DNA of 42,610 nt from Nocardiopsis endophytica (GTDB taxonomy: Bacteria; Actinomycetota; Actinomycetes; Streptosporangiales; Streptosporangiaceae). Shown here piece by piece: positions 1 to 42,610 of the stretch (position 1 is its first letter; each line of letters starts with the position of its first letter). The notes below the pieces were generated by a model. The model was not told the DNA's origin. It searched no databases and was given only the letters and a program-made list of their open reading frames with translations. The position numbers and the translations under genes were made by a program. Where the stretch lies: contig NZ_JAQFWQ010000061.1 of the NCBI RefSeq assembly GCF_027706725.1, positions 1 to 42,610 on the forward strand. Reading direction: 5' to 3'.

Positions 1-55
1 TCGGGGAACCCGGGGTTAAACCGGACACGATAAGCCCGACTTCCCCGAGATCAAC
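1..55. repeat. Dispersed palindrome, copy A (left end cut by window edge)
   Basis: The left arm begins at TCGGGGAA at the window edge and the right arm is TTCCCCGAGATCAAC at 41-55. The reverse complement closely matches copy C at 5830-5891 through the loop as well, including GAAGTCGGGCTTAT, so this is a subfamily I copy in the opposite orientation. Its function is unknown. Transcription termination or a small non-autonomous element are both possible. Confidence 0.75.
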
Positions 56-82
56 GACAGCGCGCCCCCGCACCGCTACCCC

Positions 83-150
83 CTCGTTGATCTCGGGAGA
101 AACGACGCTAAAGCCGGCCCGGTAGGGGCGTTTTTCCCGAGATCAACGAG
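83..150. repeat. Dispersed palindrome, copy B (subfamily II)
   Basis: The arms are CTCGTTGATCTCGGG and CCCGAGATCAACGAG, separated by about 38 bp. The interior contains AAACGACGCTAAAG and is related, in reverse complement, to copy D at 28347-28410. It lies next to copy A in non-coding DNA. Confidence 0.75.
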
Positions 151-216
151 GGGACGGCACCGGGGGTGCGGGCGCCACGAGCGCGGGCGGGCACGCGCCT
201 CCAGTGCCGCGCTGCC

Positions 217-960
217 GCCCGGACCGCGAGCGACCCGGCGGACGGCAGGCAGGGCCAGGGAACCGCCCGGCTCTGGCCGTCGCTGCCCATCACGGTCACC
301 ATGCACACGCGCCGCGCCCGACAGCGCTGCGGTACGGGCCGCTGACCTTCGTCGTCGCCGCCCTCCACCTCACACCCCGGCGGCCCGCCGCCCGGCCGGG
401 GCCCGTAAGCGGGGTACCTGCTCAGCCGCCCCACCCGGACCGGGAGCAGCCAGACGGACGGCAGGCAGGGCCGGGGAACCGCCCAGCTCTGGCCGTCGCT
501 GCCCATCACGGTGACCATGCATACGCGCCGCGGCCGACAGCGCTGCAGTGCGGGCCGCCGACCTGTCCTCGTCGCCGCCTTTGACGCCGCGCCTCGGCGG
601 CCCGCCGCCCGGCCGGGGCCCCGTAAGCGGGGTACCTGCTCAGTCGCCCCGCTCTGGCCGTCGCTGCCCATCACGGTCACCATGCACACGCGCCGCGCCC
701 GACAGCGCTGCGGTACGGGCCGCTGACCTTCGTCGTCGCCGCCCTCCACCTCACACCCCGGCGGCCCGCCGCCCGGCCGGGACCCGTAAGCGGGGTACCT
801 GCTCAGCCGCCCCGCCCGGACCGCGAGCGACCCGGCGGACGGCAGGCACGGCCAGGGGAACCGCCCTGCTCTGGCCGTCGCTGCCCATCACGGTGACCGT
901 GCACACGCGCCGCGGCCGACAGCGCTACCGCGTGGGTCCCCGCCCTCTCGTCGCCGCCCT
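217..960. repeat. Four imperfect tandem repeats, ~216-bp unit
   Basis: The unit beginning CTCTGGCCGTCGCTGCCCAT recurs at 271, 487, 652 and 869, giving spacings of 216, 165 and 217 bp. Each complete unit carries GCCCATCACGGT, then CGACAGCGCT, a cggcccgccgcccggcc tract, and ends near CGTAAGCGGGGTACCTGCTC. A linker with GACGGCAGGCA precedes copies 1, 2 and 4 but is missing before copy 3, which explains the short 165-bp spacing. Copy 4 is truncated at its 3' end. Long open frames cross the region on both strands, but their predicted proteins are Arg/Pro-rich and match nothing I know, so I call it non-coding. Confidence 0.8.
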
Positions 961-1001
961 CACTCCGAAGGGCGGGTGCGAGGCTTGACGTGACCTGGGG
1001 C

Positions 1002-1071
1002 ATAACCGTACAAATAACTCGTCAACATTGATGTTAAGTTCACACACATTTTGATGGAGCGGTGGCGGCGG
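1002..1071 (+). promoter_or_regulatory. AT-rich promoter region with a small palindromic operator
   Basis: This is a sharply AT-rich stretch after the GC-rich repeats, directly before the sugar kinase gene. It contains the perfect inverted repeat AACAT-tg-ATGTT at 1024-1035. Its position fits an operator for a sugar-responsive regulator, but no regulator gene is adjacent. The GGAG at about 1057-1060 would serve as ribosome site for the ATG at 1072. The role is inferred. Confidence 0.4.
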
Positions 1072-2538
1072 ATGGACATCGGAGTGGACGTGGGCACCTC
1101 GCTCACCAAGGCGGTGGCGTTCGACTCCCGAGGGCGCGAGGTCGATACCGCCTCCGTTCCCACGGAGCTCGAACACCCCGCCCCCGGGCACGTCGAGCAG
1201 GACGCCGGGGCGGTCGCCGCCTCCGTCGGCACCGTCGTGCGCGCCCTCGCCGCGCGGTTGGACGAACCCGTCCGGCTCCTCGCCCTCACCGGGCAGGGCG
1301 ACGGGCTCTGGCTGCTTGACGAGCGCGGCCACCCCGTCCGCCGCGCCCTGTCCTGGATGGACGGCCGCGCCGCCGGGATCATCACCGAATGGGAGCGCAG
1401 CGGCGCGGCCGACGACGTGTTCGCCGCCACCGGCGGCGCCCTGTTCCCCGGCGCCCAGGCCGCCCTGCTCGCCTGGGCCGACCGCCACGAGCCGGACGCT
1501 CTGGACCGCGCCACCACCGCCGCGTACTGCAAGGACATGGTGTTCCAGCGCCTCACCGGCGTCCGCGCCACCGACCCCTCCGAGGCCTCGATGCCCTTCG
1601 GCGGCACCCCCGCGGGCTACACCTCCGCCGCGCTGCGCGCCACCGGCCTGGAGCACCGCGCCGGCCTCCTGCCCCCGGTGCACACCGGGCCGCCGCTCGC
1701 CCCGCTCGACGCCGAAGGGGCCGCGCTGACCGGCCTGCCCGAGGGCACCCCGGTCTCCTCCGGCCCCTACGACCTGCCCGCCTGCGCCCGCGGGGCCGGG
1801 GTGGTCCGGCCCGGCGACGGCCTGCTCATCGTCGGCACCACCCTGGCCTGCCAGGTGGCCCGCACCGAGGTGGACACCACCGGCACCCGCGCCGGGATGT
1901 CGCTGGCCACGGGCGAGGGCTCCTACCTGCGCGCGATGCCCGCCATGGTGGGCACGGCCGGCCTGGACTGGGCCCTGCGCCTGACCGGCCGCCCCGTGGA
2001 GGACCTGGAGTCCCTGCTGGAGGGCTCGCCGCCGGGGGCGCGCGGCCTGCGCGTCCTGCCCTACCTGGCCCCGTCGGGCGAGCGCGCCCCGTTCGTGGCG
2101 CCCTATGCCCGCGGGGAGCTGGACGGCCTCAGCCTCCACCACGGCCCCGCCGACGTGGTCCGCGCGATGTGCGAGGGGATCGCCTTCGCCGCCCGGCACT
2201 GCCTGGAGGCCGCCGGCCTGGAGGGGCGCCTGACCCTGTGCGGCGGGGGCGCCCGCAGCCGCGCGTGGGTGGAGGTGTTCTCCGCGGTCCTCGGGCGGCC
2301 CGTGGCCCTGGCGCCGGGCGCGCAGGCCGGTGCGCGCGGGGCCGTCCTGGCGGGCCTGCGCACGCTGGGCGCCGACGTGGACGAGGCGGCGTGGACGGAC
2401 GCCCCTGTGTCGGCCGATCCGCCCGGCGCCCTGGTCGACCACTATGACGCGGGCTACCGCCGCTACCTGGCCCGCCTGGAGGCGTCGCGCCCCCTGTGGG
2501 AGGAGGACGCGGCCACGGCCGCGGCCGCGCTCGGCTGA
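1072..2538 (+). CDS. FGGY-family carbohydrate kinase
   Basis: This is probably an ATP-dependent sugar or polyol kinase of the FGGY family, 488 residues, the usual family length. The N-terminal phosphate-binding motif reads MDIGVDVGTSLTKAV at residues 1-15, followed by LTGQGDGLWLLDERG. The C-terminal ATP/adenosine motif LCGGGARSRAW precedes a gracile AGARGAVLAG segment. The GQGDG motif is more like L-xylulose- or erythritol-type kinases than classical xylulokinase, so I do not name a substrate. I chose ATG 1072 because family proteins begin right at this motif and a GGAG sits 11 bases upstream; TTG 1051 and ATG 1054 are in frame. It stands alone, with no transporter or sugar enzyme beside it. 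Its 3' end is repeated downstream (see 2503-2770). Confidence 0.85.
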   Translation: MDIGVDVGTSLTKAVAFDSRGREVDTASVPTELEHPAPGHVEQDAGAVAASVGTVVRALAARLDEPVRLLALTGQGDGLWLLDERGHPVRRALSWMDGRAAGIITEWERSGAADDVFAATGGALFPGAQAALLAWADRHEPDALDRATTAAYCKDMVFQRLTGVRATDPSEASMPFGGTPAGYTSAALRATGLEHRAGLLPPVHTGPPLAPLDAEGAALTGLPEGTPVSSGPYDLPACARGAGVVRPGDGLLIVGTTLACQVARTEVDTTGTRAGMSLATGEGSYLRAMPAMVGTAGLDWALRLTGRPVEDLESLLEGSPPGARGLRVLPYLAPSGERAPFVAPYARGELDGLSLHHGPADVVRAMCEGIAFAARHCLEAAGLEGRLTLCGGGARSRAWVEVFSAVLGRPVALAPGAQAGARGAVLAGLRTLGADVDEAAWTDAPVSADPPGALVDHYDAGYRRYLARLEASRPLWEEDAATAAAALG

Positions 2539-2770
2539 GATCCCTGGCCGAGGCCTCGGCTCTGGTCGGCCCCACCGCCGCTGCCGCGAGGAGGACGCGG
2601 GTACGGGCACGGGCACGGGCACGGCCGCGGTCGGCTGGGACTCCGGCCTCGACCCACCCCTGCCGCCGGCGCCCCGGGGAGGACGCGGACGTGGGCGCGG
2701 GCACGGCCGCGGCGGCAGCCGGCTGACGCCTTCGGCCGCCCCCGGCTCCGGTCGGCCCCGCCGCCCCGCG
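2503..2770. repeat. Three ~88-bp imperfect repeats derived from the kinase 3' end
   Basis: GAGGACGCGG occurs at 2503-2512, 2591-2600 and 2679-2688, exactly 88 bp apart. Each is followed by a CACGGCCGCGG-type tract and then CGGCTG, which in the first copy holds the kinase stop codon. The first copy lies inside the kinase gene and the other two are intergenic. Copy two also contains a short GGGCAC run (acgggcacgggcacgg). This looks like tandem duplication of the gene's 3' tail. The rest of 2539-2846 shows no gene. Confidence 0.65.
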
Positions 2771-2846
2771 TTCGCCGGTATGTCCCGTTCCTCCTGGCGC
2801 CATAGGGTTGCACCGCGCGGAATGTCGGCCGACAACGCGAGGTTGA

Positions 2847-2866
2847 ATACCGCGAGGGGGTATATT
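2847..2866 (+). promoter_or_regulatory. Putative CsoR operator overlapping a -10 box
   Basis: ATACC-N7-GGTAT at 2847-2863 is an inverted repeat with a GC-rich centre, the general form of CsoR/RcnR-family operators. It runs into TATATT at 2861-2866, a good -10 element. Copper-free CsoR bound here would block its own promoter. If TATATT is the -10, transcription starts near 2873, which supports the downstream ATG at 2904 as the csoR start. The -35 is not obvious. Confidence 0.5.
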
Positions 2867-2903
2867 GATGGACGCAGTCACTGACGAGCAGGGGAGCACC
2901 CGG

Positions 2904-3191
2904 ATGGCGACCTATGGCTACCACGATGACAAGCAGAGCCACATCAACCGGCTGCGCAGGATCGAGGGCCAGGTCCGCGGACTGCAGCGGATGGTCGAGG
3001 ACGACAACTACTGCATCGACATCCTGACCCAGACCGCCGCGGTCAACAAGGCGCTGCGGTCGTTCGCCCTGTCGATGCTGGACGAGCACCTCAAGCACTG
3101 TGTCGGGCACGCCGTCGCCAACGGCGGCGAGGAGGCCGACGAGAAGGTGCGCGAGGCGTCCGAGGCCATCGCCCGCCTGGTGCGCTCCTGA
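2904..3191 (+). CDS. csoR: CsoR-type copper-sensing transcriptional repressor
   Basis: This is a small all-helical DUF156 repressor, 95 residues. The family binds operator DNA when metal-free and releases it on binding Cu(I). The family signature INRLRRIEGQVRGLQRMVE is present. The expected metal ligands are visible: Cys in DNYCIDIL, then His and Cys in HLKHCV. The start at 2904 has GGGGAG 7 bases upstream and lies downstream of the likely -10 box; ATG 2868 (12 residues longer) is the alternative. The gene is followed 31 bp later by a copper chaperone, a typical pair. The usual third member, a CopA P-type ATPase, is not in the window. Confidence 0.88.
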   Translation: MATYGYHDDKQSHINRLRRIEGQVRGLQRMVEDDNYCIDILTQTAAVNKALRSFALSMLDEHLKHCVGHAVANGGEEADEKVREASEAIARLVRS

Positions 3192-3222
3192 CCCCGGAGC
3201 CAACGGACTGAGGAGGCCCCCA

Positions 3223-3429
3223 ATGGCCGGCACCACCATCACGGTCAGCGGCATGACGTGCGAGCACTGCGTGAGCTCGGTCAAGGAAGAGGTCGGCGAG
3301 ATCCCGGGGGTCACCTCGGTCGAGGTCGACCTCCAGAGCGGGCGCGTGGACATCACCAGTGACGAGCCCATCCCCGCCGACCGCCTCGCGGCCGCCGTCG
3401 ACGAGGCCGGGTACACCATCTCCGGCTGA
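3223..3429 (+). CDS. copZ: Heavy-metal-associated (HMA) copper chaperone, CopZ-like
   Basis: This is a 68-residue single-domain HMA protein. The Cu(I)-binding motif GMTCEHC lies at about residues 10-16, followed by the ferredoxin-like fold pattern PGVTSVEVDLQSGRVDI and a C-terminal AAAVDEAGY. CopZ proteins carry cytosolic Cu(I) to an exporting ATPase and to CsoR. A strong AGGAGG ribosome site lies 7 bases before the ATG. It is very likely cotranscribed with csoR. CopZ is the best name, but mercury or other metal specificity is not excluded. Confidence 0.85.
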   Translation: MAGTTITVSGMTCEHCVSSVKEEVGEIPGVTSVEVDLQSGRVDITSDEPIPADRLAAAVDEAGYTISG

Positions 3430-3454
3430 CCCGGCTCCCCGCGGCGACCGACCC

Positions 3455-3481
3455 GCGCGCCCGCCCGCCCGGCGGGCGCGC
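3455..3481. terminator. Hairpin terminator between convergent genes
   Basis: The stem GCGCGCCCGCC / GGCGGGCGCGC (11 bp) has a 5-base loop and is followed on the plus strand by cgtcgtttc. It sits between the convergent copZ and NADH dehydrogenase genes, so it may serve both. Confidence 0.6.
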
Positions 3482-3536
3482 CGTCGTTTCGGGGGCCGGT
3501 GCGCCGCCCCCGCCCGTCAGGCGCCCGCCCCGCCCG

Positions 3537-4886
3537 TCAGGCGTCCGCCAGCCGCTTCGCCTCCGCCTTGGCCGTCGCACCGTCCAGGTAGTGGTCGCCT
3601 TCGATGTCCACGAACGCCGACGGCTTTCCGTGGTGGAACCCCAGGCGCGCCACCTCGCCGCCGAGGATCCCGTCGATCACCCAGTTGGCCAGCACGCGCG
3701 CCCGCGACGGCGCCGACGGCACCGCCGCCAGGTGGTAGGCGCGCGTAACGCCCAGCGCCGGTAGCCCGCTCAGCTCGTACCCCAGCGGCTTGGCCAGCGC
3801 GTCCTTGCCGCTCAGGTCGACCACCAGCCCCATGTCCTTGTGCACGAACGGGGTGAGCGGCCGCCCGAGCAGCGAGGCCACCACGTTGTCGGCGGCCACC
3901 ACCCCCTGCCGCTGGGCGAACTGCGCGGTGGGCGGGCAGTAGGCGCCGCCCTCCTTCACCAGGTCGGGGACCGCGGCGGCGTCCCCCAGGGCGAACACCC
4001 CGTCCAGGCCCTCGGCCGCCATGTCCGCCCCCACGACCAGCCGCCCCCGGTCGGTCTCCCCGTCGAGGGTCCCCATCAGCGGGCTCGGCGTGGTGCCCGC
4101 GGTCCAGATGAGGGTGCGGCAGGGCAGCACCCGGTCGTCGGTGAGCGTCACCCGGTTCTCGGTGACCTCCTTGACCGACACCCCCAGCTTGACCTCGATG
4201 CCCATGCCGCGCAGCAGGTCCAGGGCCTCGTCGCCGAGCTTGGTGCCCAGCTCGGGCAGGATGTGCGGGGCGATGTCCACCAGGTGCCAGCTGATCAGCG
4301 AGCGCAGCTCGGGGTAGCGGCGCGCCATGTCCTCGGTGAGCCGCTCCAGGGAGGCGGCGGTCTCCACGCCGGTGTAGCCGCCGCCGACGACGATGAAGCG
4401 GCACCGCTCCTCGCGCTCGACCGGGTCGTCGCTGGCGTTGGCGAGTTCGAGCTGGGCCAGCACGTGGTCGCGCAGGACCACCGCCTCGGCCAGGTTCTTG
4501 TTGCCGAACGCGTGCTCGCGCAGCCCGGCGATGTCGAAGGCCCGGGTGAGGCTGCCGGGTGCCAGGACGAGGCGGTCGTAGCGCTCGGTGCTCTTCTCGC
4601 CGTTGATCTTCTCGATGACGACGGTGCGGTCGGCGGTGTCGATCCCCATGGCGGTGCCGGGCACCATGCGCGTGCGGCGCAGCACCCGGTGCAGGGACAC
4701 CGCGATCGACTGCGGCGTGAGCAGGCCGGAGGCGACCTGCGGCAGCAGCGGACTGTAGAGCATGTAGTCGTTGGGCGCGACGAGGACGATCTCCGCGGCC
4801 GCCCTCGGGATGCGCCGCTCCAGGCGGCGCAGCGCGTGCAGGCCCGCGAACCCCGCGCCGATCACCACGATCCTGGGACGTGCCAT
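3537..4886 (-). CDS. ndh: Type II NADH dehydrogenase (NDH-2), FAD-dependent
   Basis: This probably transfers electrons from NADH to menaquinone at the inner membrane face without pumping protons. It has 449 residues, the usual length. The FAD-binding Rossmann motif VVIGAGFAGLHAL is at residues 7-19 and a second NAD-binding motif, VVGGGYTGVETAA, at about 165-175. LIWTAGTTPS and GVFALGDAAAVPD are the typical downstream FAD motifs, and CPPTAQFAQRQG matches NDH-2 quinone-site sequences. There is no membrane span; the C-terminus is presumably amphipathic and peripheral. It is a single gene convergent with copZ. Another flavin disulfide-reductase family member is possible, but the overall pattern fits NDH-2 best. 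Confidence 0.85.
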   Translation of the reverse strand: MARPRIVVIGAGFAGLHALRRLERRIPRAAAEIVLVAPNDYMLYSPLLPQVASGLLTPQSIAVSLHRVLRRTRMVPGTAMGIDTADRTVVIEKINGEKSTERYDRLVLAPGSLTRAFDIAGLREHAFGNKNLAEAVVLRDHVLAQLELANASDDPVEREERCRFIVVGGGYTGVETAASLERLTEDMARRYPELRSLISWHLVDIAPHILPELGTKLGDEALDLLRGMGIEVKLGVSVKEVTENRVTLTDDRVLPCRTLIWTAGTTPSPLMGTLDGETDRGRLVVGADMAAEGLDGVFALGDAAAVPDLVKEGGAYCPPTAQFAQRQGVVAADNVVASLLGRPLTPFVHKDMGLVVDLSGKDALAKPLGYELSGLPALGVTRAYHLAAVPSAPSRARVLANWVIDGILGGEVARLGFHHGKPSAFVDIEGDHYLDGATAKAEAKRLADA

Positions 4887-5153
4887 AGCCGAACCACTCC
4901 CCCTTCGACGGCCCGCTGCCCGGGCGCCCCCCTGCCGAAACTAATCCCGTCGCGCGCCGCCGGGGAGGGCGACGCGCCAGCGGAGCACACCTTTTGGCCG
5001 TGATTTGCGGATGGTCGGATTCCGATACCGGAGGTTCAGCCTCAGATGACCCGTCTATGGTCACACAGAGTTACGATTTGATATCGGAACGTGATCGGTG
5101 GGCCCCGTTCCCGCCGATCTCCCGGATCCATACGACCCGAGATAGGGGAGACC
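4887..5153. promoter_or_regulatory. Divergent intergenic region with promoters for ndh and the secreted protein gene
   Basis: The ndh ribosome site GGGGAG lies just upstream of 4886. The segment 5050-5095 is AT-rich, containing agttacgatttgatatc. A GGAAC at about 5086-5090 followed 16 bases later by GTT resembles an ECF sigma promoter for the gene at 5154, but this is a weak match. I see no other element. Confidence 0.3.
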
Positions 5154-5666
5154 ATGAAGCGTGTCAGCAAGGCGGCGGCCGTCGCCCTGATGACCGGCGG
5201 CCTGGTGTGCGCGGGCGCGACCGTCGCATCGGCGGACGGGTACGACGGCTACGACGGCCACCGCACGCAGGCACCGGACACCGACCTGATCGCGGCGATC
5301 ACCGCCGTCTGCGACGCTGCGGCGCAGGTGGAGGGCGAGGCCGGCGCCGAGGGTGAGGCCGCGGCCGACGCCGAGGGCGACGCCGGGGCCGAGGCGGGCG
5401 CCGAGACCGAGCCCGCCGAGGGCGACGCCGAGGCGGACGCGGGCGGCGACGCGGCCACGGACGCGGCCGGTGACGCCCAGGCCGAGCTGGACGCAGCGGT
5501 CAAGACCCTGTGCGAGGCCGCGGGCACGGCCGACCTCGAAGCGCTCGGCGACGCCCTGGGCACGGTGGAAGGCGCCACCGGCGGGGTCGACACCGGCGCG
5601 GTGGACGGCGTCACCGAGGGCGTGGACACCGGAGCGGTGGACGGCGTCACGGGCGCCCTGCCCTAA
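5154..5666 (+). CDS. Secreted acidic Ala/Glu/Asp-rich protein, unknown function
   Basis: This is a 170-residue protein with a clear Sec signal peptide: MKR, then AAAVALMTGGLVCAGATVASA, with a likely cut after ASA at about residue 27. The mature start DGYDGYDG is a small repeat. Residues about 60-110 are almost entirely Ala, Glu, Gly and Asp. Two Cys (in AVCDAAA and TLCEAAG) flank this acidic tract and could form a disulfide. The C-terminus carries two copies of GVDTGAVDGVT. GGGGAG lies just before the ATG. I know no matching family. Calcium binding or a cell-wall spacer role would be speculation. Confidence 0.7.
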   Translation: MKRVSKAAAVALMTGGLVCAGATVASADGYDGYDGHRTQAPDTDLIAAITAVCDAAAQVEGEAGAEGEAAADAEGDAGAEAGAETEPAEGDAEADAGGDAATDAAGDAQAELDAAVKTLCEAAGTADLEALGDALGTVEGATGGVDTGAVDGVTEGVDTGAVDGVTGALP

Positions 5667-5683
5667 CTCCGACCACAGCTGAG

Positions 5684-5716
5684 GGCCGACCGGGCGCGAC
5701 CTGCGCCCGGTCGGCC
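5684..5716 (+). terminator. Strong hairpin terminator
   Basis: A perfect 14-bp stem, GGCCGACCGGGCGC / GCGCCCGGTCGGCC, with a 5-base loop lies 18 bp after the stop of the acidic secreted protein. It has no long T-run, which is common in high-GC actinomycetes. Confidence 0.7.
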
Positions 5717-5829
5717 GTCGTATGCCGGGGAACCGGTCGGCCGCCGCCCGACGCGGCGGGGAGGTTCGTCTTCGCGGGCGGCACTGAGGCAGGCGTTAAG
5801 ACCCGCGCGGATAGGCGGGTGTGCTCGGC

Positions 5830-5891
5830 GTTGATCTCGGGGAAGTCGGGCTTATGCTGTCCGTTTTTACCCCGGCTTCCCCGAGATCAAC
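5830..5891. repeat. Dispersed palindrome, copy C (subfamily I)
   Basis: The 62-bp element has 16-bp perfect arms, GTTGATCTCGGGGAAG and CTTCCCCGAGATCAAC, and a T-containing centre, ccgttttta. It lies between the convergent secreted-protein and TetR genes. The rest of 5717-5981 shows no gene. Confidence 0.8.
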
Positions 5892-5981
5892 GACACGGGG
5901 GCGGCGGTCGGCGGCGGAGGCGGCGGCGGACCCCTCCGCCCTCGGAGACGCATTGGGCGAGTCGCAGGCCCGCTACCCCCT

Positions 5982-6563
5982 CTACTCCCCCTCGTCGACC
6001 AGCAGGGCCGCCCGGCCCATGCGGAAGAGCAGTTCGGCCATCGCGTCCGGCGCCAGCTCGCCCGCGCTGTGCGGGGTCGAGTTGAGCAGCCCGAAGGCCG
6101 CGTGCACCGCCGCGCGCAGGGCCAGCCGCCCCCGGGCGGGCCGCAGGCGGGCGAGCACGCCCACCCATTCCTCGGCGTAGCCGCGCTGGAGCCGCCGGAT
6201 CCGGCGCCGCTCCGGCTCGGGCACGTTGTCCAGCTCGCGGTCGTGCACGGTGATCAGCGCGGGCTCCCCCAGGGCGAAGGCGATGTGCCCGCGCAACAGC
6301 CCTTCCAGGGCCTCTTCGGGCCCGGCCGCGCCGGCCACCACGCGCTCGCCCTGCTCGGCCAGGCGCTCGCTGACCTCCAGCAGCATCGCCGCCAGCAGCG
6401 CCTCCTTGCCGGGGAAGTGCCGGTACAGCGCCGGCCCGGTGGTGCCGACCGCGCGCCCCAGGTCCTCGATGGAGGCCCCGTGGTAGCCGCGCGCGGCGAA
6501 CAGCCCCGCGGCCGCCCGCAGGATCGCGGCGCGGCGGGAGCCCGCCGCCGCCCGCTCGGCCAT
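5982..6563 (-). CDS. TetR-family repressor of the acyl-CoA carboxylase operon
   Basis: This is a 193-residue TetR regulator. The N-terminal DNA-binding domain (about residues 8-55) reads RRAAILRAAAGLFAARG, then the recognition-helix region GTTGPALYRHFPGKEALL. The rest is a helical ligand domain resembling the actinobacterial regulators of fatty-acid and branched-chain acyl-CoA genes (SACE_7040-like). It is transcribed away from the carboxylase operon, and the 129-bp gap contains two matching inverted repeats. It therefore probably represses both itself and that operon and is released by an acyl-CoA. GGGGAG lies a few bases before the ATG. The ligand is inferred only from gene context. Confidence 0.85.
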   Translation of the reverse strand: MAERAAAGSRRAAILRAAAGLFAARGYHGASIEDLGRAVGTTGPALYRHFPGKEALLAAMLLEVSERLAEQGERVVAGAAGPEEALEGLLRGHIAFALGEPALITVHDRELDNVPEPERRRIRRLQRGYAEEWVGVLARLRPARGRLALRAAVHAAFGLLNSTPHSAGELAPDAMAELLFRMGRAALLVDEGE

Positions 6564-6633
6564 GGCCCGCTCCCCTCGATCGCCGTCCGCGCCGGAGGAT
6601 CGTACCGGCCCCGGACGGTGTGACGCTGGACAC

Positions 6634-6657
6634 CGATGTTAGTCATCACTAACATCG
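6634..6657. promoter_or_regulatory. TetR operator 1, TGTTA-N8-TAACA
   Basis: The perfect inverted repeat CGATGTTAGT-catc-ACTAACATCG has 10-bp arms. It lies in the divergent region between the TetR gene and the carboxylase operon, 36 bp before the start of the latter. The core TGTTA-N8-TAACA is repeated at 6662-6679. Confidence 0.75.
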
Positions 6658-6661
6658 ACGA

Positions 6662-6679
6662 TGTTAGCGGCCATTAACA
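6662..6679. promoter_or_regulatory. TetR operator 2, TGTTA-N8-TAACA
   Basis: TGTTA-gcggccat-TAACA has the same half-sites and spacing as operator 1 and lies 25 bp downstream of it. It is close to the ribosome site GAGGGG of the carboxyltransferase gene. Two sites suggest strong or cooperative repression. Confidence 0.65.
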
Positions 6680-6692
6680 CAGAGGGGAACCG

Positions 6693-8318
6693 ATGAGCAG
6701 GGCACCCGTGCTCTCCTCGGCGGTGGACACCGGCGGCGCAGCGTTCGCCGCCAACGCCGAGGCCAACCGCGCCCTCGCCGCCGAGCTGCGCGAGCGCATC
6801 GCCCGCGCCGCGCTCGGCGGGCCCGAGAAGACCCGCATCCGGCACGTCGAGCGCGGCAAGCTGCTGCCCCGCGAACGCGTGCGCGCGCTGCTCGACCCCG
6901 GCTCCCCCTTCCTGGAGCTGTCCCCGCTGGCCGCCTGGGGCCTGTACGGCGAGGACGGCCACGACGCCCCCGCCGCCGGGATCATCACCGGCGTGGGCCG
7001 CGTGGCCGGGCGCGAGGTGGTGGTCGTCGCCAACGACGCCACCGTCAAGGGCGGCACCTACTACCCGATGACCGTCAAGAAGCACCTGCGCGCCCAGGAG
7101 GTCGCCCGGCAGAACCGGCTGCCCTGCGTCTACCTGGTCGACTCCGGCGGCGCGTTCCTGCCCATGCAGGACGACGTCTTCCCCGACCGCGACCACTTCG
7201 GGCGCATCTTCTACAACCAGGCCACCCTCTCCTCCGAGGGCGTGCCGCAGATCGCCGCCGTCCTGGGCTCGTGCACCGCCGGGGGCGCCTACGTGCCCGC
7301 GATGAGCGACGAGGCGGTCATCGTCCGCGAGCAGGGCACCATCTTCCTCGGCGGCCCGCCCCTGGTGAAGGCCGCCACCGGCGAGGTCGTCAGCGCCGAG
7401 GAGCTCGGCGGCGGCGAACTGCACTCGCGCGTGTCCGGGGTGACCGACCACCTCGCCGACGACGACGCGCACGCGCTGTCCATGGTCCGCGACATCGCCG
7501 CCACCCTCGGCCCACGCGACGAGCCCGCCTGGGAGCGCCGCGAGTCCCGGCCCCCCGCACTGGACCCCGACGAGCTCTACGGCATCGTCCCCACCGACAC
7601 CCGCACCCCCTACGACGTGCGCGAGGTCATCGGGCGCGTCGTCGACGCCAGCGAGTTCACCGAGTTCAAGGCCGAGTACGGCACCACGCTGGTCACCGGC
7701 TTCGCGCACATCCACGGCCACCCGGTGGGCATCGTCGCCAACAACGGCATCCTGTTCGCCGAGTCGGCCATGAAGGGCGCCCACTTCATCGAGCTGTGCG
7801 ACCGGCGCCGCATCCCGCTGCTGTTCCTGCAGAACATCTCCGGGTTCATGGTGGGCCGCGACTACGAGGCCGGGGGCATCGCCAAGCACGGCGCCAAGAT
7901 GGTCACCGCCGTGGCCTGCGCGCGCGTCCCCAAGTTCACCGTCGTCATCGGCGGCTCCTTCGGCGCGGGCAACTACAGCATGTGCGGCCGCGCCTACTCC
8001 CCCCGCTTCCTGTGGATGTGGCCCAACGCCCGCATCTCCGTCATGGGCGGCGAGCAGGCCGCCTCGGTGCTGGCCACGGTGCGCCGCGACCAGAAGGACG
8101 CCCGCGGCGAGGAGTGGACCGCCGAGGAGGAGGAACGCTTCAAGCAGCCGGTGCGCGACCAGTACGAGCACCAGGGCGAGCCCTACTACTCCACCGCCCG
8201 GCTGTGGGACGACGGCGTGATCGACCCCGCCGACACCCGCACCGTGCTGGGCCTGGCCCTGTCGGCCGCCCGCCGCTCCCCCCTGGAGCCGGTGGGCTAC
8301 GGCGTCTTCCGGATGTGA
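6693..8318 (+). CDS. accD1: Acyl-CoA carboxylase carboxyltransferase (beta) subunit, MCC-like
   Basis: This transfers the carboxyl group from biotin to an acyl-CoA. At 541 residues it is a full-length two-lobed carboxyltransferase. Motifs in order include [50 protein letters not shown] and [19 protein letters not shown]. The block [19 protein letters not shown] followed by [15 protein letters not shown] is closest to methylcrotonyl-CoA carboxylase beta subunits. This suggests leucine catabolism. GAGGGG precedes the ATG. It is first in an operon with the alpha subunit and an acyl-CoA dehydrogenase, and its substrate could also be another branched acyl-CoA. Confidence 0.87.
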
Positions 8319-8345
8319 GCGGGCGTGGACGATGAGAGGTGGACG

Positions 8346-10526
8346 ATGACGACGACCGACCCCCGCGAGCGCTCCCGGGCCTGCCGGCCGGGCACCGCGC
8401 CGTCGGTCCTGGTGGCCAACCGCGGCGAGATCGCGGTGCGCATCATGCGCACGCTGCGCCGCCTGGGCATGCGCTCGGTCGCGGTCTACAGCGACGGCGA
8501 CGCCGGGGCGCGGCACACGCGCGAGGCCGACGAGGCGGTGCGCATCGGCGGGGCCGCCCTGGCCGACAGCTACCTGAACGGGCCCGCGATCATCGACGCC
8601 GCCCGGCGCGCCGGGGCCACGATGGTGCACCCGGGGTACGGCTTCCTGTCGGAGAACGCCGCCTTCGCCCGCCGGTGCGCCGAGGCGGGGCTGGTGTTCG
8701 TCGGCCCGCCGCCCGAGGCGATCGAGGCGATGGGCGACAAGATCCGCGCCAAGGAGGCGGTCGCGCGGGCGGGGGTGCCGCTGCTGCCCGGCTTCGCCGA
8801 GGAGCCCGGGGCGCCGATGTCCGACGCCGACCTGGCCGCGGCGGCCGACAAGGCCGGGTACCCGCTGCTCATCAAGCCCTCGGCGGGCGGCGGCGGCAAG
8901 GGCATGCGGCTGGTGCGCGACCCGGCCGGCCTGGTGGACGCCGCCGCGGCGGCGCGCCGGGAGGCCGCGGCCGCGTTCGGCGACGCCACCCTGCTGGTGG
9001 AGCGGTACGTGGACCGGCCCCGGCACATCGAGGTGCAGGTGCTGGCCGACGCCCACGGCACCGTGCTGCACCTGGGCGAGCGCGAGTGCAGCCTGCAGCG
9101 GCGGCACCAGAAGATCGTCGAGGAGGCGCCCTCCCCGATGGTCGGCCCCGGCCTGCGGGCCGCCATGGGCGAGGCGGCGGTCGCCGCCGCCAAGGCCTGC
9201 GGGTACGTGGGCGCGGGCACCGTCGAGTTCATCGTGCAGGACGCCCCCTCCGGCGGTTCAGGCGAGGTGGAGTTCGCCTTCCTGGAGATGAACACCCGGC
9301 TGCAGGTGGAGCACCCGGTCACCGAGGAGGTGGTGGCCGTCGCCGGGCGCCGCGGGGTGGACCTGGTGGAGCTGCAGCTGCGCGTGGCCCAGGGCGAGCC
9401 GCTGCCGTTCGCCCAGGCCGACGTCGGCCTGGAGGGGCACGCGGTGGAGAGCCGCGTCTACGCCGAGGACCCGGCCCGCGACTTCCTGCCCACCGGCGGC
9501 ACCGTGCTGCGCCTGGACGAGCCGGAGGGCGCGCACGTGCGGGTGGACTCGGGGCTGGACGAGGGCACCGAGGTCACCTCCGCCTACGACCCGATGCTGG
9601 CCAAGGTCGTCGTCTGGGCGGCGGACCGGGCCGCGGCGCTGCACCGGATGGACGCCGCCCTGAGCCGGTACACGCTGCTGGGCTGCGGCACCAACGTGGC
9701 GTTCCTGCGGGCGCTGGTCGCCCACCCGGCGGTGGCCGCCGGGGACCTGACCACCGGGCTGACCGAGCTGCTCCGCCCCGAGCTGGCGCCCGGCGGGGAC
9801 GCCGCCGTTCCGGCGGAGGTGTACGCGGCCGCGGCGCTGGACCACCAGCTCGGCCTGGAGCCCGAGGGGCCCGGCGCCGACCCGTTCGACCTGCCCACCG
9901 GGTGGCGCCCCGGCGAGCACGCCTGGACCACCTGGCGGCTGCGGGCGCCCGGCCGCGACCCGGTCGCGGTCCAGGTGCGGCGGCTGTCCGGGCCGGACGC
10001 GGCGCCCGGCGCCCCGGTCGACTACGAGCTGCGGGTGGAGGGCGCCGGGCCCGGGGGTGGGACCGGCGCCGGGCCCGGGCGGGCCACCGCCCACCGGTCG
10101 CCGGACGGGCGGTCGCTGACCGTCGCCTCCGAGGGGCGCACCGTCCGCTACGAGCGCGCGTCGGCGGGCGGCGAGCTGTGGCTCGGCCGCGCCGGGGCCG
10201 CCTGGTCGTTCACCGACGCCCCCGCCATCGCGCCGATGCGGGGCCCCGCGGCGGCCGGGGACGGCACGCTGCGCAGCCCCATGCCCGGCACCGTGCTGGC
10301 CGTGCCCGTCGCCGTGGGCGACCGGGTGGAGGCCGGGAGCCCCGTCGTCGTCGTGGAGGCGATGAAGATGGAGCACGCGGTGACCGCCCCCGTCGACGGG
10401 ACCGTCGCCGAAGTGGTGGTGCGCCCCGGCGACGCGGTGGCCATGGACGCCGTCCTGGCCACCGTCGCACCGGAAGCCGCGGAGACCCCGCGGGAGACCG
10501 ACACCGACTCCCCGACCCAGGAGTGA
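8346..10526 (+). CDS. accA1: Acyl-CoA carboxylase alpha subunit (biotin carboxylase + biotin carrier)
   Basis: This ATP- and bicarbonate-dependent enzyme carboxylates its own biotin for the partner beta subunit. It has 726 residues: the biotin carboxylase N-domain (SVLVANRGEIAVRIMRTL), the ATP-grasp domain (KPSAGGGGKGMRLV; RECSLQRRHQKIVEEAPS; FLEMNTRLQVEHPVTEE), then the C-terminal biotinyl domain with EAMKMEH, biotinylated Lys at about residue 674. ATG 8346 has GAGAGG about 6 bases upstream; GTG 8325 is in frame but has no better site. It lies 27 bp after the beta subunit gene and 5 bp before the acyl-CoA dehydrogenase. This layout parallels the SCO2776-SCO2779 region of Streptomyces coelicolor as I recall it. 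Confidence 0.9.
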   Translation: MTTTDPRERSRACRPGTAPSVLVANRGEIAVRIMRTLRRLGMRSVAVYSDGDAGARHTREADEAVRIGGAALADSYLNGPAIIDAARRAGATMVHPGYGFLSENAAFARRCAEAGLVFVGPPPEAIEAMGDKIRAKEAVARAGVPLLPGFAEEPGAPMSDADLAAAADKAGYPLLIKPSAGGGGKGMRLVRDPAGLVDAAAAARREAAAAFGDATLLVERYVDRPRHIEVQVLADAHGTVLHLGERECSLQRRHQKIVEEAPSPMVGPGLRAAMGEAAVAAAKACGYVGAGTVEFIVQDAPSGGSGEVEFAFLEMNTRLQVEHPVTEEVVAVAGRRGVDLVELQLRVAQGEPLPFAQADVGLEGHAVESRVYAEDPARDFLPTGGTVLRLDEPEGAHVRVDSGLDEGTEVTSAYDPMLAKVVVWAADRAAALHRMDAALSRYTLLGCGTNVAFLRALVAHPAVAAGDLTTGLTELLRPELAPGGDAAVPAEVYAAAALDHQLGLEPEGPGADPFDLPTGWRPGEHAWTTWRLRAPGRDPVAVQVRRLSGPDAAPGAPVDYELRVEGAGPGGGTGAGPGRATAHRSPDGRSLTVASEGRTVRYERASAGGELWLGRAGAAWSFTDAPAIAPMRGPAAAGDGTLRSPMPGTVLAVPVAVGDRVEAGSPVVVVEAMKMEHAVTAPVDGTVAEVVVRPGDAVAMDAVLATVAPEAAETPRETDTDSPTQE

Positions 10527-10531
10527 CCGCC

Positions 10532-11707
10532 ATGACCAGCACGAGCAGCACCGGATCCGGCCCGCTCTCCGCCGAGCACGAGGAACTGCGCCGCACCGTC
10601 GAGGCCTTCGCGCGCGACGAGGTGGCGCCGGTCATCGGCGACTACTACGAGAAGGGGGCCTTCCCCTACGACATCGTGGCCAAGATGGGGCGGATGGGCC
10701 TGTTCGGGCTGCCGTTCCCGGAGGAGTACGGGGGCATGGGCGGGGACTACTTCGCCCTGTGCCTGGCCCTGGAGGAGCTGGCCCGCGCCGACTCCTCGGT
10801 GGCGATCACCCTGGAGGCGGGGGTGTCGCTGGGCGCCATGCCGATCTTCCGGTTCGGCACCGACAAGCAGCGCGAGGAGTGGCTGCCGCGCCTGTGCTCG
10901 GGCGAGGCGCTGGGCGCCTTCGGCCTGACCGAGCCGGGCGGCGGGTCGGACGCGGGCGCCACCCGCACCACCGCGCGCCTGGAGGAGGGGCGGTGGGTCA
11001 TCGACGGCACCAAGTCCTTCATCACCAACTCCGGCACCGACATCACCGCGCTGGTGACGGTGACGGCGGTGACCGGCCGCAAGCCGGACGGGCGGCCGGA
11101 GATCTCGACGATCCTGGTGCCCTCGGGCACGCCCGGGTTCACCGTCGGGCAGAAGTACTCCAAGGTGGGCTGGAGCGCCTCGGACACCCGTGAGCTGGTC
11201 TTCCAGGACTGCCGGGTGCCGGAGGAGAACCTGGTGGGCGAGCGGGGGCGGGGCTACGCCCAGTTCCTGCGCATCCTGGACGAGGGGCGGATCGCGATCG
11301 CCGCGCTGTCGGTGGGGCTGGCCCAGGGGTGCGTCGACGAGAGCCTGCGCTACGCGGGCGAGCGGGAGGCGTTCGGCTCGGCCATCGGCGGCTACCAGGC
11401 GATCCAGTTCAAGATCGCCGACATGGAGGCCCGGGCGCACACCGCGCGGCTGGCCTACTACGAGGCGGCCCGGAAGATGCTGGCGGGCGAGCCGTTCAAG
11501 AAGGAGGCCGCCATCGCCAAGCTGGTGTCCTCGAACGCGGCGATGGACAACGCACGGGACGCCACCCAGGTGTTCGGCGGCTACGGCTTCATGAACGAGT
11601 ACGCGGTGGGCCGCTTCTACCGCGACGCCAAGATCCTGGAGGTGGGCGAGGGGACCAGCGAGGTCCAGAGGATGCTCATCGCGAGGGAGCTGGGGCTTCC
11701 CGCGTAG
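10532..11707 (+). CDS. Acyl-CoA dehydrogenase (AcdH type)
   Basis: This is an FAD enzyme that introduces an alpha,beta double bond into an acyl-CoA. It has 391 residues, typical of the family. The signature blocks GAFGLTEPGGGSDAGATRT (FAD-binding middle domain) and FGGYGFMNEYAVGRFYRDAK (C-terminal helices) are present. The catalytic Glu is at about residue 373 in EVGEGTSEVQR. Isovaleryl-CoA dehydrogenases usually carry Ala here and a Glu elsewhere, so it is more like general or short/branched-chain enzymes despite its leucine-pathway neighbours. It starts 5 bp after the alpha subunit stop, so it is in the same operon. The HMG-CoA lyase that often sits in this position in streptomycetes is absent. 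Confidence 0.88.
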   Translation: MTSTSSTGSGPLSAEHEELRRTVEAFARDEVAPVIGDYYEKGAFPYDIVAKMGRMGLFGLPFPEEYGGMGGDYFALCLALEELARADSSVAITLEAGVSLGAMPIFRFGTDKQREEWLPRLCSGEALGAFGLTEPGGGSDAGATRTTARLEEGRWVIDGTKSFITNSGTDITALVTVTAVTGRKPDGRPEISTILVPSGTPGFTVGQKYSKVGWSASDTRELVFQDCRVPEENLVGERGRGYAQFLRILDEGRIAIAALSVGLAQGCVDESLRYAGEREAFGSAIGGYQAIQFKIADMEARAHTARLAYYEAARKMLAGEPFKKEAAIAKLVSSNAAMDNARDATQVFGGYGFMNEYAVGRFYRDAKILEVGEGTSEVQRMLIARELGLPA

Positions 11708-11735
11708 GGGCCCACCAGCCCCGGTTCGGACCCGT

Positions 11736-11783
11736 CCGCCCCGGCGGGGTGTCGGCCGTGCCGCCGACACCCCGCCGGGGCGG
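11736..11783. terminator. Perfect 21-bp hairpin terminator
   Basis: The left arm at 11736-11756 (starting CCGCCCCGGCGGGG) pairs perfectly with the right arm at 11763-11783 across a 6-base loop. It lies between the convergent acyl-CoA dehydrogenase and membrane protein genes and probably ends both transcripts. There is no T-run. Confidence 0.75.
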
Positions 11784-11881
11784 CGACTGTGCCGGTACGG
11801 CCGCATTCATCCCGGGCCGCCCGACAACGGGCACCGGGTCCTCCGCCACCTCCTCAGCGGGGGGGCGGTGCGTCAGGTGCG

Positions 11882-12286
11882 TCAGCCGTCGCGTGGCCGC
11901 TCGACGTTCCGGGCGGTGGGGCTTTCGGCGCCCGAGGACCTCTTGGACCTCCGGCCGAACATCTGCCAGGCGCGGAATCCGATGCCCGCCACGACGAGCA
12001 CGATGGTGCCCACGGCCGCCCAGGGGAAGGCGACGTCCTCGGCCTCCTCCCCGTCCCCGGTGCCGTCCACCGCCGCGAGGGCGGTGGCGCCCTCCTCATC
12101 GACCGCGGCTCCCCCGGTGGTGGCGGTACCGGCCGCAGGGACCACGGCCGGAGGAGCCCCGGCCGCCGAGGCCGGCGCCGGGACGGGCACGGTGAACGCC
12201 ATGGCGACACCGAGGACCGTCGCGGCGAGGAGGAAACGCGGAGATGTCATACAACTGCGATGCGCGCGGGCCCACACGCGTTCCAT
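11882..12286 (-). CDS. Small exported protein with C-terminal membrane anchor
   Basis: This is a predicted 134-residue protein of unknown function. It has an N-terminal signal sequence (RFLLAATVLGVAMAFT, likely cut near ASAAGA), then an Ala/Gly/Glu-rich linker, a single membrane span (AAVGTIVLVVAGIGFRAW) and a basic tail FGRRSKRSSG that should stay inside the cell. The arrangement resembles anchored exported proteins, but there is no sortase motif. The ATG at 12286 has a GGAG only 3 bases upstream; the in-frame ATG at 12250 (MTSPRF) has no visible ribosome site, so the start is uncertain. I know no homologous family. Confidence 0.6.
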   Translation of the reverse strand: MERVWARAHRSCMTSPRFLLAATVLGVAMAFTVPVPAPASAAGAPPAVVPAAGTATTGGAAVDEEGATALAAVDGTGDGEEAEDVAFPWAAVGTIVLVVAGIGFRAWQMFGRRSKRSSGAESPTARNVERPRDG

Positions 12287-12403
12287 CGTCTCCGCGTCAC
12301 GCACGCCCGGCCACGCTGCGTGGCGGTGCGCGCCCGGGGCCGCGCCGGTCGCCCTGACCGACCCGGCGGCCCCCGCACGCACCCACGACTGCAACAATGG
12401 GCA

Positions 12404-12431
12404 TTGACAACGTTTTCGCGGCACGTGCCGC
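12404..12431 (+). promoter_or_regulatory. TTGACA box and 14-bp palindrome before the hydrolase gene
   Basis: TTGACA (12404-12409) matches a -35 consensus. It is followed by the perfect palindrome GCGGCACGTGCCGC at 12418-12431, 19 bp before the GTG start of the hydrolase. No clear -10 box exists at normal spacing. A repressor site is plausible but unproven. Confidence 0.35.
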
Positions 12432-12450
12432 TGGAAGGGAACAGGCGACC

Positions 12451-13311
12451 GTGTCCACTCCCGCCGGGACCGCCCCCGCGCCCGACCGCGCCGACGCGCC
12501 CCGCATCGCCTACGACCGCGTCGGCCGGGGCTCGCCCGTGGTGCTCCTGCACGGGATCGGCCACCGGCGCCAGACCTGGTACCCGGTGATGCGCGAGCTC
12601 GCACCGCACCACGAGCTGATCGCCCTGGACCTGCCGGGCTTCGGCCAGTCCACCGCGCCCGCCCCGGGCGCCCCCTACGACGTGGACTGGCTCGTCGACA
12701 CCGTCGGGCGGATGTGCGCCGGGCTCGGCGTCGAGCGGCCCCACGTGGTGGGCAACTCCCTGGGCGGGGCGATCGCCCTGGAGCTGGGCGCGCGCGGGGC
12801 GGCGGCCTCGGTGACCGCGTTCTCCCCCGTCGGGTTCGCCCCCACCGGGAGCCACGCGGGCCTGCGGGCACTGGCGGCCGGTGCGCGCGTGGCCGGGCTG
12901 GTCCCCGAGCCGGTGCGGGTTGCCGCCGCCACCAGCCCGCCCGCCCGCTCGATCGCCCGCCGGGTGCTGCGCGGCGACCCCTCCTCGCCCGCCGCGCAGG
13001 GGCTGGCCTTCGACGCGACCCTGGTCAGCGCCGGGTCGCCGTTCGTGCGCCTGGTACCGCGGGTGGCCGGGTACCGGTTCTCCCACCGCGAGGTGCCGTG
13101 CCCGGTGACGGTGGCCTGGGGCGACCGCGACCGGCTGCTGCCCCCGTCGGGGGCGCGCACGGCGCTGCGCCGCATCCCGCACGCCCGCCTGGTGTCGCTG
13201 CTGGGCTGCGGGCACATCCCCATGGCCGACGCCCCGCGCCGGGTCGCCGCCGAGATCCTGCAGACGGCCCGGACGGCCGGAGGGCCCCGCCGGGAGGGCT
13301 GGGAGGGCTGA
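12451..13311 (+). CDS. Alpha/beta-fold hydrolase
   Basis: This is a 286-residue alpha/beta hydrolase of unknown substrate. The oxyanion motif VVLLHGIGHRRQTW lies near residue 30. The nucleophile elbow is VVGNSLGGAIA (Ser), the acid is probably the Asp in VAWGDRDRLLPP, and the catalytic His is in GCGHIPMADAP. GTG 12451 has AGG about 10 bases upstream; ATG 12397 is in frame but has no ribosome site and would overlap the putative operator. The gene ends 4 bp before the end of the convergent acetyltransferase gene. The family includes esterases, haloperoxidase-like proteins and lipases, and nothing here decides among them. Confidence 0.78.
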   Translation: MSTPAGTAPAPDRADAPRIAYDRVGRGSPVVLLHGIGHRRQTWYPVMRELAPHHELIALDLPGFGQSTAPAPGAPYDVDWLVDTVGRMCAGLGVERPHVVGNSLGGAIALELGARGAAASVTAFSPVGFAPTGSHAGLRALAAGARVAGLVPEPVRVAAATSPPARSIARRVLRGDPSSPAAQGLAFDATLVSAGSPFVRLVPRVAGYRFSHREVPCPVTVAWGDRDRLLPPSGARTALRRIPHARLVSLLGCGHIPMADAPRRVAAEILQTARTAGGPRREGWEG

Positions 13312-13315
13312 GAGG

Positions 13316-13798
13316 TCAGCCCAGTTCGAGCCCGTAGGCCAGCAGGGTGAGGCCGGGAAAGGGGTCCCAGTCGCGGTCCGGCAGCCGCCGGAACCCGCGC
13401 CGCTCATAGATGCGCTGCGCGGCGGCCATCGTGGGCTGGGTGGACAGCACCACGCGGTGCGCCCCCTGGGCCTCCGAGCGCTCCACGACCGCCTCCACCA
13501 GGGCCCGGCCCACGCCGCGCCCGCGCGCCGCCGGGGAGACCGCGAGCGCGCGCACCTCCGCCTCCTCCGGGGCGCGGGCGACGTCGCTCGAAGGCCGGTA
13601 GTCCTGCAGCATGACCGTGCCCAGCAGGGCGCCGTCGGCGTCCTCGGCCACCAGCACCTCCCCGCCGTCGGCACCGAGCCTGCGCAGCACCTCGGCGTAG
13701 TCCGGGCCGGCCTTGAGCATCCCGTCCGACTCGTAGGCGGCGACCCGCAGGTCCCCGACCGCCTCCCACTCCTCCGGACGCACACGGCGAATGATCAT
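13316..13798 (-). CDS. GNAT-family N-acetyltransferase
   Basis: This transfers an acetyl group from acetyl-CoA to an unknown amine. It has 160 residues, one complete GNAT domain. The acetyl-CoA pyrophosphate-binding motif is seen as VSPAARGRGVGRALVEAVV, preceded by EAEVRALAV (beta-4). The C-terminal IYERRGFRRLPDRDW is the usual last GNAT element. The gene is convergent with the hydrolase and 43 bp downstream of the VWA protein gene on the same strand, so it may be cotranscribed with that pair. I see no substrate clue. Confidence 0.83.
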   Translation of the reverse strand: MIIRRVRPEEWEAVGDLRVAAYESDGMLKAGPDYAEVLRRLGADGGEVLVAEDADGALLGTVMLQDYRPSSDVARAPEEAEVRALAVSPAARGRGVGRALVEAVVERSEAQGAHRVVLSTQPTMAAAQRIYERRGFRRLPDRDWDPFPGLTLLAYGLELG

Positions 13799-13841
13799 GC
13801 GGTCGAGTGAACCAGACGCCGGGGACAGGTGCGCACGGGGC

Positions 13842-15653
13842 TCACACCACTTCGAAAACCGGGCCATTGGGGCGGAACGGAAGCCGCTCCCCCTTCGGCA
13901 CCAGGTAGGCGTGGTCCCTCCGCACCCGCAGCACGTCGCACGCGGTGTCGGTGACGATGAGGACCGGCGCCCCGGGCGGGAAGTCCTCCGCTGCGTGCAG
14001 CAGGTCCACCCCGGGCTGCAGCACGGTGCCGCCCCCGCCCTTGATGCGCACACGGCCCTCGATCTCGTGGGGCTGCAGGTACCCCGCGTCGTAGGGCGCC
14101 GCGTCGCAGAAGACCACGCGCGCGGCGGGCACGTCGCGCGCCTCGGCGTAGGAGGCGATCGCCCCGAGCGCCTTGCCCATGAGCCGGGTTCCCATCGACC
14201 CCGAGGTGTCCAGGACGACGCCGAACGTGCAGCGCGCGATCTCCTCCGGCGGGAAGTACCATCCCGCGCGCGGGATGCCGGGGGTGGAGGCCTGCCGACG
14301 CGCCGGGCGGGCGAAGCTGCGCACCGCCTCGGGGCGCGGCACGAACTCGTCGAACCAGCGCGCGAGCTGCACGTCCCACGGCGGCGGGGGGTGGGCGATG
14401 GCGCGGATCTCCGACTCCAGCCCGACCGGCACCAGCCCCCGGTCCTGGCTGACGTGCAGCTCCAGCCCTTGCACGAGGCCGCGGCGGTAGAAGTCGTCCA
14501 GGTCGACGTAGTCCTTGGGGCGGTGCGGCAGCGGCTCGCCCAGCACGTCGCTCCCGCCCTTGCCCCGGAGCGTGGCCATGCGCCGCATGCGCCGCCGGTC
14601 GGTGGCGATGCGGTCGTACACCTCCTCGGCCGACATCCCTGCGAGCCGCGGGTCGTACAGCAGCCCTTGGGGCATGTCGCCCACGCCCATCTCGACCAGC
14701 CACCCGTTGATGACGTAATCGCAGGCCACGTTGAACAGGAAGTGGTCCCTGGGGCCGCACCGGTCCGCGTGCCTGAGGGCCGCGTGCAGCATCTCGTGGG
14801 CGAGGATGAAGCGCCATTCCCCCTCGGTCTGCTGGCGCAGCGGATTGACGTAGATCTCGCCCGCGGAGGCGTTCACCGCGGCCACGGAGATGTCGTGGGC
14901 GCGCGCGAGGTCGGCGTCGGCCACGACCTCCATACCGGCGGCGATGCCGCCGAGCAGCGGGTAGGAGGACACGAACCAGCCCAGCGCGCGCTCCCAGGGG
15001 TCGCGCTCGTGCCGCCGCCTGGGGCGGCTCCCGGGGCGGGCCCCGGCGTCCTCCATCGCCTCGCCCATGGTGCGGGCCAGGCCGTGCGCGAACTCCTTGC
15101 CCCAGTCGGGCGGGTCGTACCAGGACCGCCACGGCACCAGCAGCTGGTCGTCGCCCGCGCCGGCCACCCCGCACGCCTCCAGCCCGGCGGGAATGCCGTC
15201 CCGGCGCCAGCGCTCGGCCAGCTCCTCCTCGTCGCCGCCGGGGACGGAGGGGGACGTCAGGAACGGCGAGGACCCCACGGAGAAGGTCGCCTGGAAGCGG
15301 ACGACCACGGCGCAGCGCGCGGCGAGGGCGAAGCGGTCGGGCTGTTCCCGCTCCTCCGCCGCCGCGGGGACGTGCCCGAACCCCAGGTGCAGCAGGCAGT
15401 GCGCCAGCACCCAGGCCCATTCGCGGGGGTCGGCGAGGCGCCTGGGGTGGACGTGCACGGTGCCGTTGGAGTCGACCGCCGCCCAGCCGTCGGGCGGCAC
15501 ATCCCGGCAGTCCTCGCGGCAGTACCGGGGCTCCATCGACCCCAGCGCCCGGTTCGCGGCGACCATCCTGGCCCCCTCGAAGAACGCCTTGGCGGCCGGG
15601 TCGGGCCGTGCCCCGGCCTGGCCGCCCTTGCCGCCCCGGCCGCGCCTGCTCAC
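13842..15653 (-). CDS. VWA-like protein with putative metallopeptidase domain (DUF2201 type)
   Basis: This is a 603-residue cytosolic protein, partner of the MoxR ATPase upstream. A putative metallopeptidase domain holds HEMLHAALRH at residues 286-295, a zinc HExxH motif with a third His. Near residue 85, AHCLLHLGFGH has the same H-x3-H-x4-H spacing but lacks the Glu, perhaps a degenerate duplicate. The C-terminal VWA-like domain has the MIDAS sequence LDTSGSMG, Asp at 482. MoxR/VWA pairs are thought to act as metal-dependent chaperones or remodelling complexes. The GTG start overlaps the ATPase stop by 4 bases, so the two are translationally coupled. The substrate is unknown, and whether the peptidase is active cannot be told from sequence. 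Confidence 0.82.
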   Translation of the reverse strand: MSRRGRGGKGGQAGARPDPAAKAFFEGARMVAANRALGSMEPRYCREDCRDVPPDGWAAVDSNGTVHVHPRRLADPREWAWVLAHCLLHLGFGHVPAAAEEREQPDRFALAARCAVVVRFQATFSVGSSPFLTSPSVPGGDEEELAERWRRDGIPAGLEACGVAGAGDDQLLVPWRSWYDPPDWGKEFAHGLARTMGEAMEDAGARPGSRPRRRHERDPWERALGWFVSSYPLLGGIAAGMEVVADADLARAHDISVAAVNASAGEIYVNPLRQQTEGEWRFILAHEMLHAALRHADRCGPRDHFLFNVACDYVINGWLVEMGVGDMPQGLLYDPRLAGMSAEEVYDRIATDRRRMRRMATLRGKGGSDVLGEPLPHRPKDYVDLDDFYRRGLVQGLELHVSQDRGLVPVGLESEIRAIAHPPPPWDVQLARWFDEFVPRPEAVRSFARPARRQASTPGIPRAGWYFPPEEIARCTFGVVLDTSGSMGTRLMGKALGAIASYAEARDVPAARVVFCDAAPYDAGYLQPHEIEGRVRIKGGGGTVLQPGVDLLHAAEDFPPGAPVLIVTDTACDVLRVRRDHAYLVPKGERLPFRPNGPVFEVV

Positions 15654-16711
15654 CGCCGCGCCTCCGCCAGGCGCGGCATGTCGCGCGCCGCCTCGACCAG
15701 GAACCAGGACGGCAGCAGCGGCGCCCCGTCCGCGTCCTCGGCGACGACGGTGCGCGCCACCTCCACGGAGATCTCGGCGAGCTGCACCAGCAGCGACTTG
15801 GCGCGGTGGGCGAACTGCATCGCCGAAGGGGAGGCGTGCTCGCGGGAGGAGGGCAACTCCTTGGCCAGGCGGCCGCGGAACGACTCCGCCAGGAAGTACA
15901 GCAGGTCGCGGTCCTCGACCGAGGAGGGCCAGCGCGCGTCGCCCTTGATGACGGCCTCCAGGCCGTACCGGCTGCGCACGATCTTGGCGTAGCCGCAGAA
16001 CGCGGTGGCGTGCGCGGGGGTGAGGGTTCCGTGCGCGACGACCTGGAGCGTCTCCTCGTCCAGGTCCTCACCGAAGGAGTGCAGCGCGTCGGAGAGCATG
16101 TGCCAGGAGCGCGGCGTGGAGAACGGCTCCTCGCTCTTGGGCGGTGCCGACCACAGGTGGTCCGGGCGGTCGGTGATGTAGTCCGTGATCCAGGGGTGGA
16201 TGCCGTTGCCGAACGCCCAGGCGAGCCAGTCGGTGGCCGAGGCCCGCAGGTGCACGTGGGTGAGCCGGTTGACCAGGGCCGAGGCGATCGGGCGCGCCAG
16301 GGCGTTGTCGGAGGCGCGGTTGCCCGCGCCGATGACGATGCTGCCGCGGGGGAGCTCGTAGCCGCCGATGCGCCGGTCGAGGATCAGCGAGTAGAACGCC
16401 TTCTGCACGTCGGGGGTGGCGGCGTTGAGCTCGTCGAGGAACAGGCAGTAGGGCTCGTCGCGGGCGATGGCCTCGGGCGGGCAGAACACCGAGCGGCCGT
16501 CGCGGATCTGCGGGACCCCGATGAGGTCCTCCGGGGCGAGCTGGGTGCCGAGCAGGCTGACGCACTCCAGGCCCAGCGACTCGGCGAAGGACCGCACCAG
16601 TGAGGACTTGCCGATGCCGGGCGCGCCCCACAGGAACACGGGGCGCACGGTGGCCAGGCCCAGGAGGAGTTCGGGAACGCGCGCGGGCGTGACGGTGACG
16701 GCGGCCTGCAA
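15650..16711 (-). CDS. MoxR-family AAA+ ATPase
   Basis: This is a 353-residue ATP-hydrolysing remodelling protein. Walker A is WGAPGIGKSSLV near residue 25, Walker B is LFLDELNAA, and GAGNRASDNALARPIASALVNR covers sensor 1 and the arginine-finger region. I chose a TTG start at 16711 because AAGGAG lies exactly 7 bases upstream and the product then begins MQAAVTVTPARVPELL, as expected for the family. The open frame continues to 16876, but that part is Pro/Arg-rich without family similarity. It is the first gene of a coupled pair with the VWA/metallopeptidase gene. Confidence 0.83.
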   Translation of the reverse strand: MQAAVTVTPARVPELLLGLATVRPVFLWGAPGIGKSSLVRSFAESLGLECVSLLGTQLAPEDLIGVPQIRDGRSVFCPPEAIARDEPYCLFLDELNAATPDVQKAFYSLILDRRIGGYELPRGSIVIGAGNRASDNALARPIASALVNRLTHVHLRASATDWLAWAFGNGIHPWITDYITDRPDHLWSAPPKSEEPFSTPRSWHMLSDALHSFGEDLDEETLQVVAHGTLTPAHATAFCGYAKIVRSRYGLEAVIKGDARWPSSVEDRDLLYFLAESFRGRLAKELPSSREHASPSAMQFAHRAKSLLVQLAEISVEVARTVVAEDADGAPLLPSWFLVEAARDMPRLAEARR

Positions 16712-16825
16712 GCAAGGGCTCCTTGTCGTGTGCGGAGGAGGCAGAAGGGCGGAGGGTGGACGGAGTCGGGAGGGGCGGCCCGGAGCATGGGGGCGCGCCT
16801 CAAGCGGCGTGGGCCGGACGCACAC

Positions 16826-16868
16826 GGGCGCCCTGCGGCCCGCACAAGGGTGCGGCGGCAGGGCGCCC
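16826..16868. terminator. Hairpin between methyltransferase and MoxR genes
   Basis: GGGCGCCCTGC (16826-16836) pairs with GCAGGGCGCCC (16858-16868), with an inner ccgcac/gtgcgg stem. It lies downstream of the methyltransferase stop and upstream of the MoxR start, so it probably ends the methyltransferase transcript; a leader structure for moxR is the alternative. Confidence 0.6.
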
Positions 16869-16997
16869 GGGCACAAGCGGTTTTCGCCCCTCCCGGCAGA
16901 GGTGAGGGGGGCAGGACATGCGGGTGGGCGTGCGGGGACGGCCCGTCCGGCCCTCAGGCGACCATCAGGCGGCCGTCATCGCGCCATCACGGTGGCG

Positions 16998-17783
16998 TCA
17001 CTCCGCGCTGACGCGGATCTTGGACTGGCCGTGCGGCAGCTCCTCCCAGTCGTCCATGAACCGGGCCGACAGGCCGTGCTTCTCCGCGAGCGCGACCAGC
17101 GTCTCGGTCCGGTAGTAGAAGTCCTCCCTCAGGACGTGGTGCTCGGCGCCCTCGGTGCGGTCGAAGGTGAAGTCGAAGAACCCCTTCGGGGCGAGGATCC
17201 GCCCCACGTTCGCCAGGGCCTCGTCGATGACCTCGATCGGCGAGTGCGAGAAGACGCTGTGCGCGTGGACCACGTCGAACCTGCCCTCGGGCAGGAAGGA
17301 GAAGGTCAGGTCGCGGGTGAGCGTCAGGTGCGGCAGCTTGGCCTGCAGCCCGCGCTCGGCCAGCACACCGGTCGCCGAGGCCAGGATGTCCGGCGAGATG
17401 TCGATCCCGTAGTAGTTGCCCTCGTCGAGGTACTCGATGAACCGCCAGCCCGCCCGCAGGTTCCCGCAGCCGATGTCCAGCAGCCGGTGCTCCGGGCTCA
17501 GCCCGTGCCCGACCAGGTAGTCGAACTGCATCTGGCCCAGCGCCAGCCACCGCTTCTCCGACTGGCTGCCCACGGCGGCCTTCGGGTCGCGCGCGGCGTC
17601 CGAGGCCATCACGGCCCGGTAGTAGGAGACGTGGTCGCCCCGGTGGCGGACCCTCAGGACGGCGTCGCGCAGGGCCCGCGAGGCGTACGGCACCACCCGC
17701 GCCGGGTTGCGCAGCGCGTAGCGCAGCTTGTGCACGAGGGAGGACCGGTTGGCGGTCAGCGCTCCCGCCTTCTTTTGGGGCAT
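16998..17783 (-). CDS. Class I SAM-dependent methyltransferase
   Basis: This is a 261-residue methyltransferase of unknown acceptor. The SAM-binding motif I reads RLLDIGCGNLRAGWRFIEYL, and the acidic end of strand 2 is YYGIDISPDIL. Motif post-I/IV is FDVVHAHSVFSHSP, a typical pattern. The N-terminal 70 residues are basic (KLRYALRNPARVV; RALRDAVLRVRHRG) and precede the fold. AGAGGAG lies 9 bases before ATG 17783; GTG 17786 is an alternative. It stands alone between the MoxR pair and the phosphonate-type transporter. Glycan, lipid or small-molecule substrates are all possible. Confidence 0.8.
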   Translation of the reverse strand: MPQKKAGALTANRSSLVHKLRYALRNPARVVPYASRALRDAVLRVRHRGDHVSYYRAVMASDAARDPKAAVGSQSEKRWLALGQMQFDYLVGHGLSPEHRLLDIGCGNLRAGWRFIEYLDEGNYYGIDISPDILASATGVLAERGLQAKLPHLTLTRDLTFSFLPEGRFDVVHAHSVFSHSPIEVIDEALANVGRILAPKGFFDFTFDRTEGAEHHVLREDFYYRTETLVALAEKHGLSARFMDDWEELPHGQSKIRVSAE

Positions 17784-18013
17784 CACTCTCAACTCCTCTT
17801 ACATGCTCACTGCCCACCGGATCCCGTATCCGATCCTCCACCGCGGACCCGGCACAGGCCCGCAGTGACACGGGCCGGATGCGCGCGCGTCGGAGGGGAC
17901 GGGCGGCGCGCAGTGCGTGGGGGAGGGCGCGGAAGGCGGGCGCTGGCCGTGACCCTACTCGCCCCCGCCCCGTGTCCGGAATCCCTTGGGCGCGGGACAT
18001 TTCGGGCCGCACC

Positions 18014-19801
18014 TCAGGCGGCGGCGCGGCGCAGCCGGACCGCCAGGGCCTCGACCGCCATCACCACCGCGAACACCATGAGCGTGATGAGGGTGACGGT
18101 TCCGAACTCCTGCACGCGCGCCGCGTTGAGCAGTTCGTAGCCGATGCCGCCCGCGCCGACGATGCCCAGCACGGTGGCCGACCGGATGTTCACGTCGAGC
18201 TGGTACATCAGGTGGCCGATGAACGCGGGAAGCGCCTGCGGGAGCGTCGCGGACAGGAACACCTGCGGCCCGGACGCCCCGACCGCCCGCAGCGCGCGCT
18301 CCGGGCCGGGGTCGACCTCCTCGACCGAGTCGGCGACGAGCTTGCCCAGCAGTCCGACCGCCCCGATGGACAGCGCCAGCGTCCCGGCGACCGGCCCGAG
18401 CCCGATCATCACCACGAACACGATGGCCAGGATGAGCTCGGGCACCCCCCGGACCACCACGATGAACATGCGGCAGGCCTGGGCGACGCCGGAGTTCGGG
18501 GCGACGTTGCGCGCGGCCAGCACCCCGACCGGGAGCGCGAGCAGGGCGCCGAGGAGCGTGGCGGCGAAGGCGATCTGCACGGTCAGCAGCAGCCCCTCCA
18601 GCAGGCGGCCGCCGATGCCCCCGGCCTCCGGGGGCCAGAACAGCGCCAGCGCCTCCAGCGGGGCGCGGGATCCCCCCGCACCGGCCTCTGCGGCCACGGC
18701 CGCGACCGAGGCCGCGACGGCGGCCGCGGCGGCCCCGACGGCGAGGGCGCGGCGTACCCGCCCTGCGGTCCAGCGGGGGGTGAGCCGGCCGGACGCCAAC
18801 GCCGCGGCGGAGGCGGCGCGCGGGTCGGCCCCGGCGGCGGCCGCCCCTTCCGGCGCCTCGGCGGCGTCGCGCGCCCCGGCGCGGCGGGCGCGCAGCGCGG
18901 GTGCGACCCGGGCGGCCAGGCGGGCCAGGCCGCCGGCCCGCTGCTCGGTCCCGGGCAGCAGGGCGCGGCGGGCGGCGACCGACACCAGCTCCACGGCCAC
19001 GCACAGCGCCAGCACCACGACCGCCAGGGCCATGCCGCGCTGGTAGTCCAGGCGCCCGAGGGCGTGGCTGATCTCCTGCCCGATGCCCGCCACCCCGACG
19101 AACCCGAGGATGACCGAGATGCGCAGGTTCACGTCGAAGCGGTGCAGCGCGGTGGCGATGAAGGCGGGAAGCACCTGCGGCAGCACCCCGCCCACCAGCT
19201 CCTGCAGGCGGCTCGCGCCCGCGGCGCGCAGGGCGGTGCGCGGCCCCTCGTCGATCTGCTCGACGGCGTCGGCGTAGAGCTTGCCGACCATGCCGACCGA
19301 GTGCAGGCCCATGGCCAGCACCCCGGTGAGGGCGCCGAAGCCCAGGATGCGGAAGAAGAGCACGGCCAGCACCACGTCGGGGACGGCGCGGGCGACGACG
19401 ATCGCCGCACGCGCGGCGGCGCGCGCCGGGCGGCCGGGGGCGGTGTTGCCCGCCGCCCACACCGCCAGCGGGACGCTCAGCACCACCGACAGGACGGTGG
19501 CGGCGGTGACGATGGCCAGGGTCTCCAGCAGCGGCGGCGCCAGCTCGGCCAGGGGCGGGAAGTCCAGCGGCAGCATCCGGGACAGGAAGTCGGCGGCGTT
19601 GCCCGCGCTGTCGGCCAGGGTGGCCACGTTGATCCGCAGGTCGATGAGCGACCAGACGGCGGCGGCGAGCAGGGCGGCGCCGGTCAGCGCGGCCGCGGCG
19701 GAGGCCGGGCGCGGGCGCGGCAGGGTGCGCGGCCCGGGCCCTCCGGCCGGGGCGCCGCCGGGCGGGGGCGCCGGAGCGGGCGGGGCGGGTGCGGTCGCCA
19801 T
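18014..19801 (-). CDS. phnE: Fused double permease of a phosphonate/phosphite ABC transporter (PhnE-PhnE)
   Basis: This is the membrane pore of a PhnCDE-type importer. The 595-residue protein contains two complete PhnE-like permeases joined by an Ala-rich linker. The first half has GFVGVAGIGQEISHALGRLDYQRG and the second GIVGAGGIGYELLNAARVQEFG, each the family's conserved loop. Each half also carries a KLYADAVEQIDEGP / KLVADSVEEVDPGP segment that contacts the ATPase. Many genomes encode the halves as separate phnE1 and phnE2; here they are one chain. GAGGGG precedes the ATG. The gene lies 14 bp after the ATPase gene and its stop marks the end of the operon. Confidence 0.87.
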   Translation of the reverse strand: MATAPAPPAPAPPPGGAPAGGPGPRTLPRPRPASAAAALTGAALLAAAVWSLIDLRINVATLADSAGNAADFLSRMLPLDFPPLAELAPPLLETLAIVTAATVLSVVLSVPLAVWAAGNTAPGRPARAAARAAIVVARAVPDVVLAVLFFRILGFGALTGVLAMGLHSVGMVGKLYADAVEQIDEGPRTALRAAGASRLQELVGGVLPQVLPAFIATALHRFDVNLRISVILGFVGVAGIGQEISHALGRLDYQRGMALAVVVLALCVAVELVSVAARRALLPGTEQRAGGLARLAARVAPALRARRAGARDAAEAPEGAAAAGADPRAASAAALASGRLTPRWTAGRVRRALAVGAAAAAVAASVAAVAAEAGAGGSRAPLEALALFWPPEAGGIGGRLLEGLLLTVQIAFAATLLGALLALPVGVLAARNVAPNSGVAQACRMFIVVVRGVPELILAIVFVVMIGLGPVAGTLALSIGAVGLLGKLVADSVEEVDPGPERALRAVGASGPQVFLSATLPQALPAFIGHLMYQLDVNIRSATVLGIVGAGGIGYELLNAARVQEFGTVTLITLMVFAVVMAVEALAVRLRRAAA

Positions 19802-19815
19802 GGCAGCGCCGCCCC

Positions 19816-20622
19816 TCAGGCCGCCGGGGCGGGCGCCGGGGCGCCGACCCGGGAGTAGACGGCCATGGCGTCGTCGCGGCCCAGCCCGGCGGTGGGCGCG
19901 TCCATCACCACGCGGCCGCTGCGCAGGCCCACCACCCGGTCGCCCCAGGACAGGGCCAGGTCGACCTGGTGCAGGCTGCACAGCACGGTCAGGCGCTCCT
20001 CGGCCGCCACGGCGCGGATCAGCTCCATGACCTGGTGGGCGGACTCGGGGTCGAGGGAGGCCACCGGCTCGTCGGCGAGGAGGATCTCGGGGCGCTGCAG
20101 CAGGGCGCGGGCGACGGCGACCCGCTGCTGCTGGCCGCCGGAGAGGGTGTCGGCGCGCTGGAAGGCCCGGTCGGCCAGGCCCACCCGGTCGAGCTGCTCC
20201 AGCGCGGCGCGCCGCACGGACCGCGGGTAGAGCGGCAGGCCCAGGCGGGGCGCGCGTAGACCCCCCAGCGCGCCGTGGCACGCGTTCTCCAGCACGGTGA
20301 GCGGGCCGACCAGGTGGAACTGCTGGAAGACGAACCCGACCCGGCGGCGGAGGCGCCGCAGCTCGCGGGAGGAGGCGGCGCCCACGTCGGTGCCGAGGAC
20401 CCGGACCCGGCCGGAGGTGGGCGCCTGGAGGCCGTCGACGTGCCGGAGCAGGGTGGACTTGCCCGAGCCGGACAGGCCGAGCAGCACGACCACCTCTCCG
20501 GCGCGCGCGGTGAGCGAGACCTCGTCGAGGGCGGGGGCGTCGGCGCCGAAGGACTTGGTGACCGCGTCGAATTCGACGACGGCCCCGTCGGCGGCGGCCT
20601 CGGGGCGGGTGTCGGGTTCCAT
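19816..20622 (-). CDS. phnC: Phosphonate/phosphite-type ABC transporter ATP-binding protein (PhnC-like)
   Basis: This 268-residue ATPase powers the importer. Walker A is GLSGSGKST at residues 49-57, the Q-loop is in VGFVFQQFHLV, the ABC signature is LSGGQQQRVAVARAL, and Walker B is EILLADEPVASLD. The H-loop is in CSLHQVDLALSW, the usual PhnC sequence. AAGGAAG lies 9 bases before the ATG at 20622; the frame extends upstream but is Pro-rich and unlikely to be translated. It lies between the permease and binding-protein genes, in the order DCE. Confidence 0.88.
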   Translation of the reverse strand: MEPDTRPEAAADGAVVEFDAVTKSFGADAPALDEVSLTARAGEVVVLLGLSGSGKSTLLRHVDGLQAPTSGRVRVLGTDVGAASSRELRRLRRRVGFVFQQFHLVGPLTVLENACHGALGGLRAPRLGLPLYPRSVRRAALEQLDRVGLADRAFQRADTLSGGQQQRVAVARALLQRPEILLADEPVASLDPESAHQVMELIRAVAAEERLTVLCSLHQVDLALSWGDRVVGLRSGRVVMDAPTAGLGRDDAMAVYSRVGAPAPAPAA

Positions 20623-20840
20623 GCTGGTGCTTCCTTGTCGGGGTCGGTCCGCGGGGTCGGTCCGCGGGCGGGCCGGGTGGCGCCCGCGTTCAGGGAGGCA
20701 CGGGAACGGCGCCCGGTGATGCGGGGGTGGGGGGCCGTGCCCGGCGGTTCGAGACCACGGGGGCGGCGGGCGTGCGGGGGGACGTCCGCTCACCGCCCCC
20801 GTTCCGGCGGGGCTTCAGGGAGCGCTCGTCGCGTCGGCCG

Positions 20841-21794
20841 TCAGGCGTCGGCCGAGGAGCACTGCTCGGCCTCGGTGGTCGCGCAGATCTCGTCCAGCGG
20901 CGCGTAGAAGTCGTCGGGGACGCTGGTCCAGCCCCAGATCCGCTCGTCGGTGAGGTCGCAGTCGCCCTCCTCGCAGTAGCCGTTCTCCACCAGGTAGTCC
21001 TGGTTGCCCTTCTCGGCGATGGCGGAGACGACCGTGTCGAACAGCTCGGGCTCCAGGCCGTTGGAGACGGTGATCGGGGAGCTGGTGATGGTCTCGGACT
21101 CCCAGACGACCTCCAGGTCGCCCTCCTCGATGGAGCCGTTCTCCACCAGGGTCTCGTCGACCATGGAGTCGAAGGCGAACCCGGCGTCGCACTCGCCCTC
21201 GGCCACGGCGATGGCGGAGGAGTCGTGGCCGCCGGCGAAGGTCTCCTCCCAGTCGCCCTCCTCGATCCCGGCGTCCAGCAGCCCGGCGAGCGGGTAGAGG
21301 TAGCCGGAGGTGGAGTTGGGGTCGACGAAGCACAGGTGCTTCCCGGCGAAGTCGTCGATGGACTCGATGTCGGAGCCGGAGGGGACGATGCCGTAGGAGG
21401 TGTAGCCGGGCTCCTCCCCCTTCTCCTGCACCATGGCCCCGGCGACGGTGATGTCCGAGCCGCTCTGGTCGGCCAGGTAGTAGGAGAACGGGCCGTACTG
21501 GGCGATGTCGATCTGCCCGCTGCGCTGGCCCTCGATGACGGCGGCGTAGTCGGTGGCGGTCTGGAACTCCACCTCCAGGCCGGTCTCGTCCTCCAGCATC
21601 GCGATGAGGGGCTCATAGCTGTTCTTCAGGCCGGTGGCCTCTTCGGCGGGGACCGCCCCGATGACGAGGCTCTCAGGGGCCCCGCCGCCGTCCCAGCCGC
21701 CGTCGGCGGCGCTGGGCCCGCACCCGGCGAGCACGGTGGCGGACGCGGCCGCCGAGGCGAGGACGGCAGCGGTGCGGCGGTGTCTGATCTGCAT
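20841..21794 (-). CDS. phnD: Phosphonate/phosphite-type substrate-binding lipoprotein (PhnD-like)
   Basis: This is a 317-residue extracellular binding protein anchored by a lipid. The signal peptide ends in the lipobox LAGC, with Cys25 as the lipid site. Family motifs include VIGAVPAEEATGL, the substrate-loop sequence DIAQYGPFSYY and VDPNSTSGYLYP, the last characteristic of PhnD/PtxB/AioX-type proteins. Several Cys pairs appear in the C-terminal part (YCEEGDCD; ICATTEAEQC). The 218-bp gap before phnC lacks a gene. The ligand could be phosphonate, phosphite, phosphate or even arsenite; no catabolic gene nearby settles it. Confidence 0.85.
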   Translation of the reverse strand: MQIRHRRTAAVLASAAASATVLAGCGPSAADGGWDGGGAPESLVIGAVPAEEATGLKNSYEPLIAMLEDETGLEVEFQTATDYAAVIEGQRSGQIDIAQYGPFSYYLADQSGSDITVAGAMVQEKGEEPGYTSYGIVPSGSDIESIDDFAGKHLCFVDPNSTSGYLYPLAGLLDAGIEEGDWEETFAGGHDSSAIAVAEGECDAGFAFDSMVDETLVENGSIEEGDLEVVWESETITSSPITVSNGLEPELFDTVVSAIAEKGNQDYLVENGYCEEGDCDLTDERIWGWTSVPDDFYAPLDEICATTEAEQCSSADA

Positions 21795-22189
21795 GTACGG
21801 GGGACCTCCGGTTCACCGTCCGCCGGGGGGCGTGCGGACGCCTTGACGTGCGCCCCCATGCTCGAACAGGACCTTTGGGACGGACCGACCGCGAGATGAC
21901 CCGCAAAAGAATTCGAGCTTTCCGTTCATAGCGCGGATGATTGGATGAATCGCGCCCCGTCGGCCCCGGGGAGGTCCGGGCGGTGGATGAGGGGGGGCGG
22001 CCGCCAGACGCATCCTGTGTCGTGGAATCGACGCTTTCACGCGGATCAGGCGTCGATTCCACCACCCGATCCGCCCCCGCACCCCGACGCCCGGCATGCC
22101 CGGCATGCAGCGCTCGGCCGCTCCCACCGTGATGACCTCGGAGCGGCATCGGCCCGACAGGGCGCGGAGTCACACCGCCCTCCGCCCTC
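21795..22189. other. Intergenic region upstream of the phnD-like gene
   Basis: No gene is visible in this 395-bp stretch. It must hold the phnDCE promoter; 21880-21950 is less GC-rich. A palindrome at 22022-22062 probably terminates the SDR transcripts coming from 22190. A single GTTCACC near 21811 resembles one PHO-box unit, but no second repeat follows. Confidence 0.5.
22022..22062. terminator. Hairpin, 13-bp arms, end of the SDR operon
   Basis: GTGGAATCGACGC and GCGTCGATTCCAC form perfect arms around a 15-base loop. It lies about 130 bp beyond the stop of the 22190-23089 SDR. It resembles the dispersed palindromes in style (wide loop, intergenic) but not in arm sequence. Confidence 0.6.
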
Positions 22190-23089
22190 TCACGCCCCGT
22201 AGACCGGTTCCGGCGGGGGCGCCTGGGACAGGAGGTCCGCGACGGCTCCGCCGACGTCGGAGGGGTCCCACCGGGTCGGGCGCACGGCCTCCGGACCCGG
22301 GCGGTAGCCGTCCATCAGGCGGATCCGGCCGCCCTCCGCCTCGAAGACCCGGCCGGTCACCCCCTCCGCGCCGTCCGCCCCCAGCCACACCACCAGCGGG
22401 GAGACGTTGGCCGGGTCCATGGCGTCGAAACCGTCCTCGGGCGCGGCCATCCGGTCGGCGAAGACGCCCTCGGTCATCCGGGTGCGCGCCGCCGGGGCGA
22501 CCGCGTTCACCCCCACCCCGTACCGCCCCAGCTCGGCGGCGGCCACCAGGGTGAGCGCGGCGATGCCCGCCTTGGCCGCCGCGTAGTTCGCCTGCCCGAC
22601 GCTGCCCAGCAGTCCCGCACCGGAGGACGTGTTCACCACGCGCGCCCGGGGCCGCCGCCCCGCCTTGGCCTCGGCCCTCCAGTGCACGGCCGCCTCCCGC
22701 AGCACGAGGAAGTGCCCGCGCAGGTGCACCCGCACCACGGCGTCCCAGTCGTCCTCGGTCAGGTTGACCAGCATCCGGTCGCGCACGAACCCGGCGTTGT
22801 TCACGATCGTGTCCAGGCGACCGTAGGCCTCCAGGGCGGCGCGCACCGCTCCCGCGGCCCCGTCGGCCGAGGCGATGTCGCCGGTGCAGGCCACGGCCTC
22901 GCCGCCGCCCTCCCGGATCTCGTCGGCGGTCTCCCTGGCGGGCCCGTCGGCGCCTCCGGTGCCGTCGGGGCCGACGCCCAGGTCGTTGACGACCACGCGG
23001 GCGCCCTGCCGTGCGAACTCCAGCGCGTGCGCCCGCCCCAGCCCGCGCCCGGCCCCGGTGACCAGGACGGCCCTGCCCTCGCAGATCAC
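22190..23089 (-). CDS. Short-chain dehydrogenase in the steroid-ring (HIP) regulon, Rv3548c-like position
   Basis: This is an NAD(P)-dependent SDR, 299 residues. The cofactor motif TGAGRGLG is at residues 11-18, DLGVGPDGTGG follows strand 2, NNAG is present, and the catalytic block is Ser in NTSSGAGLLG plus YAAAK. The Gly-rich DLGVGPDGTG segment resembles (3R)-hydroxyacyl-CoA dehydrogenase domains of multifunctional beta-oxidation proteins. The GTG start overlaps the upstream SDR stop by 4 bases. In Mycobacterium tuberculosis two SDR genes (Rv3548c, Rv3549c) lie in the same place and orientation beside echA20. Their exact step is not settled, so I give no symbol. Confidence 0.82.
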   Translation of the reverse strand: MICEGRAVLVTGAGRGLGRAHALEFARQGARVVVNDLGVGPDGTGGADGPARETADEIREGGGEAVACTGDIASADGAAGAVRAALEAYGRLDTIVNNAGFVRDRMLVNLTEDDWDAVVRVHLRGHFLVLREAAVHWRAEAKAGRRPRARVVNTSSGAGLLGSVGQANYAAAKAGIAALTLVAAAELGRYGVGVNAVAPAARTRMTEGVFADRMAAPEDGFDAMDPANVSPLVVWLGADGAEGVTGRVFEAEGGRIRLMDGYRPGPEAVRPTRWDPSDVGGAVADLLSQAPPPEPVYGA

Positions 23090-23835
23090 GGCCGCTCTCC
23101 TCCCTCCGGACCCCGCGCCGCCAGGTAGGCGGGCGGCTCACCGCCGCCGTGGACCGGCAGGCAGGCCCCGGTGATGTAGGAGGCGGCGTCGGAGGCCAGG
23201 AAGACGCACGCCTCGCCGATCTCGCGCGGCTCGGCGGGCCGCCCCAAGGGAACGGTGCGCCCGGCGCCGGCCAGTCCCCCTTCGTCGCCGAAGTGCTGCG
23301 CGATGCGCTCGGTGCGCACCATCCCGGCGCGCACGCAGTTGACCCGTACCTCGGGCGCCCACTCGGCCGCCAGCGAGGCGGTCAGGCTCTCCAGCCCGGC
23401 CTTGGCCGCCGCGTAGGCGGCCGTGCCCGGCGACGGGCGGACGGCGGCGACGCTCCCGATGAACGTCAGGGTGCCGCCGCTCTCGCGGAGGGGCCCATGG
23501 AAGGCGCGCGCGAGCAGGAGCTGCGCGGTCAGGTTCAGCTCGATGATCCTGGCGTGCGTGTGGGCCCACCCCTCGGCCGCGCGCAGCGGCGGGGAGCCGC
23601 CCGCGTTGCCGACCACGGCGCGCACCGGCCCGGTCTCGGCGGCCAGGCGCTCCAGGTCGCCGGGGTCGCGGATGTCGGCGCGGACGAACCGCACCCCCGG
23701 GGGCGGGTCCTCCGGCTCGTGCCGGGCGCACGCCACGACGTGGGCGCCCGCGTCGGCGAAGGCCGCGCACACGCCCCGGCCCACCCCGCGCACACCGCCG
23801 GTGACCAGCACCGTCCCACCGTCCCGACCGGTCAT
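23086..23835 (-). CDS. Short-chain dehydrogenase in the HIP regulon, Rv3549c-like position
   Basis: This is a 249-residue SDR. The cofactor motif TGGVRGVG is at residues 12-19, VVGNAGG replaces the common NNAG, and the active site has Ser in FIGSVAAV plus YAAAK. EIGEACVFLASDAASYITG is the normal C-terminal SDR block. It is the first gene of a two-SDR operon transcribed away from echA20, with a KstR2-like site 45 bp upstream. This position and orientation match mycobacterial Rv3549c. Its substrate is presumably a CoA thioester of the ring C/D pathway, which is inference from context. Confidence 0.82.
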   Translation of the reverse strand: MTGRDGGTVLVTGGVRGVGRGVCAAFADAGAHVVACARHEPEDPPPGVRFVRADIRDPGDLERLAAETGPVRAVVGNAGGSPPLRAAEGWAHTHARIIELNLTAQLLLARAFHGPLRESGGTLTFIGSVAAVRPSPGTAAYAAAKAGLESLTASLAAEWAPEVRVNCVRAGMVRTERIAQHFGDEGGLAGAGRTVPLGRPAEPREIGEACVFLASDAASYITGACLPVHGGGEPPAYLAARGPEGGERP

Positions 23836-23873
23836 CTGGGCCCCTTTCCGCCGCCGCGGACCGCTGCTACGTT

Positions 23874-23899
23874 CTTTCTAACAAACGTTTGGTGGAAAG
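23874..23899. promoter_or_regulatory. Putative KstR2 operator 1
   Basis: The core AACAAACGTTTGGT (23880-23893) fits AnCAA-N4-TTGnT, the outer bases of the mycobacterial KstR2 motif AnCAAGnnCTTGnT, with A..T replacing the inner G..C. The dyad extends symmetrically as CTTTC-N3-CAAACGTTTG-N3-GAAAG. It lies between the divergent SDR and echA20 genes, overlapping the echA20 ribosome-site region. A related site is at 31251-31264. Confidence 0.7.
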
Positions 23900-23906
23900 G
23901 TAAGGC

Positions 23907-24671
23907 ATGGAGATCTCCACCGCCCTCCACCCGGACGGGACCGCCGAGGTCGCGGTCGACGCCCCGCCGGTCAACGCGCTGACCGCCGAGGGGTGGCACC
24001 GGCTCGCGGCGGCGGTGCGCGCGGCCGGGGCGGCCCGGCGCACCCGCGCGGTGCTGCTGCGGGCCGAGGGGCGCGGCTTCAGCGCCGGGGTCGACATCAA
24101 GGAGGTCCAGCGGGGCGGCGGCACCGCGCTGGTCGAGGTCAACCGGGGGTGCGCGGACGCCTTCGACGCCGTGTACGCCTGCCCGGTGCCGGTGGTGGCC
24201 GCCGTCCAGGGGTACTGCCTGGGCGGCGGGGTGGGGCTGGCGGGCAACGCCGACGTCGTCCTTGCCGCCGAGGACGCCTACTTCGCCCTGCCCGAGGTCG
24301 ACCGGGGCGCGCTGGGCGCGGCCACCCACCTGAACCGGCTGGTCCCCGGGCACCTGGCGCGCGCGATGGTGTACACCTGCCGCCCGGCGACCGCCGCCCA
24401 GCTGCACGCGTTCGGCTCGGTGCTGGAGGTGGTGGAGCCCGGGCGGCTGCGGGAGGCCGCCCTGGAGGTCACCGGGGCCATCGCCGCCAAGGACCCGGAG
24501 GTGGTCCGGCGCGCGAAGGAGTCCCTGAACGGCATCGACCCCGTGGACCCGCGCCGCTCCTACCGCTTCGAGCAGGGGTTCACCTTCGAGCTGAGCCTCG
24601 ACGGGTCGGGCGACCGGCTGCGCGACGCCTTCGTCAGGCACGGGACCGCCCCGGACGGCGGCGAGGGGTGA
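23907..24671 (+). CDS. echA20: EchA20-like ring-D hydrolase (crotonase family)
   Basis: This crotonase-fold protein of 254 residues probably opens steroid ring D by hydrolysing the bicyclic intermediate HIEC-CoA, as shown for mycobacterial EchA20. The oxyanion-hole segments are GRGFSAGVDIKEVQ and GYCLGGGVGLAGNADVVLA. The usual hydratase glutamates are not evident in the expected places, in line with a hydrolase role. AAAGG lies 6 bases before the ATG, inside the KstR2-like site. It begins the forward operon; ipdA follows after 296 bp. The name rests on synteny (SDR, SDR, echA20, ipdABC) plus family, not on sequence comparison. Confidence 0.8.
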   Translation: MEISTALHPDGTAEVAVDAPPVNALTAEGWHRLAAAVRAAGAARRTRAVLLRAEGRGFSAGVDIKEVQRGGGTALVEVNRGCADAFDAVYACPVPVVAAVQGYCLGGGVGLAGNADVVLAAEDAYFALPEVDRGALGAATHLNRLVPGHLARAMVYTCRPATAAQLHAFGSVLEVVEPGRLREAALEVTGAIAAKDPEVVRRAKESLNGIDPVDPRRSYRFEQGFTFELSLDGSGDRLRDAFVRHGTAPDGGEG

Positions 24672-24967
24672 AGGCGTGTCCGGCTCCTCCCCGGCGACCG
24701 GAGCGGCGGCCCGGCAGGGGCCTACGAGGGCGGTCGAAGGCCGCCGGTCACCCCCTTGGAGGACGCTGTCGGCGGCTTCGGTGTCGCGGGTGGTGGTCCC
24801 CACGGCCGACGACGGGCCACGTACGCGGCCGGCGCCGGGGCGCCCGCCCCGGCCACTTCGGGGCTGAGTCGTTCGGGCGCGCAGGCTACTCGGACCCCGG
24901 CGTCCCCCGTCACATACGAGATCCCCGACCGCACAACGCGTGCGGGCGCCCGCACGCCCGGCTTCCC
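24672..24967. other. 296-bp gap between echA20 and ipdA
   Basis: No gene is seen. A hairpin GCCGGGGCG-cc-CGCCCCGGC lies at 24834-24853 and could be a terminator or attenuator. No KstR2-like site is visible here, so ipdABC may depend on read-through from the echA20 promoter or on an unrecognised promoter. Confidence 0.5.
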
Positions 24968-25828
24968 GTGGAGGGCCGAATCCTGGACAAGCGCATGACG
25001 CCCGACGACATCGCCGCTTCGATCCCCGACGGCGCCGTGCTGGGCATCGGCGGGTGGGGGTCCCGCCGCAAGCCCATGGCCCTGGTGCGTGCCCTGTGCC
25101 GCGCCCCCGCGCGCGACCTGACCGTGGTCTCCTGTGCCGGGCCCGACCTCGGCCTGCTGTGCGCCTACGGGAAGGTGCGCCGGGCCGTCGTCCCCTTCGC
25201 CACGCTCGACAGCATCCCGCTGGAACCTTGGTTCCGCCGCGCGCGCGAGGAGGGCCGCATCGCGCTCACCGAGTACGACGAGGGCCTGTTCATGTTCGGG
25301 CTGCTGGCGGCGGCGCACCGGCTGCCGTTCCTGCCGACCCCTGCGGGGCTGCACTCGGACGTCATGCGGGTCAACCCTGAGCTGCGCACCGTCCGCTCCC
25401 CCTACCCCGCCCCCGGCCATCCCGGCGGAGAGGAGCTCACGGCCGCCCCCGCGCTCCGGCTCGACGCGGCGTTCGTGCACGTCAACCGAGCCGACCGGCG
25501 GGGCAACGGGCAGTACCTCGGCCCCGACCCCTATCTGGACGACCTGTTCGCCAAGGCCGCCGACCGGACCTACCTGTCCTGCGAACGCCTCGTCGAGGGT
25601 TTCGACGGGCCGCCGCAGACCCTCCTCATCAGCCGGGCCACCGTGGCGGGGGTGGCCGAGACGCCGGGCGGTGCGCACTTCACCTCCTGCGAGCCCGACT
25701 ACGGGCGCGACGAGGGGTTCCAGCGCGTCTACGCGGCCACCGCCAAGGACCCCGACGCCTGGGACCGGTTCCGCGCCTGGGCCGTCGACGCCGGAGAGGA
25801 CGCCTACCGGAGGGAGGCCCAACGGTGA
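24968..25828 (+). CDS. ipdA: IpdA, alpha subunit of COCHEA-CoA hydrolase (last steroid ring)
   Basis: With IpdB this opens the last steroid ring by retro-Claisen hydrolysis of COCHEA-CoA. It has a CoA-transferase-like fold, 286 residues. It closely resembles mycobacterial IpdA (Rv3551) as I recall it: GGWGSRRKPMALVRAL, GPDLGLLCAYGKVRR, EYDEG, RLPFLPTPAGL, SPYPAPG, GPDPYLDDLF and APDYGRDE-like EPDYGRDEGFQR all have counterparts. GTG 24968 is chosen because DKR just after it aligns with the mycobacterial N-terminus; ATG 24995 is the alternative, and neither has a good ribosome site. The stop overlaps the ipdB start by 4 bases. Confidence 0.9.
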   Translation: MEGRILDKRMTPDDIAASIPDGAVLGIGGWGSRRKPMALVRALCRAPARDLTVVSCAGPDLGLLCAYGKVRRAVVPFATLDSIPLEPWFRRAREEGRIALTEYDEGLFMFGLLAAAHRLPFLPTPAGLHSDVMRVNPELRTVRSPYPAPGHPGGEELTAAPALRLDAAFVHVNRADRRGNGQYLGPDPYLDDLFAKAADRTYLSCERLVEGFDGPPQTLLISRATVAGVAETPGGAHFTSCEPDYGRDEGFQRVYAATAKDPDAWDRFRAWAVDAGEDAYRREAQR

Positions 25829-26562
25829 CCGCTCCCCCCACCCGCGCCGAGGTGGCCGTGGCCGCCTGCGCCGACGCCTGGCGCGGCGACGGCGAGGTGC
25901 TCGCCGCGGCCATGGCCCCGTGCCCGGCCCTGGGCGCCCGGCTGGCCCGCTCGACCTTCGCCCCCGACCTGCTCACGACCGACGGCGCGGCCGTGCTCAC
26001 CCGCGAGCCGGTCCCCCTGGGCGCCGACGGCGAGGCCGAGGGCTGGCTCCCCTTCCGCGACCACCTGTGGCTGGTGCTGCACGGCCGGCGGCACGTGATG
26101 CTGGGCGCCTCCCAGATGGACGCCGAGGGCAGGACCAACATCTCCTGCGTCGGCGACTGGGAGCGACCGACGGCCCAGCTTCTCGGTGTGCGGGGCTGCC
26201 CGGGCAACACGGTGCGCAACACGGTCAGCTATTGGGTGCCCCGGCACTCGCGCCGGGTGTTCACCCCGAAGGTCGACATGGTCAGCGGCGTCGCCGCCAC
26301 CGACGCGCACGAGCTGCGGCGGGTGGTGACCGACCTGGCGGTGATGGACTTCGGCGGGCCCGGCCGCACGCTGCGGCTGGTGTCGGTGCACCCGGGGTGC
26401 ACAGTGGAGCAGGTGTGCGACGCCACCGGGTTCGACCTCGCCCTGCCCGAGGGCGGTGCGGCGGCGGTCGCCGGGACCCGCCGCCCCACGGGTGAAGAGC
26501 TGCGGCTGCTGCGGGACGTCCTCGACCCGGGCGGGGTCCGCGACAAGGAGGTCCCGGAATGA
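25825..26562 (+). CDS. ipdB: IpdB, beta subunit of COCHEA-CoA hydrolase
   Basis: This is the second subunit of the ring-opening hydrolase, 245 residues with a CoA-transferase beta-like fold. Motifs shared with mycobacterial IpdB (Rv3552) include RAEVAVAACADAWR, ARLARSTFAPDLLTTDG, a GRRHVMLGASQMD block, GVRGCPGNTVRNTVSYWV and DFGGPGRTLRLVSVHPG. Family CoA-transferases use a Glu nucleophile that IpdAB lacks, in line with the hydrolase role. The GTG start overlaps the ipdA stop and the gene overlaps ipdC by 4 bases, so the three proteins should be made in linked amounts. Confidence 0.9.
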   Translation: MTAPPTRAEVAVAACADAWRGDGEVLAAAMAPCPALGARLARSTFAPDLLTTDGAAVLTREPVPLGADGEAEGWLPFRDHLWLVLHGRRHVMLGASQMDAEGRTNISCVGDWERPTAQLLGVRGCPGNTVRNTVSYWVPRHSRRVFTPKVDMVSGVAATDAHELRRVVTDLAVMDFGGPGRTLRLVSVHPGCTVEQVCDATGFDLALPEGGAAAVAGTRRPTGEELRLLRDVLDPGGVRDKEVPE

Positions 26563-27668
26563 CGCCGGCCGTCCCCTCTCCTCCCGCCCCCATGGACACG
26601 CCGCTCACCCGGCTGGCCGGGTGCCGCTACCCGGTCGTGCAGACCGGCATGGGGTGGGTGGCCGGGCCCGGCCTGGTGGCAGCGGTCGCCGAGGCCGGAG
26701 GGCTGGGCATCTTGGCCTCGGCGACCATGTCCCTGGAGGAGACGGCCGCCGCGATCCGCTCCGTGCGGCGCAGGACGGACGCACCCTTCGGAGTGAACCT
26801 GCGCTCGGACGCCGCCGACGCCCGCGAGCGCGCCGAACTGCTGGTCTCCGAGGGGGTGAGGGTGGCCTCGTTCGCCCTGGCCCCGCGCCGGGACCTGATC
26901 GCCCTGTTGAAGGAGGGCGGCGTCGCCGTCGTGCCGACCGTGGGGGCGCCGCGCCATGCGGAGAAGGTGGCTGCGTGGGGCGCGGACGCGGTGATGGTGC
27001 AGGGCGCGGAGGGCGGGGGCCACACGGGGTCGGTGGCGACGACGGTGCTGCTGCCGCGCGTGCTGGACGCCGTGGACATCCCGGTGGTGGCCGCGGGCGG
27101 CTTCCGCGACGGGCGCGGGCTGGCGGCGGCCCTGGCCTTCGGGGCGAGCGGGATCGGCATGGGGACGCGGTTCCTACTGACGTCGGACAGCTCCGTCCCC
27201 GAAGCGGTGAAGCGGGCGTACCTGGAGTCCGACGAGACCGTGGTGACGCGCGCGGTGGACGGCATCCCGCACCGGGTGCTGCGCACCCCGGCCATCGATG
27301 CCCTGGAGCGCGCGGGAACGGCGCGGCGCCTGATCCTCGCCCTCCGGAACGCACGCGCCTTCCGCGCGGAGGCGGGGACAGGGTGGGGGGCGATGCTCCG
27401 CGAGGGCTGGTCCATGCGCCGCTCCCAGGGGAGCGGGATCGCTCAGACGATGTCGGCGGCGAACACCCCGATGATGCTGCGCGCCGCCATGGTGGAGGGC
27501 AGGACGGACGCCGGGGTGATGTCGGCGGGCCAGACCGTCGCCGCGATCACCGACCTCCCGAGCTGCCGCGAGCTGATCCACCGAACCGTCGAAGAGGCGA
27601 GGCGGGCCGTGGCGGGTCTTTCACGGACATGCGCAGAACCACCGGACACGGCCGCCTCGGGACCCTAG
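26559..27668 (+). CDS. ipdC: IpdC, FMN-dependent enzyme of the HIP pathway (nitronate monooxygenase family)
   Basis: This is a 369-residue FMN TIM-barrel protein. Mycobacterial IpdC is a flavin reductase/dehydrogenase needed for side-ring degradation of HIP metabolites. Motifs include YPVVQTGMGWVAGPGLVAAVAEAG, the FMN phosphate site GAEGGGHTGSVATTVLLP and VVAAGGFRDGRG. By general family it could be annotated as nitronate monooxygenase, but its place directly after ipdAB, with an ATGA overlap, favours IpdC. A Met further in (residue 12, MDTPLTRLAG) could be the true start. The forward operon probably ends here or continues into the small gene 35 bp downstream. Confidence 0.85.
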   Translation: MTPAVPSPPAPMDTPLTRLAGCRYPVVQTGMGWVAGPGLVAAVAEAGGLGILASATMSLEETAAAIRSVRRRTDAPFGVNLRSDAADARERAELLVSEGVRVASFALAPRRDLIALLKEGGVAVVPTVGAPRHAEKVAAWGADAVMVQGAEGGGHTGSVATTVLLPRVLDAVDIPVVAAGGFRDGRGLAAALAFGASGIGMGTRFLLTSDSSVPEAVKRAYLESDETVVTRAVDGIPHRVLRTPAIDALERAGTARRLILALRNARAFRAEAGTGWGAMLREGWSMRRSQGSGIAQTMSAANTPMMLRAAMVEGRTDAGVMSAGQTVAAITDLPSCRELIHRTVEEARRAVAGLSRTCAEPPDTAASGP

Positions 27669-27703
27669 GCTGACCCCATAGCCGTACCCGGGGAGGCCTG
27701 CAC

Positions 27704-28009
27704 ATGGCGTTGCCATCGGAGCTCACACCGACGGCCGTGCGGGCCGCCATCGCCCGGCTCCGCGATCCGGAGCTGCTCCGGCGATTCGACGAGGACCTGG
27801 ACGCCGCCTTCGAACGGGCACGGCGGGAGTCCGACCTCTCCGTGCTCATCGACACAGTGCGCCGCTGGTGGTTCGAGGCGGACGCGCGGAAGGACCCCGA
27901 GCGGTACCGCGAATTCACTCACCGGGTCCAGCGCTACCTCGATGAGGGCCCTCCGCCGCCCGAAGAGCGGGTCGGCCGGGCCGAGATCCTCGAACGGTTC
28001 GGCCTGTGA
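27704..28009 (+). CDS. DUF6247-like small protein
   Basis: This is a 101-residue soluble helical protein resembling the actinobacterial DUF6247 family, which often occurs in two-gene units of unknown function. The sequence has an Arg/Asp-rich RLRDPELLRRFDEDLDAAFERARR segment, split here by its charge pattern into two helices, and then TVRRWWFEADARKD. It ends EILERFGL. GGGGAGG lies about 9 bases before the ATG. Its stop overlaps the next gene's GTG. In the corresponding mycobacterial locus the space between ipdC and fadA6 holds different genes, so this pair looks like a local insertion. Confidence 0.6.
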   Translation: MALPSELTPTAVRAAIARLRDPELLRRFDEDLDAAFERARRESDLSVLIDTVRRWWFEADARKDPERYREFTHRVQRYLDEGPPPPEERVGRAEILERFGL

Positions 28010-28352
28010 CCGCGAACCGGCCCCGATCGGCACTGATCGTGCAGCCCCCGCCCGACGTCGCGGCCCTCCGGGCGGCGCTCGCGCGGATCGCCCCGTCCCG
28101 GCTGGCCGAGTTCCGTTCGCAGCTGGCAGAGGCCACGGTGAATGCCGAGAGCATGGACTCAACCGCCCCGATCCGCTGCTTCATCCACCACTGGTCGGTC
28201 TGGTCGCCATCGCACGCTTCCCCGAGCGGGAGCGCCGCCTCCATGAGCTGGAGGCGGTCGTCGACAGCGGGTCCCCCGACTCCCGGGACGCCATCAGGGA
28301 GATCAGCTCTCTGCTCCGCCAGGCGGAGGCGGACGCGGGCCTGCGTCGTTGA
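28006..28352 (+). pseudogene. Frameshifted partner of the DUF6247-like gene
   Basis: The frame starting at GTG 28006 reads ALRAALARIAPSRLAEF then FIHHWSV, and runs out of sense near 28200. The next frame continues with LVAIARFPERERRLHELEAV and ends at 28352. Joined by a one-base deletion at about 28197-28203, they give a protein of about 115 residues of the type usually paired with DUF6247. It could be a real mutation, a sequencing error or, less likely, programmed frameshifting. The stop TGA (28350-28352) lies inside palindrome copy D. The start overlaps the upstream stop (GTGA). Confidence 0.6.
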
Positions 28353-28410
28353 TCTCGGGAAAAGCGCCCCTAAAAGCGGCCCGGTAGCGTCGTTTCTCCC
28401 GAGATCAACG
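28347..28410. repeat. Dispersed palindrome, copy D (subfamily II)
   Basis: The arms CGTTGATCTCGGGA and TCCCGAGATCAACG are separated by about 36 bp, including aaaagcgcccctaaaagcgg. It overlaps the stop codon of the frameshifted gene on the left and ends 14 bp before the stop of the convergent fadA6 gene. A bidirectional terminator role is plausible. Confidence 0.8.
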
Positions 28411-28424
28411 CGGAGCGCACCCGC

Positions 28425-29648
28425 CTATCCGCGCGGGCTCTTAGGCCCCTGCCTCCCGCCGACCCTCTCGATCACCGTCACGTTCGCCTGGCCGCCGCCC
28501 TCGCACATGGTCTGTAGGCCCCACCTGCCCCCGGTGCGCTCCAGCTCGTGCAGCAGGGTCACCATCAGCCGCGCCCCGGTCGCGCCCAGCGGGTGGCCCA
28601 GCGCGATCGCTCCCCCGTTCGGGTTCACCCGCTCCGGGTCGGCGCCGGTCTCCTTCAGCCATGCCAGCACCACCGCCGCGAACGCCTCGTTCACCTCGAT
28701 CGCGTCCATGTCGCCGATGGCCATCCCGCACCGGTCGAGCGCACGCGCCGTCGCCGGGATCGGCGCCGACAGCATCCGGATCGGGTCCTCCCCCAGCGCC
28801 GACATGTGGTGGATGCGTGCCCTGGGCACCAGGCCGTGCTCCTCCAGCGCGCGCTCGCCCGCGATGAGCAGCGCCGCCGCACCGTCGGTCACCTGGGAGG
28901 CCGTCGCGGCCGTGTGAACACCCCCGGGGACCAGCACCGGCAGCCCGGCCATCCTCTCCGGTGACGTGTTCCGCCGCGGCCCCTCGTCGACGGCCACCCC
29001 GCCGACCGGGGCCACCTCCCGCAGGAACCGGCCCTCGTCGGCCGCGCGCACTGCCCGCCGGTGCGACTCGGCGGCGTAGTCCTCCAGCTCCCGCCGGGTC
29101 AGCCCCCAGTCCCGGGCGATCATCTCCGCCCCCGCGAACTGGGACACCGGCGCGTCCCCGTACCTGTCACGCCAGCCGAGCGACCCGCTGAAGGGTCCCT
29201 CGGCCCCGGGGCCGCCCGGGTCACGTCCGTCGGCCTGCGCGAGCGCCTGTCCGGCCCGCATGGCCGCGCCGATCGGCACCGCCGACATGCTCTGCACCCC
29301 GCCCGCGACCACCAGGTCCGCCGTGCCCGCCAGCACCGCCTGCGCCGCGAAGTGCACCGCCTGCTGCCCCGACCCGCACTGGCGGTCCACCGTCACACCG
29401 GGCACGTGTTCGGGCAGCCCGGCCGCCAGCCACGCCGTGCGCGCGATGTCCCCCGACTGCGGCCCGAGCGCGTCCACGCACCCGAACACCACGTCCTCCA
29501 CGGCCCCGGGGTCGGCCCCCGAGCGCTCCATGAGGGCGGAGAGCACACGGGCGCCCAGGTCGGCCGGGTGCACACCGGCCAGGGCGCCTCCCGCGCGCCC
29601 CCGCCCGACCGGGGTGCGGACAGCGTCGACGATGTACGCCTCGGGCAT
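28425..29648 (-). CDS. fadA6: FadA6-like thiolase
   Basis: This is a 407-residue thiolase cleaving a beta-ketoacyl-CoA with free CoA in the ring-C/D pathway. The nucleophile is Cys91 in VDRQCGSGQQA. The C-terminal catalytic residues are in VNEAFAAVVLAWL, GGAIALGHPLGATGARL (His) and MCEGGGQANVTV (Cys). AAGGAG lies 5 bases before the ATG. It follows kstR2 on the same strand after 36 bp, as in M. tuberculosis (Rv3556c/Rv3557c). FadA6 is the best name by synteny; general acetyl-CoA acetyltransferase activity is the fallback. Confidence 0.86.
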   Translation of the reverse strand: MPEAYIVDAVRTPVGRGRAGGALAGVHPADLGARVLSALMERSGADPGAVEDVVFGCVDALGPQSGDIARTAWLAAGLPEHVPGVTVDRQCGSGQQAVHFAAQAVLAGTADLVVAGGVQSMSAVPIGAAMRAGQALAQADGRDPGGPGAEGPFSGSLGWRDRYGDAPVSQFAGAEMIARDWGLTRRELEDYAAESHRRAVRAADEGRFLREVAPVGGVAVDEGPRRNTSPERMAGLPVLVPGGVHTAATASQVTDGAAALLIAGERALEEHGLVPRARIHHMSALGEDPIRMLSAPIPATARALDRCGMAIGDMDAIEVNEAFAAVVLAWLKETGADPERVNPNGGAIALGHPLGATGARLMVTLLHELERTGGRWGLQTMCEGGGQANVTVIERVGGRQGPKSPRG

Positions 29649-29684
29649 GGTGCGCTCCTTAAGGGGGCGTGGCGGGGGCGGGCG

Positions 29685-30308
29685 TCACTCGCCGGGCGCC
29701 TGGATGCCCTCCAGGACCATGGCGAGGTACTGCTTGGCGATGTCGGAGGCGGGCAGGCGGCCGTGCGGGTCGTACCAGTTGGCCGCGACCCACACGGTGT
29801 CGCGGATGAACCGGTAGACCAGGGAGGCGTCCAGGTCGGCGCGGAACGCCCCCTCGTCCGCGCCCCGGGTGAGCAGGTCCATCCACATGGAGCGGAACCG
29901 GGTCTGGGACTCGTCGAGGTAGGCGAAGCGCGGGTTGAGCGCCAGGTGGCGGGACTCGTTCTGGTACAGCACGACGGCGGGGCGGTGCCGGTGGATCGAC
30001 GCGAACGACGCCTCGACCAGGCGCTCCAGGGTGGCGCGTGCGTCCCCGCCCTCGGCGAGGATCGCGTCGTAGGAGGTCCACAGGTCGTCCAGGAAGCCCG
30101 ACAGGATCTCGTCGGCCATCGACTCCTTGGAGTCGAAGTGGTAGTAGAGGCTGCCCGCCAGCATCCCTGCGGCGTCGGCCACCTGGCGGATACTGGTGGC
30201 CGCGTACCCCTGCCGGGCGAAGACCTCGGCCGCCGTCTCCAGGATCTCGGCCCGCCGCCGCTCCCGTGCGGCCGCGGTGCGCTCGGCGTCCCTGCGCCGT
30301 GGGCTCAT
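29685..30308 (-). CDS. kstR2: KstR2-like TetR repressor of steroid ring C/D catabolism
   Basis: In mycobacteria KstR2 represses the HIP genes and is released by HIP-CoA. The protein here has 207 residues. The HTH region is AATSIRQVADAAGMLAGSLYYHF at about residues 38-60 (given here as one motif of the fold: SIRQVADAAG then SLYYHF). The C-terminal half carries LVYRFIRDTVWVAANWY and AKQYLAMVLEGI, strikingly like mycobacterial KstR2. Its gene sits between fadA6 and ipdF exactly as in M. tuberculosis. The two AnCAA-N4-TTGnT sites in this locus are its likely targets. Palindrome copy E lies just upstream, so the kstR2 promoter is either there or shared with ipdF. Confidence 0.88.
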   Translation of the reverse strand: MSPRRRDAERTAAARERRRAEILETAAEVFARQGYAATSIRQVADAAGMLAGSLYYHFDSKESMADEILSGFLDDLWTSYDAILAEGGDARATLERLVEASFASIHRHRPAVVLYQNESRHLALNPRFAYLDESQTRFRSMWMDLLTRGADEGAFRADLDASLVYRFIRDTVWVAANWYDPHGRLPASDIAKQYLAMVLEGIQAPGE

Positions 30309-30346
30309 CGTTCGTCGCCTTCTCGTCCGTCGTCATCGGTGACCGT

Positions 30347-30408
30347 GTTGATCTCGGGGAACCCGTTCTCATGACGTCCGTTTCAACCCCGACTTCCCCG
30401 AGATCAAC
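30347..30408. repeat. Dispersed palindrome, copy E (subfamily I)
   Basis: GTTGATCTCGGGGAA and TTCCCCGAGATCAAC enclose a loop related to copy C (ccgtttcaacccc). It is 62 bp, the same length as copy C. Unlike copies C, D and F it lies between two genes on the same strand, ipdF and kstR2, and could therefore separate their transcription. Confidence 0.8.
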
Positions 30409-30428
30409 GAGGCGGGCCGTGCGGGTCC

Positions 30429-31238
30429 TCACGCGCGCTGGCTGGAGACCGGGACCACCTCCCCCGTCATGTACGACGCGTAGTCGCTGGCGAGGAAGAC
30501 GATCACGTTGGCCACCTCCCACGGCTCGGCCGCCCGGCCGAACGCCTCCCGCCGGGCCAGCTCCTCCAGCAGCTCCGCCGGCGCCGACTTGGCCAGGTTC
30601 TCGTGCACGGCCAGGCTCGGCGCGACCGCGTTGATCCGCACGCCGTGCGGCGCCGCCTCCATCGCCGCGCAGCGGGTCAGGGCCATCACCCCCGCCTTCG
30701 CGGCGGCGTAGTGCGCCTGCCCGGGCTGGGCCCGCCACCCCAGCACCGAGGCGTTGTTGACCACGGCACCGCCGCCCCGCGGCACCATCCGCCGCATCGC
30801 GGCCCGGGTGCAGCGCATGGTGCCGGTGAGGGTCACCTCCAGCACCCGGGACCACTCGGCGTCCTCCATCTCGGCCAGGGGCGCGGTCCCGCCGAGCCCG
30901 GCGTTGTTCACCACCACGTCCGGCGGGCCGAACCGCCGCTCTGCCGCGTCGAAGGCGGCCTGCACGTGCTCTTCGTCGGTGACGTCGCAGCGCACCGCCG
31001 CCACGCGGTCGGCGCCGAACTCGGCGGCCAGCGCGCGCTCGCACTCGGCCAGGCGGCGCTCGTGCGCGTCGCTGACCACCACGCGCGCCCCCTCCTCCAG
31101 CAGGCGCCGCGCCGCCGCCCCGCCGATGCCGGTCCCGGCCGCGGCGGTGACCAGCGCCGTGCGGCCCCGGAGCAGCCCGTGGCCGGGGCGGGGGACGGCG
31201 CCAGGGGCCGCAGGGCGGCCCTGCTCGGGGTTCATCAT
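30429..31238 (-). CDS. ipdF: IpdF-like short-chain dehydrogenase (5-OH-HIP-CoA/HIP-CoA redox)
   Basis: This SDR interconverts the 5-oxo and 5-hydroxy forms of HIP-CoA in mycobacteria. It has 269 residues. It starts with a GHGLLRGRTALVTAAAGTGIG block (the last part being the cofactor motif), NNAGLGGTAPLAEM follows, and the active site is NNASVLGWRAQ plus YAAAKAGVMALTRC. The C-terminus has FGRAAEPWEVANVIVFLASD. These blocks closely match Rv3559c as I recall it. Two consecutive ATGs (31238, 31235) are both possible starts. A KstR2-like site lies 13 bp upstream in the divergent promoter region shared with ipdE1. Confidence 0.9.
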   Translation of the reverse strand: MMNPEQGRPAAPGAVPRPGHGLLRGRTALVTAAAGTGIGGAAARRLLEEGARVVVSDAHERRLAECERALAAEFGADRVAAVRCDVTDEEHVQAAFDAAERRFGPPDVVVNNAGLGGTAPLAEMEDAEWSRVLEVTLTGTMRCTRAAMRRMVPRGGGAVVNNASVLGWRAQPGQAHYAAAKAGVMALTRCAAMEAAPHGVRINAVAPSLAVHENLAKSAPAELLEELARREAFGRAAEPWEVANVIVFLASDYASYMTGEVVPVSSQRA

Positions 31239-31250
31239 GGGTGCTACCCT

Positions 31251-31264
31251 ACCAAACGATTGTT
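31251..31264. promoter_or_regulatory. Putative KstR2 operator 2
   Basis: ACCAAACGATTGTT fits AnCAA-N4-TTGnT and shares CAAACG-W-TTGTTAGAAAG with the reverse complement of site 1. It lies in the 87-bp divergent region between ipdF and ipdE1, where it can control both directions. Confidence 0.7.
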
Positions 31265-31325
31265 AGAAAGAATGAGCGGAGCCGCCCCGGCGCCCCGGGG
31301 CGCCGGCCACCGGGAGGGCCCACCC

Positions 31326-32528
31326 GTGGACCTCGACCTGACCCCCGCCCAGCGCGCCTTCCGCAATGAGGTGCGCGACTGGCTGCGCCGCAACGCCCCC
31401 GCCGACCCGCTGCCGCCCATGGACGGCGCCGAAGGGTTCGAGGCCCACCGCGACTGGGAGCGCACCCTGGGGCGGGCCCACCTGTCGGCCGTCACCTGGC
31501 CGACCCGGTACGGCGGCCGCGCCGCCGGAGCGGTCGAGGGGCTGCTCTTCGACGAGGAGTACCACGCGGCCGGCGCGCCCGAGCGCGTCTCCCAGAACGG
31601 CATCGGCCTGCTGGCCCCCACGCTCCTGGCCCACGGCACCCCCGAGCAGTGCGCGCGCGTACTGCCCCCGATGGCCGCCGGGGAGGTCGTCTGGGCGCAG
31701 GCCTGGTCCGAGCCCGGGGCCGGAAGCGACCTGGCCGCGATCCGCTCCCGCGCCGAGCGCGCCGAGGACCCCGAGCGCGGCCCCGGCTGGCTCCTCCACG
31801 GCCAGAAGACGTGGAGCTCGCGCGCCGCCTTCGCCGACCGCGGCTTCGGGCTCTTCCGCACCTCCCCCGAGCGCCACCGCGGCCTGACGTACCTCATGTT
31901 CGGCCTGGACGCCCCCGGCCTGACCCGCCGCCCCATCGGCCGCCTGGACGGCCGCCCCGCCTTCGCCGAGCTGTTCTTCGACGGGGTGTTCGTGCCCGAC
32001 GCCGACGTCATCGGCGCCCCCGGCGACGGGTGGCGGATCGCCATGGGCACCGCCGCCGGGGAGCGCGGGACCGGCTTGCGCGGCCCCGGCCGGTTCCTGG
32101 CCTCCGCCCACCGGCTGGCGGCGCTGCGCCGCGAGCGCGAGCACCGAGGCGGGCGCGGAGCCGGGCTCAGAGCCGGGCACGGGGGCGCGGCCGGGAGCGA
32201 AGGCACGGAGGCGGCCGACCGGGTCGCCCGCGCGTGGATCGGCGCCCAGGCCTACCGCCTGCACGCCTATGCCGCCGCCTGCGCGGACGGGCCCCCGGAC
32301 GCGGGCGAGGCGAGCATGAACAAGCTCTTCTGGTCCGAGCTCGACACCGACCTGCACGAGACCGCGCTGGACCTGCTCGGCCCCGAGGCCGAACTCGACG
32401 GGCCGTGGATGCGCGGCCACGTGTTCTCCCTGGCCGGGCCCGTCTACGCCGGGACCAACGAGATCCAGCGCGACATCGTCGCCGAGCGCGTGCTGGGCCT
32501 GCCCCGGCCCCGGAGGAGTGACCGCTGA
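31326..32528 (+). CDS. ipdE1: IpdE1-like acyl-CoA dehydrogenase (FadE30), alpha subunit
   Basis: With IpdE2 this forms a heterotetrameric FAD enzyme that dehydrogenates 5-OH-HIP-CoA, the first beta-oxidation step on the propionyl side chain. It has 400 residues. Motifs: SAVTWPTRYGGRAAG, QAWSEPGAGSDLAAIRSRAE, HGQKTWSSRAAFADRG and SLAGPVYAGTNEIQRDIV; the position of the common catalytic Glu is Ala (YAGT), as in long-chain and steroid-type enzymes. GTG 31326 has GGAGGG 7 bases upstream and gives the usual N-terminus MDLDLTPAQRAF; ATG 31272 is an alternative. Stop and next start overlap (TGATG), coupling it to ipdE2. Confidence 0.85.
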   Translation: MDLDLTPAQRAFRNEVRDWLRRNAPADPLPPMDGAEGFEAHRDWERTLGRAHLSAVTWPTRYGGRAAGAVEGLLFDEEYHAAGAPERVSQNGIGLLAPTLLAHGTPEQCARVLPPMAAGEVVWAQAWSEPGAGSDLAAIRSRAERAEDPERGPGWLLHGQKTWSSRAAFADRGFGLFRTSPERHRGLTYLMFGLDAPGLTRRPIGRLDGRPAFAELFFDGVFVPDADVIGAPGDGWRIAMGTAAGERGTGLRGPGRFLASAHRLAALRREREHRGGRGAGLRAGHGGAAGSEGTEAADRVARAWIGAQAYRLHAYAAACADGPPDAGEASMNKLFWSELDTDLHETALDLLGPEAELDGPWMRGHVFSLAGPVYAGTNEIQRDIVAERVLGLPRPRRSDR

Positions 32529-33592
32529 TGCGCTTCGCCCCCACCCGCGAGCAGCTCCTGTTCTCCCGCACCCTGGACGACCTGCTGGGCGCCGGCGCGC
32601 CCGGGGCGGCCGCGCGCGCCTGGTCGCGCGGCGACCGCGGCCCCGGCGAACGCCTGTGGCGCGGGCTCGCCGAGGCGGGCCTGTTCGGCCTGGCCGTGCC
32701 CGAGGAGCACGGCGGTGTGGGCCTGCGGCCGGTCGAACTCGCCCTGGGCATGGTCGAGGCCGGGCGGCACGCCGTCCCCGGCCCCCTGGTCGAGACGGCG
32801 GCCGCGGCGGTCCTGCTCGGCGGGGCGGGCCCGGTCCCCGGAACCGGCGGCGCACACCCCGCGGCGCGGATCGCCGACGGCGGGCTGGCGGTCTCCCTTG
32901 CCGTCCCGCCGTGGACGCCGCACGCCCTGGACGCCGACTGGGCCGGAGCGGTCATCGTGCTGGAGGGCGGGGCGGTACACGCCGCCGAGCCGGTAGAGCC
33001 CCTGGAATCGCTCGACCCGGCCCGAAAGCCGTGGCGGGTGCGGGCCGCCGCTCCCCTGCCGGGCGGCCCGCCAGGCGCCCCGACCGGAGACGCGGCTGAC
33101 GCCCCCCACGGCGGAACCGCCGCCCTCGCCTTCGACCTGGCCGTGCTGTGCTGCGCCGCGCAGGCGCTCGGCGCCGGGGAGCGCCTGCTGGAGGCCACCG
33201 TCGAGCACGTGAAGACCCGGCACCAGTTCGGCCAGGCCGTGGGCGGGTTCCAGGCGGTGCGCCACCGGCTGGCCGACACCGCGACCGCCCTGCACTTCGC
33301 CCGGCCGCTGGTCCTGGGGGCCGCCGCCGCGTTCGGGGCCGGTACGGAGGACCCGGCCACCGCCCTCCTGCGCGCCCGCGACGCCTCCGCCGCCAAGGCC
33401 GCCGCCTGCGACGCCGCCCACACCGCCGCGCGGACCGCCCTGCAGCTGCACGGCGCCATCGGCTACACCGACGAGTTCCCGCCCTCCCTGTGGATCCGCA
33501 AGGCGCACGCGCTCCGGCGCGCCTGGGGTTCCCCGGCCGCGCACCGCGCCCGCGTCCTGGAGGCCCTGGACCACGCGGCCGCCCACCGATGA
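32528..33592 (+). CDS. ipdE2: IpdE2-like acyl-CoA dehydrogenase (FadE33), beta subunit
   Basis: This 354-residue FadE-like protein is the probable beta partner of IpdE1. It is shorter than ordinary acyl-CoA dehydrogenases, with N-terminal FAPTREQLLFSRTLDDLLG, LFGLAVPEEHGGVGL, and the C-terminal FAD/dimer segments HVKTRHQFGQAVGGFQAV and LQLHGAIGYTDEFPPSLW. It lacks the middle substrate-binding Ser/Asp pattern of alpha subunits, typical for beta subunits. In mycobacteria ipdE1 and ipdE2 are in separate operons; here they overlap. The stop TGA lies inside palindrome copy F. I name it by partnership; another FadE of the regulon (FadE32) cannot be excluded. Confidence 0.78.
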   Translation: MRFAPTREQLLFSRTLDDLLGAGAPGAAARAWSRGDRGPGERLWRGLAEAGLFGLAVPEEHGGVGLRPVELALGMVEAGRHAVPGPLVETAAAAVLLGGAGPVPGTGGAHPAARIADGGLAVSLAVPPWTPHALDADWAGAVIVLEGGAVHAAEPVEPLESLDPARKPWRVRAAAPLPGGPPGAPTGDAADAPHGGTAALAFDLAVLCCAAQALGAGERLLEATVEHVKTRHQFGQAVGGFQAVRHRLADTATALHFARPLVLGAAAAFGAGTEDPATALLRARDASAAKAAACDAAHTAARTALQLHGAIGYTDEFPPSLWIRKAHALRRAWGSPAAHRARVLEALDHAAAHR

Positions 33593-33650
33593 TCTCGACG
33601 GAAGTGCTGTCAAAACCGCCGGAATGACAGCACTCCTGTCGAGATCATCG
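33587..33650. repeat. Dispersed palindrome, copy F (subfamily III)
   Basis: The long imperfect arms CGATGATCTCGAC...AGTGCTGTCA and TGACAGCACT...GTCGAGATCATCG form a 64-bp element. It keeps the TGATCTCG frame of the other copies but has a different interior. It supplies the ipdE2 stop codon and ends 22 bp before the stop of the convergent phospholipase D-like gene. Confidence 0.8.
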
Positions 33651-33671
33651 CCGAGAAGGCGGAGGCCGGCC

Positions 33672-34910
33672 TCAGAAGAACGGGCGCAGCGGCCCGATGA
33701 TGCGCTCGGTGAGCTTGGCCAGGAGCGGCCTGCGGCTCCACGCCGCCTCGCTCAGCGGCGTGGCGTTCGCGATGTCGTTGGCGAAGATCTCCTCCAGGTG
33801 GCGGGCCATCCCGTCGTCGAAGATCTCCACGTTGATCTCGTGGTTGCCGGTCAGGCTCAGCCGGTCCACGTTGGCGGTTCCCACGGTGGACCACCGCCCG
33901 TCGATGGTCGCGGTCTTGGCGTGCACCATGGCGTCCTGGAAGCGCCACAGCGTCACCCCGCCCCGCAGCAGCGACGCGTACAGCCCCCGGGACAGCCAGT
34001 CGGCGATCACGTGGTTGGACTCGTCCGGGACCAGGACCCGCACGTCCACCCCGCGCCGGGCCGCCGCCGCCAGCGCGTCCAGGATCTCCCGGTCCGGCAG
34101 GAAGTAGGCTTGGGTGATGTAGATGTGCTCGCGCGCCCGGTCGATCGCGTCCAGGTACATCCCCCGGATCGGGTAGACCAGCAGGTCGGGCTGGTTGCGC
34201 TGGGAGCGCACCGACGGCGTCCACTGCGCCCGTCCGAACGCCGACAGCCGCGGCGCCCCCGCCCGCCGGTGCCGGTTCCAGAACTCGCAGAACGCGTTCT
34301 CCAGCTCCCAGACCGCCGGACCCACCAGGCGCAGGTGGGTGTCGCGCCACTCGGTGGCGTAGGCCGCCCCCACGTTGTAGCCGCCGACGAAGCCGACCTC
34401 GCCGTCGACCGACAGGATCTTGCGGTGGTCGCGCCCGAGCTTGCGCACGTCCAGCAGCAGCACGCCGGGGTGCACCACCGGGAAGCGCAGCACGTGCACC
34501 GACGGCGGGAAGCGGAAGAAGGAGCGCGGCACCACCAGGTTGGCGAAGCCGTCGTAGACGACGTACACCTCCACGCCCCGCTCGGCGGCGGCGATCAGCT
34601 CCCGCTTGAACCGCCGCCCGACCTGGTCGCCCTTGATGATGTAGGACTCGAACAGGATCCGGGTGCGGGCGCCGCGGATCGCCTCCAGCATGTCGGAGAA
34701 CAGGTCCTCGCCGTAGGTGTAGGTGGTCACCAGCGTCTCGCCGACCGGCAGCTCCTTGGGCGCCGTCCGGGGGAAGTTCGCCCGGCGCGGGCGCACCCGC
34801 TTGCGCCACAGGTCGATGCCGACCAGCCCGAGGACCGCGGCCGCCTGGGCCGCCAACAGCGCCGCGACCACCCGCTTGACGACGGTGATGACCGTGGATC
34901 TTCGTACCAT
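33672..34910 (-). CDS. Phospholipase D/cardiolipin synthase-like membrane protein
   Basis: This 412-residue protein has one N-terminal membrane span (AALLAAQAAAVLGLVGIDLW) and two PLD (HKD) domains: HRKILSVD near residue 160 and HAKTATID near residue 325, each the full H-x-K-x4-D motif followed by Gly-rich VGGYN and VGTANVD. This is the layout of bacterial cardiolipin synthases, which join phosphatidylglycerol or CDP-diacylglycerol at the membrane. Between the domains it has the usual ITQAYFLPDREILDAL segment. It stands alone, convergent with ipdE2 and 146 bp from thrS. Another PLD-family lipid enzyme is possible. Confidence 0.82.
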   Translation of the reverse strand: MVRRSTVITVVKRVVAALLAAQAAAVLGLVGIDLWRKRVRPRRANFPRTAPKELPVGETLVTTYTYGEDLFSDMLEAIRGARTRILFESYIIKGDQVGRRFKRELIAAAERGVEVYVVYDGFANLVVPRSFFRFPPSVHVLRFPVVHPGVLLLDVRKLGRDHRKILSVDGEVGFVGGYNVGAAYATEWRDTHLRLVGPAVWELENAFCEFWNRHRRAGAPRLSAFGRAQWTPSVRSQRNQPDLLVYPIRGMYLDAIDRAREHIYITQAYFLPDREILDALAAAARRGVDVRVLVPDESNHVIADWLSRGLYASLLRGGVTLWRFQDAMVHAKTATIDGRWSTVGTANVDRLSLTGNHEINVEIFDDGMARHLEEIFANDIANATPLSEAAWSRRPLLAKLTERIIGPLRPFF

Positions 34911-34999
34911 TGCGTCAGTCTCCGGTCCCTGCCCGACCGGCGTCGGACGGGCACCAAGCTACCGTTCCGGCCCCCTCTGCGCCGCGCACCGCGACACGG

Positions 35000-35034
35000 C
35001 CGTGTCCCCCGCCGCCGCGCGGCAGGGGACACGG
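35000..35034 (-). terminator. Hairpin downstream of thrS
   Basis: CCGTGTCCCC and GGGGACACGG arms (10 bp) with an inner GC-rich loop. It lies 22 bp after the thrS stop on the minus strand. Confidence 0.6.
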
Positions 35035-35056
35035 ATGCGGTGCGCCGGAAGGAGGG

Positions 35057-37030
35057 CTACCGCCGCTCGCGCACGGCGGCCAGGATCTCCTCGGCCGCCT
35101 CGTCCAGCGGCACCCCGTTCTTCTGCGAGCCGTCCCGGTAGCGGAAGGAGACGGCGCCCTTGGCGATGTCCTCGTCACCGGCCAGCAGCATGAAGGGGAC
35201 CTTCTGCTTCTGGGCGTTGCGGATCTTCTTCTGCATCCGGTCGTCGCTGGCGTCGACGTCGAACCGGACGCCCTGCCCGCGCAGCCGCTCGGCGAACCGC
35301 TCCAGGTAGGGCACGTGCTCGTCGGCGATGGGGATGCCGACCGCCTGCACCGGGGCCAGCCAGGCCGGGAACGCCCCGGCGTAGTGCTCCAGCAGCACGG
35401 CGAAGAACCGCTCGATCGAGCCGAACAGCGCGCGGTGGATGACCACCGGCTGCTGCCGGGTGCCGTCCGCGGCGGTGAACTGCAGGTCGAAGCGCTCGGG
35501 CATGTTGAAGTCGACCTGGATGGTCGACATCTGCCAGGTGCGGCCGATGGCGTCGCGGGCCTGGACCGAGATCTTCGGGCCGTAGAAGGCGGCCCCGGCC
35601 GGGTCCAGGACCAGCTCCAGGCCCTGCTTCTCGGCGGCGGCGCGGAGCGCCTCGGTGGACTCCTCCCACACCTCGTCGGTGCCGACGAACTTCTCCGGGT
35701 CCTTGGTGGACAGCTCCAGGTAGAAGTCGTCCAGGCCGTAGTCGCGCAGCAGGTCCAGCACGAAGGTCAGCAGCGAGTCGAGCTCGCCGGCCATCTGCTC
35801 CCTGCTGCAGTAGATGTGCGCGTCGTCCTGGGTGAAGCCGCGGGCCCGGGTCAGGCCGTGCACCACGCCCGACTTCTCGTACCGGTAGACGGTCCCGAAC
35901 TCGAACAGGCGCAGCGGCAGCTCCCGGTAGGAGCGCCCGCGCGCGTCGAAGATCAGGTGGTGCATCGGGCAGTTCATCGGCTTGAGGTAGTAGTCCACCC
36001 CGTCGTCGAGCTGCATGGGGGGGTACATGCCGTCGGCGTACCAGTCCAGGTGGCCCGACTTCTCGAACAGCCTGGCCTTGGTGGCGTGCGGGGTGTTGAC
36101 GAACTCGTAGCCCGCCTGCTCGTGCCGCCGGCGCGAGTAGTCCTCCATCTCCTTGCGGATCACCCCGCCCTTGGGGTGGAAGACCGCCAGGCCCGACCCG
36201 ATCTCCTCGGGGAAGGAGAACAGGTCCAGCTCGGCGCCGAGCCTGCGGTGGTCGCGCTTCTCGGCCTCCTCCAGGAAGGCGAGGTAGGCCTTGAGGGCGT
36301 CCTTGGTCTCCCACGCGGTGCCGTAGATGCGCTGGAGCTGGGGGTTGGTCTCCTTGCCGCGCCAGTAGGCGGCGGCCGAGCGCATCAGCTTGAAGGCCGG
36401 GATCGCCTTGGTGGTGGGCAGGTGCGGGCCCCGGCACAGGTCCTTCCAGCACAGCTCGCCGGTGCGGGGGTGCACGTTGTCGTAGATGGTCAGGCCGCCC
36501 TCGCCGACCTCCACCGAGGCCCCGTCGGCGGCCTGGCCGGCGCCGCCCTTGAGGCCGATGAGCTCCATCTTGTAGGGCTCGGTCGCCAGCTCCTCGCGGG
36601 CCTGGTCGTCGGTGACCTCGCGGCGGTCGAAGCGCTGGCCCTGCTTGACGATCTCCTGCATCTTCTTCTCGAGACGCTTGAGGTCGTTGGGGGTGAAGGG
36701 CTCGGCGACGTCGAAGTCGTAGTAGAAGCCGTTCTCCACGGGCGGGCCGATGCCCAGCTTGGCCTCGGGGAACAGCTCCTGGACGGCCTGCGCGAGCACG
36801 TGCGCGGCGGAGTGGCGCAGGATGGAGCGGCCGTCCTCGGAGGAGATCTCCACGGGCTCGACCACGTCGCCCTCGGACAGCTCCCAGGCGAGGTCGCGCA
36901 GCTCCCCGCCCACGCGCGCGGCGATCACGGTCCGGCCGTCCGCCTCCAACGCCTGGCCGGCCGTCGTCCCCGCCGCCACCGAACGCTCGGTTCCGGCGAG
37001 GGTGATACGCAGCTCTGGCACGGCGGACAC
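35057..37030 (-). CDS. thrS: Threonyl-tRNA synthetase
   Basis: This charges tRNA-Thr with threonine. At 657 residues it is full length, with all domains: N-terminal TGS domain (residues 1-65), editing domain with [10 protein letters not shown] and [12 protein letters not shown], class II catalytic core (motif 1 near [11 protein letters not shown], zinc Cys in [10 protein letters not shown], motif 2 [17 protein letters not shown], motif 3 [18 protein letters not shown]) and a C-terminal anticodon-binding domain. GTG 37030 is chosen because AAGGAG lies 5 bases upstream and the product begins [13 protein letters not shown], the normal TGS start. No T-box leader is visible in the 219-bp upstream region. 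It is a single-gene unit. Confidence 0.95.
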
Positions 37031-37249
37031 GGTGGCTCCTTGTCTCGGTGTTCGTGGGCGGGGAGGGGCCGGGTGCGCTGTAACGGCCGCGCGCCGCCTC
37101 CCACGCCCGATGCTATCGGTTGGCCGGGCCCGGACCGGCCGCCGCGCGCTGATCGCGGCGGGGTACCGCGAGCGCCCGCACGGGTATGCAACCCGCGGAG
37201 GTGGAAACCGGACACCGGTGGACACTCGGCAGGAACAGGGGGGCGCGGA

Positions 37250-38416
37250 GTGCGCATCGTGATCGTTGGGGCCGGCATCGCCGGGCTGGCGCTGGCGCTG
37301 GCGCTGCACCGCTCGGGGCGGCGCTGCGTGGTGCTGGAGCAGTCCCGCGGGTTCGCGCCGGTCGGGGCCGGGGTGCAGCTGGCCCCCAACGCCTCCCGGC
37401 TGCTGCTGCGGCTGGGCCTGGGCGACCGGCTGGCCGAGGTGTCGGTGCGCCCGGCCCGGCGCGAGGTGCTGGAGGGCACGGACGGGCGGCTGCTGCACTC
37501 CACGCCGTTGGGCGAGGAGATGGAGAAGCGCTACGGCGCCCCCTTCTACACGCTGCTCCGCTCCGACCTGCACGCCCTTCTATTGGAGGCGGTGCCCGAG
37601 GGGACGGTGCGCACCGAGCACTACGTCACCGACATCCTGGAGAACAGCGACGAGGTGGCGCTGCACTGCGCCGACGGGCGGCAGGTGCACGGGGACGTGG
37701 CGGTCGGCGCGGACGGGGTGCACTCGTCGGTGCGGGCGCTGCTGAGGCCCGAGCACCACCGGCCCTCGGGGCAGACCGTCTACCGCGGCCTGGTCCCCGG
37801 GTCGGCCGCGCCCGAGACGGCGGCCGACCCGGGGGTGCGGGTGTGGATCGGGCCGGACCGGTACTTCGCCCGGTACCCGGTGTCCGGGGGGCGGCGGATC
37901 AGCTTCAACGCGATGGTCCCCGGGCCCGGTCCGGGTCCGGGGTCGTGGACGGCGGGCGGGCGCGTGGAGGTGCTCAACCGGGCCTTCGAAGGGTGGGCGC
38001 CGGAGGTGCTGGAGACCGTCGCCGCCGCCCAGTGGGTCGGCGAGTGGGGGCTGCAGGACCGGGACCCGGTCCCGGCGTGGACCAGCGGGCGGGTGGGCCT
38101 GGTGGGCGACGCCGCGCACCCGATGCTCCCCTTCTTCGCGCAGGGGGCCGACCAGGCGGTGGAGGACGCGGTGGTGCTGGCGCGCTGCCTCCGCGGGGCC
38201 ACGGCGCTCACGGCGGGGCGGGCGCTGGCGCGGTACGCGGCGTCGCGGCGCGCGCGCACGGACCGCATCCACGCCCTGGGGCGCAGCGCCATGGAGGTGC
38301 TGGCACGGGAGGGCGGCATGCCCGACGGGCGGCCCGGCCTGCTGGCCGACGTCGAGATGGAGAACGCCGACTGGGTGTTCGGGCACGACGCGGACGAGGA
38401 GGCGCCGCCGGCGTGA
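37250..38416 (+). CDS. FAD-dependent monooxygenase (salicylate/aromatic hydroxylase type)
   Basis: This is a 388-residue flavoprotein hydroxylase of the UbiH/PHBH group. The FAD motif GxGxxG is [20 protein letters not shown] at the very N-terminus, the second nucleotide motif is [15 protein letters not shown], and [22 protein letters not shown] is the GD FAD-ribityl motif. Substrates of the family are usually aromatic acids and cofactor NADH, but nothing nearby names one. The GTG start at 37250 has AGGGGG about 8 bases upstream. It is divergent from thrS and stands alone. Confidence 0.85.
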
Positions 38417-38640
38417 GGGCCGGGGCTGCTGATCCGCCGGGGACGCCAGGGGCACGGGAGACGCCGGAGGCCCGGGGCACGGCAGAGGCGGCGGGGGGTT
38501 CAAGGGGACGCGCGCCGGTACCGGTACCGAACCCGGAGGGGCCCAGACACGCCGAATCGTGACGGAGTCCCTCCCGGTCAGCGTCCGATTCAAGGTCACG
38601 GCCCGATACCCGGGCTTGATCAGGCCGATATCCTCTGCGC

Positions 38641-39030
38641 ATGCCCAAGACCCCACTGACCGGCCTCGAAGACCAGCCGGATCCGTCGGGATCGCGCCCT
38701 TCGCCCGCCCGCACGCGCCGCTGGCGCCGTTTCAGGGCACGACTGCGCGTGTGGCGGATGCGTATGCATGCCCACCCCGTCCTCCATGTGACCTGGCGGA
38801 CCATCGTGACGATCGTCGGCGGGGCCGTGCTCACCGCCGGGATCATCATGTGTGTGACGCCGGGGCCCGGTGCCGCGGGCATCGTTCTGGGCCTGGCGAT
38901 CCTCGCCACCGAGTACGCCTGGGCGCGGGGGCTGCTGCACCGTGCGCGGATGTGGGCGCGCCGCGCCAAGGAGGCCGCGCTGGAGGCGGACCGCAGACGG
39001 CGGGAGAAGCGCGCCGCCCGGCGCAGGTGA
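38641..39030 (+). CDS. TIGR02611 / PGPGW-family membrane protein
   Basis: This is a 129-residue small membrane protein typical of actinobacteria, function unknown. The basic N-terminus (RRWRRFRARLRVWRMRM) precedes two membrane segments: TWRTIVTIVGGAVLTAGIIM and GAAGIVLGLAILATEYAW, joined by the family motif CVTPGPG. The C-terminus is a basic coiled region (KEAALEADRRRREKRAARRR). The ATG is predicted by the open frame; a clear ribosome site is not seen, so the transcript may be leaderless. A strong terminator follows after 23 bp. Confidence 0.75.
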   Translation: MPKTPLTGLEDQPDPSGSRPSPARTRRWRRFRARLRVWRMRMHAHPVLHVTWRTIVTIVGGAVLTAGIIMCVTPGPGAAGIVLGLAILATEYAWARGLLHRARMWARRAKEAALEADRRRREKRAARRR

Positions 39031-39053
39031 GCCTTCCGACCGCTGACGACCCC

Positions 39054-39099
39054 GTCCATAGGGCGCCCGGGAGACGCTTCTCCCGGGCGCCCTATGGAC
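39054..39099. terminator. Perfect 21-bp hairpin terminator
   Basis: The arm at 39054-39074 (starting GTCCATAGGGCGCCCGGG) pairs exactly with 39079-39099 across a CGCT loop. It is the only candidate terminator of the TIGR02611 gene. The core AGGGCGCCCGGGAG occurs once more at about 39116. Confidence 0.78.
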
Positions 39100-39387
39100 G
39101 TATCACGCGGGCTCAGGGCGCCCGGGAGGAGTGTCCGGGGATTCGGGCCGCATGTTTCGGGGAGGCATCCGCCCCCAATGGCCCGCGGACCGCCTCTGGC
39201 TTCTCAGGAGGCGTGTTGCGCACCTCACCCGGGCCAAGGCCGAACCGTTCGGCTCCGGCGCTGGTCCGAACGCATGGAAGGAACCGTCGGCGGACCCGCG
39301 CCCGGCGGCCGCCCCGGGCCCCGGCAGACGCCGTCCGGGGGCGGTCCCGTCGGCACGGTGTCCGGCGGGCAGGCCGAAACCCCAACG

Positions 39388-39420
39388 AAAAAGGCCGACT
39401 CCGTGGGAACGGAGCCGACC
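39388..39420 (-). terminator. Rho-independent terminator of tRNA-Val
   Basis: On the minus strand GGTCGGCTCCG-ttccca-CGGAGTCGGCC is followed by TTTTT. It is an 11-bp stem including two G-U pairs, 12 bases after the tRNA 3' end, and one of the few classical T-run terminators here. The stretch 39100-39387 otherwise holds no gene. Confidence 0.85.
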
Positions 39421-39431
39421 TTGATCCGGAG

Positions 39432-39505
39432 TGGGCGATACTGGACTCGAACCAGTGACCTCGTCGGTGTGAACGACGCGCTCTAGCCAACTGAGCTAAT
39501 CGCCC
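39432..39505 (-). tRNA. tRNA-Val (anticodon CAC)
   Basis: The cloverleaf is read on the minus strand. The acceptor is GGGCGAT with ATCGCCC, and the D-arm is GCTC/GAGC. The anticodon arm is CGTCG-TTCACAC-CGACG, which gives anticodon CAC (codon GTG). The T-arm is ACTGG-TTCGAGT-CCAGT. All stems pair. The CCA end is not encoded (the discriminator A is followed by other bases). Confidence 0.95.
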
Positions 39506-39948
39506 CGGGTGTCTCCCCGCCTGTCCGGCGGGGCGAACAATGAAAACTCTAGCGCATCCGACGGGGTGCTCGTGCAACCCGAGCACCCCAGGGGAGCGGC
39601 CCGGGCTGTGATCGAGGTCTCATCACCGGTGCCGCCCGGCCGCTCCAAGGGCGCGCAAAACGTGAAACCCCTTCGGTAAAGGGGATGTGAACGGCCGGTG
39701 GCTGCGGGGCCCACCCGAGACGCCCCCGCACGTGACGCGGCACACAGATCATCCGGAAATTCCTGGTTTCCGCAGCTCATTACAGTGACGGAGGATCGGC
39801 GAGGCTCGGCTTGGGCATCTCTTGGCGATCCGATGGCAAAAAGTCCCGCGGTTACGCGTCATACATCGCGGACGGCCGCGTTGGAGCGGGTGAGACGGCA
39901 CTACGGACCCGCATCCCGCGGGGCCGGACGAGAAAAGGTTTGGCGAAC
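39506..39948. other. 443-bp region between tRNA-Val and ssgB
   Basis: No gene is supported. It must hold promoters for the tRNA (leftward) and ssgB (rightward). 39755-39880 is less GC-rich and includes gcgtcatacatcg, a possible -10 region. A small hairpin CCCCTT-cggta-AAGGGG lies near 39668-39684. I see no known sigma-factor consensus with confidence. Confidence 0.4.
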
Positions 39949-40368
39949 ATGAACAGTAGCGGCACCACCGCCAGCGCCGAGCTGGGCCTGCGGCTCGTGG
40001 TCCCCGACCGCACCTCGGTCCCCCTGGTCGCGCGGCTGGACTACACCGCCGACGACCCCTACGCGATCAAGGTGGCCTTCCACACCGGCGAGGACGAGCC
40101 GGTCGAGTGGATCTTCGCCCGCGAGCTGCTGACGGTCGGCATCGTGCGCCCCGTCGGCGAGGGCGACGTCCAGGTGTGGCCCTCCAAGAGCGGCGACGAG
40201 CGGACCGTCAACATCGCGCTCTCCTCGCCCTTCGGCCAGGCGCAGTTCGACGCCCCGGTGGCCCCCCTCGCCGAGTTCCTCCACCGCACCTACGAGATCG
40301 TCCCGGCCGGGGAAGAGGGCGGCCACATCGACCTCGACGCCGAGATCGAGCGCCACCTGTACTCCTGA
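39949..40368 (+). CDS. ssgB: SsgA-family sporulation/cell-division regulator (SsgB-like)
   Basis: SsgB positions FtsZ rings during sporulation in actinomycetes. The protein has 139 residues, the size of SsgB. The conserved blocks are visible: LVARLDYTADDPYAIKVAFHTG, VEWIFARELLTVG, GDVQVWPS and RTVNIALSSPFGQAQFDAP, then APLAEFLHRTYEIVP. AAAAGG lies about 10 bases before the ATG. SsgB has the most constant sequence of the family; other SsgA-like proteins are more divergent, so I favour SsgB. It is flanked by tRNA-Val and a convergent aminotransferase-fold gene. Confidence 0.9.
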   Translation: MNSSGTTASAELGLRLVVPDRTSVPLVARLDYTADDPYAIKVAFHTGEDEPVEWIFARELLTVGIVRPVGEGDVQVWPSKSGDERTVNIALSSPFGQAQFDAPVAPLAEFLHRTYEIVPAGEEGGHIDLDAEIERHLYS

Positions 40369-40526
40369 CGTCCGGCCCGCGCCCGCCGCCCCGGTGCCTA
40401 CGGGAGCGGTTCCGGGCCACTGCGGGCGCGCCCGGACGCGCCGGCGACGCACATGCCGCCCGTGGTTTACCCACGGCATTGCATGACAAACGCGCCGCAG
40501 GGGGGACCATCTCCCTGAAATACGGA

Positions 40527-40559
40527 CGAGTGCCGCGGGCCCACGGCCCGCGGCACTCG
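40527..40559. terminator. Hairpin between convergent ssgB and lyase genes
   Basis: CGAGTGCCGCGGGCC-cac-GGCCCGCGGCACTCG is a perfect 15-bp stem with a 3-base loop. It lies between the two convergent stops. Confidence 0.72.
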
Positions 40560-40599
40560 CGTGTCCCGCCCCGTCCCGGGCGGCCGGAGGGCCGGCCGG

Positions 40600-41442
40600 T
40601 CAGGGGTCCATGTCCGCGGCGGAGCGCTCGGTGAAGACGTCCATGGCCTTGCGGGTGACCGGCCCCGGGGCGGCGGGCAGGTCCCGGCCGTCGATGGCGC
40701 TGATCGCCTGCACGTCGCGCCCCGTGGAGGTCAGGAACGCCTCGGAGACCCGGTCGAGGTCGGCCATGGGGACGTCGGCCTCCTCTCCCCCGGCCCACTC
40801 CAGCACCAGCTCGCGGGTGATCCCCGCCAGCGGGCCCGCCGACAGCGGCGGCGTCACCAGGCGCCCGTCGAGCACCACGAACATGTTGCTGCCGGTGCCC
40901 TCGCACAGGTTCCCCTGCGTGTTCGCGAAGACCGCCTCGCTGGCGCCGCGCTCGTTGGCGTACTTGAGCGCCAGCACGTTGTCGGCGTAGGACGTCGTCT
41001 TCAGGCCCGCGAGGGCCCCCGTCTCGTTGCGCGGCCAGGGCACCGTCTGCACGGGCACGGACGGCGGGATCGGCGGGAACGGGCCGACCCCGACGATGTA
41101 GGTCGGCTCCCCGGCGCCCCGCTCCGAGCCGAGCGGCGCCGGGCCGCCCGTCATGGTGATCCGGATCCGCGAGGGGTCGGTGTCCGCGTTGGCCTCGACC
41201 GCGCGGGCGACCCCTTCGGCGAGCAGCTCCAGGTCGGGCTCGGGCAGCCCCAGGCCGGCCGCCGACCGGGCGAGCCGGCGCAGGTGCCGCGAGAGCGCGA
41301 ACGGGCGGCCCGCCACCCCCTTGACGGTCTCGAAGACCCCGTCGCCCACGGTGATCCCGTGGTCCAGCGCGGGGATCCTGGCCTCCTCTTCGGCGAGCAC
41401 CTCGCCCCGGCCGAAGCCCGCACCCGCGATCCACACCCGCAT
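40600..41442 (-). CDS. pabC: Class IV aminotransferase-fold enzyme, aminodeoxychorismate lyase-like
   Basis: This PLP enzyme of 280 residues probably makes p-aminobenzoate from aminodeoxychorismate in folate synthesis; D-amino-acid or branched-chain aminotransferases share the fold. LDHGITVGDGVFETVKGV is the family N-terminal motif. The PLP Lys is in GLKTTSYADNVLA, and CEGTGSNMFVVLDGRLVTPPL binds the cofactor phosphate with the usual Glu. LSAGPLAGITRELVLEWA follows. ATG 41442 is chosen as the family start; in-frame GTG 41451 is close by. Its own substrate cannot be decided without neighbouring pab genes, which are absent. Confidence 0.75.
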   Translation of the reverse strand: MRVWIAGAGFGRGEVLAEEEARIPALDHGITVGDGVFETVKGVAGRPFALSRHLRRLARSAAGLGLPEPDLELLAEGVARAVEANADTDPSRIRITMTGGPAPLGSERGAGEPTYIVGVGPFPPIPPSVPVQTVPWPRNETGALAGLKTTSYADNVLALKYANERGASEAVFANTQGNLCEGTGSNMFVVLDGRLVTPPLSAGPLAGITRELVLEWAGGEEADVPMADLDRVSEAFLTSTGRDVQAISAIDGRDLPAAPGPVTRKAMDVFTERSAADMDP

Positions 41443-41840
41443 GGAATCCACCCCCGAAGTCGGCATGTCCTGTGCGGCCGATCCTGCCACGCACGGCCCC
41501 GGAGCGCGCGGGGTCGCGGCCCCCGGATCCGGGCGCCCCCGCCGCCCTCCCCCTCTTCCGGCTACGACCGCCCGCGCGGCGGGCGCAAGCCCCGTGTCCG
41601 GCATTGGCCGGACCCTCGGCACAGAGCACCCCGGTCAGTACCGTGACCGCTGGGTAACCGGTGTCTCCGCCGTCTCCCGCGGCACCGCGCCCCACTCCGG
41701 CACGGCGGCGGAAACCGGCCCCACGGGTTACGAATGGCTATCATCTGGGCAACGCTTATGGGGATCCCCACCCACGGGCGCCGCCCGGTGGGCCGGGACG
41801 GACGGCCCACGAACCCACCCCACGACAGAGCTTGAGAGTT
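41443..41840. other. Divergent intergenic region, pabC-like and roadblock genes
   Basis: This 398-bp stretch holds no supported gene. The segment 41725-41765 (cgggttacgaatggctatc) is less GC-rich and may be the roadblock promoter, with TATCAT at 41739-41744 as a possible -10. GGGGATCCCC at about 41759-41768 is a short palindrome. Confidence 0.35.
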
Positions 41841-42272
41841 ATGACGACACGGAGCACCGCCCCTGGCGAACTGAGCTGGCTGCTGGACGACCTGCTCACC
41901 CGCGCGCAAGGAACACGGCACGCCATCGTCCTGTCCACCGACGGCCTGCTGATGGCGGCGTCGAGCGGGCTGGACCGTTCCGCCGCCGAGCACCTGTCCG
42001 CCATCGCGTCCGGACTGCACAGCCTCGCCGGAGGAGCGGCGCGGCAGTTCCAGGCGGGGGAGATCCGGCAGAGCATCATCGAGATGGACGGAGCCTTCCT
42101 GTTCGTCGCCGCCGCCGGGGAGGGCGCCTGCATGGCGCTGCTGTCCGACACCGACAGCGACGTGGGGCTGATCGCCTACGAGATGAACAAGGTGATCGAG
42201 AGAGTGGGCCAGTACCTGTCCGCCCCGCCGCGCCCGGACATGCCGGGCGCCCCCGCGCGCGCGGAGCACTGA
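41841..42272 (+). CDS. Roadblock/LC7-domain protein (CvnB-like)
   Basis: This is a 143-residue roadblock/LC7 protein. In streptomycetes CvnB works with a histidine kinase-like CvnA, a DUF742 protein and a small GTPase as a conservon. The fold is seen in LSWLLDDLLTRAQGTRHAIVLSTDG, LMAASSGLDRSAAEHLSAIASG and GEGACMALLSDTDSDVGLIAYEM. GAGAG lies 5 bases before the ATG. None of the usual conservon partners is adjacent on either side, so it is an orphan copy that may serve another GTPase. The downstream 42273-42555 shows no gene. Confidence 0.82.
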   Translation: MTTRSTAPGELSWLLDDLLTRAQGTRHAIVLSTDGLLMAASSGLDRSAAEHLSAIASGLHSLAGGAARQFQAGEIRQSIIEMDGAFLFVAAAGEGACMALLSDTDSDVGLIAYEMNKVIERVGQYLSAPPRPDMPGAPARAEH

Positions 42273-42555
42273 CGGCACCGCCGGCAGTGGCGGCGCCGAG
42301 GGGACACCGAACGGCGACCGGTGCACCCCCGCCCGCACCGGCCCGCGCACACGTGCACGGGCGCGCCCGCCCCCACAGGCGCGCCCGCACTCCCCGCACC
42401 CGCTCCCCCACCGCCCCGCCCCCGCCCGCACCGTCCGAGGCCCGGCCCACACTCCCCGATTCCGATTTCGCGCTGGCGCCGATATCCGCTAGAGTTCAAG
42501 ACATCGCAGCGAGGCGGACCGGCCGGAACACCGGCCCGGAACGACTCCCTCCGAT

Positions 42556-42610
42556 GCGGACGTGGCTCAGCTGGTAGAGCATCACCTTGCCAAGGTGAGG
42601 GTCGCGGGTT
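42556..42610 (+). tRNA. tRNA-Gly (anticodon GCC), 3' part beyond the window
   Basis: GCGGACG (acceptor 5' strand), TGGCTCAGCTGGTAGAGC (D-arm) and CACC-TTGCCAA-GGTG (anticodon arm, GCC) are visible. The T-arm starts with GCGGGTT at the window edge. The acceptor 3' strand and any CCA are outside the window. Confidence 0.9.

What the first reader, a model, noticed from the sequence alone, without database searches (positions are those of the whole stretch)
1..33650. A family of six ~62-68-bp palindromes, always between genes
Copies at 1-55, 83-150, 5830-5891, 28347-28410, 30347-30408 and 33587-33650 share the frame TGATCTCG...CGAGATCA. They form at least three subfamilies: GGGGAAG-type arms, GGGA-AAACG-type arms, and GAC...TGCTGTCA arms. 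Loop sequences are also conserved within a subfamily (A/C/E and B/D), and lengths are nearly constant. No copy lies inside a gene, and three (C, D, F) separate convergent genes. This fits either a mobile non-autonomous repeat (MITE/REP-like) or a common bidirectional terminator/processing element that evolves arms in a compensatory way. I cannot name a described family.
Basis: partly seen in the sequence, partly recalled or inferred. Interest (0 to 1): 0.72.

Follow-up and report, generated by a model that had tools for sequence, protein, structure and literature searches.

The report
Dispersed DNA hairpins with a nuclease
The window carries copies of a short hairpin-forming DNA repeat that has multiplied hundreds of times between genes of this Nocardiopsis genome, and its likely partner is an unusual DNA-cutting enzyme whose gene, in many actinobacteria, sits between two copies of the host's own version of the hairpin.

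Summary
The palindromes belong to a family with 367 exact frame copies in this Nocardiopsis-group genome (control 0). All 57 sampled copies have a 58-bp frame, none lies inside a called gene, and most sit just behind gene ends.

They are mobile: window sites D, E and F hold no complete copy in any relative where both flanks align. The usual REP mobiliser, a Y1/RAYT transposase, was not found in any of eight high-copy genomes of a distant family.

Another partner appears: an AbiEi-like domain fused to a Vsr/DUF559-type PD-(D/E)XK nuclease. Of 70 homologues examined across the class, 31 have a palindrome on both sides, and in all 31 the two share sequence; the control found 0 of 917 ordinary genes. 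Palindrome class follows nuclease clade, even within one genome. An unrelated hairpin read off a distant homologue's locus recurs at 63 places in that genome and none in ten others. Another such prediction failed, and orphan populations exist.

It works like REP/RAYT with an unrelated enzyme; enzyme action is inferred. I found no published description.

The parts
1..55 (.). Copy A: A-type palindrome truncated by the contig start (left end of the frame missing)
   Evidence: window starts at contig C61 base 1
85..148 (.). Copy B: B-type palindrome (58-bp frame 88-145 plus 3 bp on each side); A and B form a close pair as at other places in the genome
5829..5892 (.). Copy C: A-type palindrome (frame 5832-5889) between convergent genes
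28347..28410 (.). Copy D: B-type palindrome (frame 28350-28407) between convergent genes; part of a longer ~100-bp unit seen at 12 other fetched loci
   Evidence: no palindrome at the orthologous spot in G001 and G005, the two relatives in which both flanks align
30346..30409 (.). Copy E: A-type palindrome (frame 30349-30406) behind the upstream gene of a tandem pair on the minus strand
   Evidence: both flanks align in five relatives, none of which has a complete palindrome there; G005 has a left half of a B-type one next to other inserted DNA
33587..33650 (.). Copy F: F-type palindrome (frame 33590-33647); its TGA is the stop codon of the gene to its left; convergent genes
   Evidence: no palindrome in G001, G003 or G005, the relatives in which both flanks align in one place

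Best explanation
The palindromes are the dispersed, non-coding form of a mobile element whose coding form is palindrome - nuclease gene - palindrome. The nuclease has an AbiEi-like, presumably DNA-binding, front and a Vsr/DUF559-type PD-(D/E)XK back. I propose that it recognises its own hairpin class, mainly by the constant base of the stem (CG(T/A)TGATCTCG in Nocardiopsis) plus fixed stem length and imperfections. It would nick or cut the DNA or an extruded hairpin, and copies would be pasted by repair into intergenic DNA. Copies survive mainly just behind gene ends, where they do no harm and can even provide the stop codon. SHOWN: one family in hundreds of copies with strict length; gain and loss between relatives; nuclease homologues flanked by matching palindromes in many genera; palindrome class tracking nuclease clade. 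INFERRED: that the nuclease moves the hairpins, how it cuts, and that copying uses a hairpin intermediate.
For: 367 frames against 0 in the control. All 6 genomes of the genus carry frames, 12 to 367 each. Unoccupied orthologous sites: of 10 N. halophila/N. suaedae copies mapped by script to my stretches of this genome, 5 are occupied here and 5 are not, one of the latter with a decayed left half; three more read by hand give 2 occupied and 1 not. One occupied site has flanks 98-99% alike and equal arms, but the hairpin loop is inverted. The nuclease locus is palindrome-gene-palindrome in G000, N. halophila (G003) and N. suaedae (G005), with both palindromes B-type in the first two and both A-type in the third. 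Of 70 homologues, 31 have palindromes on both sides, 17 on one, 22 on neither, at a threshold (17) above anything in 474 shuffled windows (max 14); in all 31 the two share a 12-44 bp string. Control: 0 of 917 called genes of this genome have a matching pair, 1 an unrelated pair. Palindrome class follows nuclease clade: seven 72-bp TTGGAG-type loci in one fully supported clade and nine 61-bp ATGGAG-type loci in another, the two clades coexisting in four genomes. Prediction from L190: 63 places in G345, two of them beside that gene, and 0 in 10 other genomes. Prediction in family f14: 13 places in 4 of 12 f14 genomes, three of them at a nuclease locus, and 0 in 8 other genomes. Reverse prediction: a palindrome pair 932 bp apart in G292 encloses a homologue 73% identical to L196, with a 28-residue gap. 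Co-occurrence over 246 genomes 14/2/9/221, Fisher p 4e-15; genomes not used in the profile 4/1/9/220, p 3e-5.
Against: 22 of 70 homologues showed no flanking palindrome, so the wider protein family does other things too (one of the 22, L191, has a palindrome that missed my search window by a base). One of three sequence predictions failed: in G151 only a nuclease-flanking copy exists. The best prediction (G345) rests on a distant homologue: no Pfam match, profile-profile probability 99.5% at 27% identity, long branch in the tree. Orphan populations: in G001 (12 copies), G002 (33) and G004 (15) only distant homologues without flanking palindromes of this family were found. G274 has 113 copies, and no close homologue was found (only 9 of 101 candidates were scored). 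Two of three palindrome pairs picked for spacing did not enclose a nuclease (G002: a PNP-family gene; G274). At subtype level the match fails within Nocardiopsis: N. halophila has B-type flanks, but its 49 sampled copies are 21 A, 10 B, 1 F and 17 other; N. suaedae has A-type flanks, but its 19 sampled copies are 12 B, 6 A and 1 other (that sample is biased by the search pattern). One class (GATCTTGAC) occurs in two separate nuclease clades. The control genes come from one genome only. No clean junction or target duplication could be read. No biochemistry.
Confidence: 0.62

Rival explanations
1. Palindromes first, nuclease second: the nuclease gene is a homing-type parasite that invades existing palindromes (leaving one copy on each side) and does not itself disperse them; dispersal is by an unknown or older mechanism.
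For: Palindrome populations without a close nuclease found; subtype mismatch in Nocardiopsis; the nuclease module at one locus carries different palindrome types in related species.
Against: Palindrome class tracks nuclease clade across families and within genomes; co-occurrence in a class-wide sample; a hairpin unrelated to GTTGATC, read off a homologue's locus, has 63 places in its own genome and none in ten others.
Confidence: 0.18
2. The palindromes are selected 3'-end elements: bidirectional terminators, mRNA 3'-end protectors or processing sites that spread because they are useful.
For: Strong bias to gene ends: convergent 27, tandem 24, divergent 2, against 11, 25 and 17 expected from gap lengths, chi-square p 2e-8, 4 edge copies left out. 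In 20 of 24 tandem gaps the copy lies nearer the upstream stop. Median distance to the nearest stop is 29 bp, n 51. Folds are stable, -28 to -45 kcal/mol for the five complete window copies.
Against: No T-run in 57 of 57; sites are gained and lost between relatives; no GTTGATC frame in any of the f18 genomes sampled; purging of insertions from promoters and genes gives the same bias.
Confidence: 0.1
3. Operator or regulon: the AbiEi-like domain binds the palindromes as a repressor or nucleoid protein, the copies being its binding sites.
For: AbiEi matches in all six proteins scanned against PADLOC and weaker ones in Pfam; a palindrome often lies upstream of the nuclease start.
Against: Copies are rare in divergent, promoter-bearing gaps; a second palindrome lies at the 3' end of the nuclease gene and holds its stop codon in at least 11 of 31; catalytic-type residues are conserved.
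Confidence: 0.05
4. A classical REP/RAYT system mobilised by a Y1 transposase.
For: Anatomy: extragenic, palindromic, clustered, high copy; one Y1_Tnp gene in the own genome.
Against: Y1_Tnp was found in none of the eight high-copy f19 genomes searched; no GTAG-type unpaired tag at the hairpin foot.
Confidence: 0.03

Closest known systems
REP / REPIN elements with RAYT (TnpA-REP) transposases (PMC2817692, PMC3116915, PMC8266576; passages seen)
   Same: Short extragenic palindromes in high copy; subfamilies per genome; enzyme gene flanked by two copies of the repeat; enzyme clade and repeat class go together; stems with conserved imperfections; arms differ between hosts but stay palindromic
   Different: Enzyme is AbiEi plus Vsr/DUF559 PD-(D/E)XK, not a HuH Y1 transposase; unit is one ~64-bp palindrome (other sizes elsewhere), not a 20-50 nt REP with a GTAG tetranucleotide; flanking copies are not always inverted (15 inverted, 10 direct, 6 undecided of 31); found here in actinobacteria
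MITEs (non-autonomous DDE-transposon derivatives; recalled, and passage)
   Same: Short, non-coding, inverted-repeat, intergenic; presence/absence between relatives
   Different: No target duplication could be read here; the associated gene is a PD-(D/E)XK nuclease, not a DDE transposase
Vsr-type REase domain MTES_1575 (PMC3710099, passages seen) and AbiEi antitoxins
   Same: Protein domains of the partner gene
   Different: Described there in defence or conflict settings; none of the passages seen mentions dispersed palindromes
Vsr-fold homing endonucleases (recalled, no call)
   Same: A Vsr-like fold used by a selfish gene
   Different: Not tested here; those act in introns or inteins, not with hairpin populations

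Membership tests
REP/RAYT (TnpA-REP) system | Mobiliser is a Y1 HuH transposase (PF01797) | tested here: not met
   Y1_Tnp found in 9 of 37 genomes and in none of the nine f19 genomes of the set, eight of them high-copy; the flanked gene is AbiEi/MTES_1575
REP/RAYT (TnpA-REP) system | Palindrome preceded by a conserved GTAG-type tetranucleotide | tested here: not met
   Pairing and conservation end together at the foot (CG(T/A)TGATC...); no unpaired conserved tag in the 57-copy profile
REP/RAYT (TnpA-REP) system | Enzyme gene flanked by two copies of its repeat | tested here: met
   31 of 70 homologues on both sides, sharing sequence; control 0 of 917
REP/RAYT (TnpA-REP) system | Flanking repeats always in inverted orientation | tested here: not met
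   15 inverted, 10 direct, 6 undecided of 31
REP/RAYT (TnpA-REP) system | Dispersed extragenic copies in high number | tested here: met
   367 frames; 0 of 57 sampled copies inside called genes
MITE of a DDE insertion sequence | Termini shared with an autonomous DDE element, and a target-site duplication | tested here: inconclusive
   No clean junction among orthologous sites; no search for DDE relatives was made
Intrinsic terminator | GC-rich hairpin followed by a T-run | tested here: not met
   0 of 57 have 6 or more T in the 12 nt after the hairpin on either strand
AbiEi / Vsr-like (MTES_1575, DUF559) protein | Profile match and conserved catalytic-type residues | tested here: met
   MTES_1575 in 17, DUF559 in 11 and AbiEi_1 in 10 of 21 members at E up to 0.01, many below the curated cut-off; invariant E222, D256, Y272, G274, H277, D284
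AbiEi / Vsr-like (MTES_1575, DUF559) protein | Vsr fold | tested here: inconclusive
   Predicted model unusable, pLDDT 34.5; weak PDB profile match 3hrl, endonuclease-like, E 0.0023

The most novel reading that the evidence does not exclude
A new class of bacterial mobile DNA: hairpin populations dispersed by a restriction-type (AbiEi plus Vsr-like PD-(D/E)XK) nuclease instead of any transposase or recombinase, spread over several actinobacterial families, with each nuclease lineage keeping its own hairpin class. It would have evolved independently of REP/RAYT to the same design.
Probability: 0.5. Interest if true: 0.92.

Novelty: new variant of a known kind. Interest (0 to 1): 0.8.

Why it matters
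If right, the REP/RAYT design (an enzyme gene flanked by, and maintaining, a population of dispersed hairpins) is not an oddity of one transposase family but has arisen twice with unrelated enzymes. It would give a role to a nuclease family that is abundant in actinobacteria (179 of 246 genomes at E up to 1e-20) and mostly unnamed. It would explain hundreds of intergenic palindromes in Nocardiopsis and in an unnamed family (f19). It would also offer a system to ask how a nuclease without a known strand-transfer activity could multiply DNA. The relatives with unoccupied, occupied, swapped and loop-inverted sites make the mechanism directly testable.

Tried and rejected
Y1/RAYT partner: rejected. 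Terminator as sole explanation: weakened. Stop codons in the arms: the arm tops read TTA/TAA, CTA/TAG, TCA/TGA in the three subfamilies; noted but not pursued. Literature: ten searches in an open-access library only. None of the papers listed was on these repeats or on this nuclease with palindromes; lists were cut (20 of 101 shown; 20 of 800; 20 of 22). PMC3733652 does not contain any of six actinobacterial terms asked; of PMC8049555 only the outline was seen. Structure: prediction on two sequences gave pLDDT 34.5, so no fold search was made. Viral collection: the search for related loci with the profile returned an error, not conserved enough. Plasmids: no match for the N. suaedae protein, four weak ones for an f19 homologue; an attempt to name family f19 by plasmid similarity failed. 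Site C in relatives: flanks map to different fetched stretches, not used. Rows dropped: fifteen weak-arm matches before the 57-copy count; L174 in alignment A1 was in a wrong frame and was redone; L197 in the tree was probably in a wrong frame, is the long branch there and is not counted; L188 and L193 were too short for the tree. Palindrome classes on the tree were set by eye. The 40 loci were picked from the top of the places listed (a cut list), leaving out most hits at contig ends and several others, so 31 of 70 is not a random-sample rate. The nuclease gene of this genome was not called by my gene script and is not among the 917 controls.
Full report
WHAT IS THERE. Copies B-F of the finding are real hairpins; copy A is cut by the contig start. 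The genome of the window has 367 exact TGATCTCG...CGAGATCA frames, the reversed control none. The organism is in the Nocardiopsis group: a pattern scan of named genomes hit only N. halophila and N. suaedae, records very near the window's own genome being possibly left out, and contig lengths identify these two with genus members G003 and G005. In 1.14 Mb of this genome I kept 57 copies, every one with a 58-bp frame. Conservation continues about 3 bp beyond the frame on each side, so the element is about 64 bp: the outer ten frame pairs are paired in 95-100% of copies, some inner pairs are weak as a rule (offsets 11, 14, 17, 19), and the loop is about 12 nt. Between subfamilies the arms change together, for example G-C and A-T at offset 8, and G-C and C-G at offset 9.

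WHERE THEY SIT. None of the 57 overlaps a called gene by more than 15 bp; 27 lie between convergent, 24 between tandem and 2 between divergent genes, against 11, 25 and 17 expected from gap lengths; 4 more are at contig edges. The median distance to the nearest stop codon is 29 bp, and in 7 of 57 the stop codon is the TGA of the element itself, copy F included. Gene calls are mine. No copy has a T-run behind it.

THEY MOVE. Window sites D, E and F show no complete palindrome in any relative in which both flanks align: two relatives for D (G001, G005), five for E, three for F (G001, G003, G005). At E, G005 has a left half of a B-type palindrome next to other inserted DNA. In the other direction, of ten N. 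halophila/N. suaedae copies whose two flanks map to my stretches of this genome, five are occupied here and five are not, one of these with a decayed left half; three more sites read by hand gave two occupied and one not. At one occupied site the flanks are 98-99% identical and the arms equal, but the loop is inverted. At the two sites on either side of one gene, N. suaedae has A-type palindromes where this genome and N. halophila have B-type.

THE GENE BETWEEN THEM. That gene encodes a 372-residue protein in this genome (L078:8466-9584, minus strand). It has weak matches to AbiEi_1 and to REase_MTES_1575, a domain described as a novel Vsr-type REase (PMC3710099, passages). Across 21 homologues 17 match MTES_1575, 11 DUF559 and 10 AbiEi_1, many below the curated cut-offs, and acidic and histidine residues of the nuclease part are invariant. 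Of ten proteins scanned, NCBIfam gave eight no match and two a DUF559 match far below its cut-off. PADLOC calls the front part AbiEi in all six proteins scanned.

THE ASSOCIATION IS GENERAL. A BLAST-type search found homologues in 22 of 37 chosen genomes. A finder that knows nothing of the sequence, with a threshold (17) above the maximum of 474 shuffled windows (14), was run on 70 homologues: 30 and 40 from the top of the list. It found palindromes on both sides in 31, on one side in 17 and on neither in 22; in every one of the 31 the two palindromes share a 12-44 bp string. One of the 22, L191, has a palindrome that missed the window by a base. The same test on 917 called genes of this genome found one gene with palindromes on both sides and none with matching ones. 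The flanking palindromes have many different sequences. Most end in GTTGATC or a variant, but others begin GTCCCTGCTCGA, GTTGAGTGCGACGAA, CGAGTGCTCCG or CAGAGAAGTGGGG. In the nuclease genes, too, the stop codon lies in the first 12 bp of the downstream palindrome in at least 11 of 31.

PALINDROME CLASS FOLLOWS NUCLEASE CLADE. In a tree of 68 homologues the seven loci with 72-bp TTGGAG-type palindromes lie in one clade with full support and nine loci with 61-bp ATGGAG-type palindromes in another; both kinds occur in the same genomes (G326, G283, G220, G255), so host ancestry alone does not explain it. A tenth ATGGAG-type locus, L197, was probably mis-framed in that tree and is not counted. Another class, GATCTTGAC, occurs in two separate clades. 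Classes were set by eye.

PREDICTIONS. From a locus of G345 (L190, a distant homologue: no Pfam match; profile-profile probability 99.5%) I predicted dispersed copies of GTCCCTGCTCGA...TCGAGCAGGGAC: 63 places in G345, two of them beside that gene, and none in ten other genomes, two of its own family included. From f14 loci: 13 places in 4 of 12 f14 genomes, three of them at a nuclease locus, and none in 8 others. From G151: only one flanking copy itself, so that prediction failed. In the reverse direction I took three palindrome pairs by spacing alone: the pair in G292 encloses a homologue 73% identical to L196, with a 28-residue gap; the pair in G002 encloses a PNP-family gene, and the pair in G274 no nuclease.

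CO-OCCURRENCE. Among 246 genomes of the class, 14 of the 16 with a strong nuclease match (E up to 1e-100) have five or more GTTGATC frames, against 9 of the other 230; Fisher p 4e-15. Some of these genomes supplied the profile; leaving them out gives 4 of 5 against 9 of 229, p 3e-5. At most nine candidates per genome were scored, so misses are possible.

WHAT SPEAKS AGAINST. G001, G002 and G004 of the same genus hold 12, 33 and 15 copies with only distant homologues found, none flanked by these palindromes; G274 holds 113 with no close one found. Within Nocardiopsis the subtype beside the nuclease is not the commonest dispersed subtype in the N. halophila and N. suaedae samples, which are biased by the search pattern. 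For the F-type of the window I found no partner in the genus. No junction, target duplication or fold could be established.

HOW IT MOST LIKELY WORKS. I take the coding element to be palindrome-nuclease-palindrome and the dispersed palindromes to be its non-coding offspring. The nuclease presumably binds the constant stem foot and cuts or nicks there; the inverted loop suggests that a hairpin or cruciform is handled, though quasi-palindrome template switching (recalled) would also invert a loop. Insertions into genes and promoters are purged, which leaves gene ends. The enzyme steps are inference.

COMPARISON. RAYTs are described as always flanked by two inverted REPs (PMC2817692, passages), with repeat and transposase diversity put down to co-evolution (PMC3116915, passages) and with hairpin recognition through GTAG and, in one group, a bulge in the stem (PMC8266576, passages). 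The present system shares the design but fails defining tests: enzyme, tag and strict inversion. I therefore file it as working like REP/RAYT, not as a member. Ten literature searches in an open-access library listed nothing on it; most subscription journals and preprints were not searchable.

Noticed in passing
window ~22041; L072 ~1793; L079 ~19177; L080 ~2549; L084 ~1873 and ~18300: A second intergenic imperfect-palindrome family (core GAATCGACGC...GCGTCGATTTCAC), at some of these places right beside clusters of the GTTGATC palindromes.
   Followed up: no
window 28340-28447 and L116-L127: Copy D is part of a ~100-bp unit repeated in many places at 87-99% identity, with what looks like an outer inverted repeat (AGAGCCCGCGCGGATAGGCGGG-like) around the palindrome in several copies: a composite element.
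   Followed up: partly
L111 (G005:C43), orthologous to window site E: At this spot N. suaedae has what looks (by eye) like the end of an IS30-type transposase gene next to a left half of a B-type palindrome, as if an IS had landed in the repeat.
   Followed up: no
window 1-150; C2:21890+21981; C4:17534+17625; C6:1630+1722; C10:77472+77564 (G000): Palindromes of different subfamilies recur as close pairs about 91 bp apart, like a composite unit.
   Followed up: no
G005:C123 (L191/L245): N. suaedae has a second, diverged nuclease with its own perfect palindrome type (CGCCGAGTTACGTCTGGTGGGCGGAATTC) on one side.
   Followed up: partly
L077 ~17500, L089 ~6269: Separate GC-rich hairpins, terminator-like in place, directly beside palindromes.
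   Followed up: no
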